DNA of 64,000 bases from Halorubrum distributum JCM 10118 (lineage in GTDB: Archaea > Halobacteriota > Halobacteria > Halobacteriales > Haloferacaceae). Below the pieces are notes generated by a model. It was not told the origin of the DNA, made no database searches, and saw only the letters and a program-made list of their open reading frames with translations. How positions within the stretch are numbered: position 1 is the first letter of the stretch; the number at the start of each line of letters is the position of its first letter. A program made the position numbers and the translations under genes. Location: NCBI RefSeq assembly GCF_000337335.1, contig NZ_AOJN01000024.1:1-64000 (forward strand). The letters are read 5' to 3'. Positions 1 to 64,000 of this stretch are shown in pieces.

Positions 1-89
1 GGCGCTTCGCGCCGGCTGCCAGAGGGACCTTCGGTCCCTCGCGTCTCGCGGCCGCCGAGGGCGGCCGCTCGCAGGCACGCGCCGCCGCA
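1..89. repeat. GC-rich palindromic intergenic repeat
   Basis: No gene lies between 1 and 136. Two short perfect inverted repeats are visible: GAGGGACC (22-29) pairs with GGTCCCTC (33-40) around a 3-nt loop, and GCGGCCGC occurs at 48-55 and 61-68. Read on the minus strand, the segment contains GGCGCGTGCCTGCGAGCG, nearly identical to the plus-strand start of the gap at 14969, which suggests a dispersed intergenic element. The nearest gene ends at 137, so the hairpins could also act in 3'-end formation. Confidence 0.5.
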
Positions 90-136
90 CCGCCGATCAG
101 TTATAAATGAAAAGTTAGATTCCGCCTTGGGCCGTC

Positions 137-1126
137 CTACGCGCTCGGCAGGTCGACCGGCTCGCCGTCGGCGTAGACGGTCGGATTCCGGATGATACCG
201 TCGAGGTGGAGCGGCGCGTCGGTCTCGCCGCCGATCCCGGCGTTGTCGCCGATCGCGATGTGGACGGTGCCGCCCGCCTTCTCGTCGAGAAGGACCGAGC
301 CGACGAGCTCCTCGACGCCGCCGTTCGTCCCGATGCCCAGCTCCGCGAGGTTGTACGCCGCGTCGCCGACCGCCTCGGCGGCCCCCTCCACGTCCGCGCG
401 GATCTCGTCGTCGCCGATCTCGGTCACGAACCCCTCCTCGACCTCGAATGCGAGTTCTTGGCCGTCGTCGAGCAGGCCGTGGGGCATCATCGTCCCGTCG
501 ACGACGAAGGTCCCGGTCGCGGTCTCGGGGGCGACGAACACCTCGCCCGCGGGCAGGTTCGAGAAGTCGCCCGGCTCGCGGACCATGCCCGTGTCCGCGA
601 GCCACTCGCGGTCGCCGATCCCGAACGTGATGTCGGTGCCGGCGGGCGCGGTGACGCGGACCTCGTCGGCGCCCGCGACCTGGTCGAGCACGTCGTCGCA
701 GGCCGCGTCGATGGCGGCGTAGTCGGCGTCGAGTCCGGTCGTGAACACGGCCTCGGTGATCCCCGGGAGCGTCGCGCCGCGCGCGCCGGCGTCGCAGGCG
801 GCGCCGCGGGCGCGGGTGTGGCTCAGGCTCTTCGTCGTCGGCGCGAGGAAGACGTCGGCTTCCCGCATCGCGGCCGCGACCGGGGCCGGCGGCTCCGTCC
901 CGTGCTGCTCGGCCGGCGGGTACCGCAGGACCGTCGCGTCGTCGGTGACGGCGCTCGCGGCCGCGTACAGCGCCTCGCCGATCGGCTCGCGCTCGTCGTC
1001 GGTGACCACGACGACCGACTCGTCGGGCGCGACGTTCAGACACTGTTCGACCGCGGTCGCCGCGGCGTCGGAGAGGTCGGCTACCATGCCCGCGTCTCCG
1101 TTCGGCCGGGCGTTAGGCCTTGCCAT
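137..1126 (-). CDS. Aminopeptidase, M29 (AmpS/T)-like
   Basis: The 329-residue protein resembles thermophilic M29 metalloaminopeptidases, which remove N-terminal residues from peptides using two metal ions. The C-terminal third holds the family's ligand-rich blocks: AELGIGTN (Glu), TVHIAIGDN (His) and HLDGII (His/Asp). It is somewhat shorter than typical M29 enzymes (about 370-410 residues). The ATG at 1126 is preferred because a TATA-like AT-rich stretch (1152-1161) lies 27-35 nt upstream, fitting a leaderless transcript; a later Met (1087) is the alternative. It is divergent from gap. Confidence 0.75.
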   Translation of the reverse strand: MARPNARPNGDAGMVADLSDAAATAVEQCLNVAPDESVVVVTDDEREPIGEALYAAASAVTDDATVLRYPPAEQHGTEPPAPVAAAMREADVFLAPTTKSLSHTRARGAACDAGARGATLPGITEAVFTTGLDADYAAIDAACDDVLDQVAGADEVRVTAPAGTDITFGIGDREWLADTGMVREPGDFSNLPAGEVFVAPETATGTFVVDGTMMPHGLLDDGQELAFEVEEGFVTEIGDDEIRADVEGAAEAVGDAAYNLAELGIGTNGGVEELVGSVLLDEKAGGTVHIAIGDNAGIGGETDAPLHLDGIIRNPTVYADGEPVDLPSA

Positions 1127-1183
1127 CGACGATTTTACTCAATTCTGTAATCGAATTATTTACGTCCGGTGGCGATCGGCGTC

Positions 1184-1220
1184 GAATTAACCGATCGATT
1201 ACTCGTGGGGTAGTTAATTC
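1184..1220. promoter_or_regulatory. Candidate operator dyad upstream of gap
   Basis: GAATTAAC (1184-1191) and GTTAATTC (1213-1220) form a perfect 8-bp inverted repeat with a 21-bp spacer. It sits between the divergent aminopeptidase and gap promoters, just upstream of the gap TATA-like box. Haloarchaeal gapII is known to be controlled by TrmB and TbsP, so an operator here is plausible, but the bound factor cannot be named from sequence. Confidence 0.4.
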
Positions 1221-1240
1221 CAATTTGCGAACCTCGAAAC

Positions 1241-1248
1241 AATTATAC
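1241..1248 (+). promoter_or_regulatory. TATA-like box for gap
   Basis: The AATTATAC stretch ends 24 nt before the gap ATG at 1272. This is the spacing expected for a leaderless haloarchaeal transcript. Confidence 0.45.
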
Positions 1249-1271
1249 CGGTTCCCGAGCGAGGGGCAGAT

Positions 1272-2339
1272 ATGATACGCGTGGGCGTCAACGGCTACGG
1301 GACGATCGGGAAGCGGGTCGCCGACGCCGTCGCGGCCCAGGCCGACATGGAGCTCGTCGGCGTGACCAAGGCCTCGCCGGACTACGGCGTCGAGGCCGCG
1401 GCCCGCCGGGGCTACGACCTGTACGCGGCCGTCGAGGACCGCACCGACGAGTTCGCGGCCGCCGGCGTCGACCTCGCCGGGGCAATCGGGGACCTGCTCG
1501 ACGCCGTCGACGTCGTCGTCGACTGCGCGCCTTCGGGCGTCGGCGAACGCAACGCGCCGGTCTACGAGGCGCACGACACGAAGGCGGTGTTTCAGGGCGG
1601 CGAGGACGCCGCCGTCGCCGACGCTTCCTTCAACGCGCGCGGCCGGTTCGAGGCCGCCCGCGGCGCCGACTCCGTCCGCGTCGTCTCCTGTAACACGACC
1701 GCGCTCTCGCGGCTGCTCGCGCCGCTCGACGAGACCTACGGCGTCGAGAAGGCGCGCGTCACGCTCGTGCGCCGCGGCGGCGACCCGAACGAGACCGACC
1801 GCGGTCCGATAAACGACATCGTCCCCGACCCGGCGACGGTGCCCTCTCACCACGGCCCGGACGTGAACGAGATCCTCCCCGACGTGACCGTCGACACCGC
1901 GGCGCTGAAGGCGCCGGTCACAGGGATGCACACCCACAGCGTCAACGTCACCCTCGAGACCGACCCCGACCCGGCGGCGGTCCGCGACCTGCTCGCCGAC
2001 GAGAGTCGGATCTTCCTCGTCCCCGAGGGCGCCGGCATCGACGGCGCGGGCGCGCTGAAGGAGTACGCCGCCGACGCCGGGCGGCCGCGCGGCGACCTCT
2101 GGGAGAACTGCGTCTGGGAGGAGTCGATAAGCGTGACCGGCCGGGACCTCTACCTCTTCCAGAACGTCCACCAGGAGGCCGACGTGGTCCCCGAGAACGT
2201 GGACGCGATCCGCGCGATGGCGAGCGACGTCGACGCCGCCGAGTCGGTCGCGCGGACGAACGAGACGCTCGGGGTAGGCCTCGACAGTCGACTCGCAGAC
2301 GGCGAACTGGTCCGGACGGAACTCCCGGCCGACGACTGA
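1272..2339 (+). CDS. gap: Type II glyceraldehyde-3-phosphate dehydrogenase
   Basis: The 355-residue protein is the archaeal type II phosphorylating GAPDH, which interconverts glyceraldehyde-3-phosphate and 1,3-bisphosphoglycerate and works mainly in gluconeogenesis in haloarchaea. It opens with the nucleotide-binding motif [13 protein letters not shown]. The catalytic cysteine is C140 in [13 protein letters not shown]. Length and start are typical of the family. A TATA-like box and a perfect inverted repeat lie upstream, so regulation by a dimeric repressor is likely. It is monocistronic by position; the next gene is on the opposite strand. Confidence 0.92.
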
Positions 2340-2400
2340 CGCCCCCGGCGACCGCACTCGTTTCGCTACCGCCCGCTTCGCTACCGCTCGGGAGCGCCGC

Positions 2401-2577
2401 TCACTCCCGCGGTCGCGTGACGAGGAAGGTCCGCCCGCCCCGGCGTTCGAGGTGGACCTCGCTGCCGTCGACGCGGTTCGCCCGGACGCGGTCCGGGAGG
2501 CGGTCGGTTCGGCAGTCGGTGACGTCCACGCGCGTCGGCGTCGCGTACCGCGGTCGGTCGGCGGTGACTGCGCTCAT
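2401..2577 (-). CDS. Small conserved-looking protein, 58 aa
   Basis: A 58-codon frame runs from the ATG at 2577 (MSAVTADRPRY) to the TGA at 2401-2403. It ends in RTFLVTRPRE and is basic in its second half, unlike the usual acidic haloarchaeal protein. It contains one cysteine and no membrane segment. It sits between gap and the 99-residue gene, and haloarchaea commonly carry such small beta-rich proteins. Function unknown. Confidence 0.45.
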   Translation of the reverse strand: MSAVTADRPRYATPTRVDVTDCRTDRLPDRVRANRVDGSEVHLERRGGRTFLVTRPRE

Positions 2578-2703
2578 ATCTCACCGTTCGACCGGACAGC
2601 CCGTATAAGCGAGCCATCCGCGGAGTGAAAGTGAAAGTAGACGGCTTCGACCCGTTGCCGGGCGATCCGAACGGGGGTGCCGGTGGCCCGCCTCGCCGTC
2701 GCT

Positions 2704-3003
2704 CTACCGGCGGAGGCCCGTCGCCTCGTCGTCCGCGACGAACCGCACCGTGAAGTAGTCGTAGCCGCCGTAGGCGGCGTCGAGCGCGCCCATCCACCAG
2801 TTCCACCGCTCGACCAGCGAGGAGCCGTCGGGGGCGTCCGCTAAGTGACCGATCACCCCCGTCACGGTCAGCCCGTGGCCGCGGTCCTCGGAGGGCCGCC
2901 CGGAGTCGACGAGGTCGCGGGCCGACCGCGAGACGGCGCGCCGCTCGGCCTCGGTCCCGCCGAACTCGTCTTCGAGTTCGCGTTCCAGACGCTGTCTGTC
3001 CAT
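2704..3003 (-). CDS. Hypothetical protein, 99 aa
   Basis: A short acidic protein starting MDRQRLERELEDEFGG, with a charged helical N terminus and an aromatic-rich middle (ERWNWWMGALDAAYGGYDYF) before FTVRFVADD. No catalytic motif, signal or membrane helix is evident. The wobble positions are GC-rich, as expected for a real haloarchaeal gene. A possible TATA-like stretch lies about 25 nt upstream of the start. I do not recognise the family. Confidence 0.6.
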   Translation of the reverse strand: MDRQRLERELEDEFGGTEAERRAVSRSARDLVDSGRPSEDRGHGLTVTGVIGHLADAPDGSSLVERWNWWMGALDAAYGGYDYFTVRFVADDEATGLRR

Positions 3004-3072
3004 ACACGACCTACGTGCCGTAGGTATATGAGTCGCGTGATAGGGGGTGTCACGTCCGGTGACGAGCCCTGC

Positions 3073-4062
3073 TTAGAGCCGCGCGGCCAGCGCGAGGAAC
3101 AGGATCGAGAACGGCGCCGTGAGCAGCGTGAGCGCGACGCCGCCGGCCCCCTCGCCGCCGGCGACGGCCATGAGGAGGCCGACGACGAGCGAGAACGACC
3201 CGAGGGCCGCGAGGGTGACCCGCTCCGGAACGCTCGCGCGGTCCGGGCCGTCGCTCGCCGTCAGCACCGCGTCGAGCGCCGACTCCACTGCGTCCGCCTT
3301 CTCGGACGGAACGAACAGCCACGGCGTCGATCGATACCACGCGTTCCCGCGGTACGCGAGCAGGAACACCGTCAACCAAGCGAGGTCGATCCGGCGGGTC
3401 CGGATCACCGCCGTGAGGTCGTCGGTCTGGGAGTGGTCGTGTGTGTGATTCGTGCGCTCGACGACGCGCTCCGCCGAGTCGAGCCGAATCGACGTTCCCC
3501 TCGACCCGGCGACCATCGGCAGGAACCAGATCAGTGGGAACAGATAGAACACTCCGACGTCGGCCAGCGGAGGTCCCCACACCCAGAGCGCCACGAACGG
3601 GACGGCGCCCGCGATGACCCAGGGAAGCCGGATCGACTCCCGCGAAAACGAGTAGTCGCCGAGCGCCGACCGGAGATTCTCGCGGGTCCGTCCGTCCGAT
3701 CGATCGCGTGCGATCAGAAGGTACACGAGGGAGAACGGTCCGCCGACGAGGAGCAACACGCCCAGCACCCACAGCTCTCCGCCGGCGACGGCGCCGCCAG
3801 TCACCGCAGTCCGCGCCACACCGGCCGCGGCGACGCCGACGACCGCGACCACTGCGAGAAGCCCGACCGCAACGACGAGGCTCATGCCGAGGGCGATGGA
3901 CCCGAGCCGGTCGTGGCGGACCGGCCCCCACTCGATCGGGCCGGAGTCCGGCTCCGATTCGGCCGCTGTCCGCGTGCCCGCCGGCGGCTCGGTCGTTCCG
4001 GTCGAGTCGGGCCGCTCTACGGTATCGGTGGTCTCGGCCGTGGAATCGCTTTTGGAGGGCAT
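3073..4062 (-). CDS. Multi-pass membrane protein, unknown function
   Basis: The 329-residue protein has a hydrophilic Thr/Ser/Glu-rich N terminus (about 45 residues). Two membrane helices follow (around LGMSLVVAVGLLAVVAVVGV and LWVLGVLLLVGGPFSLVYLL), then a middle pair (VIAGAVPFVALWVWGPP; VGVFYLFPLIWFLPMVAG), a soluble loop of about 110 residues and two C-terminal helices. The ATG at 4062 is preferred over the upstream one at 4104 because a TTTAAT box sits about 30 nt before it. No enzyme motif is recognisable. Confidence 0.65.
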   Translation of the reverse strand: MPSKSDSTAETTDTVERPDSTGTTEPPAGTRTAAESEPDSGPIEWGPVRHDRLGSIALGMSLVVAVGLLAVVAVVGVAAAGVARTAVTGGAVAGGELWVLGVLLLVGGPFSLVYLLIARDRSDGRTRENLRSALGDYSFSRESIRLPWVIAGAVPFVALWVWGPPLADVGVFYLFPLIWFLPMVAGSRGTSIRLDSAERVVERTNHTHDHSQTDDLTAVIRTRRIDLAWLTVFLLAYRGNAWYRSTPWLFVPSEKADAVESALDAVLTASDGPDRASVPERVTLAALGSFSLVVGLLMAVAGGEGAGGVALTLLTAPFSILFLALAARL

Positions 4063-4123
4063 CTCGACGTTCGATACACGCGACACGGGATTAAAGCTGG
4101 CCACCGTCGAGGTCGGAACTCGG

Positions 4124-6568
4124 TTACGACTCGGTCCCGGGCGGCGCTTCCGCCTCCGGCGGCTCGGCGGGCTCGACGTTGCCGAGGCGGAGCGCGTTCC
4201 CGGTGACGCCGAGGCTCATCCCCATGTCGCCGACGACGACGGCCATCGCGACGCTCACGTAGCCGAGCGGCGCGCCCGCGGCGAGCAGCGCCTTCACGCC
4301 GAGCGAGGCGCCGATGTTCGTCCGGATGGTCGAGCTCGCGCGCGAGGAGAGGTCGATCACGTACGGGAGCCGCGTCAGGTCGTCGGCCATCAGCGCCACG
4401 TCGGCGGTCTCGATGGCGGTGTCGGCGCCGGCGGCCCCCATCGCGATGCCGACGTCCGCGGCCGCGAGCGCCGGCGCGTCGTTGATCCCGTCGCCGATCA
4501 TCGCGACGCCCCCCTCGGTCTCGGCCGCGAGCTCGCGGACGGCCGCGACCTTCTCGTCCGGGAGCAGCTCCGCGCGCACCTCGTCGACGCCGACGCGCTC
4601 GCCGATCGCCCGCGCGGTCCGCTCGTTGTCGCCGGTGAGCATCGCGACGCGGTCGATGCCGAGCTCGTGGAGCCGGTCGACGACCCACGCCGCCTCCGGG
4701 CGGACGGTGTCCGCGACCGCGATGACGCCCTCCAGCTCCGTCTCTGTCCCCACGAGAACGACCGTCTTCCCCTCGGCCTGAAGGCGCGGGATCGTCTCGC
4801 TCGCCAAGTCGAGGTACTGGCCGTGGTCGCAGGGTTCGGCCGCCGTGACGGCGTTCGCAGCGTCACCCTCCGCGTCGCCCGCCTCGTCGCCGTCTCGCTC
4901 CTCCAGCACGGACCCGCCGTCCGAGCGGACGTGGGCGTGGCTCAGGTCGAAGCCGAGCTCCTCGAACAGCGAGGGCTTGCCGGCGTAGTGGGTCTCGCCG
5001 TCGAGGTCGGCGCGGACGCCCTCGCCGGTCAGCGCCTCGAAGCCGGTGACCTCGGTCCCGTCGTCGGGTGCGTCCTCGCCGTCGACGGGCTCGGCACCGA
5101 CCTCCTCGCCGCGCGCGACGATCGCCGCCGCGACGGGGTGTTCGCTCCGGCGCTCGACGGCGGTCGCGCACGCGAGGACGTCGTCGGCCTCGCGGTCGCC
5201 GAGCGGGACCACGTCGGTCACCGACAGCTCGCCGCGCGTGAGCGTCCCGGTCTTGTCGAGCGCGACGGCGTCGACGTCGCCGGCGGCCTCCAGGTGTTCG
5301 CCGCCCTTGATCAGGACGCCGTTGCGCGCGGCCGCCGTCACGCCGGAGACGACGCTGACGGGCGTCGAGATGACGAACGCGCACGGACACGCGACGACGA
5401 GGAGGGTGAGTCCGCGGACGAACCACGTTTCCGCGCCGCCGCCGACGAGGAGCGGGCCGAGCGTCGCGGTGGCGATCGCGCCGACCACGACGATCGGCGT
5501 GTAGACGCTCGCGAAGCGGTCGACGAACCGTTCGGCGCGCGTCTCCTCGCCGTTGGCGGCCTCGACGAGCTCGACGACCTGCGCGATGGTCGACTCGCTC
5601 GCGGGCGCGGTCGCCTCGATCTCGAGGTAGCCCGCCTCGTTGATCGAGCCGGCGTACACCTCGTCGCCGGGCTCCTTCTCCGCGGGGACGGACTCGCCGG
5701 TGATCGGCGACTCGTCGACCGCGCCGGAGCCCTCGCGCACCACCCCGTCGAGGGGGACGCGCTCGCCGGGGCGCACCGCGAGCCGCTCGCCGGTCGCGAC
5801 GCTCTCGGCGGGCACCGTCTCCTCGTCGCCGTCGCGGATGACGACCGCCTCGTCGGGCGACAGCTCCATCAGCTCGCGGAGGGAGGTGCGCGCCCGGTCG
5901 ATGGAGTAGCGTTCGAGCAGCTCGGCGACCGAGAACAGCACCGCGAGCGTCGCGGCCTCGAAGGGGAGGTCGACGAGCAGCGCGGCGACGATCCCGACGC
6001 TCATCAGCAGGTCGATGTCGAGGCTCAGGCCGCGCAGCGAGTAGAACCCGTTCCGCAGGATTGGCGGCGCGGCGACCGCGATCGCGAGCAGGAACGCGAC
6101 CGACGCGCCGGTGACGCCCCACGGCCCGAGGAAGCCGACGCCGCCGATGGTCGCGAACGTCGGGTTGAGCCCCGGGAGCAGCCACTCCAAGGCGAGCCCG
6201 ACCGCGAGGATGACGCCGCCGACCGCGGTCGCGATCGCTCGCGGGCTCGTGAACAGGTCGTCGGCGACGCCGTCGGAGTCGGCGTCTTCGACCGCGTAGC
6301 CGGCGGCCTCGACGGCCGCCGTCAGGGCCTCGACGTCCGTCAGTTCGGGGTCGTACGTGAGGACGACGACGCCCGTCGTCGGCCGGGTGTCGACCGAGAG
6401 GACGCCCTCGCGGTCGAGCGCGCCCTCGACCTTCCCCGCGCACGACGAACAGTCCATGTCCGGCACCGCGAGCCGGAGCTGCGCGCCGTCGGGCCGCTCC
6501 GCCACCCCCCCGGACGGCCGACCGGCCGTTCCGTCGTCGGGACCGGTCGATTCGCGTGAGTCGCTCAT
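4124..6568 (-). CDS. Heavy-metal P1B-type ATPase, Zn/Cd-type
   Basis: The 814-residue pump exports heavy-metal ions across the membrane using ATP. An N-terminal heavy-metal-associated domain carries DMDCSSC (C40, C43). The transport CPC is at residues 394-396 in ACPCAFVISTPVSVVSG; the ISTPVS context points to the Zn/Cd/Pb (ZntA) subgroup rather than copper pumps. The phosphorylation site DKTGTLT starts at D438, the SEHPV motif is near 475 and GDGINDAP spans 692-699. About eight membrane helices are predicted. An AT-rich promoter with TTAATAAC (about 6592-6599) lies upstream, suiting a leaderless start. Confidence 0.9.
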   Translation of the reverse strand: MSDSRESTGPDDGTAGRPSGGVAERPDGAQLRLAVPDMDCSSCAGKVEGALDREGVLSVDTRPTTGVVVLTYDPELTDVEALTAAVEAAGYAVEDADSDGVADDLFTSPRAIATAVGGVILAVGLALEWLLPGLNPTFATIGGVGFLGPWGVTGASVAFLLAIAVAAPPILRNGFYSLRGLSLDIDLLMSVGIVAALLVDLPFEAATLAVLFSVAELLERYSIDRARTSLRELMELSPDEAVVIRDGDEETVPAESVATGERLAVRPGERVPLDGVVREGSGAVDESPITGESVPAEKEPGDEVYAGSINEAGYLEIEATAPASESTIAQVVELVEAANGEETRAERFVDRFASVYTPIVVVGAIATATLGPLLVGGGAETWFVRGLTLLVVACPCAFVISTPVSVVSGVTAAARNGVLIKGGEHLEAAGDVDAVALDKTGTLTRGELSVTDVVPLGDREADDVLACATAVERRSEHPVAAAIVARGEEVGAEPVDGEDAPDDGTEVTGFEALTGEGVRADLDGETHYAGKPSLFEELGFDLSHAHVRSDGGSVLEERDGDEAGDAEGDAANAVTAAEPCDHGQYLDLASETIPRLQAEGKTVVLVGTETELEGVIAVADTVRPEAAWVVDRLHELGIDRVAMLTGDNERTARAIGERVGVDEVRAELLPDEKVAAVRELAAETEGGVAMIGDGINDAPALAAADVGIAMGAAGADTAIETADVALMADDLTRLPYVIDLSSRASSTIRTNIGASLGVKALLAAGAPLGYVSVAMAVVVGDMGMSLGVTGNALRLGNVEPAEPPEAEAPPGTES

Positions 6569-6705
6569 TGGCCGACCGTAGCCGTCGCATCGTTATTAAT
6601 CCAACTACCATTCTCCCGGCCTATTTTATAAGTAATTATTAAAATTAGGCAGTTTTCTAATAAACAATCCGCGCGTATTTATCCGTCGGTCGGCTACTCG
6701 GAGGC

Positions 6706-6885
6706 ACGACAGACTGGCGCGCCGTCGGCTACGGCTTCGTCGTGATGCTGATCGCCGGCGTGTTGGCGACGACGGTCCCGGTCGTGGGGCACGCGGCCGC
6801 GGGCCTCGTCGGCCTCGTGGGCGGCCCGCTCGGAAGCCTGCTCGGCGGCGCCGGCGTGTTCGTCGTCGTTCGGTCAGCAGCTATT
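6706..6885 (+). pseudogene. Fragment of a small glycine-rich membrane protein
   Basis: The frame reads TTDWRAVGYGFVVMLIAGVL followed by a hydrophobic Gly/Val/Leu-rich stretch. This resembles the N-terminal half of the small haloarchaeal DUF5518-type membrane proteins. It lacks a good start codon (TAA at 6661-6663, then no ATG before the homologous part) and runs into an AT-rich TATTTATAAG segment at about 6881. Read as a decayed or truncated copy. The rest of the gap 6569-6995 holds AT-rich promoter sequence and a second TTATAA stretch at 6942-6947. Confidence 0.35.
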
Positions 6886-6995
6886 TATAAGCGATCCGCT
6901 GGGGCTCCAGAGGGATGCGCCACTACGGGCACCCTGCTGTCTTATAAAAGAACGACCGGAACGGCACTGGAACCGCCTCCTCCGCAACCAGTCGC

Positions 6996-7472
6996 TTACG
7001 AAGCGCTCTCGACGGCGTCGAGGACCGCCTCGTAGTCGGGTTCGTTCGTTGGGTCGTCGGCCACCCAGTCGTAGACGACCTCGCCGTCGTCGTCGATCAC
7101 GAACACGGCGCGGTTCGCGATGCCGTGGAGGCCCAGCTCGGCGATGTCGATCTCCAGCCCGTACGCCCGGATCGCGTCGCCGGCCATGTCGCTCACGAGG
7201 TCGAACTCGATGCCGTGCTCCTCGCGGAACGCGCCCTGCGAGAACGGGGAGTCGGCGCTGATCCCGAAGAGGGTCGCACCGGCGTCCGCGAACGCGTCGG
7301 CGCGCTCCTGGAACGCGATCATCTCGTTCGTACACGGCGGCGTGAACGCGCCGGGGAAGAACGCGAGCACGACCGGTCCGTCACCGACGTGGTCGTCGAG
7401 GTCGAACGGCTCGTGGTCGCTCGTCCCGACGGTCGCGGTGAACGTGGGTGCGGCGTCGCCTGTGGATACCAT
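6996..7472 (-). CDS. Peroxiredoxin (AhpC/TSA, Bcp-like)
   Basis: The 158-residue thiol peroxidase reduces peroxides with a conserved cysteine. The peroxidatic Cys is C47 in FFPGAFTPPCTNEM, and the thioredoxin-like fold pattern continues through LFGISADSPFSQGAF and AVFVIDDDGEVVYDWV. The start MVSTGDAAPTF at 7472 matches normal family length; the open frame extends further upstream but that part is not peroxiredoxin-like. No obvious resolving cysteine is visible, suggesting a 1-Cys type. Confidence 0.88.
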   Translation of the reverse strand: MVSTGDAAPTFTATVGTSDHEPFDLDDHVGDGPVVLAFFPGAFTPPCTNEMIAFQERADAFADAGATLFGISADSPFSQGAFREEHGIEFDLVSDMAGDAIRAYGLEIDIAELGLHGIANRAVFVIDDDGEVVYDWVADDPTNEPDYEAVLDAVESAS

Positions 7473-7561
7473 CGTCGCACAGTACGGCCGATTCACGCAA
7501 AAGGCTTGTCGCGACCGCGTTCGGTGCCGGGGTCGGCGCGGGGTCGCGGACCGAGCGGCGG

Positions 7562-8065
7562 CTACTCGCGGTCGAGGTACTCCTGCTGGATCGCGACGAT
7601 CTCCGAGGAGTCCTCGCAGTCGGCGTACCGCCGGAGCGGCTCCGCGTTGAGTTCGAGGAACGTCTCGCCCCACGTGAACTTCGCTAGTATCCGCTCAGCG
7701 TGGTCGCGCTCGCCGAGGATGATCAGTGCGGCCGCGAACGCCTCGACCGTCGTGAGTCGCATCGGCCGCCCGAAGTTCACGGGGTTTGCGGCGACGAGGT
7801 ACGGGAGCGCGCGGTGCTCGCCGGGTAACGAGAACATCTTCTCGCCGGCCGACTCCCACGAGCAGTCGAGCGCGACGAGGGCGTTCTCGCTGGCGCGGTC
7901 AGCGTCCGCCGGCGAGAGCGCTCGCTCCGCGTGGGGGTTGAGGACGACTCCGTACGGCGTGGCCCGGTCCGAGCGGTGGAGCTCCGCGAGGTCGAAGCGC
8001 GCGAGCTTCCGGGCCGTACACTTGTCGGGGTCGTCGTCGCCCTCGTACCGGACGTGAAGGTCCAC
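7562..8065 (-). CDS. tsr3: Tsr3-family rRNA aminocarboxypropyltransferase
   Basis: The 167-residue protein matches the Tsr3/DUF367 family, which transfers an aminocarboxypropyl group from SAM to a hypermodified pseudouridine in small-subunit rRNA. Recognisable blocks are [50 protein letters not shown] and [18 protein letters not shown]. Length and start are normal. It stands alone between the peroxiredoxin gene and a small ORF on the same strand. Confidence 0.88.
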
Positions 8066-8146
8066 ACTCGGCGTTCGGCGGAGCCGCTTATAAGCGGAAC
8101 GGACGGGGGGAGCGCAAAAATAGGTAAAGCCGCCGCGCGCCGTCCG

Positions 8147-8257
8147 TCACGGGGCGCGAGTCTGCGTCACGATCGGTTCGCCGTCGTCGGTCTCCGACGG
8201 GACGCGGGTCTGCGTCGCGATCGGCGCCGGTTCGTCTTCCGATGCTGGTTCGTCCAT
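8147..8257 (-). CDS. Putative 36-aa protein with duplicated TQTR motif
   Basis: The ORF begins MDEPASEDEPAP and contains two copies of a P-I-[AV]-T-Q-T-R-[VA]-P block separated by SETDDGE. Codon use is GC-rich at third positions. The upstream gap (8258-8507) is strongly AT-rich (for example 8322-8345) and could serve both this ORF and cofE. Function unknown; it may be a small protein or a chance ORF. Confidence 0.35.
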   Translation of the reverse strand: MDEPASEDEPAPIATQTRVPSETDDGEPIVTQTRAP

Positions 8258-8507
8258 CGCGGACGACCGTCGCCGCTCGCCGTACAAAACAGTTCGGCTG
8301 AATGTCTCGTTATCTCTGTTATTACCTAATATATATTTAATACTATGAGCGATTCGAGCGCTGTCGTGGGAGCTATATCCGAAGGATCTGATCGATACTT
8401 GTATTCTGATTTCGCTACCGGTTTCTCCTCCCGACACGACACCCCTGATACCGTCAAACCGGCCCGGTACCGGCGGGGTTTTTCCTCGTCGCCGCGCAGG
8501 TGATCGT

Positions 8508-9263
8508 ATGGAGCTGTTCGCGGTTCCGGACCTCCCGGAGATCCGGGAGGGAGACGACCTGGCGGCCATGATCGACGAGCGCGTCGACCTCCGCGCGGAC
8601 GACGTGGTCGTCGTCGCCAGCACGGTCGTCTCGAAGGCCGAAGGGCGCGTCTTCGACCTCTCGGACTTCCCGGCGAGCGAGCGCGCGGAGGCCGTCGCCG
8701 ACCGGCTGGCGGAGATATCCGGCGAGGAGAAGGACCCGCGCTTCGCACAGGCCGTCATCGAGGAGTCGACGGAGCTGGTCATGGAGGCGCCGTTCCTCCT
8801 CACCGCGACGCGCTTCGGCCACATCGGCGTCAACGCCGGTATCGACCGCTCGAACGTCCCCGACGGCGACCTGCTGCTGCTCCCGGAGCGCCCCTCCGAG
8901 AGCGCGGCGCGGATCCGCGAGGGGATCGCGGCCGACCGCGTCGTCGTCAGCGACACCTGCGGGCGCCCGTTCCGCCACGGTCAGCGCGGCGTCGCTATCG
9001 GGTGGGCCGGGATGCCCGCCAGCCGCGACTGGCGCGGCGAGCGCGACCGCGACGGCCGCGAGATGGGCGTCACCGTCCAGAACGTGATCGACGAGCTGGC
9101 GGCGGCCGCCAACCTCGTCGCGGGCGAGGGCGACGGGGGCACCCCGGTCGTCGTCGTCCGCGACTGGGAGTTCGGCGACCACGACGGCTCGGACAACCAC
9201 TTCCGCGAGGTCGAGGGCGACTTCGTCCGGCAGGCCCTGCGGGAGTGGACCTTCGACGAATAA
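8508..9263 (+). CDS. cofE: Coenzyme F420-0:L-glutamate ligase
   Basis: The 251-residue protein adds glutamate residues to F420-0 using GTP, completing coenzyme F420. Family features are VVVVASTVVSKAEGRVFDL near the N terminus, GVNAGIDRSNVPDGDLLLLP in the middle and the VSDTCGRPFRHGQRGVAIG block. Length is typical. It is followed after only two bases by an F420-dependent reductase gene, so the two are very likely cotranscribed. Confidence 0.9.
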   Translation: MELFAVPDLPEIREGDDLAAMIDERVDLRADDVVVVASTVVSKAEGRVFDLSDFPASERAEAVADRLAEISGEEKDPRFAQAVIEESTELVMEAPFLLTATRFGHIGVNAGIDRSNVPDGDLLLLPERPSESAARIREGIAADRVVVSDTCGRPFRHGQRGVAIGWAGMPASRDWRGERDRDGREMGVTVQNVIDELAAAANLVAGEGDGGTPVVVVRDWEFGDHDGSDNHFREVEGDFVRQALREWTFDE

Positions 9264-9265
9264 CC

Positions 9266-10249
9266 ATGCTCGGTATCGAACTCACCCCCGAACACGAGTT
9301 GTCCCGCCTCGTCGACCTCGGCGTCCGCGCCGAGGACGCCGGCTACGACGCCGTCTACTCGACGTGTCACTACAACAACCGCGACCCGTGGGCGTTCCTC
9401 TCGCGGCTCGCGGCCGCGACGGACTCCGTCCGGCTCGGCCCGGGCGTCGCCAACCCCTACGAGACCCACCCCGTGACGCTCGCCTCCAAGGTCGCCACGC
9501 TCGACGAGGCGTCCGAGGGCCGCGCCGTCTTCGGCCTCGGCCCCGGCGACCCCTCGACGCTGGCGAACCTCGGGCTCGAAGACGAGCGCGGGCTCCGCCC
9601 CGTGCTGGAGGCGTTCAAGACCGCACAGAAGCTGTGGGCCGGCGACCGGGTGGACCACGAGGGAACCTTCGACGCGACGGACGCGGGACTCAACTACGAG
9701 CCCCCGCAGGGCGCCGCAATTCCGGTCCACGTCGGCGGCGAGGGGCCGCACATGTGCCGGATGGCCGCGAAGCACGCCGACGGCCTACTGTACAACGGCT
9801 CGCACCCCAAGGACCTTGCGTGGGCCCGCGAGCAGGTCGACGACGGCCTCGCCGACAGGCCCGACCATCGGGGCGACTTCGACCTGATCGCGTACGCCGC
9901 GGTCTCTATCGCCGAGGACGAGACCGCCGCCCGGGAGGCCGCCCGCCCGCCGGTCGCCTTTATCACCGCGGGCGCCGCGCCGCCCGTCCTGAAGCGCCAC
10001 GGGATCGACCCGGACGCGGCGACGGAAATCGGCGACCGCGTCTCGGCCGGCGAGTTCTCCGCGGCCTTCGAGCGCGTGACGCCCGCGATGGTCGACGCGT
10101 TCTGTATGGCCGGCACGCCCGAGACCGTCCGCGATCGCGCCGCTGCCGTCGCCGACCACGCCGACGGGCTCGTCGTCGGGTCGCCGCTCGGCCCGGACTT
10201 GGAGAGCGCCGTCGACCTCGCGGCCGAGGCGGTCGACGGGCTGTTCTGA
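9266..10249 (+). CDS. mer: F420-dependent Mer-like oxidoreductase (LLM class)
   Basis: The 327-residue protein is a luciferase-like F420-dependent enzyme resembling 5,10-methylenetetrahydromethanopterin reductase. It begins LGIELTPEHELSRLVDLG and carries YSTCHYNNRDPWAFLSRLAA, GPGVANPYETHPV and FGLGPGDPSTLANLG. The start ATG lies two bases after the cofE stop, and the linkage supports an F420 role. Haloarchaea lack methanogenesis, so it probably works in C1-folate-like metabolism; the exact substrate is not provable from sequence. Confidence 0.82.
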   Translation: MLGIELTPEHELSRLVDLGVRAEDAGYDAVYSTCHYNNRDPWAFLSRLAAATDSVRLGPGVANPYETHPVTLASKVATLDEASEGRAVFGLGPGDPSTLANLGLEDERGLRPVLEAFKTAQKLWAGDRVDHEGTFDATDAGLNYEPPQGAAIPVHVGGEGPHMCRMAAKHADGLLYNGSHPKDLAWAREQVDDGLADRPDHRGDFDLIAYAAVSIAEDETAAREAARPPVAFITAGAAPPVLKRHGIDPDAATEIGDRVSAGEFSAAFERVTPAMVDAFCMAGTPETVRDRAAAVADHADGLVVGSPLGPDLESAVDLAAEAVDGLF

Positions 10250-10384
10250 GCGGCCGCGACGGCGCGGCCGCCCGCCCCGCTCCGCTCCGCTCTCGGTCGG
10301 CGGATTCCCGCACCGTGACAATCGAGAATCGCTCGTGATAACCCCGGCGGGAGGTTCATATGCCGTTCTCGTCGAGGTCCGGAC

Positions 10385-12136
10385 ATGTCCACGACACGAC
10401 AGCGCCGCCCGGGGATACGCGGGCGGTACGAGGCCCTCCTGTGGCGGACGATGGACGGGCTCGGCGTCACTGAGTCGATCGAGCGCAAGGTCGTCACGGC
10501 GGTCGGCATCCAGTTCCTCGTCACCGTCGGCATCTTTCTCACGCAGTTCGTTCTCTCCGGGACCGCCGCGTACGTCGTCTCCGGCGCCCTGTTCCTCGGC
10601 GCGGTCGTCGCCATCTACAACACGCTGCTCATCGTCCGACGCGACTTCGTCGCCCCGATCCGGGCGTTAGAGCGCGAGGCGGAGGCGATCGCTGCGGGCG
10701 AGATCGAGGGGACGAGCGGCGTCGACGCGGCCGGTCCGTCGGACGGCGAGTCCGCGGGCGCCCTCGATCCGACTCAGCCGGACGAGGTCGGCAGCCTCGT
10801 CGGCGCGTTCGGCGAGGTCCGCGGCTACCTCACCACCGTCTCCGCGCAGGCGGAGGCGCTCGCGGCCCAGGAGTTCGACGACCCGGCGCTCGACGAGGAC
10901 GTCCCGGGCTCCTTCGGCGAGTCGCTCGACGAGATGGCCGAGAACCTCACCGCCTACACGGCCGAGCTGGAGGCGCTCGTCGACGCCTTCGGCGACGCCG
11001 CCGAGCGCGCGCAGGACGGCGACCTGACGGCGACCATCGACGCGGACGCGCTGGCGACCGACGAGGAGCGGTACGCCGAGCTCGTCGACAACTACAACCG
11101 GCTCGTCGCGACCCTCGGCGAGACGCTCGGCGACGTCGGCGCGTTCACCGCGGACGTGGCCGGCACCGCGGACGACGTGCGCGCGAGCATGGACGAGGTC
11201 GACGACGCGAGCGGCGAGGTCGCCCGTTCGGTCCAAGAGATCTCCGACGGCGCGGCCGAACAGACGGACGAGCTGGAGGCGATCGCCGGCGAGATGAACA
11301 CGCTGTCCGCGACGGTCGAGGAGATCGCGGCGAGCGCGGACGACGCGGCCGAGACCGCCCGCGACGCGGCCGAGCGCGGTCGCTCCGGGCGCGAGGAGGC
11401 GGCAGAGGCGATCGCGGAGCTGGAGACACTCGAATCCCGGATCGGCGAGACGGCGGCCGCGGTCACCGACCTCGCGGAGCGGGTCGGCGAGATCGACGAG
11501 ATCGCGGCCGTGATCGACGAGATCGCGGAGGAGACTAACCTGCTCGCCCTGAACGCTTCCATCGAGGCGGCGCGCGCAGACGGCTCCGGGGACGGGTTCG
11601 CGGTGGTCGCGGACGAGGTGAAGTCGCTCGCCGAGGAGACCCGCGAGTCCGCGGCGGAGATCTCCGGTCGCATCGAGGAGGTACAGACCGCCTCGGCGGA
11701 GACCGCGGCCGACGCCGAGGAGATGGAGACCCAGGTCGCCGAGGGCGTCGAGACGATCGAGTCGACGTTACGGGAGTTCGAGGGGGTCGTCGAAGACGTG
11801 ACGACGGTCGACGAGACCGTCCAGGAGATCAGCGACGCGACCGACGACCAGGCGCGCACGACCCAGGAGGTCGTCGACATGGTCGACGGCGTCGCCTCCG
11901 TGAGCAGACAGACCGCGACCGAGGCCGAGACCGTCGCGGCCGCGGCCGAGGAGCAGACCGCGACCGTCTCCGAGGTGACGGGGCAGGTCCACACGCTCTC
12001 CGACCAGTCCGACGAGCTGCTCGCGCGGCTGAACGAGTTCGAGGTTCCGGACGGGTCGGACGGGAGCGCGACCGCGGTCGGGGGCCCGGCGAACGGTTCC
12101 GGGACGCGGTCGGCGACGGGCGCCGACGACGACTGA
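10385..12136 (+). CDS. Methyl-accepting chemotaxis transducer
   Basis: The 583-residue transducer has two closely spaced N-terminal membrane helices (about residues 36-80) with almost no extracellular loop. HAMP-like regions follow ([21 protein letters not shown]; a second near 165-240), then a long coiled-coil MCP signalling domain (about 280-560). The kinase-binding hairpin contains [20 protein letters not shown] and [17 protein letters not shown]. The missing outer sensor suggests a cytoplasmic or membrane signal, or a partner receptor, but no rhodopsin gene is adjacent. Confidence 0.88.
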
Positions 12137-12171
12137 GGAAGAGACCGATCGGGCCGCCCGGTTTTCGGCTT

Positions 12172-12411
12172 CTACTCGGAGCGGCCGCGACCGCCGAGCG
12201 AGGGGAGGTTCACGCCGATCTCGCCGAGCAGCGCGCCGACCGCGGCGTACCCGAGCGCGCCGACGGAGGCGACGATCAGCACCTGTCCGACGACGACGAG
12301 CAGCGCCGACAGCGGGTCGCCCGCGCCGAGGATCAGGTCGTTCAGGAAGATGTCGACGAACCGGCCGACGTCGCCGACCAGCCGCGAGACGAAGTCGATG
12401 AGCGCCATCAT
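12172..12411 (-). CDS. Small membrane protein, 79 aa
   Basis: The protein begins MMALIDFVSRLVGDVGRFVD and has one or two hydrophobic helices (ALLVVVGQVLIVASVGALGY and the following segment) before a Gly/Arg-rich tail. The composition looks like a genuine short haloarchaeal membrane protein. Family not recognised. Confidence 0.5.
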   Translation of the reverse strand: MMALIDFVSRLVGDVGRFVDIFLNDLILGAGDPLSALLVVVGQVLIVASVGALGYAAVGALLGEIGVNLPSLGGRGRSE

Positions 12412-12498
12412 GGGGCACGGTTGGACCGGGGGGTACTTGGGTGTTGAGTTCGCGGCGACGGTTCGCCACGCTCGGTCGCGTCGCGAACGGGGCGACGG

Positions 12499-12969
12499 CT
12501 ACGCCTCCGCTGTCGCCGCTTCCGCTGTCGCCGCCGCTTCTTCGTCCGAGTCCGTGTACCGCAGCGCCCAAGCTATCAGGACCGCCTGAAACGGCAGCCG
12601 AATCAGCGCTGCGAGCCGCGCCGGCGCGAGGAGTCGGTCGGGGACGAGGTCGTTCAGCGTGTCGCTCCGGGCGAGGTGGACGTTCGCCGGGAACACCGCG
12701 ACGAGGAGGGCGACGATCCCCCACGCGGACGGGCGCCGCGTCCGTCGCCACGCGACGCCGACCCCGAGGACGATCTCGGCGATTCCGGAGAGGTACACGA
12801 GCCCGACGGGCCGCGGGAACGACGGCGGGACCGCTTCCGCGAAGCGCTCGGGGATCAGGAAGTGAGCGATCCCGGCGACGACGTACGTCGCACCCATCAG
12901 CGGGGCGAGTGAGGGCCCGGACTCCGTTTCGTCTGCGTCGGTCGAGCAGGGTTGGTCTGCGTCGGTCAT
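12499..12969 (-). CDS. DoxX-like four-helix membrane protein
   Basis: The 156-residue protein has four hydrophobic segments and the DoxX-like features AGIAHFLIPERFAEAVPPSF, LVYLSGIAEIVLGVGVAW and FPANVHLARSD. The ATG at 12969 (MTDADQPCST) is chosen because it gives a short acidic leader before the first helix. A low-complexity Ala/Glu/Thr tail ends the protein. Members are small inner-membrane proteins of poorly defined, often redox-related role. It is divergent from the site-2 protease gene. Confidence 0.75.
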   Translation of the reverse strand: MTDADQPCSTDADETESGPSLAPLMGATYVVAGIAHFLIPERFAEAVPPSFPRPVGLVYLSGIAEIVLGVGVAWRRTRRPSAWGIVALLVAVFPANVHLARSDTLNDLVPDRLLAPARLAALIRLPFQAVLIAWALRYTDSDEEAAATAEAATAEA

Positions 12970-13063
12970 ACCTCGCCACACGGGCGGGAGGGGTATCATT
13001 CCTCGCCGTCCGGGGTTCCGGGAACCGAACCCCTTACGAACGGGCGAGCCCAACGCCGTCGTA

Positions 13064-14965
13064 ATGAATACGTTGTTCTGGGTGCTCACCGGGATCCTCG
13101 CGTACTCCGCGGTCGCGATGTACCTGCGGAACGAGGGGATCCTCCCGGACGCGTTCAGGGTCTCCGGACCGGTGTTGACCCTCCGGACGCTCCGCGGGCG
13201 CGCCTTCCTCGGCCGACTCGCGGCGCCGAAGCGGTTCTGGCGCGCGGTCGCCAACCTCGGGCTCGGGGGGGCCTTGGTGGCGATGGTGGCGTCGTTCGCG
13301 CTCATCCTCTCGTCGGCGACCTCGGCGTTCACGAACGCGCAGCCCTCCGCGATCCAGCAGCCGCAGAACTTCCTCATCATCCCCGGCGTCAACGACTTCC
13401 TCCCGCTGTCGGTCGCGCCCGAGATCGTCGCCGGCCTCGCCGGCGCGATGGTGGTCCACGAGGGCGCGCACGGCCTGCTCTGCCGGGTCGAGGACATCGA
13501 CATCGACTCGATGGGGCTCGTCTTCTTCGCGCTGCTCCCCGTCGGCGCGTTCGTCGAGCCCGACGAGGAGGCGACCCAGCAGGCCTCCCGCGGCGCCCGC
13601 GCCCGGATGTTCGCGGCCGGCGTCACCGCGAACACGGTGCTGACGATCGTCGTCTTCGCGCTCCTCTTCGGCCCCGTCGTCGGCGCCATCTCGCCGGCGG
13701 CCGGCTACGCGGTCGGCGAGGTGAACCCCGGCTCCCCGGCGGCCGCGGCCGACCTCTCGCAGGGCGACCGGATCGTCGAGGTCGCCGGGACGCCGATCGA
13801 GACGAGCGGGGAGTTCGAGTCCGCGATCGCCGACGCCGGCGACTCCGTCGCGCTCACCGTCGACGACGGCGACACGCGAAAGGCGGTGACGATCGACCGC
13901 GAGCTACAGGTGGTCGGCTCCGCCGGCGGCAACCCCCTCGGCGTGACGATCGAGGAGGTGCCCGTGACGGTCGCGGCGGTGAACGGCGAGTCGGTCGCGA
14001 CCGAGTCGGAGTTCTTCGACGCGGTCGGCGGCGACGAGCGCGCGACGCTGACGGTGACGGGCAACGCGAGCGTCATCGATCAGGTCCGCGACGCGCCCGG
14101 CGCCGAGAACGCCTCGGGCGTCGAGACGGCCGACGGCGACGCGGCGGTCACCGTCCCCGACGTGCCGGTCGGCGCGTACGTCGTCGGCGTCCAGGAGGGC
14201 GGTCCGATCCACGACGAGGGCGCCGCCCTCGGCGAGCCGCTGACGATCGTCTCCGTCGACGGCGAGCGCGTCGTCGATAACGGGGCGCTCTCGGCCGTCC
14301 TCGGCGAGCGCGACCCCGGTGAGACCGTCCCCGTCACCGTCTTCGACGCCGACGGCGAGCGCACCACGTACGACGTGGAGCTCGACCAGCACCCGAACCG
14401 CGACGGCGGGTTCATCGGCGTCAGCGTCTTCCCCGGCACGAGCGGGCTCGCGCTCGACGACGTGGGCGTCACCGAGTACCCGGCGGGCGCGTACCTCGAA
14501 CTACTTGGCGGCGACGGCGGCGCGGAGGCCGCGGACGGCGTCCCGCTCGGCGGGGTCACCGAGTCGCCGCTCGGCCTCGTCTTCGTCGCGCTCATCCTCC
14601 CGCTCGGCAGCCTGTTCGGGCTTCCGTTCAACTTCGCGGGGTTCACCGGCGAGCTGACCAACTTCTTCGTCGTCGAGGGGCCGCTCGCGGCGCTCGGCGG
14701 CGGCACCTTCCTGCTGGCGAACCTCCTCTTCTGGTCGGGGTGGATCAACATCCAGCTGGCGCTGTTCAACTGCCTCCCGGCGTTCCCGCTCGACGGCGGC
14801 CGCATCCTCCGGATGGTCGCCGAGGCGGTGATCAGCCGGGTCCCGATCAGCGACCGACACGCCGCGGTGCGGACGATCACCGTCTCGTCCGGGCTCGTCA
14901 TGCTGGCCGGGCTGGTCGCGATGATCTTCGGTAACCAGATCCTCACCGCGCTCGGCCTGATCTGA
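13064..14965 (+). CDS. Site-2 protease family zinc metalloprotease (M50)
   Basis: The 633-residue membrane protease cleaves substrates within the bilayer. The zinc motif HEGAH is at residues 132-136 in a membrane segment, and the second motif FPLDGGRILRM is near the C terminus in LFNCLPAFPLDGG. The central part holds PDZ-like regions (about 215-300, and a second around 370-450). Hydrophobic helices flank both catalytic motifs. Likely roles are release of membrane-bound regulators or quality control; no adjacent anti-sigma-like substrate is seen. Confidence 0.88.
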   Translation: MNTLFWVLTGILAYSAVAMYLRNEGILPDAFRVSGPVLTLRTLRGRAFLGRLAAPKRFWRAVANLGLGGALVAMVASFALILSSATSAFTNAQPSAIQQPQNFLIIPGVNDFLPLSVAPEIVAGLAGAMVVHEGAHGLLCRVEDIDIDSMGLVFFALLPVGAFVEPDEEATQQASRGARARMFAAGVTANTVLTIVVFALLFGPVVGAISPAAGYAVGEVNPGSPAAAADLSQGDRIVEVAGTPIETSGEFESAIADAGDSVALTVDDGDTRKAVTIDRELQVVGSAGGNPLGVTIEEVPVTVAAVNGESVATESEFFDAVGGDERATLTVTGNASVIDQVRDAPGAENASGVETADGDAAVTVPDVPVGAYVVGVQEGGPIHDEGAALGEPLTIVSVDGERVVDNGALSAVLGERDPGETVPVTVFDADGERTTYDVELDQHPNRDGGFIGVSVFPGTSGLALDDVGVTEYPAGAYLELLGGDGGAEAADGVPLGGVTESPLGLVFVALILPLGSLFGLPFNFAGFTGELTNFFVVEGPLAALGGGTFLLANLLFWSGWINIQLALFNCLPAFPLDGGRILRMVAEAVISRVPISDRHAAVRTITVSSGLVMLAGLVAMIFGNQILTALGLI

Positions 14966-15202
14966 GGCGATGGCGCGTGCCTCCGAGCGCCCCTCGGGCG
15001 CGAGGAGCACGCGCGAGGGAGCGGTGAGCGCTCGAAGAGCGCGAACCGCGAGGCTGGGGAGGTGTGAGGCGCTGTGCCGTGCGGTGCGGGGCGGGACTCA
15101 AAGGGGCAGCCGGGAAGCGGGCGCAGGCGACGCAAGCACTGGAGGGAGCGAACGGAGTGAGCGACCGAAGCGCGCAGCGAGCGTGCGCCCGCTTCCCGGC
15201 TG
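14966..15202. repeat. Intergenic repeat with a 19-bp perfect inverted repeat
   Basis: No gene is seen between 14966 and 15479. The segment opens with GGCGCGTGCCTCCGAGCG (14969-14986), nearly the reverse complement of bases near the window start. CAGCCGGGAAGCGGGCGCA (15107-15125) is perfectly repeated in inverted orientation at 15184-15202 around a 58-nt purine-rich loop. The structure could be a small non-autonomous element or a structured RNA; no transposase is present. Confidence 0.5.
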
Positions 15203-15238
15203 GGGCTTTGGAGGTTGTCTCCGTCGATCCGCGACCAG

Positions 15239-15345
15239 GTATTTATAAACGAGCGACTGTGGCTTTGGAGATCGTCACCGCGCCATCGGTCACGTATAAA
15301 TAGCCGACGCAATACCACGATCCGGTTTATAAGTAACCAATCAAC
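15239..15345. promoter_or_regulatory. Cluster of three TATTTATA / TTATAA boxes
   Basis: Three TATA-like boxes occur in about 100 bases: TATTTATAAA (15240-15249), TATAAATAG (15295-15303) and TTTATAAG (15327-15334). The first and second are near inverted copies of each other, so the stretch may be a relic of a short repeat with TATA-bearing ends. The gene downstream starts at 15480, too far for leaderless use of these boxes. Confidence 0.35.
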
Positions 15346-15479
15346 GACACCGGTTCATACGCCCTCGCTACCGTTCGCCGCCGTTTCCGTACCGCGCGAG
15401 ATACGTCGGAATCCTCTCTGTCGAAGAGTCGTAACAGCCCGAGGGAAACGGGTTTCCCCCGCGGGCGCGACGCCCCCGT

Positions 15480-16724
15480 ATGACGCACTCGCGGACCGTC
15501 GAACTCGAGGGCCACATCATCGACAGCGGCACCATGCAGCGCTGCTTCGGCGCGGTGATGGACCTCGGCGGCTCGTTCGACGTCCAGCAGTTCGACGTCG
15601 GGAAACACGAGACCGAAGAATCGTACTGCCGGCTGACTGTCTCCGCGGACGATCCCGAGACGCTGCGGGACATCCTTCACGAGCTCCACCAGAACGGCGC
15701 GGTACTGGAAGATCCCTCCGAGGTGGACCTCGTCGCGGCGCCCGCGGACAAGGTGGTCCCGCCGAACTTCTACTCGACGACGAACCACCCGACCGAGGTG
15801 TTGTACGACGGCGAGTGGATCGACGTCGAGCGGATCGAGATGGACTGCGCGCTGGTGGTGGACCCCGGCGGTGATTCCGGCGAGAGTCCCCGCGCCTACA
15901 CCAAGACCCTCAACGCGGTCGACGAGGGCGATCTCGTCGCGACGGACCAGTCGGGAATCCGCGTGAACCCCCCCGAGCGCCCACGGAGCGGCGGCGGCGC
16001 GTTCGGCTTCATGCAGGGCGGCGTCTCCGCCGAGCGCCCCTCCGAGTCGACGATCCGCGAGGTCGCCGAGGAGCTGCGCGCGGTGAAGGAGGACGGCGGC
16101 AACGTGATGGTCGTCGCGGGGCCGGCCGTGATCCACTCGGGCGCGGGCGACGCGCTGGCTGACCTCGTCGCGGCGGGCTACGTCGACGCGCTCTCCGCGG
16201 GCAACGGCTTCGCCACGCACGACTTGGAGCGCTCCATCTACGGCACCTCGCTCGGGATGAACGTCGAGACGCTCGAACACCCGCGGAAGGGCCACAAACA
16301 CCACATCTGGACCATCTCGGAGATCATCCGGGCCGGCGGGATCGAGGCGGCAGTCGACGAGGGAATCGTCACGGAGGGCGTGATGTACGAGTGCGTGGTG
16401 AACGACGTCGACACCGTCCTCGCGGGGTCGATCCGCGATGACGGCCCGCTCCCGGACACGGTCACCGACGCGGTCGAGGCCCAGAACGCGATCCGCGAGC
16501 AGGCCCACGACGCCGACCTCGTGATCATGCTCGCCACCTTGCTCCACTCCGTCGCGGTCGGGAACTGCCTCCCGTCGACGACGAAGACCGTCTGCGTCGA
16601 CATCAACCCGGCCACCGTCACCCAGCTGCTCGACCGCGGCTCCGCGCAGGCGATCGGGATGGTCACCGACATCGGGACGTTCGTGCCGACGCTCGCGGAG
16701 TTCGTGTTGGAGGGCGACGCGTGA
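15480..16724 (+). CDS. LOR/SDH-family protein, ornithine cyclodeaminase-like
   Basis: The 414-residue protein matches the archaeal TIGR00300/LOR-SDH family, members of which act as ornithine cyclodeaminases or related arginine-catabolic enzymes. Recognisable blocks are VELEGHIIDSGTMQRCFGAV, AAPADKVVPPNFYSTTNHPT, VVAGPAVIHSGAGDALADLV, LSAGNGFATHDLERSIYGTS and the C-terminal VCVDINPATVTQLLDRGS. The Gly-rich C-terminal half is NAD-binding. The next gene overlaps the stop by four bases (GTGA). Confidence 0.8.
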   Translation: MTHSRTVELEGHIIDSGTMQRCFGAVMDLGGSFDVQQFDVGKHETEESYCRLTVSADDPETLRDILHELHQNGAVLEDPSEVDLVAAPADKVVPPNFYSTTNHPTEVLYDGEWIDVERIEMDCALVVDPGGDSGESPRAYTKTLNAVDEGDLVATDQSGIRVNPPERPRSGGGAFGFMQGGVSAERPSESTIREVAEELRAVKEDGGNVMVVAGPAVIHSGAGDALADLVAAGYVDALSAGNGFATHDLERSIYGTSLGMNVETLEHPRKGHKHHIWTISEIIRAGGIEAAVDEGIVTEGVMYECVVNDVDTVLAGSIRDDGPLPDTVTDAVEAQNAIREQAHDADLVIMLATLLHSVAVGNCLPSTTKTVCVDINPATVTQLLDRGSAQAIGMVTDIGTFVPTLAEFVLEGDA

Positions 16725-17314
16725 CGCTCGAAATCAGACCCTACGACCGCGAGCGCGACGCCGACGGCCTCTACGAACTGAAGATCGCCTTCGAGCGCGG
16801 CCTCGGCGAGAATACGGGCGGCGACGAGAAGGCGGCCGCCTACGAGGGGAAGCTCACCGACGCGTACCGCGAGCGCTGGCTCGACTGGGTCGACCGCTGC
16901 GTCGACGCTGACCCGCGGTGCGTGACCGTCGCGGTCGACGAGCGCGCGGATGACGGGGAGGGGGACGCCGGAGACGCGGGCGCCGGAGACGCGGACGCCG
17001 GAGACGCGGACGCCGGAGACGAACCCGAGGCGGAGGCGGTCGTCGGCTACGTCTTCGTCCTCCCCGAGCGCACCGCGATGATCTGGGACGCGGCGGTCCT
17101 GAACGAGATCTACGTCGCCCCCGACTACCGCGGCACCGGCGTCGCCGACGACCTGATCGACGCCGCGCTCGCGCTCGCGGCCGATCAGGACCTCCCGCTC
17201 GACCGAATTGTCCTCGACGTCGACCCCGCGAACGAGCGCGCGAAGGGGTTCTACGACCGTCACGGCTTCGAGCCGTGGGGCGAGATGGTCGCGCGGCCGC
17301 TGGAGGACGCCTGA
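16721..17314 (+). CDS. GNAT-family N-acetyltransferase
   Basis: The 197-residue protein has the acetyl-CoA binding signature EIYVAPDYRGTGVADDLIDA followed by NERAKGFYDRHGFEPWGEMV, typical of GNAT enzymes. It starts at a GTG overlapping the upstream stop, so translational coupling is likely. A low-complexity insert of alternating Gly-Asp-Ala residues interrupts the domain at about residues 75-95 and is encoded by a 15-bp tandem repeat. The acetylated substrate is unknown. Confidence 0.82.
   Translation: MTLEIRPYDRERDADGLYELKIAFERGLGENTGGDEKAAAYEGKLTDAYRERWLDWVDRCVDADPRCVTVAVDERADDGEGDAGDAGAGDADAGDADAGDEPEAEAVVGYVFVLPERTAMIWDAAVLNEIYVAPDYRGTGVADDLIDAALALAADQDLPLDRIVLDVDPANERAKGFYDRHGFEPWGEMVARPLEDA
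16963..17021 (+). repeat. 15-bp coding minisatellite
   Basis: About four near-identical copies of GACGCGGACGCCGGA run in tandem inside the GNAT gene and encode an acidic D-A-G-D-A repeat. Unit length is divisible by three, so copy-number changes would keep the frame. Confidence 0.75.
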
Positions 17315-17398
17315 CGTCACGGCCGCGCGACCGCGATCGGCCCGACCTCCCGTTCCGACTCCCGAAGCTACAAGCGCGCTCGCCCGTTCTCGACGGCC

Positions 17399-18385
17399 GT
17401 GATACAGATCGGGATCGTCGGCTGCGGCGTCATCGGGAACCGACTCGCGGCCGCCGTCGCGGAGCACGACCGCTACGAACTGGCGGCCGCCTGCGACCTC
17501 GACGCGGACCGCGCGGCGTCGCTGGCGGCCGACCACGGTACCGACCGCACCGCGACGACGACCGACCACGCCTCGCTCGTCGAGCGCGACGGCCTCGACG
17601 CGGTGTACGTCGGCGTGCCGCCGCTCGCGCACCGCGAGGTGGTCGCCGACGCGCTCGCGGCCGGCAAACACGTCATCTGCGAGAAGCCCATCGCGGCCGA
17701 CGCGGAGACGGGCCGCGAACTCGTCGCGCTCGCCGAGGAGACCGACCGCGTCACGGCCGTGAACCTCCCGTTCCGCTACACGCCGGGGTTCGTCCGCCTG
17801 CGCGAGGCGGTCGCCGCGGGCGATATCGGCGACCCGCGTCGGGTCGAGCTCCGGTTCCGGTTCCCGGAGTGGCCCCGCGAGTGGCAGGACGTGGCGTGGC
17901 TGGAGTCGCGCGAACAGGGCGGCCCGCTGCGCGAGGTCGGGACGCACTTCCTGTTCGGCGTCCAAGAGCTGTTCGGACCGATCGACTCCGTCTCGGCCGA
18001 CGTGGGCTACTCCGGACCCGACGCCTACGAGGACGACGTGGCGGGGATATTCCGGGCCGACGGCGTCCGCGGGACGATCGATCTGCTCTGCGACCACGAG
18101 GGCGAAGCGGAGAACAGCGTCACGGTCGTCGGCGACGACGCGTCGCTGTCGCTGACGGAGTGGTATCGGCTCGCGCGGAATCGAGGGCGCGAGGACGAGG
18201 AGACGCTCGTCGACGAGCGGGGCGACACGGTGCGCGCGCTCCTGACGGAGTTCGCGAGCGCGGTCGACGGCGACGGCGGCGACCTCGTCTCCTTCGCCGA
18301 GGCGACGCGCGTTCAGGAGGTGCTCGAAGCGATCCACGCCTCCGACGGGGACCGGGTTCACCTCGGTGCGGGCGACAGGAGATAA
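17399..18385 (+). CDS. Gfo/Idh/MocA-family oxidoreductase
   Basis: The 328-residue protein has an N-terminal Rossmann fold (IGIVGCGVIGNRLAAAV) and the family motif HVICEKPIAADAETG, whose Lys is normally catalytic. It probably oxidises or reduces a sugar or polyol with NAD(P). The GTG start at 17399 places the nucleotide-binding strand directly at the N terminus, as usual. The substrate cannot be inferred from the neighbours. Confidence 0.85.
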   Translation: MIQIGIVGCGVIGNRLAAAVAEHDRYELAAACDLDADRAASLAADHGTDRTATTTDHASLVERDGLDAVYVGVPPLAHREVVADALAAGKHVICEKPIAADAETGRELVALAEETDRVTAVNLPFRYTPGFVRLREAVAAGDIGDPRRVELRFRFPEWPREWQDVAWLESREQGGPLREVGTHFLFGVQELFGPIDSVSADVGYSGPDAYEDDVAGIFRADGVRGTIDLLCDHEGEAENSVTVVGDDASLSLTEWYRLARNRGREDEETLVDERGDTVRALLTEFASAVDGDGGDLVSFAEATRVQEVLEAIHASDGDRVHLGAGDRR

Positions 18386-18454
18386 CCCGACCGCGGAGTC
18401 GCGGCCCGGGAACGCCCGGCAGGAGTTATGTGTCTCACGGGTCCATTACCGCGT

Positions 18455-18880
18455 ATGAGCTACCTCGTTGCGACCGACGGGTCGACGGAGAGCGACGAAG
18501 CCGTCCGATACGCGGCGCGTCAGGCGGTCGCGTTCTACGAGACGCTCGAGATCGCCCACGTGCTGACGCCGGACTCGGAGCTGGTCGACGGGACGATCGT
18601 CCTCCCGGGCGAGGAGGCGGCCGTCGAGGCCGGACAGGGGGTCTTAGAGAGCGCCCGGAGCATCGCCGAGGAGGCGGTCGGCGACGAGTCGATCGACGTC
18701 GAGACCCAGCTCCTCACGGGGCGTCCGGCCGACGCAATCACCGAGTACGCGGTCGAGGAGCCCGTCGACGCCATCTACGTCGGCCATCGCGGACTCTCGG
18801 AGGAGCGCGAGCAGGTCGTCGGCAGCGTCGCGAAGAGCGTCGTCGACAAGGCCGACGTGCCCGTGACGGTGATCCGATAG
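18455..18880 (+). CDS. Universal stress protein (UspA family)
   Basis: The 141-residue single Usp domain starts YLVATDGSTESDEAVRYAA and ends with the ATP-binding pattern GHRGLSEEREQVVGS followed by KADVPVTVIR. The conserved G-x2-G-x9-G-S spacing suggests an ATP-binding type. This is one of four Usp genes in the window. The ATG at 18455 is chosen by homology; the open frame extends upstream. Confidence 0.9.
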   Translation: MSYLVATDGSTESDEAVRYAARQAVAFYETLEIAHVLTPDSELVDGTIVLPGEEAAVEAGQGVLESARSIAEEAVGDESIDVETQLLTGRPADAITEYAVEEPVDAIYVGHRGLSEEREQVVGSVAKSVVDKADVPVTVIR

Positions 18881-19019
18881 GTGTCAGCCGAAGAAAACGA
18901 CTGAGCGGCCGCGAAGCGGTCGAATTTTCCGTTTTCGCGCGGCGATCCGGCTGTCACAGGCGCCGGAAAGAACCGCCATTATCGGACGTTCAAAACGGCG
19001 TTAGGCCGTAGTACCGCCG

Positions 19020-19892
19020 ATGACAGAAGACGTACTCGTCACGGCGGACTGGGTCGAAGACCACCTGGACCGGTTCCAAGACGACGATTCCGACCACCGG
19101 CTCGTCGAGATCAACAACCCGACCGTCACCGACGAGTCGGAGTACACGCCCTACGAGGAGGGCCACATCCCCGGCGCGCTCGACTTCGAGTGGGACGCGG
19201 TGTTCACCGACGAGACCGAGCGCGACATCGTCTCGAAGGAGGACTTCGCGGCCCGAAACGGCGAGGGCGGCATCGACGCCGACACGACCGTCGTCGTGTA
19301 CGGCGGCGGCCGCGTCCCGAACTGGTTCGCGCTGTTCGGCTACTGGATCTACAAGTACTACGGCCACGACGACGTCCGCGTGATCGACGGCGGGAAGGGG
19401 TACTGGGTCGCCAACGACTACCCGCTCTCGACCGAGGAGCCCGACTTCACGCCGCGCGACTACGAGGCCCGCGGCCCCTTCGAGAGCGTCCGCGCGTACA
19501 AGGACGACATCGACAAGGCGATCGAGGAGGGGATCCCGATGGTCGACGTGCGCTCGCCGGAGGAGTTCTCCGGCGAGGTCATCGCCCCCGAGGGGCTCAA
19601 CGAGACCGCCCAGCGCGGCGGGCACATCCCCGGCGCGAGCAACGTCCCGATCGGCACCACGCTGAACGAGGACGGCACGTTCAAGAGCGCGGAGGAGCTC
19701 CGCGAGCTGTACAGCGAGGCCGGGGTCGACGGCGACGAGTCGACGATCACCTACTGCCGCGTCGGCGAGCGCTCGTCGATCGAGTGGTTCCTCCTGCACG
19801 AGCTGCTCGGCTACGACGACGTCCGCAACTACGACGGCTCGTGGACCGAGTGGGGCAACCTCGTCGGCGCGCCGATCGAGACGGGCGAGTAA
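19020..19892 (+). CDS. Two-domain rhodanese, thiosulfate sulfurtransferase
   Basis: The 290-residue protein has two rhodanese domains. The N-terminal one (about 8-125) lacks an active cysteine (VVVYGGGRVPNWFA), while the C-terminal one carries C246 in TYCRVGERSS. Conserved EEGHIPGALDFEWD and RGGHIPGASNVPIG blocks mark both domains. It transfers sulfur from thiosulfate or mercaptopyruvate to acceptors. The gene is followed by a UspA gene. Confidence 0.9.
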   Translation: MTEDVLVTADWVEDHLDRFQDDDSDHRLVEINNPTVTDESEYTPYEEGHIPGALDFEWDAVFTDETERDIVSKEDFAARNGEGGIDADTTVVVYGGGRVPNWFALFGYWIYKYYGHDDVRVIDGGKGYWVANDYPLSTEEPDFTPRDYEARGPFESVRAYKDDIDKAIEEGIPMVDVRSPEEFSGEVIAPEGLNETAQRGGHIPGASNVPIGTTLNEDGTFKSAEELRELYSEAGVDGDESTITYCRVGERSSIEWFLLHELLGYDDVRNYDGSWTEWGNLVGAPIETGE

Positions 19893-19969
19893 GCGACCCC
19901 CGCGGTCGCCCGTCCCCGCACCGCGCGACCGATCACCGGCGATATGTATCTGGGGAGGCAAGGCGTCGC

Positions 19970-20401
19970 ATGGCGGCGTCTCACGTCCTCGTTCCCCTCG
20001 ACGGATCGCCACTGGCCGCCGACGCGCTCGACGACGCGCTCGAACTCTTCGACTGTCGGGTGACCGTCCTGAACGTGGTGACGCCGCTCGACGCGCCGAT
20101 GAGCGAAGGCGGGGTCCTCGGCGCCGGCGAGAGCCGCCGCGAGAGCGCGCGCGAGCGGGCCGACCGCATCGTCGACCGGGCGACCGACCGAGCCGCGGAG
20201 TGCGATCGCCGCGTCGAGACGGCGGTGCGGACGGGCGACCCGGCGGAGGCGATCCTACAGTACGTCGACGCCCACGACGTCGACCGCGTCGTCATGGGCG
20301 GACACGGCGGTGAGCGCGGCCGCGTCGCGAGACGGCTGCTCGGCACCGTGGCGACGAACGTGGTCGGCGAGGCGCCCGTGACCGTGACGGTCGTGCGCTG
20401 A
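19970..20401 (+). CDS. Universal stress protein (UspA family)
   Basis: The 143-residue protein starts MAASHVLVPLDGSPLAADAL and ends GGHGGERGRVARRLLGT followed by APVTVTVVR, the ATP-type Usp signature. It lies 77 bases after the rhodanese gene and is convergent with the phosphate transporter. Haloarchaea often place Usp genes beside transporters; a functional tie here is inference. Confidence 0.88.
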   Translation: MAASHVLVPLDGSPLAADALDDALELFDCRVTVLNVVTPLDAPMSEGGVLGAGESRRESARERADRIVDRATDRAAECDRRVETAVRTGDPAEAILQYVDAHDVDRVVMGGHGGERGRVARRLLGTVATNVVGEAPVTVTVVR

Positions 20402-20411
20402 GGCCCCCTCT

Positions 20412-21623
20412 TCACCCGCCGAGCACCGCGGCGAAGGCTGCGTAGAGCCCGTACCCGATCGCGATCGAGGCCACGAGCGTGATCCCCCAAAAGAGGAGCG
20501 TGACACCGATCTTGCGCCGCGAGACGCCCGCGGAGCCGCCGGCGAGCCCGCCGCCGATGACCCCGGAGATGATGATGTTGTTAAACGAGATGGGGATCCC
20601 GAGCGCGATCGCCACCTGCGCGATGATGAACCCGGGGACCAGCGCGGCGATCGACCGCCGCGCGCCGAGCTGCGCGTACTCGCGCGAGGTCGCCTGGAGC
20701 AGCTTCGGCGCGCCCATCCACGCACCGGTGAGGATGCCGGCGGCGCCAAGCGAGAGCAGCACGATGCCGGGCAGCCCGAGCTCGGCGCCGTAGAGGTTCT
20801 CCAGCGGGCCGGTCGCCAGCCCGACTTGGCTGCCGCCGCTGGAGAAGGCAACGACGCTCCCGAGGACGAGGAGGAACGTCCGGATACCGCCCTCGGCGGA
20901 CGCCTGCGTCCGGCGCCGAACGGCGACGAACCACGCCGCGGCCGCGAGCAGCGTGACGAGTACCGTCACGGGATCGATACCGGCGACCGTCGGCGCGTCG
21001 ACCCGTCGTGCGATGAACCCCGCGAGAGAGCTCTGGGCCGCGTCCGGCGGCGAGGGGATGACACCCAGCCGGACGTTGGCCACGATACCGCCGACGACGG
21101 CCGCGAGCAGCGGGACGCCGACCGTCTCCGGGATGTCGTCGCGCCGGAGGAGGGTGGCGGTGACGTACGCGAGCCCGCCGGAGACGGGCGGCACGAGCGC
21201 CCAGAACAGCGCGATGCGGCGGTAGGTGTCGATTGCGGGGTCGCCCCCGAGCGAGAGCCCGACGCCGACCATCGCGCCCGTCGTCGCGAACGCCGCCGGG
21301 ACCGGATAGCCGGTGGAGACGCCGAAGGCCATGAACCCGGTCGCGGTGAGCAGCCCCGCCGTCGCCGCCAGCGACGTTATCTGGACGCCGTCGATCAGCC
21401 CCGCGCCGACCGTCTCCGAGATCGCTCCGCCCTGCGTGAGCGCGCCGAGTGCGGCGAGAATTCCGATGAGGAAGGCGGCCCGCATCGTCGAGATGGCGTT
21501 GGCGCCGATCGCCGGGGCGAACGGCGGCGAGTTGCTGTTCGCCCCGAGCGCCCACGCCGTGGCGAGGCTGGTCAGCGTCGCCAACGCGACGAGGGCCCAG
21601 AAGCCGACGCCGGCCACGCTCAC
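20412..21623 (-). CDS. PiT-family inorganic phosphate transporter
   Basis: The 403-residue protein has about ten hydrophobic helices. The PiT signature is duplicated: WALGANSNSPPFAPAIGANA near the N terminus and ISFNNIIISGVIGGGLAGGS near the C terminus. PiT carriers import phosphate, or sometimes sulfate, with cations. The product probably starts at the ATG at 21623. Convergent with the UspA gene, with about 10 bases between stops. Confidence 0.85.
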   Translation of the reverse strand: MSVAGVGFWALVALATLTSLATAWALGANSNSPPFAPAIGANAISTMRAAFLIGILAALGALTQGGAISETVGAGLIDGVQITSLAATAGLLTATGFMAFGVSTGYPVPAAFATTGAMVGVGLSLGGDPAIDTYRRIALFWALVPPVSGGLAYVTATLLRRDDIPETVGVPLLAAVVGGIVANVRLGVIPSPPDAAQSSLAGFIARRVDAPTVAGIDPVTVLVTLLAAAAWFVAVRRRTQASAEGGIRTFLLVLGSVVAFSSGGSQVGLATGPLENLYGAELGLPGIVLLSLGAAGILTGAWMGAPKLLQATSREYAQLGARRSIAALVPGFIIAQVAIALGIPISFNNIIISGVIGGGLAGGSAGVSRRKIGVTLLFWGITLVASIAIGYGLYAAFAAVLGG

Positions 21624-21891
21624 GCGACCCCCTCGACGAGCGATCGAGCCATGTTACTCCCCCCGACGACGGCGCCGGCTAAATAAGCCCGGGCGGACGG
21701 GCGCCGGCCGGGTCGCTTCGAGGCGGTCCTCGCGCGCTTCGAACGACGGCTCGACTCGGTCGGCAACATGCGGTCCCGGGCCGAAATCCAGCCCGCGCCG
21801 TCCGGCGTGCGCGGGTCCGTCAGAGGCGACCGCTCCGACCGTTCCGGGACCGTTCCGCCGGTCCCGACGGCAGCGATCCGCCCGCGCCCCG

Positions 21892-23799
21892 CTAGTCGTC
21901 CAGCGAGGCGACTGCGGTCCGCTCCGCGCCGATCCGGCGGTCGAGGAAGTCGTCGAGCAGCTCCAGCGACCGGATCTTCTGGTCGATGTCGCCGGAGCCG
22001 TGGCCCTCCTCGCCGAGCTCCTCGTACTCGTAGTCGACGCCCTCCTCGAAGCCGGCGTCGTCGAGCGCGTCCCGCAAGATTCTGGCCTGCGAGACGGGGA
22101 CCCGCGGGTCGTTGACGCCGTGGACGATCAGGAGCGGCGCGTCGACGTTCTCGACGTAGTTCACGGGGCTGCGCTCGCGGTAGATCGCCTCGTTCTCCTC
22201 GGGCTCGCCGAGGTTCTTCACCATGAGCTCCGTCCGGAAGTGCGGCATGGTGTTCTCGTACATGTCGAACAGGTCGCTGACGCCGACCCACGTGACCCCG
22301 GCGGCGTAGAGGTCCGGATACTGGACCATCTGCCAGTTCGCGGAGTAGCCGCCGTAGGAGCCGCCGTAGACGGCGACGCGGTCCTCGTCGAGCCAATCGT
22401 ACTCGTCGAGGACGTGTTCGACGCCGGTCGCCACGTCGCCCTGCTCTGCGCCCCCCCAGTCGTCGTACAGCTCGCGGACGAACTCGCGGCCGCGCCCCGT
22501 GGAGCCGCGGTAGTTCACCTGAAGCACGGAGTAGCCGCGCGAGAGCAGGAACTGGACGCGGTAGCTGAACCGCCGCATGTCGTGGTGTCGCGGCCCGCCG
22601 TGCGGGTTGACGATCAGCGGCGAGGGGCGTCGGCCCGAGTCGAACAGCAGCCCCTCGATCTCGAACTCCTCGTACGGGTCGTGGTCGACCGCGCGCGCCG
22701 GCGTCTCGGGGACGCCGTCGGAGGCGAACGAGACCGCCTCCGGCTCGACGAAGTCGTCCGGATCGAACGGGCCGTACTCGGCGTCGAACAGGGTCTCCGT
22801 GGCGTCCGCGTCGAGGTCGTACGCGACCAGCTCCGGCCGCTTACTCGACGTGGTGCGGTACGCGAGCAGACGGTCGTCGTCGAGGCGGCCCTCCGCCACG
22901 TTCGCGACGCCGGCCGGGAAGTCGAGCTCGCGGCCCTCGCCGGACTCGACGTCGTAGACTACGGGGACCGTCACCGCGCCGCGCGTCCGCCCGGCGACGA
23001 AGCGCTCGCCGCCGTCGAGGAAGTGGCTGGGCGACTCCTCGAACTGGCCGTCGCCGAACCAGGTCACCGTCGCGTCGTCGACGCCGCCGGAGAGGTCGAC
23101 GACCCCGGCGCGACCGAGATCGGTCGTGTTGTCGCCGACGAGGAGCCGGTCACCGTCGGGCCCCCAGTCTATCGGTACCGACTCCGCGCCCACGTCGCCG
23201 ATCTCTAGGTTCCGGGCGTTCGACCCGTCGCCGTCGGCGACGTACACGTCGCTGTTCTCGTAGGTGTCGGTCTCGTTCGTCATGTACGCGATCCGGTCGC
23301 CCTCGGGAGAGAGCTGGCCGGCCGCGACGGCGCGCTCGTAGTCGGTGACCTTCGTCGTCTCGCCGCCCGGCACGTCGTGGCGGTAGAGGTTCATCTGTCC
23401 GTCGCGGCTGGAGCCGAGCAAGAGGGTCTCCCCGTCCTCGCCCACGTCGTGGAGGCGGATCTGCCCGTCCATCTCGACGACGGGCTCGCTCTCGCCGTCG
23501 AGCGACATCGCCCACACGTCGTGCTGCTCGTCGCCGCCCTCGTCGCGGTGGTAGAACAGTCGGTCGCCGCTCGGGTCCCACTCGAACCCGGCGCGGACCG
23601 ACCGGGGAACGTCACCGTCGCTGAGCTGTTCTAAGGACCCGTCCTCCGGGTCACAGAGATGGAGCTCGTTGCGGCCGGTGACGTCGTAGTAGAGGGCGAC
23701 GGTCTCTCCGTCCGGGGACACGCGCGGGCTCGCGATCGTCGGCAGCTTCGCGAGTTCGCGCAGTACGTCGGTCTCGCCTGAGTCTGACATCCGGATCAT
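21892..23799 (-). CDS. S9-family prolyl oligopeptidase-like serine peptidase
   Basis: The 635-residue protein has an N-terminal beta-propeller of TolB-like repeats (about 1-380; for example IASPRVSPDGETVALYYD) and a C-terminal alpha/beta-hydrolase. The nucleophile lies in VYGGSYGGYSANW, the acid in VHGVNDPRVP and the histidine in LGEEGHGSG. It cleaves short peptides in the cytoplasm, as no signal peptide is seen. Either the ATG at 23799 or the one at 23790 (MSDSGETDV) may be used. Confidence 0.9.
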   Translation of the reverse strand: MIRMSDSGETDVLRELAKLPTIASPRVSPDGETVALYYDVTGRNELHLCDPEDGSLEQLSDGDVPRSVRAGFEWDPSGDRLFYHRDEGGDEQHDVWAMSLDGESEPVVEMDGQIRLHDVGEDGETLLLGSSRDGQMNLYRHDVPGGETTKVTDYERAVAAGQLSPEGDRIAYMTNETDTYENSDVYVADGDGSNARNLEIGDVGAESVPIDWGPDGDRLLVGDNTTDLGRAGVVDLSGGVDDATVTWFGDGQFEESPSHFLDGGERFVAGRTRGAVTVPVVYDVESGEGRELDFPAGVANVAEGRLDDDRLLAYRTTSSKRPELVAYDLDADATETLFDAEYGPFDPDDFVEPEAVSFASDGVPETPARAVDHDPYEEFEIEGLLFDSGRRPSPLIVNPHGGPRHHDMRRFSYRVQFLLSRGYSVLQVNYRGSTGRGREFVRELYDDWGGAEQGDVATGVEHVLDEYDWLDEDRVAVYGGSYGGYSANWQMVQYPDLYAAGVTWVGVSDLFDMYENTMPHFRTELMVKNLGEPEENEAIYRERSPVNYVENVDAPLLIVHGVNDPRVPVSQARILRDALDDAGFEEGVDYEYEELGEEGHGSGDIDQKIRSLELLDDFLDRRIGAERTAVASLDD

Positions 23800-23874
23800 A
23801 CAGGCGGCGGAAACGTCTTGAACGTTTCCCGGGGATCGGTGGGTGCGCGCGGCGCGGTGGGCGACGAGCGGGTT

Positions 23875-24231
23875 TCAGTCGGGCGTCGACTCGGACCGGT
23901 GGGTGAAGTCGGCGACGGTGATCGCCGTTCCGAACACCATGAGTCCGAACGCCGCGGTCGCGGCCGGTACGGAGATCTGTACGAAGGCGCTCGTGGCTCC
24001 CCCTGCGACACCGCCGCTCACGGCCCCTAGGACTCGCTGTTTCCGGTCCGAATCGGTATCAAAGAACGTTCGCCACGTCCCTCGGTGGGCGACGACGAGC
24101 GATGTCGTGGCCGCGTAGATGAGGAAGACCGACGGGGCCAGCGAGTGGTCACCGTTGCCGAAGCGTGCGACGAGACCGGCAACGGACAGGCCGACGGTCA
24201 GGGCGACACCGTAGCGGAGGGCTCGGTTCAC
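23875..24231 (-). CDS. Small membrane protein, 118 aa
   Basis: The protein has four short hydrophobic segments (ALTVGLSVAGLVARFGNG; VFLIYAATTSLVVAHRG; VSGGVAGGATSAFV; TAAFGLMVFGTAITVADF). It starts at a GTG just downstream of an AT-rich tract (about 24236-24268). The same tract lies upstream of the divergent photolyase gene, so it could hold promoters for both. Family not recognised. Confidence 0.55.
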   Translation of the reverse strand: MNRALRYGVALTVGLSVAGLVARFGNGDHSLAPSVFLIYAATTSLVVAHRGTWRTFFDTDSDRKQRVLGAVSGGVAGGATSAFVQISVPAATAAFGLMVFGTAITVADFTHRSESTPD

Positions 24232-24336
24232 GGACTTTTATTGTAGCTTTTTTGTAAATGTATTTTGTTCAGTTACCGACGGCGCCGACGGTTCGCCGAC
24301 AGACCCTTGCCCGGACGCGACGAAGCCTGAAACGAG

Positions 24337-25941
24337 ATGGGTCCGTCCGCCGACGCTCCCCTTCCGACGACGCCAGCGGCCGAGGCGGTCCGCTCCCTTT
24401 CCCGGACGGGCGACGCCGACACCGGAACCGTCGTCTGGCACCGCTCCGACCTTCGGATCGCGGACAACCCGGCGCTCGCGGCGGCCGCCGACGACTCCGA
24501 CCGGATCCTCCCGCTGTTCGTCTTCGACCCCGGGTTCCACGACGAGCGCGGCGCGGCCTGCGACGCGCGGATCGCGTTCCTCCACGACTGCCTGCGTGAC
24601 CTCGACCGTCAGTACCATGACGTCGACGGCGCGGGGCTGACGTACGCGCACGGCGACCCGATCGAGGTCCTCGGTCGGTTCGCCGACGCCGGCTGGGACG
24701 TGGTCGCGAGCGCGACCCCGACCGGCCGGTACGGGCGGCGACGCGACGAGCGCGCCCGCGAGCGACTCGGCGTCCGATTCGTCGCGGGCGACGGACTCGT
24801 GCGCGACGCGGACCGCCCCCGCGAGGGGTGGAGCGACCGCGTCGAGTCGTGGCTCGCGGGCGACCCGTTCGATTGGGACCCCCGGTCGGTCGCGGTCGAC
24901 GGCGTCGAGACCGGGATCTCCCCCGGGCGGCTCGCCGACGCGTACGGGATCGAGCCGGCGAAGACGCGCGTCCCGACCGGGGGACGCGGCCCAGCCAGAG
25001 AGCGGCTCCGGGCGTTTACGGACCGGATTGCGGAGTATCCCGGATCGATCTCCTCGCCGGTGGACGCTCTGGAGGGGACGAGCGGCCTTTCTCCCTATCT
25101 GCGGTTCGGCTGCCTCTCGGTCCGCGAGGTCCACCGACACGTCGACGAGCGGGCGCCCGACGGCCGCGGCAAGTCGATGTTCGTTTCGCGACTGTTCTGG
25201 AACCGCCACTACACGCAGAAGCTACTCGACTGGCCGGGGTGGCTCGACCGCGCCGTCAACCCCGTCTACGAGGGGTTCAACCGCGACCGACACGACCCAG
25301 ACCTCGTCGCGGCGTGGAAGCGCGGCGAAACGGGGTTCCCGATGGTCGACGCGAGCATGCGCTGCCTGCGCGAGACGGGGTGGCTCAACTTCCGGATGCG
25401 GGCGCTGTGCGCCTCGTTTTACTTCCACATCCTCCAGCAGCCCTGGAAGATCGGCGCGGACCACTTCTACGAGCACCTGATCGACGGCGACCCCGCGATC
25501 AACTACACCCAGTGGCAGTCGCAGTGCGGGCTGGTCGGCCGTCCCGGTCTGCGATTGTACGATCCGCGAAAGCAGGTGCGCGATCAGGACCCGGACGGCG
25601 AGTTCGTCACGCGGTGGGTCCCCGAGCTCGACCCGCTGCCGGCCGCACACCTCGACGCCCCCGAGAAGGCCCCGCTCGCAGTTCAGCGCGAGGTCGGGAT
25701 CGAGATCGGCGAGGCGTACCCGTACCCCGTCGTCGACTACGAGGCGGCCCGGGAGGAGTTCCGCGAGCGCTACGGAGCGGCGTACCCGGCCGCGGCCGAG
25801 AGGCTCGGCGACGACGCGATCGCCCGGCGGGCGTCGCTCTCGGGCGGACTCGACGCAGCCAGTTCCATCGCGGCAGACCACGGGGAATCGGACGCGGACG
25901 TCGACGGCGGCCCCGCCCAAACGGACCTCGACGAGTTCTGA
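24337..25941 (+). CDS. phr: Photolyase/cryptochrome-family flavoprotein
   Basis: The 534-residue protein has the N-terminal photolyase domain (TVVWHRSDLRIADNPALAAA) and a C-terminal FAD-binding domain (about 270-480). Conserved helices include GLSPYLRFGCLSVREV, FPMVDASMRCLRETGWLNFR and KQVRDQDPDGEFVTRWVPEL. The usual class I core motif with paired Trp and Asn is replaced by INYTQWQSQCG, so it may belong to a photolyase-like or cryptochrome subgroup rather than a standard CPD photolyase. Expected activity is light-driven repair or light sensing. Confidence 0.85.
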   Translation: MGPSADAPLPTTPAAEAVRSLSRTGDADTGTVVWHRSDLRIADNPALAAAADDSDRILPLFVFDPGFHDERGAACDARIAFLHDCLRDLDRQYHDVDGAGLTYAHGDPIEVLGRFADAGWDVVASATPTGRYGRRRDERARERLGVRFVAGDGLVRDADRPREGWSDRVESWLAGDPFDWDPRSVAVDGVETGISPGRLADAYGIEPAKTRVPTGGRGPARERLRAFTDRIAEYPGSISSPVDALEGTSGLSPYLRFGCLSVREVHRHVDERAPDGRGKSMFVSRLFWNRHYTQKLLDWPGWLDRAVNPVYEGFNRDRHDPDLVAAWKRGETGFPMVDASMRCLRETGWLNFRMRALCASFYFHILQQPWKIGADHFYEHLIDGDPAINYTQWQSQCGLVGRPGLRLYDPRKQVRDQDPDGEFVTRWVPELDPLPAAHLDAPEKAPLAVQREVGIEIGEAYPYPVVDYEAAREEFRERYGAAYPAAAERLGDDAIARRASLSGGLDAASSIAADHGESDADVDGGPAQTDLDEF

Positions 25942-26019
25942 CGGGCGGCCGGCCGCGGTCTCGGACGCGGTGGAGACACTGTGGAAAGGTTCATACGGCC
26001 GTGTACCGTATTGTGTGTT

Positions 26020-26253
26020 ATGGACCAAAACGTCGGTGCGATGGACAAGCGCGTCAGGACCGCCGTCGGCGCCGTCGCCGGTGCCGCCTCGATAGCGACG
26101 CTCGCGGGTGCCGCGCCGCTTCCGGCCCTCGCGGCGCCGATACTGGGCGTCGTCGCGATCGCGATGCTCGCGACCGCCGCGACCGGGACCTGCGGCCTGT
26201 ACGCCCTGATCGGTGTCGACACCTGTCCCGCGGACGCCGGCAGGTCGCGCTGA
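26020..26253 (+). CDS. DUF2892-type small membrane protein
   Basis: The 77-residue protein starts MDQNVGAMDKRVRTAVG and has two hydrophobic helices ending in the typical TGTCGLYALIGVDTC block with two conserved cysteines. This matches the YgaP-type membrane anchor family (DUF2892), often linked to sulfur or rhodanese proteins. The cysteines sit at the membrane edge. Confidence 0.75.
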   Translation: MDQNVGAMDKRVRTAVGAVAGAASIATLAGAAPLPALAAPILGVVAIAMLATAATGTCGLYALIGVDTCPADAGRSR

Positions 26254-26355
26254 GAGCAGTCGCGGAGAATCACTAATCGGCCGGAGAGGGCTCGATAAAC
26301 TGCTTTTATCGCCGCCTGACAGCAGCCTCAAGTGTTCGGAGTGCGTATTGATCGC

Positions 26356-26433
26356 ATGTTCGACAGCGACCCGAGCAGGCGGCGTCCCGTGGCGGACCTG
26401 TTCTCCTGTACGACCGAGGTGAGCAACGCGTGA
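26356..26433 (+). CDS. Possible 25-aa ORF overlapping the glpA-like start
   Basis: A short ORF begins MFDSDPSRRRPVADLFSC and its TGA overlaps the GTG start of the next gene (GTGA). A TTTTATC box at about 26303-26309 lies upstream. It could be a translated leader coupled to the dehydrogenase or a chance ORF. Confidence 0.3.
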   Translation: MFDSDPSRRRPVADLFSCTTEVSNA

Positions 26434-27662
26434 CCGACGACCCGACCGTCCTCGTGATCGGCGGCGGCGCGACGGGGACGGGGATCGCCCGCGACCTCGC
26501 CGCCCGCGGGGTCGACGCGACGCTCGTCGACCGCGGCGGGCTCGGGAGCGGAACCTCCGGGCGCTCGCACGGGCTCCTCCACAGCGGCGCCCGGTACGCG
26601 GAGGCCGACGCGGAGGGGGCGCGCGAATGTATCGAGGAGAACCGGACGCTCCGGGAGATCGCCGGGGCCTGCGTCCGCGAGACCGGGGGGTTGTTCGTCC
26701 GGCTCGCGGACGACGACCCCGACTACTTCGAGGAGAAGCTCGCGGCCTGCGAGGCGATCGGGATCGAGCCCGAACGGCTCGACGTCGACGCCGTCCGCGA
26801 TGTAGTGCCGGGAATCGCGGACGACGTGGCGGAGGCGTTTCGGGTTCCGGACGGCGTCATCTACCCGTCCCGGCTCGTCGCCGCCAACGCCGCGGACGCC
26901 GAGCGCCGCGGGGCGAGCGTCCACCCGCACGCGCCGGTCGAGAACGTGACGGTCACCGGCGGCGCGGTCGAGTCGGTCCGGGTCGGCGGCGATGTCGACG
27001 GGACGCTCTCGCCCGAGGTCGTCGTCAACGCCACCGGCGCGTGGGCGGACTCGATAGCCGAGATGGCCGGCGTCGAGGTCGGGATGGCTCCGAGCCGCGG
27101 CGTGATGGTCTCCGTGGAGTACGACGGGCTCGGCCCGGTGTTGAACCGGTGTCGCGACCCCGACGACGGCGACATCGTCGTCCCCCACGACGGCGAGGTC
27201 GTCCTGGGAACGACGAGCGTCCCCGTCTCCAATCCCGACGACTACGAGACGGCCGACTGGGAAATCGAGCGCTCGGTCGAGGAGTGCGCCGCGATGCTCC
27301 CCGCGGTCGCCGACGCGCCGACCGTGCGGACCTGGTGGGGCGTTCGACCCCTCTACGAGCCCGACGAGGCCGGACAGGACCGACGCGGGATCTCCCGCGG
27401 GTTCACGCTGCTCGACCACGAGCGCGACGGCGCCGCCGGGCTCTACAGCGTCGTGGGCGGGAAGCTGACCACCTACCGGCAGATGGCCGAGACGACCGTC
27501 GACCGCGTCTGCGAGCGGTTGGGAGTCGAGGCCGACTGCGAGACCGCCGAGGAGCCGCTCGCACACGCCGACGACCCCGAGCGGCTGGACGAACTCGTGG
27601 CGGCGTACGGCGGCGCGAACCCGACCGACGCCGACGTGGTCGACGCGCCGGCGGACGACTGA
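26430..27662 (+). CDS. GlpA-like FAD-dependent dehydrogenase
   Basis: The 410-residue flavoprotein resembles glycerol-3-phosphate dehydrogenase subunit A. It has an N-terminal FAD motif (VLVIGGGATGTGIARDLA), the GSGTSGRSHGLLHSGARY block typical of GlpA/GlpD, and VVGGKLTTYRQMAE near the C terminus. It is much shorter than full GlpA (about 550-580 residues): the C-terminal Fe-S-type domain is absent and no glpB/glpC follows. It probably oxidises glycerol-3-phosphate or a related alpha-hydroxy acid and passes electrons to an unknown acceptor. Confidence 0.78.
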   Translation: MTDDPTVLVIGGGATGTGIARDLAARGVDATLVDRGGLGSGTSGRSHGLLHSGARYAEADAEGARECIEENRTLREIAGACVRETGGLFVRLADDDPDYFEEKLAACEAIGIEPERLDVDAVRDVVPGIADDVAEAFRVPDGVIYPSRLVAANAADAERRGASVHPHAPVENVTVTGGAVESVRVGGDVDGTLSPEVVVNATGAWADSIAEMAGVEVGMAPSRGVMVSVEYDGLGPVLNRCRDPDDGDIVVPHDGEVVLGTTSVPVSNPDDYETADWEIERSVEECAAMLPAVADAPTVRTWWGVRPLYEPDEAGQDRRGISRGFTLLDHERDGAAGLYSVVGGKLTTYRQMAETTVDRVCERLGVEADCETAEEPLAHADDPERLDELVAAYGGANPTDADVVDAPADD

Positions 27663-27773
27663 TCCGAGCGGGCCGACGCGCTGTCGTCTCCGGGTCGATG
27701 GCGGGGCACGGCGGCGCCGGCCCGGTCCCGTTGCGACACCCACACTCAAGTCCGTCCCGGGTGTCGGTCCCGC

Positions 27774-29084
27774 ATGGACTCCGCGAACTTCCTCTTCGTC
27801 TCGGCCGACGCGGCACTGATCACGGACTTGGCGTGGCAGGTCCACCGCGAGGGCCACGCCGTGAAGTACTACGTCGAAGCCGAGAGCGACCGGGAGATAG
27901 GCGACGGGTTCGTCCCGAAGACGGACGACTGGCGCGCCGAGGTCGACTGGGCCGACGTGATCGTCTTCGACGACATCTGGGTCGGTTCCGACATCGGCAC
28001 GGGCGAACTCGCCGAGGAACTCCGCGAGGAGGGGAAGGCCGTCGTCGGCGGGACGCCGAACACCGATCACCTCGAAGAGGACCGTGGCTATGCGATGGAG
28101 ATACTCGAAGAACACGGCGTGAACACCGTCGAACACCACATCTTCGACAGTTTCGACGCGGGGATACAACACGTTCAGGAGAACCCCGCCCCGTACGTGA
28201 TCAAACCGCTCGGAGAGGTCCAGAACGTCAAGCGCCTACTGTACGTCGGGAACGAGGACGACGGGAGCGACGTCGTAGACGTGCTGAAGGCGTACGAGAA
28301 GGCGTGGGGCCACCGGATGAAGGGCTTCCAACTCCAGCGCAAGGTCGAGGGGGTCGAAATCGCTATCTGCGGGTTCTTCAACGGCAGCGAGTTCATCGAC
28401 CAGGTCAATTTTAATTTTGAGCATAAGAAATTATTCCCGGGAAACATCGGTCCCTCGACCGGGGAGATGGGAACCTCCATGTTCTGGGCCGGCCAGAACA
28501 GACTCTTCGAGGAAACGTTCGGGAAAATCGAAGACTGGCTCGCCAACGAAGGCTACGTCGGGAGCATCGACATCAACTGTATCGTCAACGAGAACGGGAT
28601 CTACCCGCTGGAGTTCACGCCGCGGTTCGGGTACCCGACGATCGCGCTGCAGGAGGAGTCGATCGAGTCGTCTACCGGCGAGTTCTTCTACGACCTCGCG
28701 CACGGCAACGAGCCGGAGGTCGAGGTTCACAACGGGTACCAGATCGCCGTGCGGGTCGTCCTGCCGCCGTTCCCGTTCGACGACGAGCAGACGTACGACG
28801 AGAACTCGCGGAACGCGGCCGTGGTGTTCGAAACGGAGAGCCGCGACGGCGTTCACCTCGAAGACGCCAAGAAGGTCGACGGCCAGTGGCGGGTCGCCGG
28901 CGACAACGGGATGCCGATCGTCGTGACCGGGAAGGGCGAGACGATGCAGGCCGCGCGTGAGCAAGCGTACGACCGCATCGATGACATCCTCATGCCGAAC
29001 ATGTACTACCGCGACGACATCGGCGAGCGGTGGGTCGACGGCGACGGCGACCGACTCCAGGCGTGGGGGTATCTCGGACCCTGA
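27774..29084 (+). CDS. PurD-like ATP-grasp ligase
   Basis: The 436-residue protein resembles phosphoribosylamine-glycine ligase. An N-terminal domain (NFLFVSADAALITDLAWQVH) is followed by an ATP-grasp core with YVIKPLGEVQNVKRLLYV, QRKVEGVEIAICGFFNG, GPSTGEMGTSMFW and PLEFTPRFGYPTIALQ. The glycine-rich PurD loop is changed to STGEMGT, so it may be a paralogue with another amine or acid substrate rather than the purine enzyme. The stretch around 28407-28435 is unusually AT-rich for this gene. Confidence 0.7.
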   Translation: MDSANFLFVSADAALITDLAWQVHREGHAVKYYVEAESDREIGDGFVPKTDDWRAEVDWADVIVFDDIWVGSDIGTGELAEELREEGKAVVGGTPNTDHLEEDRGYAMEILEEHGVNTVEHHIFDSFDAGIQHVQENPAPYVIKPLGEVQNVKRLLYVGNEDDGSDVVDVLKAYEKAWGHRMKGFQLQRKVEGVEIAICGFFNGSEFIDQVNFNFEHKKLFPGNIGPSTGEMGTSMFWAGQNRLFEETFGKIEDWLANEGYVGSIDINCIVNENGIYPLEFTPRFGYPTIALQEESIESSTGEFFYDLAHGNEPEVEVHNGYQIAVRVVLPPFPFDDEQTYDENSRNAAVVFETESRDGVHLEDAKKVDGQWRVAGDNGMPIVVTGKGETMQAAREQAYDRIDDILMPNMYYRDDIGERWVDGDGDRLQAWGYLGP

Positions 29085-29184
29085 CGCCCGACCCGGGCGA
29101 CGCTCCGGCTCGCGCCGGCGTCCCCGGCGGCGACGGACGCTCCCCTCCACGACCTTTTAACGGTCCGGTCCCACTACTCGTGGT

Positions 29185-29745
29185 ATGCCGAAGTACTCGA
29201 CGGGCGGCGGCGGCGGCGGCGACGACGGCGACGCGTGCGAGCTCTGTGGGCGCGAGACCACGGACCTGCGAAAGGCGACGGTCGCCGGCGCGAAGCTGCT
29301 CGTGTGTTCGGACTGCCGTCCCCACGACGACGCCGGGAACGCCCCGAGCGACCGGGGCGGGCCGAGCGGCGGCAGTTCCGGGGGCAGCCCCGGCGGCGCC
29401 GGCGCCGACTCCGGTTCGGGAGCCACCGAGAGCCGGAACAAGGAGCTCGCCCGGAAGCAGGCGAAGATGTACGACTCCGCGACCGGCGACTCGAAGCGCT
29501 GGGAGGAGGAGGGGACGAGCTACGAGTCGGACCGCCTCCCGTACCTCGTCTCGGGCTACGGCGACGTCGTGACCGGGGCGCGGCAGGACGCCGGGCTGAC
29601 GGTCGAGGAGGTCGCCGCCGAGCTCGGGGTCGACGAGGACGACCTCCTCGCGGTCGAGGACGGGCGGGCCGCGACGGCCAACGTGGGCGGGTCCGTCGTG
29701 CGCGCGCTCGAAGAGCGGTTCGGGATCGACGTCGTCGACGAGTGA
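29185..29745 (+). CDS. Archaeal MBF1-like zinc-ribbon/HTH protein
   Basis: The 186-residue protein has an N-terminal zinc ribbon (CELCGRETTDLRKA and LLVCSDCRPHDD), a Gly/Ser-rich linker (about 50-85) and a C-terminal Cro-like helix-turn-helix (VTGARQDAGLTVEEVAAELG). This is the arrangement of archaeal multiprotein bridging factor 1, linked to transcription and translation fidelity. A TTTTAA box (29154-29159) lies 26 nt upstream of the ATG. The family assignment is clear; the molecular role in archaea is less so. Confidence 0.85.
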   Translation: MPKYSTGGGGGGDDGDACELCGRETTDLRKATVAGAKLLVCSDCRPHDDAGNAPSDRGGPSGGSSGGSPGGAGADSGSGATESRNKELARKQAKMYDSATGDSKRWEEEGTSYESDRLPYLVSGYGDVVTGARQDAGLTVEEVAAELGVDEDDLLAVEDGRAATANVGGSVVRALEERFGIDVVDE

Positions 29746-29806
29746 CTTCCGTCCTCCCCGTCGCCGAGGCGAAACGACCAATCCGGCGCGGAGCGACCGT
29801 CCGCCA

Positions 29807-31009
29807 ATGAAGGCGATCAAGGACAGCGTCCACGGCCACGTCCGGCTCGGCGAGGTCGCCGCCGAGCTGGTCGACACGCCGGCGTTCCAGCGGCTGCGAC
29901 ACATCAAACAGCTGTCCACGGTCCGGCTCGTCTACCCCTCCGCGAACCACACGCGGTTCGAGCACAGCCTCGGCGTCTACCACCTCGCGCGCAGCGCGAT
30001 CGAGGGGCTCGGCGTCGACGACGACACGGCCGCGCACGTCCGGGCCGCGGCGATGCTACACGACGTCGGGCACGGGCCGTACGGCCACCAGACCGAGGGG
30101 ATAATCCGGCGCGCGACCGGGCGCGACCACGACGACGTGCGGTGGCTGCTTACCGACGCGGACCGCGAGGTCTGTCAGGTCCTCGAACGCAACGGGCTCG
30201 ATCCCGAGCGCGTCGCCGCCCTGATCGACGGCGAGGGCGCGCTCGGCCCCCTCGTCTCGGGCGAGCTCGACGTCGACCGGATGGACTACCTCGTGCGCGA
30301 CGCCCACCACACCGGCGTCCCGTACGGCACCGTCGACACCGGCCGGCTCGTCACCGAGCTCCGGCTGATCGGCGGCGACGGGAGCGGGACGGCCGCCGAC
30401 CTCGTCTTGGACGAGGGGAACGTCGCCACCGCCGAGAGCCTGCTCGTCGCGCGCTCGCTCATGAACGCCGTCGTCTACCGCCACCACGTCTCCCGGGTGG
30501 CGGGCGCGATGCTGGAGCGCGCCTGCGAGCGGTACCTCGACCGCACCGGGACGGAGGTCGAGGCGTTCCGCCGGATGGCCGATCACGACCTCCTCGTCGC
30601 GCTCCGCGACCGCGTCCCGGGGCTCGGCGAGCGCATCGAGCGGCGCGACCTCTACAAGCGCGCCGTCTGGGCCGGGATCGACGAGGTGCCGGCGGGGACG
30701 GTCGACGCGGGACGCGCGGAGGAGCGGGCCGCCGAGCGCGAGATCGCGGACGCCGTCGGCGTCGACCACGACGCGGTCCTCGTCGACATCCCCTCGCGCC
30801 CGGCGCTCAAGGAGGCCGGCTCCGCGGTCGTCGTCGACGGCGTCCCCCAGCGGCTGGAGGACGCCTCCGAGCTCGTGACTGGGCTCCGGGCGGCCGAGCG
30901 CCGCCGCTGGACGCTCGGCGTCTACTGCCCGGCCGAACGCGTCGACGCCGTCGCGGCCGCGGCGCGGGACGTTCTGGGACTGCGCGCGACGGGACGGCCC
31001 TCTGCCTGA
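29807..31009 (+). CDS. HD-domain phosphohydrolase (SAMHD1/dGTPase-like), copy 1
   Basis: The 400-residue metal-dependent phosphohydrolase starts MKAIKDSVHGHVRLGEVAAE. Metal ligands are visible: H53 in NHTRFEHSLG, H85-D86 in AAMLHDVGHG and the downstream Asp in LDVDRMDYLVRDAHHTG. Such proteins hydrolyse dNTPs or other nucleotides. It is a clear paralogue of the gene at 31691, with a divergently oriented UspA gene between them. Confidence 0.85.
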   Translation: MKAIKDSVHGHVRLGEVAAELVDTPAFQRLRHIKQLSTVRLVYPSANHTRFEHSLGVYHLARSAIEGLGVDDDTAAHVRAAAMLHDVGHGPYGHQTEGIIRRATGRDHDDVRWLLTDADREVCQVLERNGLDPERVAALIDGEGALGPLVSGELDVDRMDYLVRDAHHTGVPYGTVDTGRLVTELRLIGGDGSGTAADLVLDEGNVATAESLLVARSLMNAVVYRHHVSRVAGAMLERACERYLDRTGTEVEAFRRMADHDLLVALRDRVPGLGERIERRDLYKRAVWAGIDEVPAGTVDAGRAEERAAEREIADAVGVDHDAVLVDIPSRPALKEAGSAVVVDGVPQRLEDASELVTGLRAAERRRWTLGVYCPAERVDAVAAAARDVLGLRATGRPSA

Positions 31010-31056
31010 GCGCCGCGGGGGACGTCGGCTCCCGACCCCGCCGCTTCTGCGTCGAC

Positions 31057-31461
31057 TCAGTCCCCGGCCGACACCGGGACGGTCAACACGGGTCGGTCCG
31101 CGTTCAACACGACCGTCTGCGTGGTGCTACCGAAGACCGCCTTGCCGGCCGGGCTCCGCTTGCGGCCCGACACGCAGATGAGGTCGACGTCGGCGGCGTC
31201 CGCGGCAGCGATGAGCTCCTCGCCCGGATCGCCGCTCGCCTCGTGGTGGACGCAGTTCACGCCGGCGTCTTCCAGGATCTCCCGGGCGCGCCGCACGGTC
31301 CCGAGCTGGTGGACCGACGCCCCCTCCGGGTTATCCTGGAAGACGTGACAGAGGTGTGCGGTGACCTCGTCGGAGTCGCCCGGCAGGTCGACGACCGCTT
31401 CGGCCTGTGCCGTCGCCCGCGATTCGTCGTCGAGCCCGACGCCGATGAGTACGTCGTACAT
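31057..31461 (-). CDS. Universal stress protein (UspA family)
   Basis: The 134-residue protein starts MYDVLIGVGLDDESRATAQA and ends VSGRKRSPAGKAVFGSTTQT followed by DRPVLTVPVS, with the Gly/Ser ATP-type spacing. The first beta strand has GVGLDD instead of the common VDGS motif, a mild divergence. It lies between the two HD genes on the opposite strand. Confidence 0.85.
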   Translation of the reverse strand: MYDVLIGVGLDDESRATAQAEAVVDLPGDSDEVTAHLCHVFQDNPEGASVHQLGTVRRAREILEDAGVNCVHHEASGDPGEELIAAADAADVDLICVSGRKRSPAGKAVFGSTTQTVVLNADRPVLTVPVSAGD

Positions 31462-31528
31462 ACGCGACCGTTCGCGGGGCCGGATGTTAAATCGTGCCGC
31501 AAATTCGCGGGCGACGGAATCGGTCGGG

Positions 31529-31624
31529 GGGCGGAGTCGGATTGCGGGGACAGCGGCTCGCGGCGGAGTCGGAGCGCGGGGACAGCGGCCCGCGGCGGAG
31601 TCGGCCCGCAAGGACAGCGGCCCG
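31529..31624. repeat. Three tandem 32-bp repeats
   Basis: Units at 31529-31560, 31561-31592 and 31593-31624 share GGCGGAGTCGG, then GGACAGCGG and a CTCG/CCCG end, with substitutions in the middle. They lie in the gap between the divergent UspA and HD genes. There are no spacers, so this is not a CRISPR array. They may be a minisatellite or repeated regulator sites. Confidence 0.7.
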
Positions 31625-31660
31625 CGGCGCCGCTCCCCCGACACGGGCGACACTCCCAGC

Positions 31661-31668
31661 CTTTTATC
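31661..31668 (+). promoter_or_regulatory. TATA-like box for HD gene copy 2
   Basis: CCTTTTATCCC contains a TTTTAT core that ends about 25 nt before the ATG at 31691, consistent with a leaderless transcript. Confidence 0.45.
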
Positions 31669-31690
31669 CCGTGCCGCCGAAGGCAAACGC

Positions 31691-32962
31691 ATGATCACGG
31701 TCAAGGACACCGTCCACGACCACATCGAGATCGACGGTGTCGCCGCGGCCCTCGTCGACACCCCCGCCCTCCAGCGGCTCCGCCACGTCAAACAGCTCGG
31801 GACGGTCCAGCTCGTCTACCCCTCCGCGAACCACACCCGGTTCGAACACAGCCTCGGCGTCTACCCCCTCGCGAGCCGCGCGCTCGACCACCTCGGGATC
31901 GAGGGGAAACGGGCCGACCGCATCGAGGCGGCGGCGATGCTCCACGACGTCGGTCATGGACCCTTCAGCCACAACCTCGAATCGCTCACCCACCGCCGCA
32001 CCGGGAAGTACCACGACGACGTCGACGAGCTGCTCGCGACCGGCGCGGTCGGCGAGGTGTTGCGCGACCACGACCTCGACCCGGACCGGATCGCCGAAAT
32101 CGTCGCCGGCGAGGGCCCGTACGCCGGCCTCGTCTCGGGCGAGCTCGACGTCGACCGCATGGACTACCTCGTGCGCGACGCTTACCACACGGGCGTCCCG
32201 TACGGCACCATCGACACCGAGCGGTTCGTCCGCGAGTTAACCTTCGTTGAGCGCGGCGCTGGCGCGGACGGCGACGGCGGGGGCGGACCCGATCGCGACG
32301 GCCCGGAGCTCGTCTTGGACGAGGGGAACGTCCAGACCGCCGAGAGCCTCCTGCTCGCCCGCGCGCTGATGAACCCGGTCGTCTACACCCACCACGTCGC
32401 GCGCATCTCGAAGGCGATGCTGCGCCGGGCCGCGAGCGAGCTCCTCGACGCGACCGCGACGACGGCCGCCGAGCTGCGCCGGATGGACGACCACGACTTC
32501 CTCGCTGCGGTCCGCGACTGCCGGGCGACCGCCGAGCTCTCCCGCCGCTACGACGAGCGCGACCTGTACAAGCTGGCGGTGTGGGCCGAGTACGACGACG
32601 TCCCCGACCGCGTCCACGACGCGGACCGCGCGGCCGAGACCGCCCTCGAACGCGAGATCGCCGCGGAGGCCGGCGTCGCCCGCGATCACGTGATCCTCGA
32701 CGTGCCGCCCGAGCCGACGATGCGCGAGTCGACCGCGCGCGTCACCGTCAACGGCGAGATACGGCGGCTCGAACGGCAGTCGCCGCTGGTCTCCGCGCTC
32801 CGGACCGCGCAGCGAAACCAGTGGCGCCTCGGCGTGTACGCCCCCGAGCCGGCGACCGACCGCGTCGGCCGCGCGGCCGCGGACGTGCTCGGCCTCGACC
32901 CCGACGGGCTCGTGACCGAGGTGCGCGGCGCGATGCCGACGACGCTCGACGAGTTCGAGTGA
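31691..32962 (+). CDS. HD-domain phosphohydrolase (SAMHD1/dGTPase-like), copy 2
   Basis: The 423-residue paralogue of the 29807 gene starts MITVKDTVHDHIEIDGVAAA. Catalytic elements are at the same positions (H53, H85, D86: AAMLHDVGHGPFSH), and LDVDRMDYLVRDAYHTGVPY is kept. An insert rich in Gly/Asp (around residues 195-205) and a longer C terminus distinguish it. The ATG at 31691 is chosen because the product then aligns end to end with copy 1. Likely nucleotide or dNTP hydrolase. Confidence 0.86.
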   Translation: MITVKDTVHDHIEIDGVAAALVDTPALQRLRHVKQLGTVQLVYPSANHTRFEHSLGVYPLASRALDHLGIEGKRADRIEAAAMLHDVGHGPFSHNLESLTHRRTGKYHDDVDELLATGAVGEVLRDHDLDPDRIAEIVAGEGPYAGLVSGELDVDRMDYLVRDAYHTGVPYGTIDTERFVRELTFVERGAGADGDGGGGPDRDGPELVLDEGNVQTAESLLLARALMNPVVYTHHVARISKAMLRRAASELLDATATTAAELRRMDDHDFLAAVRDCRATAELSRRYDERDLYKLAVWAEYDDVPDRVHDADRAAETALEREIAAEAGVARDHVILDVPPEPTMRESTARVTVNGEIRRLERQSPLVSALRTAQRNQWRLGVYAPEPATDRVGRAAADVLGLDPDGLVTEVRGAMPTTLDEFE

Positions 32963-32993
32963 GGTTTATGCCGACCCCGTTCGACGTGCCGGC

Positions 32994-33773
32994 GTGACCG
33001 ACGCGCACCGCGAGAACCGCCGCCTCTGGAACGAGTGGAGCGACGCGTTCCAGGCGCTCTGGAACGCCGACACCGACGAGGGGGGATCGCCGCCCGCGCC
33101 GACCCCGTTCGACTCCGACGGCCACGCGGCCACCGGCGCCGAGTATCCGCCGCCGATCGAGGAGGCGGCGGTCGTCGAACTGGGCTGCGGCGGCGGACAG
33201 GGGACCGTGGGCACCGCGCTGGCGGGCGCCGGCCGGGCCGTCGGCGTCGACATCTAGGAGGAGCAGCTCCGACACGCACGGCGCCTCCGGGACCACTACG
33301 GCGTCGACGCCGAGTTCGTTCAGGGGGACGCGACCGGCGTCCCGCTCGCCGCCGACGCCTTCGACGCGGCGTTCTCGGAGGCGGCGTTCCAGCTCGTGGC
33401 GGACCTCGACGCCGCCGTGCGCGAGGCGCGCCGCGTCCTCCGGCCGGGCGGCGCGTTCTACATGGCGGTGATGCACCCGTTTCGGGAGCTGATCGACCCG
33501 GACGGCACCGGCCCGCGCCGGGGGTACCACGCGTCCCCTCGGCGGGAGATCGAGGTCGACCAGTCGTACGACGCGGAGCTGGTCGCGTTCGACCGCACCG
33601 TCTCCGAGCTCCACCGCGCCCTCGTGGACGCGGGGTTCACCGTCGAGCGCGTCGTCGAACCGGAGCCCGAGGACGGCGAGACGACGAGCGAGGGCGACGC
33701 CGCGGCGGCCGCCGCCCCGCGGGCGCTCCTCCCCGAGACGCTCGGGTTCTGGGCCCGACCCGACGGGCGCTGA
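32994..33773 (+). pseudogene. SAM methyltransferase interrupted by in-frame TAG
   Basis: From the GTG at 32994 the frame encodes a class I methyltransferase: motif I VVELGCGGGQGTVGTALAGA, then GVDI, a TAG at 33255-33257 (codon 88), then EEQLRHARRLRDHYGVDAEF. Reading on in the same frame, the rest of the domain is intact (SEAAFQLVADLD; RVLRPGGAFYMAVMHPF) to the stop at 33773, giving a 259-codon gene. The expected codon is Ser (TCG to TAG, one base). No other damage is seen, so the mutation is recent, a sequencing error or a suppressed stop. Confidence 0.85.
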
Positions 33774-33832
33774 GGCCGCCGAGCGGGGTTGCTTCCCGTG
33801 ACGTTTTAACCTCGGGCTGGCGAGCCACCGGT

Positions 33833-34897
33833 ATGCATCTGGAGGGGACGGTGCTGGTCGGCCCCGACTTCGAGCCCGTCGAGGGCCGGGTCGTCGTCGC
33901 GGACGGCGAGATCGTCCGGATCGAGCAGGAGTCCGTCGAGAGCGACGAGGTGATCCTCCCGGCGTTCGTCAACGCGCACACCCACATCGGCGACTCGATC
34001 GCCAAGGAGGCGGGCGAGGGCCTCTCGCTCGACGAGCTCGTCGCGCCGCCGGACGGGCTGAAACACCGCCTCCTCCGGGCGGCGGACCACGGGGAGAAGG
34101 TGGCCGCGATGGCGCGCACCCTGCGGTACATGGAGTCGACGGGCACGGGGACGTTCCTGGAGTTCCGCGAGGGCGGCGTCGACGGCGTGAGCGCGCTCCG
34201 CGACGCGCTCGCGGGCGAGGGTGTCGGGTTCGGCGAGCGCGCGATCGAGGGGGTCGTCTTCGGCCGCGACGACTCCGACGTGCTCTCGGTCGCGGACGGG
34301 TACGGTGCCTCCGGCGCCCGCGACGCCGACTTCGACGCGGTCCGGGCGGCGACGCGCGAGGCCGGAAAGCTGTTCGGGATCCACGCGGGCGAGCGCGACG
34401 CCGACGACATCAACGCCGCGATGGACCTCGATCCCGACTTCCTCGTCCACATGGTCCACGCCGAGGGGATCCACCTCGAACGGCTCGACGACCGCGGCAC
34501 GCCCGTGGTCGTCTGCCCGCGCTCGAACCTGGTGACGAACGTCGGCGTACCGCCGATCCGCGAGCTGGCCGAGCGGACGACCGTCGCGCTCGGCACCGAT
34601 AACGTGATGACCGACTCGCCGTCGATGTTCCGCGAGATGGAGTTCGCGGCGAAGCTCTCCGACCTCCCCGCCCGGGAGATACTTCGGATGGCGACGGTCA
34701 ACGGCGCCGAGATCGCCGGGCTGAACCGCGGCGCGATCGAGCCCGGCGCGGACGCGGACCTGCTCGTCCTCGACGGCGACTCCGACAACCTCGCCGGTGC
34801 GCGCGACCTCGTCCGCGCGGTCGTCAGGCGCGCCGGCCACGCCGACGTCTCGCGCGTCGTGACCGGCGGCGAGCCCGTCGTCCAGCGCGACGACTGA
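33833..34897 (+). CDS. Amidohydrolase (chlorohydrolase/cytosine deaminase-like)
   Basis: The 354-residue metal-dependent hydrolase has the first metal motif NAHTHIGDS (H49, H51), a His in LFGIHAGERDAD, another in VHMVHAEGI, and the late Asp in VALGTDNVMTDSPSMF. The C terminus has the usual NGAEIAGLNRGAIEPGADAD composite domain. The substrate is probably a cyclic amidine or nucleobase-like compound, not resolvable here. Confidence 0.85.
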   Translation: MHLEGTVLVGPDFEPVEGRVVVADGEIVRIEQESVESDEVILPAFVNAHTHIGDSIAKEAGEGLSLDELVAPPDGLKHRLLRAADHGEKVAAMARTLRYMESTGTGTFLEFREGGVDGVSALRDALAGEGVGFGERAIEGVVFGRDDSDVLSVADGYGASGARDADFDAVRAATREAGKLFGIHAGERDADDINAAMDLDPDFLVHMVHAEGIHLERLDDRGTPVVVCPRSNLVTNVGVPPIRELAERTTVALGTDNVMTDSPSMFREMEFAAKLSDLPAREILRMATVNGAEIAGLNRGAIEPGADADLLVLDGDSDNLAGARDLVRAVVRRAGHADVSRVVTGGEPVVQRDD

Positions 34898-34973
34898 GGC
34901 GCCGACGGCTCGGGGCTCCCGACCCGTTTCCGCCGCCGACGGAGTGAAACCGCTTCCGCCCCTCCCTGCTCCC

Positions 34974-35429
34974 ATGACGACGCTCTCGCTGCTCGCCGGC
35001 CTCGCGCTCGGGCCGGTCGTCGGACTCGTGGCGACGCTGGCGATGGACGTGGCCATGGCGCGGCTCCCCGAGGGAGCGACGGCGCCGAAGGTCGCCGCGG
35101 GCGTGCTCACGGACACCCCGGTCGACGATGCGCCCGAGCGGCTGGCGACGTGGGTCCACTACGTCGCCGGCGGCGGCTCGGGACTGCTGTTCGTCGGGCT
35201 CGTCGCGGCGGTGGAGGCGGCGCTCGGCGTCGGGGTCGCCGTCGCAGTGGTGGTCGCCGGCGTCGCGCAGTTCGCGCTGATGGTCGGCTTCTTCGCGCTC
35301 GTCCCGCTCCCGCGCGCGCCCGGGCTCCCGCGCCAGCGGCTTGGACCGATCCGGCGGGACTGGGCCGTCTCCGCGGCGACGTACGTCCTCGTCGCCGCAG
35401 TCGCCGTCGCGGTCGCGACCGGGTTCTGA
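34974..35429 (+). CDS. Four-helix membrane protein, 151 aa
   Basis: The protein begins MTTLSLLAGLALGPVVGLVA and shows four hydrophobic segments, including VHYVAGGGSGLLFVGLVAAV and LMVGFFALVPLPRAPGLP, ending in a final helix. No motif identifies the family. It lies between the amidohydrolase and thymidine kinase genes on the same strand. Confidence 0.6.
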   Translation: MTTLSLLAGLALGPVVGLVATLAMDVAMARLPEGATAPKVAAGVLTDTPVDDAPERLATWVHYVAGGGSGLLFVGLVAAVEAALGVGVAVAVVVAGVAQFALMVGFFALVPLPRAPGLPRQRLGPIRRDWAVSAATYVLVAAVAVAVATGF

Positions 35430-35474
35430 CCCCGGAGAGAAACGGTTTAGTCGCTGGCTCCGGCCCGATCGGGT

Positions 35475-36116
35475 ATGCACGCCATCACTCGATCCGGGTG
35501 GATCGAGGTCATCTCCGGGTCGATGTTCTCGGGCAAGACGGAGGAGCTGCTCCGGCGGCTCCGACGCTCCGAAATCGCCGGCCAGTCGGTCGCCGTCTAC
35601 ACGCCCGCGATCGACGACCGCTACGGCGAGGCGACGATCGGCAGCCACACGGGCCGGCAGTGGGAGGCCACCGTCGTCGACAACGAGGGCGACGGCCCGC
35701 TCGACATCCTCGACGACGACCCCGCCGAGGTCGTCGCGATCGACGAGGCGAACTTCTTCTCGGAGGCGCTCATCGAGGTCTGTAACGCCCTCGCGGACCG
35801 CGGCAGCCGCGTGATCGTCTCGGGGACGGACCAGACGTTCCGCGGCGAGCCGTTCGACCCTCTCCCGCAGCTCATGGCGACGGCCGAGTACGTCGACAAG
35901 CTGCAGGCCATCTGCTCGGTCTGCGGCGAGCCCGCCTCCCGGAACCAGCGGCTCATCGAGGGCGAGCCCGCACACGTCGACGACCCGACGATCCTCGTCG
36001 GCGCCGAAGAGTCCTACGAGGCGCGGTGTCGCGACTGCCACGTGCTGTTGACCGGGGACCGCCCCGACGAGGAGCGCCCGTTCGAGAGCGCCGAGGCCGA
36101 CTCCGCGAACGACTGA
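35475..36116 (+). CDS. tdk: Thymidine kinase, type II
   Basis: The 213-residue enzyme phosphorylates thymidine in the salvage pathway. It has a Walker A motif GSMFSGKT (residues 15-22), the DEANFF Walker B/lasso region and a zinc site built from CSVCGEPASRNQR and the later CRDC. Length and organisation are typical of bacterial and archaeal type II enzymes. Confidence 0.93.
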   Translation: MHAITRSGWIEVISGSMFSGKTEELLRRLRRSEIAGQSVAVYTPAIDDRYGEATIGSHTGRQWEATVVDNEGDGPLDILDDDPAEVVAIDEANFFSEALIEVCNALADRGSRVIVSGTDQTFRGEPFDPLPQLMATAEYVDKLQAICSVCGEPASRNQRLIEGEPAHVDDPTILVGAEESYEARCRDCHVLLTGDRPDEERPFESAEADSAND

Positions 36117-36117
36117 A

Positions 36118-37308
36118 TCAGTCGGCTCGCTCGGACGAACGCGCCCGCCGGTAGGCCCACAGGTGACCGTCTCCGTCCGGCAGGTCGATCGGCCGATAGG
36201 TCAAAATCAGCGTGTCCCCGTCCGCGAGCGCGAGCCGCTCGCCGTCGATCGGGCGCCGGCTCCCGACGATCCGCTCGATCCGTTCGACGAACCCCTCCGG
36301 GTCGGCGAACCGCTCGCTCAGTTCGGCGGCGAGCGCCTCGCAGTCGCGGCCGGCGGCGGCCTCCGGGTCGCCCTCGACGCCGAACAGCTCGTACAGCCGC
36401 TCGTTCACTCGGATCACCCGTCGGTCCGCGTCCTCGACGAGCATCCCCACCGGGAGCGCGTCGAGCGCGGTCGACAGCACGGCGTTCGACCGTTCGATCT
36501 CACGTTTGCGCGCCTCCGCCTCGGTGACGTCCTCGAACTGCGAGAACACGCCGATCACCGCCCCCTCGGCGTCGGTCACGACCTGGTTGTGCCACGCGCA
36601 GCGGATCCGCTCGCCGTCGCTGCGGACGTTCTCGTTGACGCTCTGGTAGCCGCCTTTATCGGAGAGGAGGTCGCGTTCGAGCGCCGCCACGTGTCGGTGC
36701 TCCGGCTCGGGAACGAACGGGAGCCACGTGCCGCCGAGCAGTTCGGACTCGTCGTAGCCGAGGATCTCTTCCGCGGCGGGGTTCACCCGGACGATCCGGA
36801 AGTCGGCGTCGTACTCGATCGTCCCCAGCGGCGACTGGTCGATGAACCGCGAGAGCCGCTCCTGGCTGGCGGCGAGTGCGACCCGCGACCGGTGCTGGTC
36901 GACGGCGTTGCGCACCCGGTTGGCCAGCACCTCGTACTGGTCGTTGCCGCCGACCTTCTGGATGTAATCCGTCGCCCCCGCCGAGATAGCCTCGCTCGCG
37001 ATCTCTTCGCTCCCCTTCCCGGTGAATAGGACGAAGGGGACCTCGATACCCCGGTCGCGGACCCGCTGGAGGAGCGTCAGCCCGTCCGTTCCGGGCATGT
37101 CGTAGTCCGAGACGACGCAGTCGATGGGCTCGGTCTCCAGCGCGTCGAGCGCGTCGCCGACGTCCGTCTCGGAGCTGACCTCGAACGCCTCGTCGATCCG
37201 TTCGAGGTAGGTCGCTGTCAGATCGAGGTAGTCCGGGTCGTCGTCGACGTGAAGCACCCGAACCGTCGACGCGTCCTCCGACCCGGAGTCCACGGGAGGC
37301 TCCGACAT
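36118..37308 (-). CDS. Receiver-PAS-PAS signalling protein
   Basis: The 396-residue protein has an N-terminal response-regulator receiver (about 15-135) with phospho-acceptor D68 in VVSDYDMPGTDG, then a PAS domain (about 150-265: IRFDQSPLGTIEYD-like start and ILGYDESELLGG) and a second PAS (about 275-390: DALPVGMLVEDADRRVIRVN). There is no histidine kinase or output DNA-binding domain, so it probably acts by protein contacts in a phosphorelay. Its stop is adjacent to the convergent tdk stop. Confidence 0.85.
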   Translation of the reverse strand: MSEPPVDSGSEDASTVRVLHVDDDPDYLDLTATYLERIDEAFEVSSETDVGDALDALETEPIDCVVSDYDMPGTDGLTLLQRVRDRGIEVPFVLFTGKGSEEIASEAISAGATDYIQKVGGNDQYEVLANRVRNAVDQHRSRVALAASQERLSRFIDQSPLGTIEYDADFRIVRVNPAAEEILGYDESELLGGTWLPFVPEPEHRHVAALERDLLSDKGGYQSVNENVRSDGERIRCAWHNQVVTDAEGAVIGVFSQFEDVTEAEARKREIERSNAVLSTALDALPVGMLVEDADRRVIRVNERLYELFGVEGDPEAAAGRDCEALAAELSERFADPEGFVERIERIVGSRRPIDGERLALADGDTLILTYRPIDLPDGDGHLWAYRRARSSERAD

Positions 37309-37377
37309 GCGAAGTTGTACCGAGGGCCGCCAGATATACGTTCGGGTGGGCCGGGGCGACGCCGGCAGCCTATCGGC

Positions 37378-37650
37378 TCACGCCGCGTCCGCGTCGGCGT
37401 CGTCGTCGCGCCCGTCCGCCTCGCCACCTGCCGCGGCGTCGTCCGCGGTCGCGAGCCGGAACAGCCCCACGAGCGCCGCGGCGGCGACCAGCGCCCCCTC
37501 GGCCTTCGCGGCCGCGTACGTCCAGTCGCGCGGCTCCGCCTCGCCGGCGTTCCGGTAGAGCGCGCGCGTCCAGAGCGCGACGGCGCGCCGCGGCGCGACG
37601 GCTTCGAGCAGTCCGCCGATTCCGGCCGCCAACAGCAGTAGCGCTTTCAT
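37378..37650 (-). CDS. Small membrane protein, 90 aa
   Basis: Starting at the ATG at 37650, the product has an N-terminal hydrophobic helix (MKALLLLAAGIGGLLEAVAP), a WTRAL segment, a second helix (ALVAAAALVGLFRLA) and an acidic tail of alternating Asp and Ala. It looks like a genuine small membrane protein. Function unknown. Confidence 0.55.
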   Translation of the reverse strand: MKALLLLAAGIGGLLEAVAPRRAVALWTRALYRNAGEAEPRDWTYAAAKAEGALVAAAALVGLFRLATADDAAAGGEADGRDDDADADAA

Positions 37651-37719
37651 GCGACCCCCTTCGATGCCGACCCTCAAAAGCGGAGCGGGGACCGTCGCGG
37701 GCGGTCGGGCTCGGGGCGC

Positions 37720-38313
37720 TCAGCCGCCGCTCGCCGGCTCGGCCGCGTCGAGGTAGCGTCGGCAGGTCGCGGCCGCCCACTCGCGGACAGTGGGGTCTCG
37801 CGTCCACAGCAGCGCGGCGACGCCGGCGTCGTCGATCAGGCCGACGGCTGCGCGGTCGTCGCCGAGGGCCACCGCCACCGGCGACTCGCCGTCGTGGCGG
37901 TACGCGTCGACGCCGCGGTCGGCGAGCGCGCGCCTGACGACGGGTCCCGTCGCGCCGGAGAGGCGGTCGGCCGCGGACCCGGTGAACACGACGCGGGCCG
38001 ACCGCGGCGCGCTGGGGTCGGTCCCTCCGTCCGTTCCGTCGTCTCCGACCTTCAGCGACGCGTTGATCCGACGGGCGAGGTCGGCGTCGAGCCGCGGGAC
38101 GACGGCGACGACGCTGTCCGCCTCGCCGAGGAGTTCGGCGAGCCGCTCCGCGGGGGTCGCGGAGTCGCTCCCGGCCGCCTCCCCGCGAGTCGATTGGCTC
38201 CCGCGCTCGACGACAGCGATCCGCCCGTCGAGTTCCCCGAGGTCGGCGTCGACCGCGCGCGCCACGACCGATCGGAGGACCGCCGCGGGCGACGCGGAGC
38301 CGTCGTCGCTCAC
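37720..38313 (-). CDS. Uncharacterised protein, 197 aa
   Basis: The product starts at a GTG (SDDGSASPAAVLRSVVARAV) overlapping the upstream methyltransferase stop by four bases, so the two are translationally coupled. It has three short alpha/beta blocks (GRIAVVERGS, SVVAVVPRLDADLARRINA, ARVVFTGSAADRL) and ends with ALLWTRDPTVREWAAATCRR. The family is not recognised with certainty; the C-terminal block resembles haloarchaeal regulator-type proteins. Confidence 0.55.
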   Translation of the reverse strand: MSDDGSASPAAVLRSVVARAVDADLGELDGRIAVVERGSQSTRGEAAGSDSATPAERLAELLGEADSVVAVVPRLDADLARRINASLKVGDDGTDGGTDPSAPRSARVVFTGSAADRLSGATGPVVRRALADRGVDAYRHDGESPVAVALGDDRAAVGLIDDAGVAALLWTRDPTVREWAAATCRRYLDAAEPASGG

Positions 38314-38957
38314 GCGTCTCGTTCCCCGGCCGGCCACCGAGCCGGCTCGTCCGGGCGCGTCGGATACGACTGCCGGCCGCCGCTCGACTTCTGTGCGAGC
38401 AGCCGCGCCGTCGCGCGCCGGCGGTCGCCGGGGCGCTCCGCCGTCGTCTCGTCGTAGTACCGCACGCTCAGTCCGAGCCCGGCGCGGAGCAGCTCGTTCG
38501 CCGCGAACCGGTACCGGTCGTCGCTCGGCCCCGACGGCGACGGCGCAGCCGACCGGAGGTGCCCCTCCACGAAGAGGTAGCCGTCCGGCGCGAGCGACTC
38601 GACGAGGTCCGCGAACCGGTCGAGCGTGTGGAAGTAGCTCATCGCCACGAGGTCGTACGCCTCGGTCGGGAACCCGTACGTCGAGACGTCCGCCCGAACC
38701 GTCTCGACTCGGTCGGCGACCCCGCGTTCCGCGGCGCGCTCGCGGACGATCCGGAGCCCCTCCGCCGAGGCGTCGAGCGCGTCGACGTCGTAGCCGCGGT
38801 CCGCGAGGAACACCGCGTTGCGGCCGGTGCCGGCCGCGACGTCGAGCGCGCGGCCGCCCGGCAGCGACGGCTCGTAGGCGCGAAGCACGGGGGACGGCTC
38901 CGGCGCGCGCGGGTACTCGCCCGACGCGAAGCGCTCGTCCCAGTCGGTTTCGGTCAC
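38310..38957 (-). CDS. Class I SAM-dependent methyltransferase
   Basis: The 215-residue protein resembles TehB-like methyltransferases: WDERFASGEYP near the start, SAM motif I RALDVAAGTGRNAVFLADRG (about residues 36-55), an acidic YDVDALDASAEGL strand and VAMSYFHTLDRF. Substrate unknown. Its end overlaps the start of the 197-residue gene by four bases. Confidence 0.85.
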   Translation of the reverse strand: MTETDWDERFASGEYPRAPEPSPVLRAYEPSLPGGRALDVAAGTGRNAVFLADRGYDVDALDASAEGLRIVRERAAERGVADRVETVRADVSTYGFPTEAYDLVAMSYFHTLDRFADLVESLAPDGYLFVEGHLRSAAPSPSGPSDDRYRFAANELLRAGLGLSVRYYDETTAERPGDRRRATARLLAQKSSGGRQSYPTRPDEPARWPAGERDA

Positions 38958-39016
38958 GCTCGCCTTTCGACGCCACGGGGCGTAAACCTCAGGGGCGCCT
39001 CGCCCGGAACGGGGGT

Positions 39017-39529
39017 ATGGAAGACGAGACGGAGCCCGCCGAGCGCCTGAACGCGCTCCTCGAGGACCGCGACGAGACGCTCGCGACCGCGGAGTCGCTC
39101 ACCGGCGGCCTCGTCGGGTCGCGGGTGACGGACGTGCCGGGCGCGAGCGCCTATTTCGACCGCGGGTTCGTGACGTACACGTACGACGCCAAACGGGAGC
39201 TGCTCGGCGTCTCCCGCGAGTCGCTCGACGCCCACGGCGCCGTGAGCGAACCGGTGGTCCGCGAGATGGCGGCCGGCGCGCGCGACCGGGCCGACGCGGA
39301 CTGGGCGGTCGCGACGACCGGTATCGCCGGGCCGACGGGCGGCACCGACGAGAAGCCGGTCGGGCTGGTGTACTTCGGCGTCGCGCACGCCGCGCCGTGG
39401 GGCACCGAGGAGTCGTTCGTCCGGACCGAGCGTGCGGTCCTCGACGGCGACCGCGACGCGGTGAAGCGCGGCGCCGCCGAGCGCGCGCTCGACGCGCTCG
39501 TTCGGGCCATCGAAGGCGTCGAGGACTGA
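39017..39529 (+). CDS. CinA-type nicotinamide mononucleotide deamidase
   Basis: The 170-residue protein is the stand-alone CinA C-terminal (PncC-like) domain: LATAESLTGGLVGSRVTDVP, FVTYTYDAKRELLGV and ATTGIAGPTGGTDEKPVGLV. It converts nicotinamide mononucleotide to the nicotinic form in pyridine nucleotide recycling. The ATG at 39017 gives the usual length. Divergent from the methyltransferase. Confidence 0.87.
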   Translation: MEDETEPAERLNALLEDRDETLATAESLTGGLVGSRVTDVPGASAYFDRGFVTYTYDAKRELLGVSRESLDAHGAVSEPVVREMAAGARDRADADWAVATTGIAGPTGGTDEKPVGLVYFGVAHAAPWGTEESFVRTERAVLDGDRDAVKRGAAERALDALVRAIEGVED

Positions 39530-39600
39530 GCCAGCAGGGACCGGGCCGCGCGACCCGGTCCACCACGTGCGTTTATCAGGTGACGGCGCGTATTGCCGGT

Positions 39601-40020
39601 ATGATAGAGCGCGTACTCGTCGCGATGGACGGCTCCGACCTCTCCGAGCGCGCGCTTCGGTACGCGCTCGACGGGCACCCCGACGCCGAGATCACCGTCC
39701 TGAACGTCGTCGGCGGGGCGTCGCCGATGATGGGACAGGCCGCGGGGATCGCGCTGTCGGACGACGACGAGGGCGGGGTCCGCGAGGCCGCCGAGCCGGT
39801 GTTCGAGCGGGCGCGAGAGATCGCTGCCGAGTACGACAAGACGGTCGAGACGGCCGTGGAGGCGGGCCGACCCGCACGCCAGATCATCGACCACTCGGAG
39901 GGGTTCGACGTCGTCGTGTTGGGCACGCACAGCGGGTCGCTCGCGGACCGCCTGTTCGTCGGCAACGTGGCCAAGACGGTGTTCCAGCGGTCGCCGGTGC
40001 CGGTGACGGTCGTCCGGTGA
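39601..40020 (+). CDS. Universal stress protein (UspA family)
   Basis: The 139-residue protein starts MIERVLVAMDGSDLSERALR and ends LGTHSGSLADRLFVGNVAKT followed by PVPVTVVR. It is the best-conserved of the four Usp proteins here (VAMDGS start). The last glycine-serine pair is Gly-Asn, a small departure from the ATP-binding pattern. Confidence 0.9.
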   Translation: MIERVLVAMDGSDLSERALRYALDGHPDAEITVLNVVGGASPMMGQAAGIALSDDDEGGVREAAEPVFERAREIAAEYDKTVETAVEAGRPARQIIDHSEGFDVVVLGTHSGSLADRLFVGNVAKTVFQRSPVPVTVVR

Positions 40021-40059
40021 GGAGGGAACGTTTCGGAAGGGGCGCGAGGGCGCCCGCCG

Positions 40060-40263
40060 TCAGTCGATGTAGGCGTTCCCGACGACCGCGACGACCAGCG
40101 CGGCGATCACAATCCACGTGAGGGGTTCGACCGCGAGGAGTCGGATCGGTCGCGCGGCCGACTCGTCGAAGCCGAAGAGGGCGCCGCCAGCGAACGCGAT
40201 CGCGATCACGAGCGCGCCGACGATCCCGGCCACGCCGAGCAGCGCGCGGTCCGACGAGTCCAT
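40060..40263 (-). CDS. Small two-helix membrane protein, 67 aa
   Basis: The protein reads MDSSDRALLGVAGIVGALVI and has two hydrophobic helices (the second LTWIVIAALVVAVVGNAYID). Its AT-rich promoter (GGATACTTAAG, about 40283-40293) lies at normal leaderless distance. It is the last high-GC backbone gene before the island. Confidence 0.6.
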   Translation of the reverse strand: MDSSDRALLGVAGIVGALVIAIAFAGGALFGFDESAARPIRLLAVEPLTWIVIAALVVAVVGNAYID

Positions 40264-40389
40264 ACCGGCGATCTGCGCGAAGGATACTTAAGTGGATCCC
40301 GGTGCGATCGAACCTGCCACCGCTTATCAGTCGTTTCCCTCGACAGCGTCGATAAGCCGCGTCGGGGGCCGAGATTCGACGTGCGCCGT

Positions 40390-40590
40390 TCACGACCGGT
40401 CAAAGAGTTCCACTAGTGGGCGCATCGCCAACTTGTTGCTCTCGTGAAGTACAAGGCCGATGTGGAAGGCATCTGCGTGGAGTACTTCGATCTGGAGAAT
40501 GCGAGTCGTCAGTGTCTCGAATGTGGAATACAAGTAATCACCGGTACTTTTGAACGCTGACACCGGGAATCGTGGCGAAATGGCTGTCAC
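40390..40590 (-). pseudogene. ORF remnant at island edge
   Basis: A 66-codon frame ends LHADAFHIGLVLHESNKLAM then RPLVELFDRS. GC at wobble positions is lower than in the preceding genes. Its first third overlaps the PIN-domain remnant in another frame, so only the second part (about 40390-40535) may be real coding sequence that has lost its original start. Family not recognised. Confidence 0.3.
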
Positions 40591-40645
40591 CAGTAAGGAC
40601 AGACTCGTCGCGCTCTAAAGCGGCTGCGGCGATTACGAGGTCACC
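40538..40645 (-). pseudogene. VapC-like PIN-domain C-terminal remnant
   Basis: On the minus strand the frame from 40645 reads GDLVIAAAALERDESVLTGD then SHFATIPGVSVQKYR and a TGA at 40538-40540. This is the C-terminal third of a VapC/PIN toxin: the D-x-x-I-A-A and L-T-x-D-x-H-F patterns are typical. It has no start of its own and fuses to the queC fragment end, so it marks a breakpoint. Confidence 0.65.
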
Positions 40646-41220
40646 GGCGGTTCAGCGTACGCGATCGGGTCGCGTGACCCGGCGTTCCGGAACGCCTCTA
40701 ACCGGAAGGCACAGGCATCGCACGTTCCACACGCTGGTTCTTCATCGCGGTAACACGACCATGTCATGTCGTACGGCACCCCGAGCTCTAACCCGCGCTC
40801 CGCGATCTCCGTTTTCGACCACTCGACGAACGGTGTTTTCAACTCGATGTCCGTCTCCGGTTTCGTCCCCACGTCGATCAAATTCTGAAACGCGTCAAAG
40901 AACGCCTGGCGACAGTCAGGATACCCGGAGAAATCCTCCGAGTGCGCCCCAATAAACAGCGCTTCTGAATCTGTTGCTTCCGCGTACGATATCGCTACCG
41001 ACACCAGATTCGCGTTTCGGAACGGGACGTACGACGTCGGAATCCCATCACTCTCCAGGTCCGCGTCAGCCACGCCCATCTCCTCGTCCGTCAAGCTTGA
41101 CGCTCCGATTTGGGAAGGTGTCCCATTTCGATATGCGAGAAGTCAGCTGCGCCAACCTCCTCAGCAAGCGCCTGTGCGCACTCGCACACCCAGTCTTTGT
41201 ACAGTGCCTGTATCCCCTTA
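40633..41220 (-). pseudogene. queC: queC fragment, 5'-truncated and frameshifted (copy 1)
   Basis: The minus-strand frame from about 41094 to 40633 encodes the C-terminal part of QueC (preQ0 synthase for archaeosine): DIPTSYVPFRNANL-like start, FIGAHSEDFSGYPDCRQAFF, KTPFVEWSKTEIAERGLELG and the zinc-site block WSCYRDEEPACGTCDACAF. The preceding QueC part (CECAQALAEEVGAADFSHIE) continues in another frame up to about 41200, joined by a one-base deletion near 41115. The N-terminal ATP-pyrophosphatase loop (SGGxDS) is absent. The gene is dead. Confidence 0.85.
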
Positions 41221-41222
41221 GC

Positions 41223-41229
41223 TATATTA
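41223..41229 (+). promoter_or_regulatory. TATA box for the 41253 gene
   Basis: TATATTA ends 23 nt before the ATG at 41253, consistent with a leaderless transcript. Confidence 0.5.
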
Positions 41230-41252
41230 TCTATCCGTTGGTGGACAAAATA

Positions 41253-42500
41253 ATGGCAGTCACGCTCGCCGAGCCAATGGTGCTTGCTGCCGCGAAAGAC
41301 ACGCTGTACCCTGACGAAGACACGACCGCAGATCAGTACGCGGTCACGGAAACCCAGTTCACACAATCTACGTGGGGCGGTTGGACCGTCCCGGACACGA
41401 TTCGTGACTGCCTCGCACCGTACAACACGATTCGACTCATTGCTGGCGAACCCGATTTACTTGGTGTTGGCATGCCAGCCACCGGTGTTCTCAACGGCGA
41501 CGCAGCGACGACCCCAGTCACGGTGATCGAAGCGAAAGGCCACAACTCCAATCCGGCTGCCGCGGATGTCGCTCGCGGCATCACCCAAGCGCACGCGCAC
41601 CTCCCTGAAGTCAACCTCGGGTACGTCGCCGCGCCAGCCCCCAGTATCACCGACACGGCACGCGCACAAGCGAGGAACCTCAACGTCGGCGTCATCGCCG
41701 TGGAAAACACTGACTCCGCGCGTGTCGTTGAACCGGCGCGCGTCACCGGGGCCGGTGAGTTCTCCACGACGATCGACGCGGTGCGACTCCAAGCAACCAC
41801 GCACCGCCTCACCGACGGGAGTTTCCCCGTGAACCACCCGAAAAACTACCTCGGGTACGCGCTCGCGCTTGCTGCCGACGGCGACACCGAGACTGTGTAC
41901 GCCGACAACGTCATCAACACTATTTCTGATGGGCGACGTGGTGCTATTCTGTTGAATCTCGTTGACGACCAGCCAAACGGCGACTCACTCACGCACCTCG
42001 GCGCAGAGGTCGTCCGCTTCGCCCGCAACCAGCACGGCAGCGTCACAGCCGCGCTCGCCGAGTTCGACACGTGGACCGGTAGTCGAACGCGATTCACCGA
42101 GCTCGCTCCGCGATGGGCGCAGCTCGCACGGTCCATCGCAATCCAATACGAGCCCACGCGGCTGATCATTACTGCGCTTGAGCGTCTTCATCAGAACGGG
42201 GTCCGTGACGCGACGCTTGCTGATGTCGCGCTTGAAGCCACGCGCATCAACCAGCCACTCGCCGTCGAAGTCTTCTTCACCCAGCATCGCCGCGACGACG
42301 TTCTCACCGCCGATGGTGATATTAACGAGTTCGTGTTAACTGACCCGACGATCTACAAATCCGGCATCCACTTCCAATTTAAATACCAGCTCTACCACCT
42401 CGGAATCCTCACCACCGGCGGCACCGACGACAAAAGCAACGTGTTGAGCAACACGTGGCAGTTAGAGCAAGCGGTTGGTGGCACATCTGAACTATACTGA
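41253..42500 (+). CDS. Predicted PD-(D/E)XK nuclease
   Basis: The 415-residue protein starts MAVTLAEPMVLAAAKDTLYP and is chosen from the ATG at 41253 because a TATA box lies 24-30 nt upstream. It has the layout of a restriction-type nuclease: Asp in AGEPDLLGVGMPA (about residue 70) and E-A-K in VTVIEAKGHNSNPAAADVAR (about 94), followed by a QAHAHLPEVNLGYVAA strand. The C-terminal half (about 200-415) is helical with no recognised motif. Likely a DNA-cleaving defence effector; no methyltransferase partner is adjacent, so target discrimination is unclear. Confidence 0.6.
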   Translation: MAVTLAEPMVLAAAKDTLYPDEDTTADQYAVTETQFTQSTWGGWTVPDTIRDCLAPYNTIRLIAGEPDLLGVGMPATGVLNGDAATTPVTVIEAKGHNSNPAAADVARGITQAHAHLPEVNLGYVAAPAPSITDTARAQARNLNVGVIAVENTDSARVVEPARVTGAGEFSTTIDAVRLQATTHRLTDGSFPVNHPKNYLGYALALAADGDTETVYADNVINTISDGRRGAILLNLVDDQPNGDSLTHLGAEVVRFARNQHGSVTAALAEFDTWTGSRTRFTELAPRWAQLARSIAIQYEPTRLIITALERLHQNGVRDATLADVALEATRINQPLAVEVFFTQHRRDDVLTADGDINEFVLTDPTIYKSGIHFQFKYQLYHLGILTTGGTDDKSNVLSNTWQLEQAVGGTSELY

Positions 42501-42678
42501 CTCACGAGAGTATTCCAAATATAGAGATGTTCGACTTCATTGAAATCCTCAGTAAGTGACACGAGTACGTTGATTAACTCAATTACGTGGGATTGCCCCT
42601 AGCCGCAATTAACGAGCTTGAATCAACTGGAGCAGGTAACTCCACCGCAGATCTTCACCGATTTGCGAAAATATTGTG

Positions 42679-43578
42679 TCACTCCGAGCTGATAACGTCT
42701 TGAATTTCTTGTTCGATTGCCGAGGTTATCTCATCTTGATCGGATTCTTGCTTTTGATTTCCCTGCTCAGACACAGTAGTTGAGTCTGGTTCATCCTCCG
42801 CTAGTCGCGGTTCAGTAGATTCTTTCCGAGACACATCTACCTCGGCGGTATCAATGCGTACAGCACTAATATCATCGGCTAAAAGAAGTCGCTGTCTCGG
42901 GCGACCAACCTCAACTGGGACCTTTTCCGTATAGATTACACCATCTGTTTCTAACGCCGTTTTTCGCCTCGAAATAGTTGCCTTGCTTGCGACACCCGTC
43001 TCCTCGGCCCACTTTCCTAAATCGTAACTGAGAGCACCACTCTGGGCCGCAGCTATTAGTGCCACTGACACGGCATCAAGTGAATCCATCTCCTCAAGTT
43101 TGGCCGCTTCAATGAGTTGTTCAAATTCAGAACGGGTCTGTAACCCGACGACGGATTCGAGTTTTGCGAGAAGTTCTGACCAAACAGGGGTATCTATATC
43201 AACACGAGATGCGGCTTCAAGAAGTGATTCGAACTCATCAGTGAGAATTGATCCGATCTCGTCATCAGAGAGCTTAACGAACCTCCTAACATTACCCATT
43301 CGTACATAGTAGTGTGCTTGGTTCCCGTCGATAACAGTAGTTGGTAAAGAGGGCTCCTCAGTCAGGTAGAGGGTCGCGTTGTGTTGTTCAAGTATCTCTT
43401 TAATCTTCGAATTCAAAGGGAATGACCTTCTAAGATTATCAGCAGTTGTCTTCGACACCAAAATATTCATGTCGCTCAAGTCAGACGCAATAAGCCACTC
43501 AGCAAATTCTGACACAGAAATATCATCCGAGATTACTATTTTTACCCCGTCTGATCCGTCGACTGATATCGTATCCAT
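42679..43578 (-). CDS. TbsP/DUF5821-type HTH transcription regulator
   Basis: The 299-residue protein has an N-terminal domain of VKIVISDDISVSEFAEWLIA type and a C-terminal winged HTH: ALSYDLGKWAEETGVASKAT, SRRKTALETDGVIYTEKVPV, then EVGRPRQRLLLADD. These blocks match the haloarchaeal DUF5821/TbsP family, whose Haloferax member regulates gapII. The ATG at 43578 is preferred because TTTTATAC (43606-43613) sits about 30 nt upstream. Base composition is unusually AT-rich for this genome. The acidic tail ends DEITSAIEQEIQDVISSE. Divergent from the TFB-like gene. Confidence 0.75.
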   Translation of the reverse strand: MDTISVDGSDGVKIVISDDISVSEFAEWLIASDLSDMNILVSKTTADNLRRSFPLNSKIKEILEQHNATLYLTEEPSLPTTVIDGNQAHYYVRMGNVRRFVKLSDDEIGSILTDEFESLLEAASRVDIDTPVWSELLAKLESVVGLQTRSEFEQLIEAAKLEEMDSLDAVSVALIAAAQSGALSYDLGKWAEETGVASKATISRRKTALETDGVIYTEKVPVEVGRPRQRLLLADDISAVRIDTAEVDVSRKESTEPRLAEDEPDSTTVSEQGNQKQESDQDEITSAIEQEIQDVISSE

Positions 43579-43605
43579 AGTGAATGACAATACCTCAACG
43601 TAACT

Positions 43606-43613
43606 GTATAAAA
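43606..43613 (-). promoter_or_regulatory. TATA box for the TbsP-type regulator
   Basis: TTTTATAC on the minus strand lies about 28-35 nt upstream of the ATG at 43578 and supports that start. Confidence 0.5.
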
Positions 43614-43747
43614 TGTTCTGTTGGACCCATGGGATACGAAGGACAGCGCCATTCTAAACGTGGAAAGGAAGTAGAAGAGTCAAGATGTTACGACCAACCC
43701 AGCTTACAACTAGTAGCTCTGAGCATGTCAGCAACCAGGGGACAGGG

Positions 43748-43773
43748 GTGAGTCGATACCATTATTGACTCAC
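43748..43773. promoter_or_regulatory. Perfect inverted repeat at the TFB-like promoter
   Basis: GTGAGTC (43748-43754) and GACTCAC (43767-43773) are perfect inverted copies separated by 12 bp that include a TATA-like ATTATT (43761-43766). This places the dyad over the likely core promoter, 20-45 nt upstream of the ATG at 43793. A second AT-rich TTTATATA (43779-43786) is too close to the ATG for normal use. The dyad fits an operator, perhaps for the divergently encoded HTH regulator. Confidence 0.5.
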
Positions 43774-43792
43774 ATCAGTTTATATACCAGAC

Positions 43793-44836
43793 ATGAGTGA
43801 GGAGTTTATTGAGGAGATTGACGATATTCTCTCAGATGTTCTCAGCGATGTCGATGCCACGTCTTCAGCAGAGATAGAGCAGAACATCACGTTCGGACAG
43901 TCGGTGTCTGCTGAGCGGCAAACCGCGATCGTTGATGATGGGATCGACCAGTTAGCGGCTGAGCTGGATGTTCCCGCGGCGACGGTCGATCTTGCAAAAT
44001 CTCTGCGCGATCAGTACCGTGATCAGCGCGGAGACCTCATCGGAACCGCGCTCGAATTAGTCGCTGCTTCATGCTTGTACTGCGCAGTCAAAGTCACAGA
44101 AGTCCCGTTGGATCCAACTGACTTCGTTACCGCGGACGATACTGTGGTGACCCGGAAAGCATTACTTCGACGGTCGAAAGATATCGCCAGTACCGTCGGA
44201 CTCGACCCGTCCGCGTTCTTCGGCAGCGGACAGTATGTGGACCGGTACTGCGACGCGCTCGACGTGAGTGACGCAGTCAACGAGCGTGCACGCGAGATCA
44301 TCGAAATCACAGAGGAATCCGGGCTGTCCAGCGGGAAAAGCCCGTCCGGCTGGGCCGCCGCGGCCGTGTACAACGCGTGTCTCGACGTCGGTGAGAAACG
44401 GACGCAACAGGAACTCAGTGGGATAGCGAACGTCTCGGAAGTAACGATCAGAAACCGGTATCAGGAACAGCGCGCCGGCCTGCGGCAGGCCGAACCGCTC
44501 CCGGCTGACCCGATCAAAGTTATCGACCACGTCGCGGGTGCAAGCGAGGTCGGGTCGGCAACCAGAGACCTCGCGGAACTGTTGATTGAAAATGCACGGG
44601 CGGACGAGTACCCTGTTGATAAAGAAGCGACGCTGTGGGGGCTCGCGGCACTCCGGCGAGCAAGTCAACTGACAGATGGCGACATCAAAATCAAAACGCT
44701 CTCTCAATACACGGACGAAAGCTCGGATGAAATATCCTCACGAGCGAGACGGTTGCGCTCTGTCTTGGATCACCGTGAGTTGAACGACTCCCGCTTCAAA
44801 CACACTCAGCAAGCGAGCGAGTTCGAACAGGACTGA
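43793..44836 (+). CDS. TFB-like factor lacking the zinc ribbon
   Basis: The 347-residue protein has cyclin-like repeats of transcription factor B: one around 45-140 (LIGTALELVAASCLYCAVKV), one around 160-235 (SPSGWAAAAVYNACLDVGEK, then VSEVTIRNRYQEQRAGL) and a third helical block (about 240-325: EATLWGLAALRRASQLTDGD). The N-terminal zinc ribbon that recruits RNA polymerase is absent: there is no CxxC. It is replaced by an acidic segment EEFIEEIDDILSDVLSDVD. Likely an island-specific promoter factor or a competitor of cellular TFB. Confidence 0.75.
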   Translation: MSEEFIEEIDDILSDVLSDVDATSSAEIEQNITFGQSVSAERQTAIVDDGIDQLAAELDVPAATVDLAKSLRDQYRDQRGDLIGTALELVAASCLYCAVKVTEVPLDPTDFVTADDTVVTRKALLRRSKDIASTVGLDPSAFFGSGQYVDRYCDALDVSDAVNERAREIIEITEESGLSSGKSPSGWAAAAVYNACLDVGEKRTQQELSGIANVSEVTIRNRYQEQRAGLRQAEPLPADPIKVIDHVAGASEVGSATRDLAELLIENARADEYPVDKEATLWGLAALRRASQLTDGDIKIKTLSQYTDESSDEISSRARRLRSVLDHRELNDSRFKHTQQASEFEQD

Positions 44837-44999
44837 GAACGAAATGACCTGGTCCGCACTGCCTGGGTATAAAACGAACATGGGCAACATGGTGTTTTGA
44901 GACTGGAAACCGTGTGACGTAGATGCCTCTCGTTATTGCGGGTTGACGGGTGAGAGAATAGCGAAAATACTTGTTCGACGATCGACCATCGGTAATTGA

Positions 45000-47900
45000 A
45001 TGACCTCGCCGACCCGGCGCGGTTTCCTGTATGGTCTCACACTCACTGGCGGTGTCGCTGCAGGGTGTTCCACCGCCGGGTTGGTCACGGCACAGGAGAC
45101 GTCGATTGGTGACTCGCGGATGGACCAGTACGACGCCGCGAACACCGGGTACGCACCGAACGAACGTGGGCCGCGGAGTAATCCGCGGGAACTGTGGCGT
45201 TCCGACGCCGGTGACGCACTCATCGGTTCCGCCGCAGTCGTCGATAGCGTCACATACACGGCGGATGAGACCGGGACTGTTCGTGCTCTCGACGCCGTCA
45301 CCGGAATGGAGCAGTGGGCGGTCGATCTCGACGAGGAGATCGTTACATCCCCGGTTATTGCCGGTGAAATGGTCTGCGTTACGACGGGTGAATCACTGCA
45401 CGCACTCGACGTGAGTGATGGCGCTGAGAGATGGGTCGAAACGATCGGTGCCGACCCGTCATCCCCGATAGTGACCGACGGGGTGATCTTCGTTGCCGGG
45501 GGAAACACCGTACACGCGTTCGCTCTTGATGGAACGGCTGCAACGGCCGTCGATCTGACGGGTGAGATTGTCTCGACACCGGCAGTCGACGGATCCACGT
45601 TGTACGCCGCGACTGACGCGGGCACGGTGTACGCGTTCGACGTCGAGCGGTCGACCAGTTCTGTGACGCTCACCGAAAGGTGGACGACCAGTACGGTGAT
45701 CGACCGGCGACCGACCGTCACGGTTTCAGGCGGAATACTGGTCGTTACCGGGGCGAGTCCGGGTGAGGGCGAACAGGGGCGCGTCTACGCACTCAGTGCG
45801 GACACCGGAGAGGACCAATGGGCGTTCAGTACCACGAGATGGATTGAGAGCGGGGCCGCGATTGATGATGACACCGTGTACGTCGGCGGGGATAACGGCG
45901 ATGTCGTTGCATTAGCGGCGGAGTCGGGGGCGGAGCGCTGGCGGTTCAATGCGAACGACTCGTGGAGTTTCCTCTACTGGGGGCCCGGTGTGTCGGGCGG
46001 GCTCGTGGTTACCGACGACACGGTGTACGTCGGGAGCGAAGACTACAACCTGTACGCGATCGATGCGGATACGGGTGCCCCGCAGTGGCGGTTCCCGACT
46101 AGTGACGCGATTGTGTCGACGCCGACGGTCGTCGACGGGATCGCGTTCGTTGGGAGCACTGACGGCGCGCTGTACTCGATCACGTCGCCTGAAGCGTCAC
46201 CGGTTCCCCTCGACGGGGGCGCTGGAGGTGCCGGTGTTGAAACCGATTTTGACGACTCGAATACCGGCGACGGCGGGGTCCTAGGATTCAGTTTGCCGAA
46301 CGGTCTATCGGGGCTTGTCACGTCACCAGTCACGCTGCTCGTCCTCGCCATCGGACTGCTGTACGGAATTGCGTCGATCGCGTTAAACGACAGCGACGGA
46401 AACGACACGGCGTCGACGGGATCGGCGGCCGAGGCCCAATCGACGCCAGCAATCTATAGAGGATCTGCATCGTCTATAACCGTCGAATCGGACACTGAGT
46501 CAGGGACACCTGTTGAATCGGCCGGCAGCGTTGCGTCAGGGGCAGCCGATGAAGTACGGGGCGAATCACCCGACGACAGGGGTGACGGGTCGCAACGCAC
46601 CGAGCTACTCGACGAGTTACGCGAGTTGGACCGCAAGTGGTCGGAGATCGACCGGACACTGCTTTACTCCGTCGGTAACCATCACCCCGACGAGTACGAA
46701 GACATCTTCGGGAGTCTTGACGCCGCACTCGCCGTCGCCGGCGTCCACGATCCAGACGACTCCGCAACGCCGTCAAATGAGACTGACTCCGACCCCGCAG
46801 ACACCACCTCCAGCACGTCCACGCGTGACACCGACGAGGCGGCGGAAACCACGGAAACGTCGTCCGAGACTCCCAATTCCCAGACAAGGACAAAAAAGAC
46901 AACCACAGGGATGCCATCACGCGAGGCGCTCATCAACGAGTTACAAGCACTCGCGGAGGACTGGGACACAATCGACCGGAAACTGTTGTACTCCGTCGGG
47001 AACCACCACCCGGACGAGTACGAAGACGTCTTCGGGAGTTTCGACGCGGCGCTCGTTGCCGCCGACATCGCCGACCCGGACACAGCGACGGCGGTCACCG
47101 CGGACAAATCGTCACCATTCGATGAGCACGACGAACTCATCACCGAACTCCAAGAACTCGCGGAGGACTGGGACACGATTGACCGGAAACTGTTGTACTC
47201 CGTCGGTGATTACCACCCGGACGAGTACGACGACGCGTTCGGAAGCGTCGATGCCGCTCTCTTCGAAGCCGGACTCACAGACACTGACACGACCGATGAC
47301 GACACAGCCGCCGAGACCGCCGAGAACTCGACGGATACAAGACCCGCGTCGACTACCGGGAAGCAACCGCAGTCAGTCGATTCGAGCACCATGACCGATC
47401 TTCACTCGAACGAACTCGCCGAGCTGTACGTCGCGTTCGACCGGTTCCAGCACCTGTTAACCGAGCTCGCAGGCGAACTCGACACCGACGGGACCGCACC
47501 GATGGAGCAGTGGGCGGACGCTGTCGCCGACCACTGGGGCAGCGGCGGCCCGGCCGGCGCGCCGAACTACGGCGTTCAACAGCGCGACCGGAACGACTTC
47601 AGCATCCGCGACTACCGCGACGCGCACGGCGACGGCGAGCGCGTCACGGACTTCCATCACGTCGAGTTCGCCCCTGCCGACGACCGGATCCAGCACTTAC
47701 TCGGCGACGCGATCGACGACTGGGACCACGCCGTCCCCGTCGCACCCGACTCGAACACGCCGCTCCCCGTCGCTATCGCAAGCACCGAAGCGCTCGACAC
47801 AGCTATCGAACTGCTCGACGAATTCCCCGCGTACCCCGACGCCGACCGCCCAGCACCGGACGACACCGACGTGAGTCCGGACAGCCCGACCCTGCCCGAC

Positions 47901-48869
47901 GGGCGCGTCGACACGCTCACCGTTACTGTCCTCAACCACGACCCGAACCCCGGGTCGAAACGCGACGCCCGTCTCCAAGTCGCACTCACAGACGGCACCG
48001 AAGTCCCGCTCGACATCTGGTCCACACACGACCTCTCGCTTGACTGGAGCGTCGGCGAGACGTACACGATCGAGCAAGCTCGGCACAAAAGCTGGGAGAC
48101 AAGCACCGGGACCGGACACCAACTCAGCAGCACGAAAGACTTCCGCGTCATGCCAACTGACGCTGGCTCTGCGGGCAACACGCCGGACATCAACCCGCCG
48201 TCACGGTCGAGCGCGGATACGAGTTCGACGTCCGGACGTAGCCGGGACACCAGTACGAGCAGTGGAAAGAGCGCTTCGAACAGTGGCAGAAGTCGAACGA
48301 GGAGTAGTGGCACCCCAAGCCGTGGCGACCTCCTTGACGCGATGCAGCACGTCGGCGAGACGATCGACCGGCCGTTGAAAGCGAGCGACGTGAGCGACAC
48401 CACAGCGTATTCCGTGAATGATATCACCCGCGTGTTCGGTTCCTGGCAAAACGCCCTCGACTCAGCCGGCATCGACAACAAAGCCCGACTCATCGACGAC
48501 CTGCACCGCGTCGCCGACACCCTCGGACACCGCCCCACCACCACCGAAATGAACGAGCACGGGCACGTCTCCGCCACCACCTACGCCACGTACTTCGGCA
48601 CGTACACCGCCGCCGTCGAACAAGCGTTCGACGAAGCAGAAGCCACTCGTTCACCGACCGGCACGGACACCGCAGATCAGGCCGACGCCACGAAGACGGG
48701 ATCCGGCGCGAGCACAGCGAGGAGTGGGGGGACAACCGCACGGGACACTGGAGACAGCGACCAGGCCACCAGCGGTGATGAGAGCACTGGCACGACCCCT
48801 GACGACGACGGGATTCTCGGCGATATTATGAACGATTTCGACGAATTTTCTGATTCCGAAGCGGAGTGA
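45000..48869 (+). CDS. Giant Tat lipoprotein: PQQ propeller, TM, HARE repeats, OB-like domain
   Basis: The 1289-residue protein starts with a twin-arginine signal and lipobox (TRRGFLYGLTLTGGVAAGC). Residues about 40-415 form a PQQ/BamB-like beta-propeller (repeats such as VRALDAVTGMEQWAVDL and LYAIDADTGAPQWRFPTSDA). A membrane helix follows (about 437-464). The C-terminal part should be cytoplasmic: three near-identical homing-endonuclease-associated repeats (about 535-581, 643-692, 711-760; core LLYSVGNHHPDEYEDVFGS), an unknown block (800-940), an OB-like segment (970-1054), two more repeats (1110-1157, 1164-1211) and an acidic tail DDGILGDIMNDFDEF. Domain calls are by eye; no homologue of this full architecture is known to me. 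Confidence 0.75.
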   Translation: MTSPTRRGFLYGLTLTGGVAAGCSTAGLVTAQETSIGDSRMDQYDAANTGYAPNERGPRSNPRELWRSDAGDALIGSAAVVDSVTYTADETGTVRALDAVTGMEQWAVDLDEEIVTSPVIAGEMVCVTTGESLHALDVSDGAERWVETIGADPSSPIVTDGVIFVAGGNTVHAFALDGTAATAVDLTGEIVSTPAVDGSTLYAATDAGTVYAFDVERSTSSVTLTERWTTSTVIDRRPTVTVSGGILVVTGASPGEGEQGRVYALSADTGEDQWAFSTTRWIESGAAIDDDTVYVGGDNGDVVALAAESGAERWRFNANDSWSFLYWGPGVSGGLVVTDDTVYVGSEDYNLYAIDADTGAPQWRFPTSDAIVSTPTVVDGIAFVGSTDGALYSITSPEASPVPLDGGAGGAGVETDFDDSNTGDGGVLGFSLPNGLSGLVTSPVTLLVLAIGLLYGIASIALNDSDGNDTASTGSAAEAQSTPAIYRGSASSITVESDTESGTPVESAGSVASGAADEVRGESPDDRGDGSQRTELLDELRELDRKWSEIDRTLLYSVGNHHPDEYEDIFGSLDAALAVAGVHDPDDSATPSNETDSDPADTTSSTSTRDTDEAAETTETSSETPNSQTRTKKTTTGMPSREALINELQALAEDWDTIDRKLLYSVGNHHPDEYEDVFGSFDAALVAADIADPDTATAVTADKSSPFDEHDELITELQELAEDWDTIDRKLLYSVGDYHPDEYDDAFGSVDAALFEAGLTDTDTTDDDTAAETAENSTDTRPASTTGKQPQSVDSSTMTDLHSNELAELYVAFDRFQHLLTELAGELDTDGTAPMEQWADAVADHWGSGGPAGAPNYGVQQRDRNDFSIRDYRDAHGDGERVTDFHHVEFAPADDRIQHLLGDAIDDWDHAVPVAPDSNTPLPVAIASTEALDTAIELLDEFPAYPDADRPAPDDTDVSPDSPTLPDGRVDTLTVTVLNHDPNPGSKRDARLQVALTDGTEVPLDIWSTHDLSLDWSVGETYTIEQARHKSWETSTGTGHQLSSTKDFRVMPTDAGSAGNTPDINPPSRSSADTSSTSGRSRDTSTSSGKSASNSGRSRTRSSGTPSRGDLLDAMQHVGETIDRPLKASDVSDTTAYSVNDITRVFGSWQNALDSAGIDNKARLIDDLHRVADTLGHRPTTTEMNEHGHVSATTYATYFGTYTAAVEQAFDEAEATRSPTGTDTADQADATKTGSGASTARSGGTTARDTGDSDQATSGDESTGTTPDDDGILGDIMNDFDEFSDSEAE

Positions 48870-48923
48870 GTTCCGCACAACAACATCCGTTCCGACCGAG
48901 GTCCAAATGGAGTTCCCTCGCCG

Positions 48924-50261
48924 TTACGCCGTGGTCCAGATTCGACCGTGTGGCCGCCCGTGAACGCTGTCCATCGCCATGAGTACTTGCGTGACGTACT
49001 CCCACAGTTCAGTCCGGTCCCGATCGCCAACGTCAACGGCGTCCCACACGGCCTGCTTGACGTGCTGTGAACGCGCGACCGTGCGCTCGCGGATATACCG
49101 CGCAGCGGCGACGGCACCGTCCACCACTCCCGACTCCGTGTACGCACCGAACTCCGGTGACTCCGTCTCCTCCTGACCGGACACCGTATCGGAGTCTTGT
49201 TCTGAACGCACAGCCCGGGCTCCGGTCGAGCCTGACGCCTCACGAACGGTGGTTTCAGCCGCATCGGACCGGTCCCGACGCTCGGAATCACCGGCCTCTG
49301 CCGACCGCGGCGAATCCGTACCCTCATCGGCACGCGCTGTCACCCCGTCGTCCGTCTGCGCGTCAGTCTCCACATCACCGACGGCCTCCGTACTTGCATC
49401 CTCCTCACCGCCGTCCGCCTCGTCAACCAACGACGAGAACGACGAGGCGATCTCGCCGAGCATCCCGCCCTCGTTTTGAATCTCATCGAACGAGACGTCC
49501 GGTGCCGGGCGCTCTGCATCGGAACTGTACTCGGCTAAATGCCGCCGCGGATCCAACTCCGCGTTGATAAACAACGGTTCGAAATCAGCATCTTCGAAGA
49601 TCCGGTCGTACTCCGCGAGGATACCTTGCAGTGCAATCTCACCGTCTACTGTGACCGTATACGTCTCATCGATCGTCGCGTGCAAGTCTCCGTTCGACGC
49701 GGTGTCGTGACTCTGCAGCTGCTCCGACGCAGTGCTCACCGGTTCGATGAGATGACTGCGAAGGAATCGCGTCAAAAACCCGATTTTACTCTCATCAACT
49801 GTTGAAACGGCACCGAACAACTCTCGCGGCGTGAACCGGTCCCGGTCCAGCATCGCTTCAGTCAACGCGCGGTACTCATCGTACGTCGCCACCAACCACA
49901 ACATGTCGTACACGATCGGGTTGTACTCCTCGGGCGGCGCCGGAATGATATCGAACAGGAATGCGAGATCGTCCGGCGTGAACCCCTGTTGAAGTAACTG
50001 GCGCTCCCCGGACATCCCGCGGTTCAACTGGATTTCAAACAACCACCGATACCGGATCACCAAGCGAACCAACGCCCACTCACGGTGCGCCGAATCAAAA
50101 TAAATCGCGTACACACCGGTCGCAGCGGACTTCGCCGGCACAATCCGGAGTGACTCGATCGAATCATCACGGAGCACGTCCTGCGGCTGGCGTGTCAACT
50201 CATCACGAAACGTCGGACCTTCTTTGATAATTGACACAGGGAACCCGGAGCGATTCGTCAT
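48924..50261 (-). CDS. Uncharacterised protein, 445 aa, last gene of SMC operon
   Basis: An N-terminal domain (about 1-250, starting MTNRSGFPVSIIKEGPTFRD) has mixed alpha/beta character. Then come a segment like the shared tail motif (EGGMLGEIASSFSSLVDE, about 268-285), a long acidic low-complexity linker (about 288-380) and a C-terminal helical, winged-helix-like domain (AAARYIRERTVARSQHVKQA). No catalytic motif is recognised. It is the fifth gene after helicase, small protein, ATPase and 171-residue protein, with a gap of only 65 bp. Confidence 0.65.
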   Translation of the reverse strand: MTNRSGFPVSIIKEGPTFRDELTRQPQDVLRDDSIESLRIVPAKSAATGVYAIYFDSAHREWALVRLVIRYRWLFEIQLNRGMSGERQLLQQGFTPDDLAFLFDIIPAPPEEYNPIVYDMLWLVATYDEYRALTEAMLDRDRFTPRELFGAVSTVDESKIGFLTRFLRSHLIEPVSTASEQLQSHDTASNGDLHATIDETYTVTVDGEIALQGILAEYDRIFEDADFEPLFINAELDPRRHLAEYSSDAERPAPDVSFDEIQNEGGMLGEIASSFSSLVDEADGGEEDASTEAVGDVETDAQTDDGVTARADEGTDSPRSAEAGDSERRDRSDAAETTVREASGSTGARAVRSEQDSDTVSGQEETESPEFGAYTESGVVDGAVAAARYIRERTVARSQHVKQAVWDAVDVGDRDRTELWEYVTQVLMAMDSVHGRPHGRIWTTA

Positions 50262-50325
50262 GGAAACCTCATCATTAGTGAAAGTATGAGTGCTTTCCTG
50301 TGACGACTCGGGTGAAGCGACGTGA

Positions 50326-50841
50326 TCAGCTGCTCATCATGTCGCTATCGAAGCTATCGACGATCTGTGAGAGGATATCCTCGTTGTCCGTGGTGCCGTC
50401 GGCCTCGTGGAACTTATCGATGAACGAAACGAGCCCGTCACGCGGCGGGTTCGCCGCGTCGCCGAACTCGCGGTCTAACCGCATCGCCCCGGCGTGCGCG
50501 TACCGTGCGAGCACCTCCAGTTGCGTTTCCGGTTCCACGAGCGCGCTCGAATCGCTCGTGTGCTGATACGCGATCGACGCGGCGACCGCCCGGTACGTCG
50601 GCTTGTCAGTGAAATGCATCCACAGCATTTCGCCTTGCGTTCCCTCGTCGGTTTTCCCTTGGAACTCTTTGTCGGCGTACGTGTTCACCGTCGGCCGGTC
50701 GCTCACGGCGTACCCGACGCTCGCCGAGAACACGAAGAAATCGACGAGGCTATCGAATATCTCCCAGTCGCTCACCATCTGATCGTAAATGTCGTGCCGG
50801 TGGTAGTACTGCCGTGTCGTCGCCGTACTGGAGTCGCTCAT
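50326..50841 (-). CDS. SMC-operon accessory protein, 171 aa
   Basis: The ATG overlaps the stop of the SMC-like ATPase gene by four bases (ATGA), so it is coupled to it. The protein is mostly helical (QMVSDWEIFDSLVDFFVFSA; HAGAMRLDREFGDAANPPRD), with no zinc or catalytic motif. Its size and position resemble middle components of ABC three-component or Lamassu-type systems. The C-terminal tail NEDILSQIVDSFDSDM matches the tail motif of other island proteins. Confidence 0.7.
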   Translation of the reverse strand: MSDSSTATTRQYYHRHDIYDQMVSDWEIFDSLVDFFVFSASVGYAVSDRPTVNTYADKEFQGKTDEGTQGEMLWMHFTDKPTYRAVAASIAYQHTSDSSALVEPETQLEVLARYAHAGAMRLDREFGDAANPPRDGLVSFIDKFHEADGTTDNEDILSQIVDSFDSDMMSS

Positions 50842-52877
50842 TGATTCACCTTCTGAGAAATCTCTTCTTCAACGATCCGGGTCCGCGGGTACGACGTGTC
50901 ACCGTCGCCGTCGTCGAAATCAAGCCGGTACTGCCGACTGGCGATCTCGTTCATCTCGTTCGCAACCGGGCCCCGCCACTGCGAGTCCGTGACGAGCACC
51001 ACGACCTGCTCGGCCATCCGCGGGATCACGCGACTCACCGTCCGCCGATGGTCGTCGTCTAACGCCCCGAACGGCGAATCCATCACGATCGGGTAAATCC
51101 CGCCGCTGAAATACTCCGCGTCAGTATCCGACTCGTACCGTTCCCGGGCAATCTGCACGAGACTCCCGATGAACGTCAGACTCGCAATCTGCCGTTCCCC
51201 ACGCGACTTGTCGACCTCCAAGTACTCACCCTGCAACTGATCGCGGATCCGGAGTTCGAACTCGTCCGTAATCTCGGCCTCATATCCCTTCGTCGCAATC
51301 TCATCAAACGTCTTCGACACGAGATCGTTCGAGTACTCCCGCACCTGATTCTGGAGCTGTTCGAACGACGCTTCAAGTTGCTGTTGGACCTTCGACGTCG
51401 CCTGCATCCGTCGCCGCGCAAGCTCGGCTTGACTCTCCTCTTGCCGCGCCTCATCGATCTCCTCGCCGATTTCTTCAAGCCGTTCCTCGCGCGTCTCGAT
51501 ATCACGCTCCAAATCCCAAATCTCGCGTTTCAACTCCTCACGTTCAGATTTCTTCCGGTTCCGCGCCGACTCCAACTCGGACGGCGTTTCGCCCGTCTCG
51601 GGATCCGTGATGTTCATCTCCTCTAACTCGCCTTGAATCTCGTCTAACTGCTCGTCAACGGACGTGAGTTGATCCCGTAATTCCGACCGCTCCTCAAGCA
51701 GCTCGTCAACCGTGTCCAAATCCTCCGCCTGCTCGTCCTGAATACTGGTGAGATGCGAGATAATCCTGATCGCCGCCTGATCAACCCCGTTCTCCGCTGC
51801 ATCCGACCGGTACGCCTCAACGCTGTCGTACGGGTGTGTCCCTTCCTCTAACGGTCGGCCACAGATACACTCGCCTTGCGCGAGGAGCTTGTCCACGAAC
51901 TGATTCGACACCTCTGACGGGATCTCACCGCGTTCGCGCAGATCGTCAAGGTCCTGTGCCGTTGCTTCGATCGCTGGCATCACGAACGGGAGGTGACCCT
52001 TCTTACTGATCTCCGCGTCAATCGACTCGTTGATCTCCGCGATTTCCGCCTGTAACGCGTCCTGCCGCGACTCCAACCGGTTCCGTTCTTCTTGTAACTC
52101 CGCTGCTTCTTCGATCCCTTCGAGCTTCCGCTCGATCTCACTGATTTCCTCTCGAAGCCGTTGGCGGCTCTGCTTTTTCGTGTCGATCGACCCGGTCAAA
52201 TCCTCAACCTCGTCTCGAAGTTCACTGCGCGTGTCGATCAGGTCAGATAACTCCGAGTTCCCGTGTTCCTGCACTTCCGATTCGAACCGTCCCTCAACCT
52301 CACCGAGATGCCGGATCGACCGCTCGATGATGGTGAGGCCCATAATATTTTGAATCGCCTGCTTCACCTCGTCTTGACTGTGCCCCTCGGAGAGCTGTGT
52401 GATGTACTCGCCGTCGAAAAAGAACAGGTCGCTCAACCGGTCGGGGAGAATCTGCTCGATCGACCGCTGCGGGTTCTGTCGCGTCCCGCGTTTCCCGTCC
52501 GCCGTCTCGTAGGACAACGACAGGTCCTCATCGACGATCTCGCCGAGATAATCGTCCGTCGCCTGCCGCTGATACTCGTAGGACCGCGTGACTTCGTAAT
52601 CGACGTCCTCGTGTTCGAACTCCAGTGCCACTTCGACTGACACCGTCTCACCTGGGTCCACCTCAGCGAGCGCGCCTTGACTAGCGAGCTTGTCAGGTCG
52701 CAAGTTAAAATTCGACTCGTCGTACAGCACCCACAGGAACGCGTTTTTCAGCGTCGTCTTCCCGGACCCGTTCTGCCCGTGCACAACGGTGACGTTCTGA
52801 TCGTCACCTAACGCGAACTCCACGGTTTCAGACCGGAACTGCCGGAAATTCGTGAGGTGCAGTCGATGCAGTTGCAT
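50838..52877 (-). CDS. SMC/DndD-like ATPase with zinc-hook cysteines
   Basis: The 679-residue ATPase begins QLHRLHLTNFRQFRSETVEF, with Walker A GQNGSGKT (residues 34-41). ILPDRLSDLFFFDGEYITQL is characteristic of DndD/RecF-related ABC ATPases. Two coiled-coil arms (about 195-300 and 365-520) flank a hook with C337-x-C339 in ECICGRPLEEGTHPY. The C terminus has the ABC signature region (SRGERQIASLTFIGSL) and Walker B VMDSPFGALDDDHR. Likely a DNA-sensing or remodelling ATPase of a defence system; no dndC or dndE is nearby. Confidence 0.85.
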   Translation of the reverse strand: MQLHRLHLTNFRQFRSETVEFALGDDQNVTVVHGQNGSGKTTLKNAFLWVLYDESNFNLRPDKLASQGALAEVDPGETVSVEVALEFEHEDVDYEVTRSYEYQRQATDDYLGEIVDEDLSLSYETADGKRGTRQNPQRSIEQILPDRLSDLFFFDGEYITQLSEGHSQDEVKQAIQNIMGLTIIERSIRHLGEVEGRFESEVQEHGNSELSDLIDTRSELRDEVEDLTGSIDTKKQSRQRLREEISEIERKLEGIEEAAELQEERNRLESRQDALQAEIAEINESIDAEISKKGHLPFVMPAIEATAQDLDDLRERGEIPSEVSNQFVDKLLAQGECICGRPLEEGTHPYDSVEAYRSDAAENGVDQAAIRIISHLTSIQDEQAEDLDTVDELLEERSELRDQLTSVDEQLDEIQGELEEMNITDPETGETPSELESARNRKKSEREELKREIWDLERDIETREERLEEIGEEIDEARQEESQAELARRRMQATSKVQQQLEASFEQLQNQVREYSNDLVSKTFDEIATKGYEAEITDEFELRIRDQLQGEYLEVDKSRGERQIASLTFIGSLVQIARERYESDTDAEYFSGGIYPIVMDSPFGALDDDHRRTVSRVIPRMAEQVVVLVTDSQWRGPVANEMNEIASRQYRLDFDDGDGDTSYPRTRIVEEEISQKVNQ

Positions 52878-53108
52878 CTATTCCGGGATCTCCTCTTCGA
52901 CGATCTCTCGGATCTCCGGGATGATCTTGTGCGGGCGGCGCATGTGGAGCTGCTCGCTTTCCGCCTGTAACGTCCGCTCTCGAATCCGTCGCAGCGTCTC
53001 GTCCCCAATATCAGCTGTTGACCCCTGATCGTCCATGCTTCGAACGTATCTGTCCCTCTGTCTTAATGATTGTTCCAGCTTGGAGACACTCCCGTCACCG
53101 ACAGTCAC
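52878..53108 (-). CDS. Small charged protein between helicase and ATPase genes
   Basis: The product has 76 residues if the GTG at 53108 is used (MTVGDGSVSKLEQSLRQRDR) or 52 if the ATG at 53036 is used. It is highly charged and helical (ETLRRIRERTLQAESEQLHM) and ends in EIREIVEEEIPE. Its TAG directly precedes the ATG of the ATPase gene, so translation is coupled. Probably an adaptor of the ATPase or helicase. Confidence 0.55.
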   Translation of the reverse strand: MTVGDGSVSKLEQSLRQRDRYVRSMDDQGSTADIGDETLRRIRERTLQAESEQLHMRRPHKIIPEIREIVEEEIPE

Positions 53109-53150
53109 GGCACGATACCGGAACGCAAAGCCCGCAGCTCCGGCATGCGC

Positions 53151-54575
53151 TTACAACTGCCGTAAGTTGAACGCGCGCTTCAACTCCCCGATCGCTCCGG
53201 CGTCCGTCGAGATGCCTTGCACATCTGCATCAGGATGATTCCGCGCTGCCTCCCCGAACAGATTCACGCGCTCCAGCTCTTGCCGAACGAGATTCCGCTC
53301 CGTTTTGAACCGTTCGTCACCCGCCGTCGCGTCCCGGATCTCGCTCGGCGGTGCCACGATAAAATCGTGAATCACCGCGTGTTGCTTTCCCGGGTGTGTC
53401 CGGAGAATCCGGCCGCGGCGTTGCACGAACTGCCTGGGGTTCGACGAACTCGCCAGCACGTATGCCGTCCGCGTCGCCGGCACGTCAACTCCTTCATCGA
53501 GACACCGAATCGCCACCAACGCTTCCACGTCACCAGCATCGAACGCCGCGAGCAACTCCTCGCGTTCTCCGCGGTCCTCATCTGCTGTGAAGCGCTTCGC
53601 ACGAATCCCGAGCTTCCGCAGCGTAGACAGCGCTGCGTCCACGTGCCGCTCCGTCCGGTCCCCCACGCTCCCCTCAACCGTCCCGTCCCCGCAGTACACC
53701 AGCGTGTGCTCAACTGGGCCTTGCTCACCGATCAACTGCATTAACCGGTCGAGTTTATTCTCCGCGCTCCCGATCAACCGCGCCCGCTCGAACAACGCGA
53801 ATTTCAAATCCGTCTGCTCGTTGTTCTCGGCGTCGCCCAAGTCACCGCCGTACCGCTGCACCAACCGCGCGATCTTTCTGGACAACCCGAGGTACTCGTC
53901 TTCTTCTTCCGGCGTTAACTCGACGACATGCGGGATGTAGTAATACTCACACAGGTTCCCGTTCCGGATCGCTTCCTGCAACGAGTACTCGAACACGACA
54001 TCACCGAAATACTCGAACAGCGCTTCCGACCCCTCGTCGTCGTAGAAGCGTTGCGGCGTCGCCGACAGGCCGAGCCGCATCGGGATACTTTCCGGTAACC
54101 GTTCCCGGCGATGCGCCGCCCCGAGGTGATGCACCTCATCGCCGATCAGCATCAGCTCCTGCCGGTTGACCCGAGTGAGGACCCGTTGAAACGCGTCCGA
54201 CGTAAACGTCTCGTGTGTCGTGATCACGACGAATCCGTCACGGAACCCGCGATTGAACTCCGCCACTTGCCCCTCGAACTGATCTTGCCACGTCGCCCGG
54301 GACTCGTACGCACGCACCGGACTCACGCCGAAATCCTGCACGTCCTCACGCCACTGATCGACGAGGTGCTGATACGGCACCGCAATAATCAGGCCGAGTT
54401 TCCCGTCGAGTTGCGCCGTGATCGTACTCGCCGCCATCAACGCAGTCACCGTCTTCCCCGTTCCCGTCGCCATCTGTAACACGCCTTGCGCACCGCTTTC
54501 CACCCACGACCGGATCGCATCCTGCTGATACGACCGGGCTTCAACCCACTCCGGATTCGACAGCGCAAACCCCAT
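53151..54575 (-). CDS. SF2 helicase of XPB/SSL2 type
   Basis: The 474-residue helicase has QMATGTGKTVTALMAASTI (Walker A, about 34-52), the DEVH motif in LIGDEVHHLGAAHR, LGLSATPQRF, and the second RecA-like domain with DEGVDVPATRTAYVLA and QFVQRRGRILR. The N terminus (RSYQQDAIRSWVESG) is the Q-type start of XPB-like helicases. No nuclease domain is fused. It is the first gene of the SMC operon; the divergent mcrB-like gene begins 133 bp away. Confidence 0.88.
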   Translation of the reverse strand: MGFALSNPEWVEARSYQQDAIRSWVESGAQGVLQMATGTGKTVTALMAASTITAQLDGKLGLIIAVPYQHLVDQWREDVQDFGVSPVRAYESRATWQDQFEGQVAEFNRGFRDGFVVITTHETFTSDAFQRVLTRVNRQELMLIGDEVHHLGAAHRRERLPESIPMRLGLSATPQRFYDDEGSEALFEYFGDVVFEYSLQEAIRNGNLCEYYYIPHVVELTPEEEDEYLGLSRKIARLVQRYGGDLGDAENNEQTDLKFALFERARLIGSAENKLDRLMQLIGEQGPVEHTLVYCGDGTVEGSVGDRTERHVDAALSTLRKLGIRAKRFTADEDRGEREELLAAFDAGDVEALVAIRCLDEGVDVPATRTAYVLASSSNPRQFVQRRGRILRTHPGKQHAVIHDFIVAPPSEIRDATAGDERFKTERNLVRQELERVNLFGEAARNHPDADVQGISTDAGAIGELKRAFNLRQL

Positions 54576-54670
54576 TTACACCACCCTCTCCAAGATACGT
54601 ATCCCTGCGAGGCCAGGGGTCATAAGTCCCGGGACGCACTGCCACACACCCCTCCCCGCCCGGAGCACAG

Positions 54671-54678
54671 GCCTTTAT
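54671..54678 (+). promoter_or_regulatory. TATA-like box for mcrB
   Basis: CTTTATG lies about 30 nt upstream of the ATG at 54708, at leaderless spacing. Confidence 0.35.
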
Positions 54679-54707
54679 GTCACCCGTTACGCGTTATGTA
54701 GCTACGC

Positions 54708-57092
54708 ATGCGCTCGACGCTCCTTCTCGCGTCTCTCACCGACTCACCCGGTCTCTTCGACACGTACGTGCGACCCGGGATCGACCGCCGCGACTTCCCG
54801 GCCGATCTCCCTGCGACCCACGCCGACCCCGTCCACTGCCTCCCAGTCCCCGCCGACACGGATCTCGACCCCTACCACGCCGTCGGCGACACGATCCTCT
54901 TCGACGTCAACGGCGACCAATACACGTGGGTCGCAACCGTCAACGACGTTCGAACCGCCCCCGGACTCACCGCAGGATCCAACCACTCCGACTCGTCTGC
55001 GACCTTCACCGACACGGTGCTACTGCTCAGCGTCCCACTTCCCGTCACCATCAACCGGCGTGATCTGCACGACACACTCGACACCGACACCACGCAGCTA
55101 CTCCACCGACTCACCGAGACCGAACACGCAGCCGTCGAAGACGACTACGCCACCATTCAACGATTTCTCCTCACGCACCGCGACGACCCAGACGTGTGGA
55201 TCGACACGCGCCCCGATGATACTCCGCACTCGCCCGGCGACACCGCCCGCCTCACGAATCCGCACCTCACCGTCACCGACCACGCAGTAGACGCCGCACC
55301 CGGTGACATCGTCCTCCATCTCTCCAGTGACACGCACACCATCACCGGCACATCAGTCATCGCCACCACCGACACCCCGGACGACACCGCAGCCACCGTT
55401 ACCGTCGGCGAGTACCACGCACTTGATCCCGCAATCCACCTGTTCGAGGACGTACTTGATGACCCGTCGTACAGCACCCGTCTCAACCACATCGCCGACT
55501 CCCACGAGCAGCTCCTCTACGACGCCAACCGCGAACTCGTCGCCGACACGCAGTTCACGCAGTGCCCGCCCGCCCTGCTCGAATTATTCATCGCGGAAGC
55601 CCCGGCGCTCCTCGACCAGCTGAAAACGTGGCACTACCAAGTACAACGCCCCGCGCCCACCGACACGTACACGTCGATCGAGGAAGCGCTCGTCGACATC
55701 CGCGTCCGCATCGCGTTCAGCGACCACGGCCTCGACTGGTTCGCCGACGAAACACTCGCCACCGTCATCACGCACCTCACCGACACGCTTCCGACCATCC
55801 AGCCGGACAGCGACGTCACGCCGCGCGAAGACACGTACTGCGAGATCCTCCGTGACGTGTTCGACAGGACCGAACCGCATCTCACAACAACCGTGTCACG
55901 CCTCGGGATCGGCGCCGTCCAACCACTCAGCGAACCGGAAACCCTGTTTTTTGTCTTATTCCGCGATCTGCAACGCACCGCCGACACGACCGAGTACGTC
56001 AAACCCGTGAACGTCCGCGCCGTCCTCGACGAATCCTACACCGTCACGACGCCGCGCCGCCCGACGACACCGCCGCAAGGCCAACCGCTCGACGCTGCCG
56101 CGAAACCCGACCAGGCCGACGACATCGCCCGGCAACTCGACACGACCGGACAAATCGTGTTCTACGGCCCGCCCGGCACCGGGAAGACCTACACCGCCGC
56201 GCAGTTCACCCGGTGGTGGCTCCACCAACAACCCGGGATCGACCCGACCACCGACCAGTTCGAAACCGTCACGTTCCACCCGTCGTTCACGTACGAGGAC
56301 TTCATCGAGGGCCTGAAAGCCGACAACACCGACGACGGCGTCGTCTACGACTACCAGCCCGGCGTGTTCAAAGAATTCGTCGACGCCGCCCGCGACGCGT
56401 ACCGCACCGCGACCGACGCGCCGCCGCGGTACGTCATGATCATCGACGAGATCAACCGCGGGAACCTCGCGCAGATCTTCGGCGAAACCATCACCGGCCT
56501 CGAATACGACAAGCGGCTCGACGCCGCCAACGAAACCAGCGTCTCACTCGCGCACTCCGGGCAACCGTTCACCATCCCGCCAAACCTGTACCTCATCGGC
56601 ACCATGAACACCGCCGACCGATCCATCGCACTCGTCGACGCCGCCCTCCGCCGCCGCTTCCGCTTCCTCTCATTCCCCCCGAACTTCGACGCCATCATCG
56701 AAGACGACACCACGCCGTTCACCTCCATCGACGCGCTCCGCGCCGCCGCCAACACCCCCGGGCACGCCAACCGCCTGTTCGCACTGACAATCCTCGCCGT
56801 CCGCAAATTCAACGACACGATCCTCACCACCGCCGACCTCGGCAAAGGCAAGCAAATCGGGCACTCCTTTTTCTTCGGGAAAACCACCGGACCGGAACTC
56901 GTTGACACGTGGCGGTTCGAACTCCTCCCACTCCTCGAAGAGTACTTCTACGGACAGTTCGACCGGATCCGCGACACACTGTTCGACGGCGGCGGCCACC
57001 GCCTCATCAACTACGACAGCGAAGAGATCCGATCGTTCGACGCCGCCACGCTCACCGCCGAACTCGCTGCGCTGCTCGACGTCGACGAGTAA
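54708..57092 (+). CDS. mcrB: McrB-like GTPase with EVE-like N-terminal part
   Basis: The 794-residue AAA+ protein has Walker A FYGPPGTGKT (GPPGTGKT at 487-494), Walker B MIIDEINRGNLAQIFGE (about 577) and the McrB-type sensor GTMNTADRSIALVDAALRRR (about 631). The N-terminal half contains two PUA/EVE-like strand patterns (GDTILFDVNGDQYTWVATV near 58; GDIVLHLSSDTHTITGTSVI near 199), plausible readers of modified bases. GTP-driven DNA translocation with an McrC nuclease partner is expected; the partner follows after six bases. Confidence 0.85.
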   Translation: MRSTLLLASLTDSPGLFDTYVRPGIDRRDFPADLPATHADPVHCLPVPADTDLDPYHAVGDTILFDVNGDQYTWVATVNDVRTAPGLTAGSNHSDSSATFTDTVLLLSVPLPVTINRRDLHDTLDTDTTQLLHRLTETEHAAVEDDYATIQRFLLTHRDDPDVWIDTRPDDTPHSPGDTARLTNPHLTVTDHAVDAAPGDIVLHLSSDTHTITGTSVIATTDTPDDTAATVTVGEYHALDPAIHLFEDVLDDPSYSTRLNHIADSHEQLLYDANRELVADTQFTQCPPALLELFIAEAPALLDQLKTWHYQVQRPAPTDTYTSIEEALVDIRVRIAFSDHGLDWFADETLATVITHLTDTLPTIQPDSDVTPREDTYCEILRDVFDRTEPHLTTTVSRLGIGAVQPLSEPETLFFVLFRDLQRTADTTEYVKPVNVRAVLDESYTVTTPRRPTTPPQGQPLDAAAKPDQADDIARQLDTTGQIVFYGPPGTGKTYTAAQFTRWWLHQQPGIDPTTDQFETVTFHPSFTYEDFIEGLKADNTDDGVVYDYQPGVFKEFVDAARDAYRTATDAPPRYVMIIDEINRGNLAQIFGETITGLEYDKRLDAANETSVSLAHSGQPFTIPPNLYLIGTMNTADRSIALVDAALRRRFRFLSFPPNFDAIIEDDTTPFTSIDALRAAANTPGHANRLFALTILAVRKFNDTILTTADLGKGKQIGHSFFFGKTTGPELVDTWRFELLPLLEEYFYGQFDRIRDTLFDGGGHRLINYDSEEIRSFDAATLTAELAALLDVDE

Positions 57093-57098
57093 CCCGGC

Positions 57099-58391
57099 AT
57101 GCCCACACCGCCCGACACGACCGGTGACCCCGGCGCGACCGACCCGCACCCACCCCGCAACGAGACGCACGTCATCACCGAGTACGACTCCACTCCACCG
57201 ATCCCGCTGTCCGAACAGGCGCGAGCGTACCTCCGCGATGAAATCAACGGCGGCACCGACCGCGACGGTGACCGCATCAACGTCACGTACACGCCCGACG
57301 GCGACGCCGTTCTCACCGCTACGTCGTACGTCGGGCTCATCGCACTCCCGAACGGTCCGACACTCGAAATCCGGCCGAAGCTCCCCGCCACCAACCTCCT
57401 GTACATCCTGCAGTACGCCACCAACGTCTCCGCCGACACGTTCGACACCGACACGCAACTCCAAGCCGGCACCGTGTTCGTCGACGCGCTCGGCGTCCTG
57501 TACGAACGCGAACTCCAACGCGTCCGCAACCGCGGCCTCCACACCGACTACGTCACCCGGCACGCCACCGAACAACGCCTCCGCGGCCGCCTCGACATCC
57601 AACGCCAACTCCAACGCCAACCGCCCGTCCCCACCGAATTCGAATGCACCTACCAGGAGCTCACGCCTGACATCCCGATCAACCAAGCCATCCTTCAAGT
57701 CACCGACGCCCTCCTCCGCATGGTCACCGACGACCAGCTCACCAGCGCCCTCCAACGCCACGCCCACGCCCTCCGCCGAGACGTCACCCGCACCCACATC
57801 ACCCACAGCGACATCGCCACCATCGAACTCACCCGCCTCAACGACTACTACGACCACATCCTGCAGCTCACGAAACTCTTCCTCCGCAACAGCCACGTCG
57901 GCGACATCACCACCGGCACCCGCAACGCCTTCTCCCTGCTCGTCAACATGAACACCGTCTTCGAAAACGCCGTCACGCACGCCGCCGACACCGCCATCAC
58001 CGACCGTGACGGGTGGCGCATCACCCGGCAAGACAACAGCAAACAACTCATCCACGACGGCCGCTTCAACGTCACGCTCAAACCCGACTTCACTATCCGC
58101 GACCCCGACGGTGCCGTGCAACTCATCGGTGACGCCAAATGGAAACACGGCACCCCGCCCAACGCCGATTTCTACCAAATGGCCGCCTACCAACAAGCCC
58201 ACACCGCCCCAAGCCTCCTCGCATACCCGTCACAAGGCGGCACCGTCACCGACACCTGCACCATCGTCAACGGCCACCCACTCCACCTCATCGAACTCCC
58301 AACCACCGACACGTACCCGTCATACGACGCGTTCCGAACCGCCGTCACCACCGCGATGACCACCGCCATCGACACCGCAGTCACAAAATAG
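57099..58391 (+). CDS. mcrC: McrC-like PD-(D/E)XK nuclease subunit
   Basis: The 430-residue protein matches McrC: VGLIALPNGPTLEIRPKLPA near 85, LLYILQYATNVSADTF, and a C-terminal nuclease with D330 in LKPDFTIRD and D345-A-K347 in LIGDAKWKHGTPPNADFYQM. It should cut DNA when activated by the McrB-like GTPase. The intact catalytic residues suggest an active Type IV-like system against modified DNA. Confidence 0.88.
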   Translation: MPTPPDTTGDPGATDPHPPRNETHVITEYDSTPPIPLSEQARAYLRDEINGGTDRDGDRINVTYTPDGDAVLTATSYVGLIALPNGPTLEIRPKLPATNLLYILQYATNVSADTFDTDTQLQAGTVFVDALGVLYERELQRVRNRGLHTDYVTRHATEQRLRGRLDIQRQLQRQPPVPTEFECTYQELTPDIPINQAILQVTDALLRMVTDDQLTSALQRHAHALRRDVTRTHITHSDIATIELTRLNDYYDHILQLTKLFLRNSHVGDITTGTRNAFSLLVNMNTVFENAVTHAADTAITDRDGWRITRQDNSKQLIHDGRFNVTLKPDFTIRDPDGAVQLIGDAKWKHGTPPNADFYQMAAYQQAHTAPSLLAYPSQGGTVTDTCTIVNGHPLHLIELPTTDTYPSYDAFRTAVTTAMTTAIDTAVTK

Positions 58392-58557
58392 CTCTCGCAG
58401 ACGGTGAGCAGCGCTGGAACGTCAGTGAGAATCGTGAGTCCAAAGGAGAATCCAGATATCGGTGCGATTGAACATACCTGGCCGCGATAATGCAGGTCTA
58501 GCGTCGCGTAGAGCTCGATATTTCCTCAGTGTGCTATCCGAGCTTGTGTAGTTATCC

Positions 58558-58565
58558 TTAATATA
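58558..58565 (+). promoter_or_regulatory. TATA box for the 58587 gene
   Basis: TTAATATA ends 22 nt before the ATG at 58587 and favours that start over the upstream GTG at 58575. Confidence 0.5.
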
Positions 58566-58586
58566 CACTGATCTGTGAGGAAGTGT

Positions 58587-59690
58587 ATGGGAACCGACGA
58601 ATTAGATGATGAGTTGGCTGACGACATCCTAGACGCTGCGAAAGGACAAGACCCGCCGAAATCGGTCAAGTGGTTTGCAGAGCAGTTCGACATCGGTCCC
58701 AAAGAGACACAGCGTTATCTCACGGCGTGGATCGACGGTGGGTGGATGAAACCGGTTCAAGACAGCGACGGAACGTGGCTGTTTGTCGGCGAAGACGTTG
58801 GGAACTCTCCGTTCAACACGGCTGACAACGTCTTACGAGATATTAACCAGGTCATTCTCGGCGCGGAATTGACTTCGCCAAAACCGGTGTCTTGGTTTGC
58901 GGAAAAAGCGGATACAGCACACTGGAAGGCCCACTGGGCACTCAAAGAACTCAAAAAGACTGGCAGTGTGACCGAACACAACCTTGACGACGTACCGGTC
59001 TACTCCCCACCGCACGTAGAGGCCGTCTCTGACACGCCTCAACTATACCACACACGACATGACACCACAAAACTAGTTTTTCCCAACGGCGACGCACACG
59101 AAGCCACGGTAACTACTGTTGGTGACTGTACAGTCGCTTCCGCATCGAGCAGACATGCTGCTGCCGTGTTCGTCGATGATGAGTTCTCGTTCCTCATTGA
59201 CGAAGACGAACCAATCAGCCGCGTTGCAATCGGAAAAAACGGACACGTAGCATACCACTCAGGCGAGCATCGAGAATCCGTCTTCCACATCACAACGTGG
59301 ACAGGAGAACACCTCCTCGAAGAGCGTGTAGAAGTCGCCCGGTCGCCAGTGTTCACACCTGACGGCGACCACGTTGCCTACTGGCGATTAACCGATCACA
59401 CGGTGTACATTTACAACACAGCAACACGCTCCGTATCCGGCGAGTTCGACACGACAAACATCCGACGAACAAATATTGGCCTCCACGGTGTGACCCGCAA
59501 CGACAGGCCAGCCTTCCAAATCACCGACACCTACGGGCCCGGCGACGACGAAGTACTCGGACACATTTCCCCCACAGGCGAACTACTCGATACCGACCCC
59601 ACCCCAGCTTCAAACCGCACTGAACAAGCAGCTCCCAGCGACGACGCGATCTTAGACGAGATCATGGACGAGTTCGAACACGGACTCTAA
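58587..59690 (+). CDS. Double winged-helix / beta-propeller protein
   Basis: The 367-residue protein starts MGTDELDDELADDILDAAKG. Two winged-helix-like domains follow (about 20-70: SVKWFAEQFDIGPKETQRYL; about 90-130: SWFAEKADTAHWKAHWALKE), then WD40/TolB-like beta repeats (about 145-330: HVAYWRLTDHTVYIYNTATR). The acidic tail DDAILDEIMDEFEHGL matches the tail of the giant lipoprotein. It could be a DNA-binding scaffold or regulator of the island. Family not recognised. Confidence 0.65.
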   Translation: MGTDELDDELADDILDAAKGQDPPKSVKWFAEQFDIGPKETQRYLTAWIDGGWMKPVQDSDGTWLFVGEDVGNSPFNTADNVLRDINQVILGAELTSPKPVSWFAEKADTAHWKAHWALKELKKTGSVTEHNLDDVPVYSPPHVEAVSDTPQLYHTRHDTTKLVFPNGDAHEATVTTVGDCTVASASSRHAAAVFVDDEFSFLIDEDEPISRVAIGKNGHVAYHSGEHRESVFHITTWTGEHLLEERVEVARSPVFTPDGDHVAYWRLTDHTVYIYNTATRSVSGEFDTTNIRRTNIGLHGVTRNDRPAFQITDTYGPGDDEVLGHISPTGELLDTDPTPASNRTEQAAPSDDAILDEIMDEFEHGL

Positions 59691-59937
59691 CACCGACAAC
59701 TGACCGCTTCCCCAACACACTCCTCCCGCGCACTCTAGATCCCGTTATTAGTATTCCGTGCCCCCATAGCAGTATGAACCCGTCCTGCATGACTGTAGCG
59801 CCTGACGTGAACCGTCACCTCAACGCCATCTAGTCATAACGTCTCAAACTGATTGGCACCCGTGAACGAGTCGTACTATCCTGTCACGGTGAACACGCAC
59901 TGGTTCGTTGTAAGACACCTCACTTCGATCCTGTACG

Positions 59938-59944
59938 TATATTA
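59938..59944 (+). promoter_or_regulatory. TATA box for the 59969 gene
   Basis: TATATTA ends 24 nt before the ATG at 59969, consistent with a leaderless transcript. The rest of the gap 59691-59968 shows no supported feature. Confidence 0.5.
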
Positions 59945-59968
59945 CACACCCATCCAACAAATCGCGTA

Positions 59969-60922
59969 ATGGCAGACGAGTTCATCGACGACATCGATGC
60001 TCATCTCAACGATATTCTCCCGGAGGATCCCGAGCAAATCCGAGAAACCGTCGCCCAAGAAGAGAAAGCCGAGATGATCCAACTCCTCCAACACGCCGCC
60101 GACACACTCGGGAAATCCCCCACCGTCACCGAATTCGACGCCCTCAACCTCGACGTGTCATCCGACGCGATCCGGTACGCATTCGGCACCTGGAACGACG
60201 CGAAAGACGAAGCCGGACTCGAAACCTTCCAACGCGGCACGTCCACCCCGATCCGTGAAAACTATTTCAAAACGATCGACACCACGGAGAAAGCGTACTG
60301 GCTCGGCTCCCTGTTCGCACACTCCACCGTTTCACACAACAACCAGGCTGACTACTTCGCGCTGCAAGTCGTCCGCGTCGTCAGCAAAGAACACTTCGTC
60401 CGCGGCTTCGCCGACGCCATCGACTCGGAGTACTCGATCAACACGTACTCAAACCCGGACCGCCCGCAAGACCAGCAACAAGTCCAACTCCAAATCAGCA
60501 ACCCCACCTTCATCGACCACCTCACCGCCACCGGGTACCCGGACGCATCCAGCGACCCCAGCGACTTCCCCGAACTCGACGACGAGTACCGGCCCGCCTT
60601 CATCCGCGGCTACCTCGAATCCGCCGGGTACTTCCAAACCCAAGGCTGGCGGATCACCGTCGACACCCCCGACCGAGCCGACTGGCTCCGCGACGCCTTC
60701 GAATCGTTCGGCGCAAAACGCCCCACCATCTCCGAAACCACAGACAAAAAACCAAAAGTCAACGTCTCCAACGTCTTCGACATCAAATCCGTCTTCGAAA
60801 CCTGCTGGCCCGACCAACTCGACACCACCCCGTCATGGAACCCATACCCTGCCAAAATCCTCGATTACCTCGAAACCGAATACCCGTACCCAGAAAACGT
60901 CGCGTACCTCCGCGGCGAATAG
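59969..60922 (+). CDS. Homing-endonuclease-associated repeat plus degenerate LAGLIDADG protein
   Basis: The 317-residue protein starts MADEFIDDIDAHLNDILPED. One homing-endonuclease-associated repeat follows (about 34-88: LGKSPTVTEFDALNLDVSSD, then FGTWNDAKDEAGL). Two LAGLIDADG-like motifs then appear: AYWLGSLFAHSTVSHN (about 108-123) and FIRGYLESAGYFQTQGW (about 212-228). The acidic catalytic residue of the first is replaced (AHS), and the second has GYLESAGY rather than G-x-x-D-A-D-G. It may bind DNA without cutting it, a domesticated homing endonuclease. Confidence 0.65.
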   Translation: MADEFIDDIDAHLNDILPEDPEQIRETVAQEEKAEMIQLLQHAADTLGKSPTVTEFDALNLDVSSDAIRYAFGTWNDAKDEAGLETFQRGTSTPIRENYFKTIDTTEKAYWLGSLFAHSTVSHNNQADYFALQVVRVVSKEHFVRGFADAIDSEYSINTYSNPDRPQDQQQVQLQISNPTFIDHLTATGYPDASSDPSDFPELDDEYRPAFIRGYLESAGYFQTQGWRITVDTPDRADWLRDAFESFGAKRPTISETTDKKPKVNVSNVFDIKSVFETCWPDQLDTTPSWNPYPAKILDYLETEYPYPENVAYLRGE

Positions 60923-61321
60923 CGAATCACGATACGATTGCATTTGAATTGCAATTCACTACAACGCAGACGATAGCTACAGCTCCATCTCGACGAGCGA
61001 GGTCCCGCGACGACATCTCTCTGCACGGAAGAGACATCCGCGGCCGCACACCAACAGAAGACGACTAACTCCATACGACATTCGAGAAAACGGCCGCGGA
61101 TACAACATCGTCAACGTCACGCACAAACCGCGATCAGAGCACCCCGACAGTCAATTCGCCAGGACACGCACCGGGCTGGGCAAGAAGTAGCACCACACCG
61201 CAGTCAGAATCAGTTCACGTCAGACAAGCACATCAACTCTGTATCAGAATTGCCCTCGAACTTTTATTGCGGATGTGAGAAACTCAGAGGCAGTAATTCC
61301 CACTAATAAGACGGTCGTGAA
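60923..61321. other. Gap with decayed coding remnants
   Basis: No intact gene is seen. On the plus strand, about 61052-61190 has a short frame reading YDIRENGRGYNIVNVTHKPR then SEHPDSQFARTRTGLGKK, which looks like a C-terminal coding remnant of unknown family. On the minus strand, 61240-61320 carries a PIN-like VLLVGITASEFLTSAI reading. Both indicate repeated insertion and decay. Confidence 0.3.
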
Positions 61322-61545
61322 CTAAGAGACCTCTGGCCGCTCATCAAACGCGATCGGATCGCGTGACCGGGCTTCCGGAACGTCTCTAGCCGGAACGCTC
61401 ACGCAACACACATCCCACACGACGGTTTCTCATCGCGCCACGTCTGTCGTACGGTGCCCCGATCTCCGATCCGCGCTCCGCGATTTTTGTTTTTGAACAC
61501 TCAACGAAGGGGTTCTCAACCGGATGTTTAGGTGTCATTTCACCA
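61322..61545 (-). pseudogene. queC: queC fragment, degraded (copy 2)
   Basis: The minus strand shows NPFVECSKTKIAERGSEIGA then PYD, matching the copy 1 segment TPFVEWSKTEIAERGLELGV then PYD. In another frame ARSRDPIAFDERPEVS and a TAG (61322-61324) match the QueC C terminus GSRDPIAYAEPPVTS. The zinc-site region between them has lost its cysteines, with frameshifts and an internal stop. It is cut off just before the HerA stop at 61568. Confidence 0.8.
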
Positions 61546-61567
61546 GATACCGATTCTCTACAACCGA

Positions 61568-63235
61568 TTATAAGGGGGTTTCGTCGACATCGCCATCGTC
61601 GTCATATGCGCCCGTCACACCCGCTGGTTCGTTTTCAAGCCGGTCGTGCGCCGTTTTCCATTCCTTCGTCGCTTCGGGGCTATCGGCACCGTGTTCCGTG
61701 TGACGTTCCCGGACGTTCAACAGGACCGGCGTGTTCATCGCGTCTCCGGCCACCACGGCTTGCCCGGGTGTGAGTCCAGGGAGTTCGTCGAGTACGTCTT
61801 CGCCAGCGCTCTCGACCGACGTGCGGATCGCCTGCTGGTCGTTCGGGTTCTGTATCTGCATGATGATCTGCGTCCCGCACTGTGACAACACGTCGGGGTC
61901 GATTTTCGACGGGCGTTGACTGATGATACCGACTCCGAACCCGAACTTCCGGCCTTCCGAGAGGATCCGGCGGAGAATTCCGAGGCTCCGAGCGTCCCCG
62001 TCAGGGGCGAACCGGTGTCCTTCCTCGAACAGCGAAAAGACGGGGTGGTCGATCGCGTCGTCCTCACCGCGCGTCGCCGCTTCCCGGGCCTCGTACAGTT
62101 TCCGGAGGAGCGCCGCGGCGAGCATCTGCTGGTCGGACTGGGACAGTCGATTGAGCTTGAGGACCGTTACTTGACCGGGCGCAACGAGGTCTGTGAGTTC
62201 GTCGCGGGCCGCCGGGACGAACAAGTCGCGGTTCAGCGACTTGTTCAACCGCCACGCGAGCGCATCGACCGTCCCGCTGCGCTCCCCCTCAACCTCCTCG
62301 CATTTGTCGATGATGTCTTGCGGCGTGATGTGGTTGCTCTCACCTGTGAGGTCCCGCCAGGCTTCGTTGAGCACGTACCGCATCCGGTCGCTCGGCCCGT
62401 CGAGCAACGCGAGCAAGTCGCTGTACGTGAGGTCCGGGATCGGGATCGTGATCTCGTCGGGCGTGATGATCTCCACTTCGGGCCGGTACCCGTCGTCGCC
62501 TTCGAACACGTGGCTGTGTTCGTCGCGCCGCATCTCCGGGAGCGTGTCGTACTCCGCATGCGGGTCGAACACCAGCATCGCGGCGCGCGACGCCGGCCGC
62601 ATCATCTCCTCGATCAGAACGCTCGCCGTGTAGGATTTCCCGCTCCCGGTCGATGCGAGGATGGCCAGGTGCGTCGCCGCGAACGTATCGATCGGGATGT
62701 GCATGTTCGCAGCCCCGTGCGGCCGGTTCAACAGCCATCCGAGGTGCGCCGTGCCGCTTCCGGAGTCCCAGTCCGCGCTCGGCAACACGGCCTCCAAGTA
62801 CGAGTCGGCGGCGAGTTGGAGTCGCGTCCCCGGCTGCGGTTGGATACGCGGGTTCGTGAACGTCGATATCTGCTCGTCGAAGTACCCGATCGTTCGCGCC
62901 GTGAACCGACTGAGTTCCGTGTCCTCCGTCGGAACACCGAGGGCACCGGCGACCTCGGCCGGGTCCACCTCCGGGTTCGCCAAGAACTCGCCCGGTAGCC
63001 CGCGTTCCTGTGCCGTGTTCGTCACCCGAGCGAGGATCGCTTCCTGCTCGCCGTCAACCGTCGCGTCGTAGGCGACGAACTCCCCGGTACGAAGCCCCTG
63101 GTCGCCGGGTGCGATGAACTCGAATTCCGAAGGGTCGTCTCCGGGGCACGCGACCGTCCCGATCGGCGTCCCGGTGAGCGCGGGGACGTCGCGCGTCGCC
63201 GGCGGACTCGGGAGCCCGTGGTCGTCGCTCGTCAT
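61568..63235 (-). CDS. herA: HerA-like DNA translocase ATPase
   Basis: The 555-residue ATPase has a HAS-barrel-like N terminus (about 20-110), Walker A STGSGKS (195-201 in LAILASTGSGKSYTASVLIE), DPHAEYDTLPEMR, and the Walker B/FtsK-HerA block PVFSLFEEGHRFAPDGDARS, followed by ILRRILSEGRKFGFGVGIIS and QRPSKID. It pumps DNA for end processing, normally with the NurA nuclease. Its start overlaps the next upstream gene by four bases. It may be a housekeeping or a defence-linked copy. Confidence 0.88.
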   Translation of the reverse strand: MTSDDHGLPSPPATRDVPALTGTPIGTVACPGDDPSEFEFIAPGDQGLRTGEFVAYDATVDGEQEAILARVTNTAQERGLPGEFLANPEVDPAEVAGALGVPTEDTELSRFTARTIGYFDEQISTFTNPRIQPQPGTRLQLAADSYLEAVLPSADWDSGSGTAHLGWLLNRPHGAANMHIPIDTFAATHLAILASTGSGKSYTASVLIEEMMRPASRAAMLVFDPHAEYDTLPEMRRDEHSHVFEGDDGYRPEVEIITPDEITIPIPDLTYSDLLALLDGPSDRMRYVLNEAWRDLTGESNHITPQDIIDKCEEVEGERSGTVDALAWRLNKSLNRDLFVPAARDELTDLVAPGQVTVLKLNRLSQSDQQMLAAALLRKLYEAREAATRGEDDAIDHPVFSLFEEGHRFAPDGDARSLGILRRILSEGRKFGFGVGIISQRPSKIDPDVLSQCGTQIIMQIQNPNDQQAIRTSVESAGEDVLDELPGLTPGQAVVAGDAMNTPVLLNVRERHTEHGADSPEATKEWKTAHDRLENEPAGVTGAYDDDGDVDETPL

Positions 63236-63933
63236 CGAAGCACCCCGCGGCTCTCGCTGGACTGCCAGCGGACCTTCTTCTCGACGACGTCTAACACGTC
63301 GTCAGCGTCCGTGAGTCGCCGTAACCGGTCCACGATGGCTAACGCGACTTCCGGGCCGAACTGGTCGGCCGTGGCGATCAAGCGCTCGTAGTACTCCAAG
63401 TTCAGCGTCCCGTCGTGCGTGTGGAACTGTCGGAACCCGTCGTCCGAGAGCGCGTACACGAAATCGTCGATGTCCAGCGTCCACCGCGGCATCGACTGCG
63501 ACACCGCGCTGAACGACTGCGGGTCGCCTTCCTCGTCACCGTTCGGATGCCGGTGCGGGTCGGCATCGAGTTCGGCCGTCCCGAGGAGCGCGACCCCGAG
63601 CATCGTCTGCTTCTCGTTCACGTACCCGGGGACGAACATCTCCTGATCCGGGGCGGAAAGCCGTGGGCCGTCCCGTCCCTGATCGGGGTCAACGAGCCGC
63701 GTGTCGTACACGACCCCGACCACGGCGTACGGAGTGCCGCGAACGGTTTCCGTGGCGTACACGGGCTGGCCGAACTCGTACTCGTCGCGTGACGGCGGGT
63801 CCTCCCGCTCACCGTCTCGGAACGCCTGCGCGACGTAGTCCATCTGCGTGTTGGAGTGCACGATACTGCCTAACGCCGTGTCGGTCGGTGCGATCGCCGG
63901 CGTCGAATCGTCCGCGTTCGGTTGTTGTGTCAT
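63232..63933 (-). CDS. HerA-coupled protein, 233 aa
   Basis: The product begins MTQQPNADDSTPAIAPTDTA, has a HAS-barrel-like strand pattern (LGSIVHSNTQMDYVAQAF; FGQPVYATETVRGTPYAVVG) and ends with a helical part (LIATADQFGPEVALAIVDRL). The stop overlaps the HerA start (ATGA), so the products probably act together. It lacks the acidic NurA nuclease motifs I would expect. Probable accessory subunit of HerA. Confidence 0.6.
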   Translation of the reverse strand: MTQQPNADDSTPAIAPTDTALGSIVHSNTQMDYVAQAFRDGEREDPPSRDEYEFGQPVYATETVRGTPYAVVGVVYDTRLVDPDQGRDGPRLSAPDQEMFVPGYVNEKQTMLGVALLGTAELDADPHRHPNGDEEGDPQSFSAVSQSMPRWTLDIDDFVYALSDDGFRQFHTHDGTLNLEYYERLIATADQFGPEVALAIVDRLRRLTDADDVLDVVEKKVRWQSSESRGVLR

Positions 63934-63949
63934 GAGTTGTGTCGTCGTG

Positions 63950-64000
63950 TTATCGGCGGCGGCGTTCCTTCGAGAGGGCTTTCGCGTCCCATTCGATCGG
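63950..64000 (-). CDS. C-terminal end of a gene continuing past the window
   Basis: The minus-strand frame from the window edge reads IEWDAKALSKERRRR and stops with TAA at 63950-63952, 17 bases before the start of the 233-residue gene. The close spacing suggests the same operon as HerA; NurA is the expected neighbour but too little is visible to say. Confidence 0.4.
   Translation of the reverse strand, partial: PIEWDAKALSKERRRR

What the first reader, a model, noticed from the sequence alone, without database searches (positions are those of the whole stretch)
42679..60922. Shared acidic ILxxIM tail motif links otherwise unrelated island proteins
A short acidic amphipathic motif, about [DE][DE]x[IM]Lxx[IV][MVL]xx[FV], ends the giant lipoprotein (DDGILGDIMNDFDEF), the winged-helix/propeller protein (DDAILDEIMDEFEHGL) and the 171-aa SMC partner (NEDILSQIVDSFDSDM). 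It opens the TFB-like factor (IDDILSDVLSDVD) and, more weakly, the repeat/LAGLIDADG protein (FIDDIDAHLNDIL). Weaker versions are in the TbsP-type regulator tail (DEITSAIEQEIQDVISSE) and inside the 445-aa protein (GGMLGEIASSFSSLV). Always terminal or linker-located, it looks like a docking peptide for a common partner, so these genes may form one system.
Basis: partly seen in the sequence, partly recalled or inferred. Interest (0 to 1): 0.88.

Follow-up and report, generated by a model that had tools for sequence, protein, structure and literature searches.

The report
Shared docking tail in archaeal antiviral islands
Several unrelated proteins in an antiviral gene island of a salt-loving archaeon end in, or contain, the same short acidic helix that ends a core protein of the PbeABCD defence system, and the same is seen in about half of the related islands examined, so the helix is probably a plug that attaches interchangeable DNA-binding parts to the defence machine.

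Summary
The motif is real. In the giant lipoprotein, the winged-helix/propeller protein and the 171-aa protein it sits at the C-terminus; its strict DNA form has only these three matches in the 3.3-Mb genome. The 171-aa protein is PbeD (DndE fold), beside PbeC (CxC ABC-ATPase), PbeB and a nuclease-less PbeA: a haloarchaeal branch of PbeABCD. PbeDs of this monophyletic branch carry the tail (one clear exception); none of 14 from the sister branch do. A matrix trained only on PbeD tails finds the motif at C-termini of 13/388 neighbouring genes versus 2/1319 elsewhere (p=2e-7), on proteins with different DNA-binding domains (HNR, OB, PadR, HHH, DpnI-type HTH). The TFB N-terminus is borderline; the LAGLIDADG and TbsP cases are not supported by the matrix. 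Best reading: a modular docking helix attaching accessory DNA-binding proteins to the PbeC/PbeD core. The partner was not identified. The branch lacks PbeA's PLD nuclease in 20/21 loci, so the tail may replace fusion by recruitment. I found no description of it in the papers searched.

The parts
50326..50841 (-). pbeD-like gene (171 aa), DndE fold; C-terminal docking tail NEDILSQIVDSFDSDMMSS at 50329-50385
   Evidence: TIGR04062 dnd_assoc_4, below its cut-off; model core aligns to DndE 7x4e, Z 8.8; residues 155-169 form a low-confidence helix after a disordered linker; tail aligned in 9 homologues with L156 and I159 invariant
50838..52877 (-). pbeC, CxC-type ABC ATPase (679 aa)
   Evidence: PADLOC PbeC E=5.5e-225; C337-x-C339 invariant in 6 relatives
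52878..53036 (-). pbeB-like small protein (52 aa)
   Evidence: same place and conserved sequence in 20 clade-A loci
53151..54575 (-). pbeA-like SF2 helicase (474 aa) without the N-terminal PLD/HKD nuclease domain
   Evidence: aligns to PADLOC PbeA from position 248 on; clade-A lengths 442-535 aa except one, clade-B 655-715 aa
45000..48869 (+). giant protein (1289 aa): Tat/lipobox start, PQQ propeller, one TM segment, HNR repeats, OB-like region, docking tail DDGILGDIMNDFDEF (48804-48848)
   Evidence: Pfam; TM; tail 23.3 bits; tail 15/21 identical to the G129 homologue while the linker before it is 21/59
58575..59690 (+). winged-helix/propeller-like protein (371 aa) with docking tail DDAILDEIMDEFEHGL (59640-59687)
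   Evidence: DUF7342; tail 15.9 bits; no full-length homologue in 147 other genomes
48924..50261 (-). 445-aa protein with internal docking helix EGGMLGEIASSFSSL (about 49428-49472)
   Evidence: 20.7 bits; G.LGEIA..F invariant in 4 homologues inside an unalignable linker; model shows a helix 268-276 in a disordered 228-368 stretch
43793..44836 (+). TFB-like protein without Zn ribbon; N-terminal peptide MSEEFIEEIDDILSDVLSDVD in its place (borderline motif)
   Evidence: PF00382; TFIIB model matched only from position 118; 7.2 bits; close homologues only in 3 clade-A genomes of 148
59969..60922 (+). HNR plus LAGLIDADG-like protein (317 aa) lacking the usual acidic residues; N-terminal amphipathic peptide, membership of the motif not shown
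   Evidence: PF18780; family found beside PbeC in G048, G363, G426 and Natrinema; PSSM does not match the N-terminus
42679..43590 (-). TbsP-type regulator with a weak tail-like end; not shown to belong
   Evidence: PF23336; 7.7 bits

Best explanation
The motif is a modular docking helix of one branch ('clade A') of haloarchaeal PbeABCD (CxC ATPase-DndE) defence systems. PbeD carries it on a flexible linker after its DndE-fold core. Unrelated accessory proteins of the same islands, most with DNA-binding domains (HNR, OB, PadR, HHH, DpnI-type HTH) or sensor-like parts (propeller, membrane anchor), carry the same helix, usually at the C-terminus after an acidic linker and sometimes at the N-terminus or inside a linker. 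Each helix (hydrophobic face I-L-x-x-I-x-x-x-F, net charge -4 to -7) is inferred to insert into a common groove of the PbeC/PbeB/PbeA core, or to bundle with the PbeD tail, so that the accessory proteins bring DNA recognition or signals to the DNA-scanning ATPase. Shown: the motif, its clade-specific presence on PbeD, its enrichment in neighbours with different domains, its selective conservation. Inferred: that it binds, the partner, the consequence. The near-complete absence of the PLD nuclease domain from PbeA in the same branch suggests that recruitment in trans took over roles once fused in cis.
For: Own-genome pattern restricted to the island; stop-anchored pattern 1 match in 293 genomes, at a Pbe locus. 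PSSM from PbeD tails alone: 13/388 neighbours versus 2/1319 others, p=2.4e-7, robust to threshold, acidity and shuffling. Bearers have different domains next to the tail. Tail kept while the linker diverges; invariant internal copy in 4 homologues. PbeD tail in the clade-A branch, 0/14 in the sister branch; clade A monophyletic 100/100. Helix after a disordered linker in the PbeD model and in the 445-aa model. TFB-like and 445-aa families occur only in clade-A genomes of the family sample. An annotated Natrinema locus, not used for training, has the PbeD tail at 26.9 bits.
Against: No partner or binding was tested. 12 of 23 clade-A loci show no accessory C-terminal tail at 13 bits or more (some contigs are short, some copies weaker). 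One locus (G403) has both the PbeD tail and a full-length PbeA, and G048 PbeD lacks a clear tail. The large accessory proteins share HNR/OB/PadR modules, so the independent origins of the tail are fewer than the count of proteins. In this window the TFB, LAGLIDADG and TbsP cases are weak. A tail-like end in a bacterial PbeD (Ruegeria) leaves its age open.
Confidence: 0.7

Rival explanations
1. The tails do not bind a separate receptor but each other: PbeD tails and accessory tails form mixed helical bundles, a homotypic assembly device.
For: Same sequence class on PbeD and on the clients; all 13 tails tested look amphipathic, most clearly more so than their shuffles; PbeD itself bears the motif, as expected for a like-with-like plug.
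Against: Strongly acidic helices without basic partners; single internal copy in the 445-aa family; no structure of an assembly.
Confidence: 0.2
2. The tails are turnover signals (degrons) or a generic feature of acidic haloarchaeal C-termini rather than docking peptides.
For: C-terminal, acidic and hydrophobic.
Against: Nearly absent from ordinary genes, acidic C-termini included; N-terminal and internal copies exist; confined to one defence-island type.
Confidence: 0.05
3. Chance or shared descent of a few C-terminal exchanges: the accessory proteins are one mosaic family and the tail has hitch-hiked with neighbouring domains.
For: Many large bearers share HNR/OB/PadR modules.
Against: The domain just before the tail differs (HNR, OB, PadR, HHH, DpnI_C, propeller); bearers without any detected link (window 371 aa, G188 120 aa, G126 120 aa); the tail is kept while linkers diverge.
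Confidence: 0.05

Closest known systems
PbeABCD antiviral system (Xiong et al. 2019, PMC6459918) / CxC ABC-ATPase-DndE systems (PMC10853773)
   Same: PbeC-type CxC ATPase, DndE-fold PbeD, small PbeB, SF2 helicase PbeA, same gene order
   Different: PbeA lacks the PLD/HKD nuclease domain in 20 of 21 loci of this branch; PbeD has a docking-type tail; diverse accessory proteins carry the same tail. Neither is mentioned in the passages of these papers that I read.
Amyloid signalling motifs shared by NLR-effector pairs
   Same: a short motif shared by otherwise unrelated proteins encoded together in an immune locus
   Different: those adopt a cross-beta amyloid fold (PMC12261475, abstract); here an acidic amphipathic helix predicted to dock
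Encapsulation or cargo-loading peptides (from general knowledge, not tested)
   Same: terminal amphipathic helix on a flexible linker shared by unrelated clients
   Different: no shell or compartment gene was noticed; the hub here would be a DNA-scanning ATPase complex

Membership tests
PbeABCD / CxC-DndE defence system | CxC-type ABC ATPase (PbeC) with CxC hook | tested here: met
   PADLOC PbeC E=5.5e-225; C337/C339 invariant
PbeABCD / CxC-DndE defence system | DndE-like PbeD directly beside PbeC | tested here: met
   Z 8.8 to DndE 7x4e, all top three entries are DndE; 4-base overlap with pbeC
PbeABCD / CxC-DndE defence system | small PbeB protein | tested here: met
   52-aa ORF at 52878-53036, conserved at the same place in 20 clade-A loci
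PbeABCD / CxC-DndE defence system | PbeA with PLD/HKD nuclease fused to an SF2 helicase | tested here: not met
   474 aa, helicase part only; hence called a variant
PbeABCD / CxC-DndE defence system | DNA phosphorothioation (dnd) or other modification genes nearby | tested here: inconclusive
   no dnd modification gene seen among the island proteins scanned, not searched genome-wide; other clade-A loci have methylase-like genes or TGT/DUF6884 genes
PbeABCD / CxC-DndE defence system | antiviral activity | not testable with these tools
   needs a virus challenge
Amyloid signalling motifs | shared short motif between neighbouring immune genes | tested here: met
Amyloid signalling motifs | beta-amyloid motif and fold | tested here: inconclusive
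   sequence is acidic and amphipathic helical, which argues against; fold of an assembly not tested

The most novel reading that the evidence does not exclude
A plug-in code: one branch of PbeABCD replaced its fused nuclease by a docking socket, and any protein that acquires the roughly 15-residue helix (sensor, membrane anchor, DNA-binding adaptor, TFB-derived factor) becomes a client of the DNA-scanning ATPase, giving an immune system with exchangeable specificity modules.
Probability: 0.35. Interest if true: 0.88.

Novelty: new variant of a known kind. Interest (0 to 1): 0.77.

Why it matters
If the tail is a docking code, it links scattered hypothetical genes of haloarchaeal islands to one defence machine, offers a way to find more accessory parts by their tails, and gives a handle on how PbeABCD, reported to block virus replication without visible cleavage of virus DNA (PMC6459918), chooses its targets.

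Tried and rejected
Full-length homologue search of the wHTH/propeller protein found none. PbeD alignment too diverged for a pattern scan of named genomes, replaced by PbeC. Viral contigs scanned for a stop-anchored tail as possible viral mimics: 25 matches, almost all in short or non-coding frames, none looking haloviral. Considered and rejected: generic acidic C-termini, recent duplication of the tail DNA (the three copies use different codons). A search for clade-specific residues in PbeC and PbeA to locate the socket gave 75 and 40 columns and no clear answer. The model of the 445-aa protein is poor (mean pLDDT 55.8), so its fold was not searched. Foldseek alone gave no significant hit for PbeD; the second look by VIA-align ranked DndE first. 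Literature searches for a described tail of this kind found nothing.

Full report
OBSERVATION. All quoted motifs are in the sequence. The question was whether they exceed chance. The common form of the three C-terminal copies, I-L-x-x-I-[MVI]-x-x-F-[DE], written as a DNA pattern, has three matches in the 3.3-Mb genome of the window, and these are exactly the three tails; 147 related genomes have about 0.4 matches each. Of the 30 that were read, nearly all are internal, in short or shadow frames or non-coding; the one at the end of a well-supported gene is the tail of a homologue of the 171-aa protein in G029. The pattern was drawn from the three copies, so this alone is partly circular; the PbeD-trained test below is not.

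THE SYSTEM. PADLOC identifies the 679-aa ATPase as PbeC and the 474-aa helicase as PbeA. The CxC hook is invariant in PbeC. The 171-aa protein matches TIGR04062 (DNA phosphorothioation-associated protein 4) below its cut-off, and its model aligns best to three DndE entries (Z 8.8, 7.8, 7.7), as expected for PbeD in the scheme of PMC10853773. A 52-aa PbeB lies between pbeA and pbeC. PbeA lacks its nuclease half: it aligns to PADLOC PbeA only from position 248. PbeABCD was described as an antiviral system in archaea in PMC6459918.

A BRANCH WITH TAILS. PbeC searches in 392 genomes gave 17 close relatives and a more distant set. With loci found through PbeD and one more named genome there are 23 'clade A' loci. 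In a tree of 39 sequences clade A is one group with 100/100 support. PbeDs of clade A end in the tail (L-x-x-I-x-x-x-[FIV]); G048 is the clear exception. None of 14 PbeDs of the sister set does. PbeA is helicase-only in length in 20 of 21 clade-A loci, while the clade-B proteins are 655-715 aa in 15 of 15 (a direct domain scan was made only for the window protein). G403, which has both tail and long PbeA, fits a tail that came before the loss.

NON-CIRCULAR TEST. A 15-column matrix was trained on 20 PbeD tails only and run over 1,707 other genes called by my own simple gene caller (scored on composition; starts are approximate). At 13 bits it marks the C-termini of 13 of 388 genes within 14 kb of clade-A PbeC and 2 of 1,319 elsewhere (p=2.4e-7). 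Those 2 are a giant homologue 36 kb away in a clade-A genome (G311) and a 90%-identical homologue of a G109 bearer. The result holds from 8 to 17 bits, for acidic C-termini alone, and against shuffled tails. The threshold of 13 was chosen after seeing the scores, which is why the range is given. Eleven of 23 loci have at least one such neighbour, thirteen at 10 bits. The PbeD of a Natrinema plasmid locus, not used in training, scores 26.9.

WHO BEARS IT. Pfam and sequence comparison show different modules near the tail: HNR repeats (window giant, G426), OB-like (G332, G311), PadR (G109 406 aa, G150, G266), HHH (G422, G114 134 aa), DpnI-type HTH (G109 115 aa), and short proteins of no known family (G188, G126). 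G150 (5.0 bits) and G372 (9.9 bits) fall under the threshold although the tails read alike by eye. Many large bearers share HNR/OB/PadR modules in different orders, so they are a mosaic set and not fully independent. Several have TM segments; the window giant has a Tat/lipobox start, a propeller, then one TM segment before the HNR/OB part, which would put the propeller outside and the tail inside. No nuclease domain was found on any bearer scanned. A high-scoring N-terminal copy exists in G363 (179 aa, 27.6 bits), and the 445-aa family has an internal copy in 4 of 4 members, with G.LGEIA..F invariant in a linker that otherwise cannot be aligned. In the model this is a short helix within a disordered stretch.

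CONSERVATION. Between the window giant and its G129 homologue (whose N-terminal half is a helicase instead of a propeller), the last HNR part is 88/97 identical, the linker 21/59 and the tail 15/21. So the tail is kept while the linker drifts.

WEAKER CASES. The TFB-like protein lacks the Zn ribbon of TFB (model matched from position 118) and starts with IDDILSDVLSDVD, conserved in its two close homologues; the matrix gives 7.2 bits, which is borderline. Its close homologues occur only in clade-A genomes (3 of 3 among 148 genomes with 10 clade-A, p=2e-4). The HNR/LAGLIDADG family sits beside clade-A PbeC in five loci (window, G048, G363, G426, Natrinema) and its N-terminus has its own conserved pattern (EID-x-IL-x-E-x-LP, read by eye), but it does not match the tail matrix. 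The TbsP tail scores 7.7, as roughly 1% of ordinary genes do.

MECHANISM. The simplest account is a docking helix: flexible acidic linker, amphipathic helix, not bound to one position, shared between a core subunit and clients with different DNA-binding or sensor-like domains. The socket could be on PbeC, PbeB or PbeA, or the tails could bundle with the PbeD tail; no complex could be modelled here. Since the clients look like DNA binders or sensors and no nuclease was found on them, I favour a role in target choice or in triggering, with the effector step unknown. Steps shown: motif, distribution, conservation. Steps inferred: binding, partner, function.

COMPARISON. By membership this is a PbeABCD/CxC-DndE system with one defining part (the PbeA nuclease) missing, hence a variant. 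In logic it resembles the shared motifs of NLR-effector pairs, but as a helix. The passages I read of PMC10853773 and PMC6459918 do not mention such a tail; supplementary files and papers outside the open library were not read.

Noticed in passing
G422 (L201:3322-8632), Natrinema L275:7612-9615, similar genes in G126, G311, G150: Clade-A Pbe loci often lie beside TGT-like genes, a DUF6884 gene and queC/D/E-like genes, suggesting pairing with a 7-deazaguanine modification (one TGT weakly matches DpdA).
   Followed up: partly
window 40633-41094: queC beside the island is truncated: only model positions 72-209 are present, so the N-terminal part is missing at the island edge.
   Followed up: no
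window 59969-60922 and relatives: The LAGLIDADG-like domains of this family lack the usual acidic residues (A[HRN]S and LES[AS]G instead of the D-containing motifs), so they look like DNA-binding rather than cutting proteins (read by eye).
   Followed up: partly
window 45000-48869 versus G129 30840-35948 of the joined L076-L078: The giant next to the TFB-like gene keeps its C-terminal half but swaps its N-terminal half: propeller and TM in the window, SF2 helicase in G129.
   Followed up: yes
window 54708-58391; L205:1600-5713; L076:15364-18992: McrBC-like gene pairs sit beside clade-A Pbe cores in three genomes; a GmrSD gene follows pbeD in G132 and, by similarity, in G126.
   Followed up: no
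L279:8042-8473: A bacterial PbeD (Ruegeria plasmid) ends in ILDDITELANF, similar in kind to the tail, so the tail may be older than haloarchaea.
   Followed up: no
G005 (L221:3954-4301): A tail-bearing 115-aa protein lies near a clade-B Pbe core in a genome where no clade-A PbeC was found: possibly a remnant.
   Followed up: no
L079:15510-16109: Near the TFB homologue in G029 a 199-aa protein has a strong internal copy (SFLEKIEAEFDS, 18.1 bits).
   Followed up: no

What the first reader, a model, noticed from the sequence alone, without database searches (positions are those of the whole stretch)
45000..48869. Transmembrane propeller-to-nucleic-acid protein: possible envelope-to-DNA sensor
One 1289-residue protein joins a Tat lipoprotein signal, an outer PQQ-type propeller, a single membrane helix and a cytoplasmic part with five homing-endonuclease-associated repeats and an OB-like segment. 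The repeats occur in DNA-binding homing endonucleases and OB folds often bind nucleic acid. An outer-surface sensor wired to a DNA-binding interior, inside a defence island, could detect virus adsorption or DNA entry. I know of no described system with this arrangement.
Basis: partly seen in the sequence, partly recalled or inferred. Interest (0 to 1): 0.85.

Follow-up and report, generated by a model that had tools for sequence, protein, structure and literature searches.

The report
Membrane propeller arm of Pbe-type defence
A salt-loving archaeon has one long protein that seems to hold a propeller-shaped domain outside the cell and DNA-binding-type domains inside, and it ends in a short peptide shared with a known antiviral machine next door, so it probably ties that machine to the cell membrane; whether it senses viruses is untested.

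Summary
The 1289-residue ORF has an RR signal, a PQQ-type propeller, one hydrophobic segment, five HNH_repeat units (Pfam 'homing endonuclease associated repeat') and a real OB fold of the RPA/BRCA2/POT1 ssDNA-binding kind. The 'DNA sensor' reading is only partly supported.

New here: the cytoplasmic half is a modular 'chassis' shared with haloarchaeal proteins that carry a helicase, bacterial PH domain or membrane helices instead of the propeller. Its C-terminal peptide (GILGDIMNDFDEF) matches that of PbeD, a subunit of the neighbouring PbeABCD-type antiviral cassette. A matrix from three window tails ranked PbeD, chassis or small pbe-island proteins as its top 27 hits among 754 proteins. Tail-bearing chassis proteins lay at PbeC loci in 5 of 5 cases, tail-less ones in 0 of 15 (p=6e-5). 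A genome of another family has propeller–TM–HNH–OB–tail in the same island as its pbe cassette. In the window the N-terminus was swapped inside HNH repeat 1.

Best reading: a membrane-spanning accessory subunit that docks on a Pbe complex lacking the HKD nuclease region, in a genome without DndC, and holds it at the envelope. Sensing of adsorption or DNA entry is conjecture. New variant of a known kind.

The parts
45000..48869 (+). P0001, 1289-aa propeller-TM-chassis protein
45000..45077 (+). Tat-type signal, residues 1-26 (RR at 6-7, possible lipobox Cys23)
   Evidence: sequence; (just below cut-off); RR conserved in G137, Cys not
45117..46199 (+). PQQ-type beta-propeller, residues 40-400
46317..46385 (+). 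Predicted membrane helix, residues 440-462
   Evidence: hydropathy only; not confidently modelled
46599..46763 (+). HNH repeat 1; the domain-swap breakpoint relative to G147 lies inside it, at 46706
46923..47075 (+). HNH repeat 2
47127..47285 (+). HNH repeat 3
47397..47873 (+). Conserved alpha-rich 'mid' domain, residues 800-958, no family name
47883..48164 (+). OB fold, RPA/BRCA2/Teb1-like, residues 962-1055
48312..48473 (+). HNH repeat 4
48474..48635 (+). HNH repeat 5
48810..48866 (+). C-terminal tail ILGDIMNDFDEFSDSEAE region shared with PbeD
48924..50261 (-). 445-aa pbe-locus protein; internal copy of the tail motif at residues 266-277 (49431-49466)
50326..50841 (-). PbeD-like (DndE cognate), ends in the same tail
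50838..52877 (-). PbeC, CxC-type ABC ATPase
52878..53108 (-). PbeB-position small protein
   Evidence: position and similarity between loci
53151..54575 (-). PbeA-like SF2 helicase without the HKD region
58575..59690 (+). 371-aa protein ending in the same tail (DUF7342 match)
43793..44836 (+). TFB-like factor directly upstream, same strand; a TFB-like gene also neighbours the G137 relative

Best explanation
P0001 is a membrane-spanning accessory subunit of the neighbouring PbeABCD-type (CxC ABC ATPase) antiviral system. Its exported propeller sits outside, one helix crosses the membrane, and the cytoplasmic part (helical HNH repeats, an unnamed mid domain, an RPA-like OB fold) is suited to hold DNA, probably single-stranded. 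Its last 15 or so residues copy the C-terminus of PbeD and dock it on the Pbe core (PbeA helicase, PbeC ATPase). This Pbe lacks the HKD nuclease region and the genome has no detectable DndC, so membrane placement, and perhaps a signal from the propeller when a virus attaches or injects, would direct or license the machine where DNA enters. Shown by computation: domains, gene neighbourhood, tail sharing, domain swap, second instance. Inferred: topology, DNA binding, docking. Speculative: sensing.
For: (1) Domain anatomy. (2) Tail: a matrix from three window tails, noted before any relative was fetched, has PbeD, chassis or small pbe-island proteins as its top 27 of 754 (three of the 27 are the training tails). 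A 16-tail matrix finds five internal matches above 15, four of them in the family of P0001's neighbour gene. (3) Of 20 loci picked only by mid/OB similarity, tail-bearing ones hold PbeC in 5 of 5 cases, tail-less ones in 0 of 15, p=6e-5. (4) 11 of 19 haloarchaeal genomes with PbeC have a chassis protein in the locus or island. (5) G137, another family: RR signal, propeller (45%), TM, HNH, OB, tail, in an island with its own pbe cassette. (6) A Tat-propeller-TM-kinase in G232 shows that N-out/C-in propeller receptors exist. (7) Residues 640-1289 are constrained, dN/dS 0.25. (8) HNH_repeat occurs in this genome only in P0001 and another island gene. (9) No DndC in the genome.
Against: No partner of the tail is known. 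Chassis and PbeD tails of one locus are not more alike than random pairs (p=0.28). In G147, whose chassis is 74% identical, the local PbeD tail is of another type. P0001 is convergent with the pbe genes, not in their operon, and in G137 it lies about 37 kb away. Only two propeller members were found in about 600 genomes. The TM helix is not confirmed by structure prediction.
Confidence: 0.5

Rival explanations
1. Membrane-bound one-component regulator: the propeller senses an envelope signal and the HNH/OB interior controls transcription of the island, perhaps with the adjacent TFB-like factor, in the manner of CadC or ToxR with inverted order.
For: A TFB-like gene is directly upstream here and next to the G137 relative; chassis proteins in G137 and G002 contain PadR-like winged helices.
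Against: The window protein has no recognised winged helix; the tail is shared with PbeD, a machine subunit rather than a regulator; the OB is of ssDNA-binding type.
Confidence: 0.17
2. Tether without sensing: the propeller is only a surface or envelope anchor that holds a Pbe accessory subunit at the membrane.
For: Other chassis proteins carry membrane helices or a bacterial PH domain instead, so localisation may be the common function.
Against: A large propeller whose identity is kept at 45% with G137, including an AN.SW.F..WGPG stretch, is more than an anchor needs.
Confidence: 0.2
3. Chance fusion: a recent recombination joined a surface propeller gene to a chassis gene and the product has no selected function as a whole.
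For: The homology break lies inside HNH repeat 1, and the fusion was found in only one species of the genus.
Against: The open frame is intact; G137 keeps the same order in another family, with the closest known relative of this propeller; the tail is intact.
Confidence: 0.08
4. Envelope or DNA-uptake function unrelated to defence, such as handling of DNA during cell-cell transfer.
For: Outer domain plus ssDNA-type OB would suit DNA passing the membrane.
Against: Locus and tail tie it to Pbe cassettes.
Confidence: 0.05

Closest known systems
DndCDEA-PbeABCD / CxC ABC ATPase systems (PMC6459918, PMC10853773)
   Same: The window has PbeA-like helicase, a PbeB-position gene, PbeC with CxC hook and a PbeD-like gene; P0001 shares PbeD's C-terminal tail
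   Different: No DndC in the genome; PbeA lacks the HKD region; chassis, 445-aa and 371-aa tail proteins are not among the four published pbe genes
Zorya, Kiwa, SNIPE (PMC12904381)
   Same: Membrane-embedded part coupled to a DNA-targeting part at the place of DNA entry; Kiwa, like the published Pbe, blocks replication without cutting
   Different: No shared proteins identified; P0001 joins outer propeller and DNA-type domains in one chain and would act with an ABC ATPase
Membrane receptor kinases with a PQQ-type propeller (haloarchaeal G232 protein; AfsK-like proteins)
   Same: Propeller, one TM segment and a cytoplasmic output; the G232 protein has the same N-out/C-in order
   Different: Kinase output instead of the HNH/OB chassis
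BamB (TIGR03300)
   Same: Propeller fold
   Different: Far below the BamB cut-off (136.7 vs 285.2 bits)

Membership tests
PbeABCD / CxC ABC ATPase system (window cassette) | PbeC: ABC ATPase with CxC hook | tested here: met
   PADLOC PbeC 5.5e-225; CICG at residue 337
PbeABCD / CxC ABC ATPase system (window cassette) | PbeD (DndE cognate) next to PbeC | tested here: met
   171-aa gene, TIGR04062 2.6e-07, below that family's cut-off; conserved next to PbeC
PbeABCD / CxC ABC ATPase system (window cassette) | PbeA: HKD nuclease fused to SF2 helicase | tested here: not met
   Helicase part only, hence a variant, as in 17 of 18 haloarchaeal loci where PbeA was seen
PbeABCD / CxC ABC ATPase system (window cassette) | Pairing with phosphorothioation (DndC) | tested here: not met
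   TIGR03183 absent from the genome; solitary pbe loci are also reported in PMC6459918, so not decisive
P0001 as a subunit of the Pbe system | Genomic association with PbeC | tested here: met
P0001 as a subunit of the Pbe system | Physical docking through the tail | not testable with these tools
   Sequence sharing only
Zorya / Kiwa (as relatives) | ZorAB or KwaAB proteins | tested here: inconclusive
   No PADLOC match for P0001 at E 0.01; a negative profile search only
PF18780 HNH_repeat | Repeats above the family's cut-off | tested here: met
   150.1 bits against 26
RPA/SSB-type OB fold | Five-stranded OB barrel with ssDNA-binding structural neighbours | tested here: met
   ssDNA binding itself not tested
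BamB | Curated equivalog score | tested here: not met
   136.7 vs 285.2 bits

The most novel reading that the evidence does not exclude
A trans-membrane trigger for a modification-free Pbe machine: the outer propeller recognises an attached or injecting virus and, through the tail and the ssDNA-type interior, licenses the helicase/ABC ATPase complex to seize incoming DNA. Self would then be told from non-self by place of entry rather than by DNA modification, with exchangeable N-terminal modules (propeller, PH, helicase, membrane helices).
Probability: 0.22. Interest if true: 0.86.

Novelty: new variant of a known kind. Interest (0 to 1): 0.62.

Why it matters
Solitary Pbe systems without DNA modification genes are an open puzzle: the original authors did not know whether they are active or what they pair with (PMC6459918). 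A conserved family of tail-bearing accessory proteins, some reaching through the membrane, offers a testable answer. It would also give archaea a counterpart of membrane-localised DNA-targeting defence such as Kiwa and Zorya. The shared tail is a simple handle: it predicts which proteins belong to the machine, and deleting about 15 residues tests it.

Tried and rejected
Scans of genome contigs with P0001 and with the two-propeller alignment (one 26% bacterial hit) and of viral contigs found no relative with this architecture. Phage records gave only weak propeller matches and nothing for mid+OB. Plasmid records gave propeller or chassis pieces separately, never the fusion. Own-locus co-variation of chassis and PbeD tails was tested and is not significant, p=0.28. 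The TFB N-terminus looks like the tail by eye (DILSDVLSDVDA), but 1.3% of random internal stretches score as high, so it is not claimed. Sequence searches of solved structures gave no homologue for the HNH repeats (designed helical repeats only) and weak Teb1 hits for the OB (E 0.11). The structure job on residues 27-1215 modelled propeller and repeats well but not the TM segment or linkers, and the OB worse than the separate job. Fold search of the mid domain is inconclusive because the OB fills the list. Literature searches for the repeat name, propeller conflict systems and Pbe/queC islands returned nothing useful. G433's propeller-TM protein lacks the chassis.

Full report
OBSERVATION. The ORF at 45000-48869 (+) is real and intact. 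Pfam finds a PQQ_2 propeller (3.7e-38) and HNH_repeat (PF18780, 2.1e-44; four stretches pass on their own). The fifth unit (residues 534-588) is 63% identical to the second. The only strong hydrophobic segment after the signal is at about residues 440-462. The signal has the RR motif and scores just below the Tat model cut-off.

STRUCTURE. AlphaFold2 on residues 27-1215 gives a confident propeller (strands over residues 63-395, pLDDT mostly above 90) and helical repeats (units 2-5 about 80-94, unit 1 about 55-80). The TM segment and the Ser/Thr/Asp-rich linkers are below 50. Foldseek puts the propeller with BamB, YxaL and designed propellers. A separate job on residues 786-1060 with 27 sequences gives pLDDT 84.6. 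Its C-terminal half is a five-stranded OB fold whose best structural neighbours are Teb1, BRCA2, HIN-200, RPA and archaeal SSB, Z about 9-11; the sequence profile touches Teb1 weakly. Its N-terminal half ('mid', residues 800-958) is an alpha-rich domain without a family name. I found no tested function for PF18780 repeats.

THE CYTOPLASMIC PART IS A MODULAR CHASSIS. Searching 391 haloarchaeal genomes with mid+OB gave hits in 80 genomes. In 20 fetched loci the same modules sit behind different N-termini: SF2 helicase (G147, G193), bacterial PH domain plus a CarboxypepD_reg-like domain (G233, G329, G009), membrane segments, or none; some are joined to metallophosphoesterases. None of these has the propeller. 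Against G147, the window's DNA similarity (80%) begins at 46706, inside HNH repeat 1, and runs to the end of the gene. The upstream TFB genes also match (82%), so the N-terminus has been exchanged between two conserved flanks. Residues 640-1289 show dN/dS 0.25 at dS 0.55.

SECOND INSTANCE. The propeller has one strong relative in the class sample: G137, 44-45% identity, 330 bits against 155 for the next. It is in a 1247-aa protein with RR signal, propeller, hydrophobic segment at 435, PadR-like winged helix, two HNH repeats, OB and tail. Two family-wide searches added no further chassis-bearing member. A Tat-propeller-TM-protein kinase (G232) supports N-out/C-in topology, since the kinase must be inside.

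THE NEIGHBOURHOOD IS A PBE SYSTEM. PADLOC and NCBIfam identify PbeC (50838-52877), the PbeA helicase (53151-54575) and a PbeD/TIGR04062-like gene (50326-50841); the 76-aa gene between PbeA and PbeC is in PbeB's position. In the literature PbeA is an HKD nuclease plus SF2 helicase, PbeB a small protein, PbeC a CxC ABC ATPase and PbeD a DndE cognate (PMC10853773). DndCDEA-PbeABCD stops halovirus replication without visible cutting (PMC6459918). The CxC hook is present in every PbeC fetched, while the N-terminal part of PbeA is missing in 17 of the 18 loci where PbeA was seen. DndC is absent from this genome.

THE TAIL. Before fetching relatives I noted that P0001, PbeD and the 371-aa gene (58575-59690) end alike. 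A score matrix built from those three tails was applied to the last 30 residues of 754 proteins from the fetched stretches. The 27 best, above the 99.9th percentile of shuffled and internal controls, are all PbeD, chassis proteins or small proteins of pbe loci or islands; three of them are the training tails. With 16 tails, the only strong internal matches are in the family of the 445-aa neighbour gene: four of five matches above 15. Among the 20 loci chosen by mid/OB alone, tail and PbeC coincide 5/5 versus 0/15 (p=6e-5; G147's PbeC lies in the adjoining stretch L107). Chassis proteins at Druantia-like loci often end in HHH instead. PbeD of 18 of 19 loci ends in this motif or a close variant. 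The simplest reading is that the tail is PbeD's docking peptide, copied onto accessory proteins. Its partner is unknown, and tails within one locus do not co-vary detectably (p=0.28).

MECHANISM. Shown computationally: domains, order, tail, loci, swap, second instance. Inferred: export of the propeller, single-span topology, DNA contact, docking to the Pbe core. Speculative: that the propeller senses adsorption or DNA entry. The absence of a modification gene in the window's island and of DndC in the genome makes location or a trigger an attractive way to direct the machine, but modification enzymes elsewhere in the genome were not excluded.

COMPARISON. By how it may work it resembles Kiwa, Zorya and SNIPE (membrane part plus DNA-targeting part; PMC12904381). 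By membership it belongs with haloarchaeal Pbe systems as an additional component that I found in neither of the two Pbe papers read. 'New variant of a known kind' is the fair label. The distinctive points are the one-chain outer-propeller-to-OB arrangement and the shared docking tail.

LIMITS. Gene calls in relatives come from a simple script, so start sites may be off. The 20 loci include P0001's near relatives, and the tail matrix includes P0001's own tail. No experiment supports any step.

Noticed in passing
window 40633-41094 (-): C-terminal remnant of a queC-like gene (N-terminal part missing, stops upstream; named from sequence memory); the island starts here, and longer queC-like genes lie beside pbe loci in L113 and L114, suggesting an integration hot spot.
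   Followed up: partly
window 43793-44836: TFB-like factor without a recognised zinc ribbon; its N-terminus (EEFIEEIDDILSDVLSDVD) resembles the Pbe tail by eye but not significantly.
   Followed up: partly
window 48924-50261: 445-aa family found in four pbe loci carries the tail motif internally (GMLGEIASSFSS).
   Followed up: yes
window 58575-59690: Protein with a DUF7342 match and possibly a small propeller-like part, ending in the same tail: a second candidate accessory subunit.
   Followed up: partly
L040, L042, L052, L054, L110-L122: In haloarchaea PbeA almost always lacks the HKD N-terminus, and a second SF2 helicase (relatives of L040:13432-16161) often sits with the chassis protein; this contrasts with the published statement that most CxC systems have an HKD-helicase PbeA.
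   Followed up: partly
L096:8151-10841: Tat-PQQ propeller-TM-Ser/Thr kinase, in inverted order relative to AfsK-like kinases.
   Followed up: no
L054:1-4749: Protein with N-terminal membrane segments, HHH and eleven HNH repeats followed by the OB; its C-terminus is cut by the end of the stretch.
   Followed up: no
L041, L045, L050, L051, L055, L093: A conserved multi-gene cluster with a DruE/BrxH-like helicase carries chassis proteins ending in HHH instead of the tail; the C-terminal end may mark which system a chassis belongs to.
   Followed up: partly
window 61568-63999 and beyond (L123): HerA-type helicase followed by Mre11/Rad50-like genes, HerA 97% identical in G147: right-hand border of the island.
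   Followed up: partly
mid+OB model against BFVD: Best viral structural match R4T810 (349 aa, TMq 0.45, 196 columns) covers more than the OB; not identified further.
   Followed up: no

What the first reader, a model, noticed from the sequence alone, without database searches (positions are those of the whole stretch)
48924..54575. Five-gene helicase-SMC operon, a candidate undescribed defence system
An XPB-like helicase, a 76-aa charged protein, a DndD-like SMC ATPase with zinc-hook cysteines, a 171-aa coupled helical protein and a 445-aa protein with winged-helix-like end form one tight operon. No dndA/C/E, no methyltransferase and no obvious nuclease are present. It resembles Lamassu or ABC three-component layouts but with a helicase and different accessory proteins.
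Basis: partly seen in the sequence, partly recalled or inferred. Interest (0 to 1): 0.76.

Follow-up and report, generated by a model that had tools for sequence, protein, structure and literature searches.

The report
Nuclease-less PbeABCD-type antiviral gene cluster
This salt-loving archaeon carries a version of the known PbeABCD virus-defence genes that has lost the DNA-cutting part and the DNA-marking partner genes, and whose proteins share a short end-piece with neighbouring DNA-binding proteins, which makes it a natural test of how this defence works.

Summary
The five genes are real and at the stated coordinates, but four of them are not undescribed. Helicase, small protein, ABC ATPase and 171-aa protein are pbeA-B-C-D of the PbeABCD (CxC ABC-ATPase/DndE-cognate) antiviral system, in the published order. 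PADLOC gives PbeA 2.7e-164 and PbeC 5.5e-225. Two canonical features fail. The helicase lacks the HKD/PLD nuclease half, which is absent in six frames of the whole window. No dndC is found in the genome. The fifth gene (445 aa) has no family; its relatives occur in 3 of 390 other class genomes, always beside a close PbeC. The nuclease-less form is a conserved haloarchaeal clade under purifying selection.

New here: PbeD of this clade ends in an acidic amphipathic helix (pattern PhiLxxIxxxF) that recurs at the ends of unrelated neighbouring proteins, notably HNH_repeat proteins. Fourteen of 242 C-termini carry it against 0.24 expected by shuffling, and 0 of 284 genes beside nuclease-bearing Pbe loci. 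I infer a shared docking tail. Most likely function: antiviral, PT-independent, blocking rather than cutting DNA. Verdict: new variant of a known kind. No function was tested.

The parts
53151..54575 (-). PbeA-type SF2 helicase, 474 aa, without the N-terminal HKD/PLD nuclease domain
   Evidence: PADLOC PbeA 2.7e-164 covering only positions 248-681 of 682; TIGR04095 4e-167; helicase motifs intact, no HKD profile match in six frames of the window
52878..53036 (-). PbeB-position small protein, probably 52 aa from the ATG at 53036 (the 76-aa GTG ORF runs to 53108)
   Evidence: alignment with 17 orthologues; no convincing family match
50838..52877 (-). PbeC, CxC-type ABC ATPase with coiled coil, 679 aa
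   Evidence: PADLOC PbeC 5.5e-225; Walker A, CIC hook, signature and Walker B present; hook cysteines invariant in the 18 aligned sequences
50326..50841 (-). PbeD, DndE-cognate position, 171 aa
   Evidence: TIGR04062 2.6e-7, below cut-off; conserved in 17 sequences; model pLDDT 78.6
50335..50388 (-). C-terminal helix of PbeD (residues 152-169) with the shared tail pattern
   Evidence: helix 152-169 in the model; tail pattern statistics
48924..50261 (-). 445-aa accessory protein of unknown family; tail-like segment at residues 267-276, then a low-complexity linker
   Evidence: 3 of 390 other class genomes, all beside a close PbeC; segment seen; no Pfam, NCBIfam or PDB match and only one chance-level PADLOC match (E 0.023)
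45000..48869 (+). HNH_repeat protein, 1289 aa: signal-like N-terminus, PQQ-type propeller, hydrophobic helix near 436-462, HNH_repeats, C-terminal tail; convergent with the operon
   Evidence: PF18780 and PF13360; hydropathy peak; tail ILGDIMNDFD 8 residues from the C-terminus
58575..59690 (+). 371-aa protein, weak DUF7342 match, C-terminal tail ILDEIMDEFE
   Evidence: PF24033 2.4e-8; tail
59969..60922 (+). 317-aa HNH_repeat protein with an acidic amphipathic N-terminus; homologues in other nuclease-less Pbe loci
   Evidence: PF18780 7.8e-13; N-terminal pattern; similar proteins in L050, L042, L044, L253
43793..44836 (+). TFIIB-family protein with the same kind of acidic amphipathic N-terminus
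   Evidence: PF00382 3.4e-24; N-terminal pattern
54708..58391 (+). McrB (54708-57092) and McrC (57099-58391), divergent from the operon; neighbours, not assigned to the system
   Evidence: PRK11331 1.8e-37, PF10117 2.5e-52; found beside one other nuclease-less locus, L042

Best explanation
The operon is a haloarchaeal variant of the PbeABCD (CxC ABC-ATPase/DndE-cognate) antiviral system that has lost the HKD nuclease half of PbeA and works without phosphorothioate marks. Shown here: the homology, the gene order, the missing nuclease domain, no DndC in the genome, conservation as a clade, and the shared terminal helix. Inferred: PbeC and PbeD form an ATP-driven DNA-scanning pair; the PbeA helicase moves along or remodels invader DNA and stalls its replication instead of cutting it; the small PbeB-like protein holds the complex in check; and the acidic terminal helix on PbeD, on the neighbouring HNH_repeat and other DNA-binding proteins, and in the 445-aa protein is a docking tag for one common partner, so that different DNA-binding or sensing proteins can be plugged into the same core. 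My confidence by step: identity 0.95, loss of HKD 0.95, PT-independence 0.85, antiviral role 0.8, block rather than cut 0.45, docking tail 0.5.
For: PADLOC and NCBIfam assignments. Order A-B-C-D as in Xiong 2019. HKD absent in six frames of the window and of loci L036-L052; helicase-only PbeA in 17 of the 19 genomes with a close PbeC, one with HKD (G337), one without a helicase nearby (G349). No DndC in own genome; DndC in 1 of 18 nuclease-less genomes, on another contig that carries its own HKD-bearing PbeA. Nuclease-less haloarchaeal PbeC group together, HKD-bearing L053 and L130 just outside. dN/dS about 0.05 for helicase and PbeC. Tail: 14 of 242 C-termini against 0.24 in shuffles; 0 of 284 genes around HKD-bearing loci; PbeD tail 14 of 18 against 2 of 19; HNH_repeat proteins of Pbe-less genomes 0 of 18 complete C-termini. 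Xiong 2019 reports that PbeABCD does not cleave viral DNA and that pbeA deletion leaves some protection, which fits a form without nuclease.
Against: Xiong 2019 found that their PbeABCD gave no protection without PT modification, so a PT-less form must have changed its self/non-self rule or be inactive. Kaur 2024 argue that cleavage by HKD is part of the action. A nuclease may be supplied in trans; the HNH_repeat and 445-aa proteins are of unknown activity. PbeD matched TIGR04062 below its cut-off, and its model matched no solved structure, so the DndE fold is not confirmed. The tail pattern was written after seeing the window; 3 of its 14 hits are from the window. In 4 of 18 nuclease-less loci PbeD lacks the pattern. 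HNH_repeat genes also lie beside 4 of 20 HKD-bearing loci; the three of these fetched with C-terminus lack the tail, and so does the fourth (L053). No partner for the tail was identified.
Confidence: 0.6

Rival explanations
1. A cutting system whose nuclease sits on another protein: an HNH_repeat neighbour, the 445-aa protein, McrBC, or the second large SF2 helicase found beside many related loci replaces the lost HKD domain.
For: HNH_repeat genes lie within 10 kb of 10 of 18 nuclease-less loci, 0.23 expected; a second large SF2 helicase is found in 10 of 18 of these genomes, in 9 of them within 10 kb of PbeC; McrB and McrC abut two loci.
Against: No nuclease domain was found by Pfam in the HNH_repeat proteins or the large helicase scanned; no single neighbour is present at all loci.
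Confidence: 0.25
2. The shared terminal helix is only convergence of acidic halophile tails and carries no common function.
For: Haloarchaeal proteins are acid-rich, and the pattern is short and was chosen by eye in the window.
Against: 0 of 284 genes at HKD-bearing loci of the same class, 1 of 309 in a chromosome sample and 0.24 expected by shuffling the same C-termini; unrelated families carry it at the very end after a low-complexity linker.
Confidence: 0.3
3. Canonical PT-dependent PbeABCD whose modification genes lie elsewhere in the genome.
For: Pbe systems are often associated with dndCDEA; one nuclease-less genome (G233) also has DndC.
Against: No DndC match in the own genome, 99.6% complete, nor in 17 of 18 nuclease-less genomes; the HKD domain is also missing.
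Confidence: 0.05
4. A decayed remnant of PbeABCD without function.
For: The nuclease half is gone; in G349 no helicase was seen in the fetched 20 kb.
Against: Intact helicase and ATPase motifs, same form in 17 genomes, dN/dS about 0.05.
Confidence: 0.05
5. One reading: a wholly undescribed helicase-SMC defence system.
For: The 445-aa protein has no family, and PbeB and PbeD match weakly or not at all.
Against: Helicase and ATPase match PbeA and PbeC models with E below 1e-160, in the published gene order.
Confidence: 0.03

Closest known systems
PbeABCD of Haloterrigena jeotgali A29 (Xiong et al. 2019, PMC6459918; sections 8 and 10 and passages read)
   Same: Four genes in the same order: helicase protein, small protein (66 aa there), AAA/ABC ATPase, small protein (152 aa there); haloarchaeal.
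   Different: There PbeA carries a PLD domain, the cassette follows dndCDEA, and protection needs PT. Here no PLD/HKD half, no DndC, an extra 445-aa gene and a tailed PbeD.
CxC ABC-ATPase/DndE-anchored systems (Kaur et al. 2024, PMC10853773; sections 16 and 17 and passages read)
   Same: CxC hook ATPase paired with the DndE-cognate position, SF2 helicase, small protein; solitary systems without Dnd genes are described there.
   Different: They report the HKD fused to the helicase in the vast majority; the passages I read describe no HKD-less clade and no shared tail.
Helicase-only PbeA loci of cyanobacteria and two Bacillaceae (found here)
   Same: Helicase-only PbeA next to PbeC.
   Different: Separate branches of the PbeC tree; many have a second DndD-like ATPase nearby; cyanobacterial PbeD ends in a different motif (EEFDLSKFL) that no other ORF there shares.
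Lamassu, ABC-3C, Wadjet
   Same: An SMC/Rad50-like ATPase with partners.
   Different: None is among the 25 best PADLOC matches of the ATPase, and no characteristic partner was found.

Membership tests
PbeABCD | PbeA: SF2 helicase of the PbeA family | tested here: met
   PADLOC PbeA 2.7e-164, TIGR04095 4e-167
PbeABCD | PbeA: N-terminal PLD/HKD nuclease domain | tested here: not met
   match begins at profile position 248 of 682; no HKD match in six frames of the window
PbeABCD | PbeB small protein between pbeA and pbeC | tested here: met
   by position and alignment with 17 orthologues; no profile match in the libraries used
PbeABCD | PbeC ATPase with CxC hook | tested here: met
   PADLOC PbeC 5.5e-225; CIC at 337
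PbeABCD | PbeD, DndE cognate | tested here: inconclusive
   TIGR04062 2.6e-7, 30.9 bits against a cut-off of 74.25; model without solved-structure match
PbeABCD | association with and dependence on dndCDEA phosphorothioation | tested here: not met
   no DndC in the genome; dependence itself not testable here
PbeABCD | antiviral activity | not testable with these tools
   needs a challenge experiment
CxC ABC-ATPase/DndE-anchored systems | CxC ABC ATPase directly followed by its DndE-like partner | tested here: inconclusive
   ATPase and adjacency met; the DndE fold of the partner not confirmed
Dnd modification (DndD) | DndD above its curated cut-off, with DndC | tested here: not met
   TIGR03185 174.7 bits against 245.85; no DndC
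Lamassu | LmuB-type SMC with LmuA effector | tested here: not met
   25 best PADLOC matches are PbeC/DndD; no effector among the partners (only the best 25 of 121 rows were shown)

The most novel reading that the evidence does not exclude
In haloarchaea the Pbe core has become a nuclease-free, PT-free chassis with a docking code. A short acidic amphipathic helix at the end of PbeD, HNH_repeat proteins (some apparently membrane-anchored with an outside propeller), TFIIB-like and winged-helix-type proteins, and inside the 445-aa protein, lets exchangeable sensors and DNA-binding proteins share one partner, so that the locus works as a plug-in antiviral platform.
Probability: 0.3. Interest if true: 0.78.

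Novelty: new variant of a known kind. Interest (0 to 1): 0.58.

Why it matters
Two published views of PbeABCD conflict: Xiong 2019 saw no cleavage of viral DNA, while Kaur 2024 argue from the HKD domain that cleavage is part of the action. A conserved natural form without the HKD half and without PT genes makes the question directly testable. If the shared terminal helix is a docking tag, it would show how one ABC-ATPase core can be joined to changing sensor proteins, and it would give a handle for finding further parts of haloarchaeal defence islands.

Tried and rejected
Lamassu, ABC-3C and Wadjet were rejected on the PADLOC scan. Canonical PT-dependent PbeABCD was rejected on the missing HKD half and missing DndC. 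I first thought that loss of HKD goes with loss of PT genes; that is not general, since many cyanobacterial helicase-only loci have a second DndD-like ATPase near and only 3 of the 12 HKD-bearing haloarchaeal genomes among the 30 searched have DndC. I also tested whether the cyanobacterial PbeD ending is shared with neighbours: it is not.

The PbeD model found no solved relative. Profile searches against the PDB gave nothing for the 445-aa protein and only chance-level matches for PbeD. Viral contigs gave no relative of the 445-aa protein and only weak matches to the ATPase (best 22% identity over most of its length). A Fisher test with a hand-entered count of 1 of 19 was replaced by the recounted 2 of 19; one of those two (L249) is a chance match inside another sequence. 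Paper searches that found nothing on the HNH_repeat in this setting: (one paper, a table row seen).
Full report
Observation. The five ORFs are present at the stated coordinates on the minus strand. The region lies in a low-GC stretch: GC is 0.67-0.74 over 1-40000 and 0.50-0.66 over 40001-64000, as expected for an acquired island. The 76-aa ORF most likely starts at an internal ATG (53036), giving 52 aa like its orthologues.

Identity. PADLOC gives PbeA for the helicase (2.7e-164) and PbeC for the ATPase (5.5e-225). NCBIfam gives TIGR04095, the helicase domain of the Dnd-associated restriction protein, for the helicase (4e-167, 556.8 bits against a cut-off of 600) and TIGR04062 (Dnd-associated protein 4) for the 171-aa protein (2.6e-7, below its cut-off). 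The order helicase, small protein, ATPase, small protein is that of pbeABCD in Xiong 2019 (PMC6459918, sections 8 and 10 read; passages), which Kaur 2024 equate with the CxC ABC-ATPase/DndE systems (PMC10853773, sections 16 and 17 read; passages). The ATPase has one CxC per chain and intact Walker A, signature and Walker B motifs; the helicase motifs are intact.

What is missing. The helicase match starts at profile position 248 of 682. An HKD profile built from 36 fused PbeA N-termini plus the three haloarchaeal seeds found nothing in six frames of the window, of the 11 kb beyond it to the contig end, or of two named plasmid loci, nor in loci L036-L052. The window's genome (99.6% complete) has no DndC match. 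No methyltransferase was found among the genes around the operon that I scanned.

Conservation. In 391 genomes of the class, 55 have an ATPase match at 1e-20 or better, and 19, own included, at 1e-150 or better. Of those 19, 17 have a helicase-only PbeA, one (G337) has a 717-aa PbeA with HKD beside dnd genes, and one (G349) has no helicase within the fetched 20 kb. In G132 and G152 the helicase lies about 8-9 kb from PbeC. In a quick tree of 116 PbeC proteins the nuclease-less haloarchaeal forms group together, with HKD-bearing G337 and a KSB1 bacterium just outside; several forks are open and some long branches are flagged. Helicase-only PbeA also occurs in cyanobacteria and two Bacillaceae (43 bacterial rows in that count, one of which, L058, is in fact a Haloquadratum genome), so the nuclease seems to have been lost several times. 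dN/dS was about 0.05 for helicase and PbeC between G147 and Haloquadratum sp. LUM.47 and for PbeC between G132 and G152; for more distant pairs synonymous sites were saturated. DndC was found in 4 of 30 genomes searched: G337, G343, G172 and G233. Only G233 is nuclease-less, and its DndC lies on another contig near an HKD-bearing PbeA. Named examples of the nuclease-less form are the Halorhabdus tiamatea plasmid pHTIA and a Natrinema sp. SYSU A 869 plasmid.

The fifth gene. The 445-aa protein matched no Pfam, NCBIfam or PDB profile, and only one chance-level PADLOC model (E 0.023). Relatives occur in 3 of the 390 other genomes (42-48% identity), each in the same fetched locus as a close PbeC, and a fragment lies about 3 kb from PbeC in the Natrinema plasmid. 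Its position varies, so it is an accessory, present in 4 of 18 nuclease-less loci. Other nuclease-less loci carry a different extra gene of about 210-220 aa near PbeD, directly downstream in several.

The shared terminal helix. PbeD of this clade ends in a helix with the pattern L..I...F (helix 152-169 in a model of mean pLDDT 78.6). Fourteen of 18 nuclease-less PbeD have it, against 2 of 19 at HKD-bearing loci, one of these two a chance match (P = 5e-5; 13 of 17 against 1 of 13 after removing near-identical sequences). With the stricter pattern [ILMVF][LM]..[IV]...F[DESNAG] in the last 30 residues, hits were 11 of 231 genes in 17 nuclease-less loci, 3 of 20 in the window's island, 0 of 284 in 20 HKD-bearing loci, 1 of 309 in a chromosome sample, 1 of 36 in the window's first 40 kb and 5 of 300 in more distant flanks, 3 of those 5 being HNH_repeat proteins. 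Shuffling the same 242 C-termini gives 0.24 hits on average and at most 4 in 2000 rounds, against 14 observed; 6 are PbeD and 8 belong to other proteins. The carriers are unrelated: HNH_repeat proteins, a DUF7342-like protein, a helix-hairpin-helix protein and unknowns. In the 445-aa family a matching segment lies inside, before a low-complexity linker. A related acidic helix stands at the N-terminus of the window's TFIIB-like protein and of the 317-aa HNH_repeat protein. HNH_repeat proteins from the Pbe-less genomes examined, all of the same genus (20 searched, 15 with a match), have no such tail: 0 of 18 complete C-termini. Among 16 HNH_repeat proteins near nuclease-less loci or elsewhere in those genomes (one, L053, in the HKD-bearing genome), 6 have it by pattern and about 4 more look similar by eye.

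Neighbour modules. HNH_repeat genes lie within 10 kb of PbeC in 10 of 18 nuclease-less genomes, 0.23 expected by chance placement, but also in 4 of 20 HKD-bearing ones. All five HNH_repeat matches of the own genome lie on this contig within about 8 kb of the operon. A second, larger SF2 helicase, encoded next to HNH_repeat genes or in one long open frame with them, is found in 47 of 391 genomes. It occurs in 10 of 18 nuclease-less genomes against 37 of 373 others and 0 of 20 HKD-bearing ones, and in 9 of those 10 within 10 kb of PbeC.

Mechanism. Best reading: PbeC-PbeD scan DNA with ATP, the helicase engages invader DNA, and replication is stalled without cutting, as Xiong 2019 reported for the full system. 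The tail would join PbeD and satellite DNA-binding proteins to one partner. The stall and the docking are inferences; no partner is known, and how self is spared without PT is open. A nuclease supplied in trans is the main rival.

Novelty. Solitary PbeABCD was known (165 of 553 without a modification gene nearby in Xiong 2019). I found no mention of the nuclease-less clade or of the shared tail in the passages read; searches brought up nothing else on it, within an open-licence library only.

Noticed in passing
window 45000-48869: HNH_repeat protein with signal-like N-terminus, PQQ-type propeller, one hydrophobic helix and DNA-binding-type repeats behind it: receptor-like layout. A similar protein (propeller plus HNH_repeats plus tail) is in L190.
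   Followed up: partly
e.g. G010:C2:1718732-1720906: Large SF2 helicase and HNH_repeats occur as two adjacent genes or in very long open frames of up to 3293 aa in haloarchaea; possible defence module of its own.
   Followed up: partly
L066-L134: Helicase-only PbeA is the usual form in the cyanobacterial loci retrieved, with a strongly conserved PbeD ending EEFDLSKFL that neighbours do not share.
   Followed up: partly
L050 11236-12414: In G349 an HNH_repeat gene sits where the helicase would be, between the small protein and the 445-aa gene.
   Followed up: no
L242, L246, L249: Three HKD-bearing Pbe loci have a 517-540-aa HNH_repeat gene convergent to PbeD, without the tail.
   Followed up: no
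window 43793-44836: TFIIB-family gene beside the operon with an acidic amphipathic N-terminus; a near-identical start is seen in L184 of another genome of the genus.
   Followed up: no
window 61568-63235: HerA-like ATPase gene on the minus strand with closely packed genes upstream in L056, possibly another defence operon.
   Followed up: no
L039, L044, L045, L046, L253: A 209-223-aa family with two similar domains near or directly behind PbeD, ending in its own acidic amphipathic helix.
   Followed up: no
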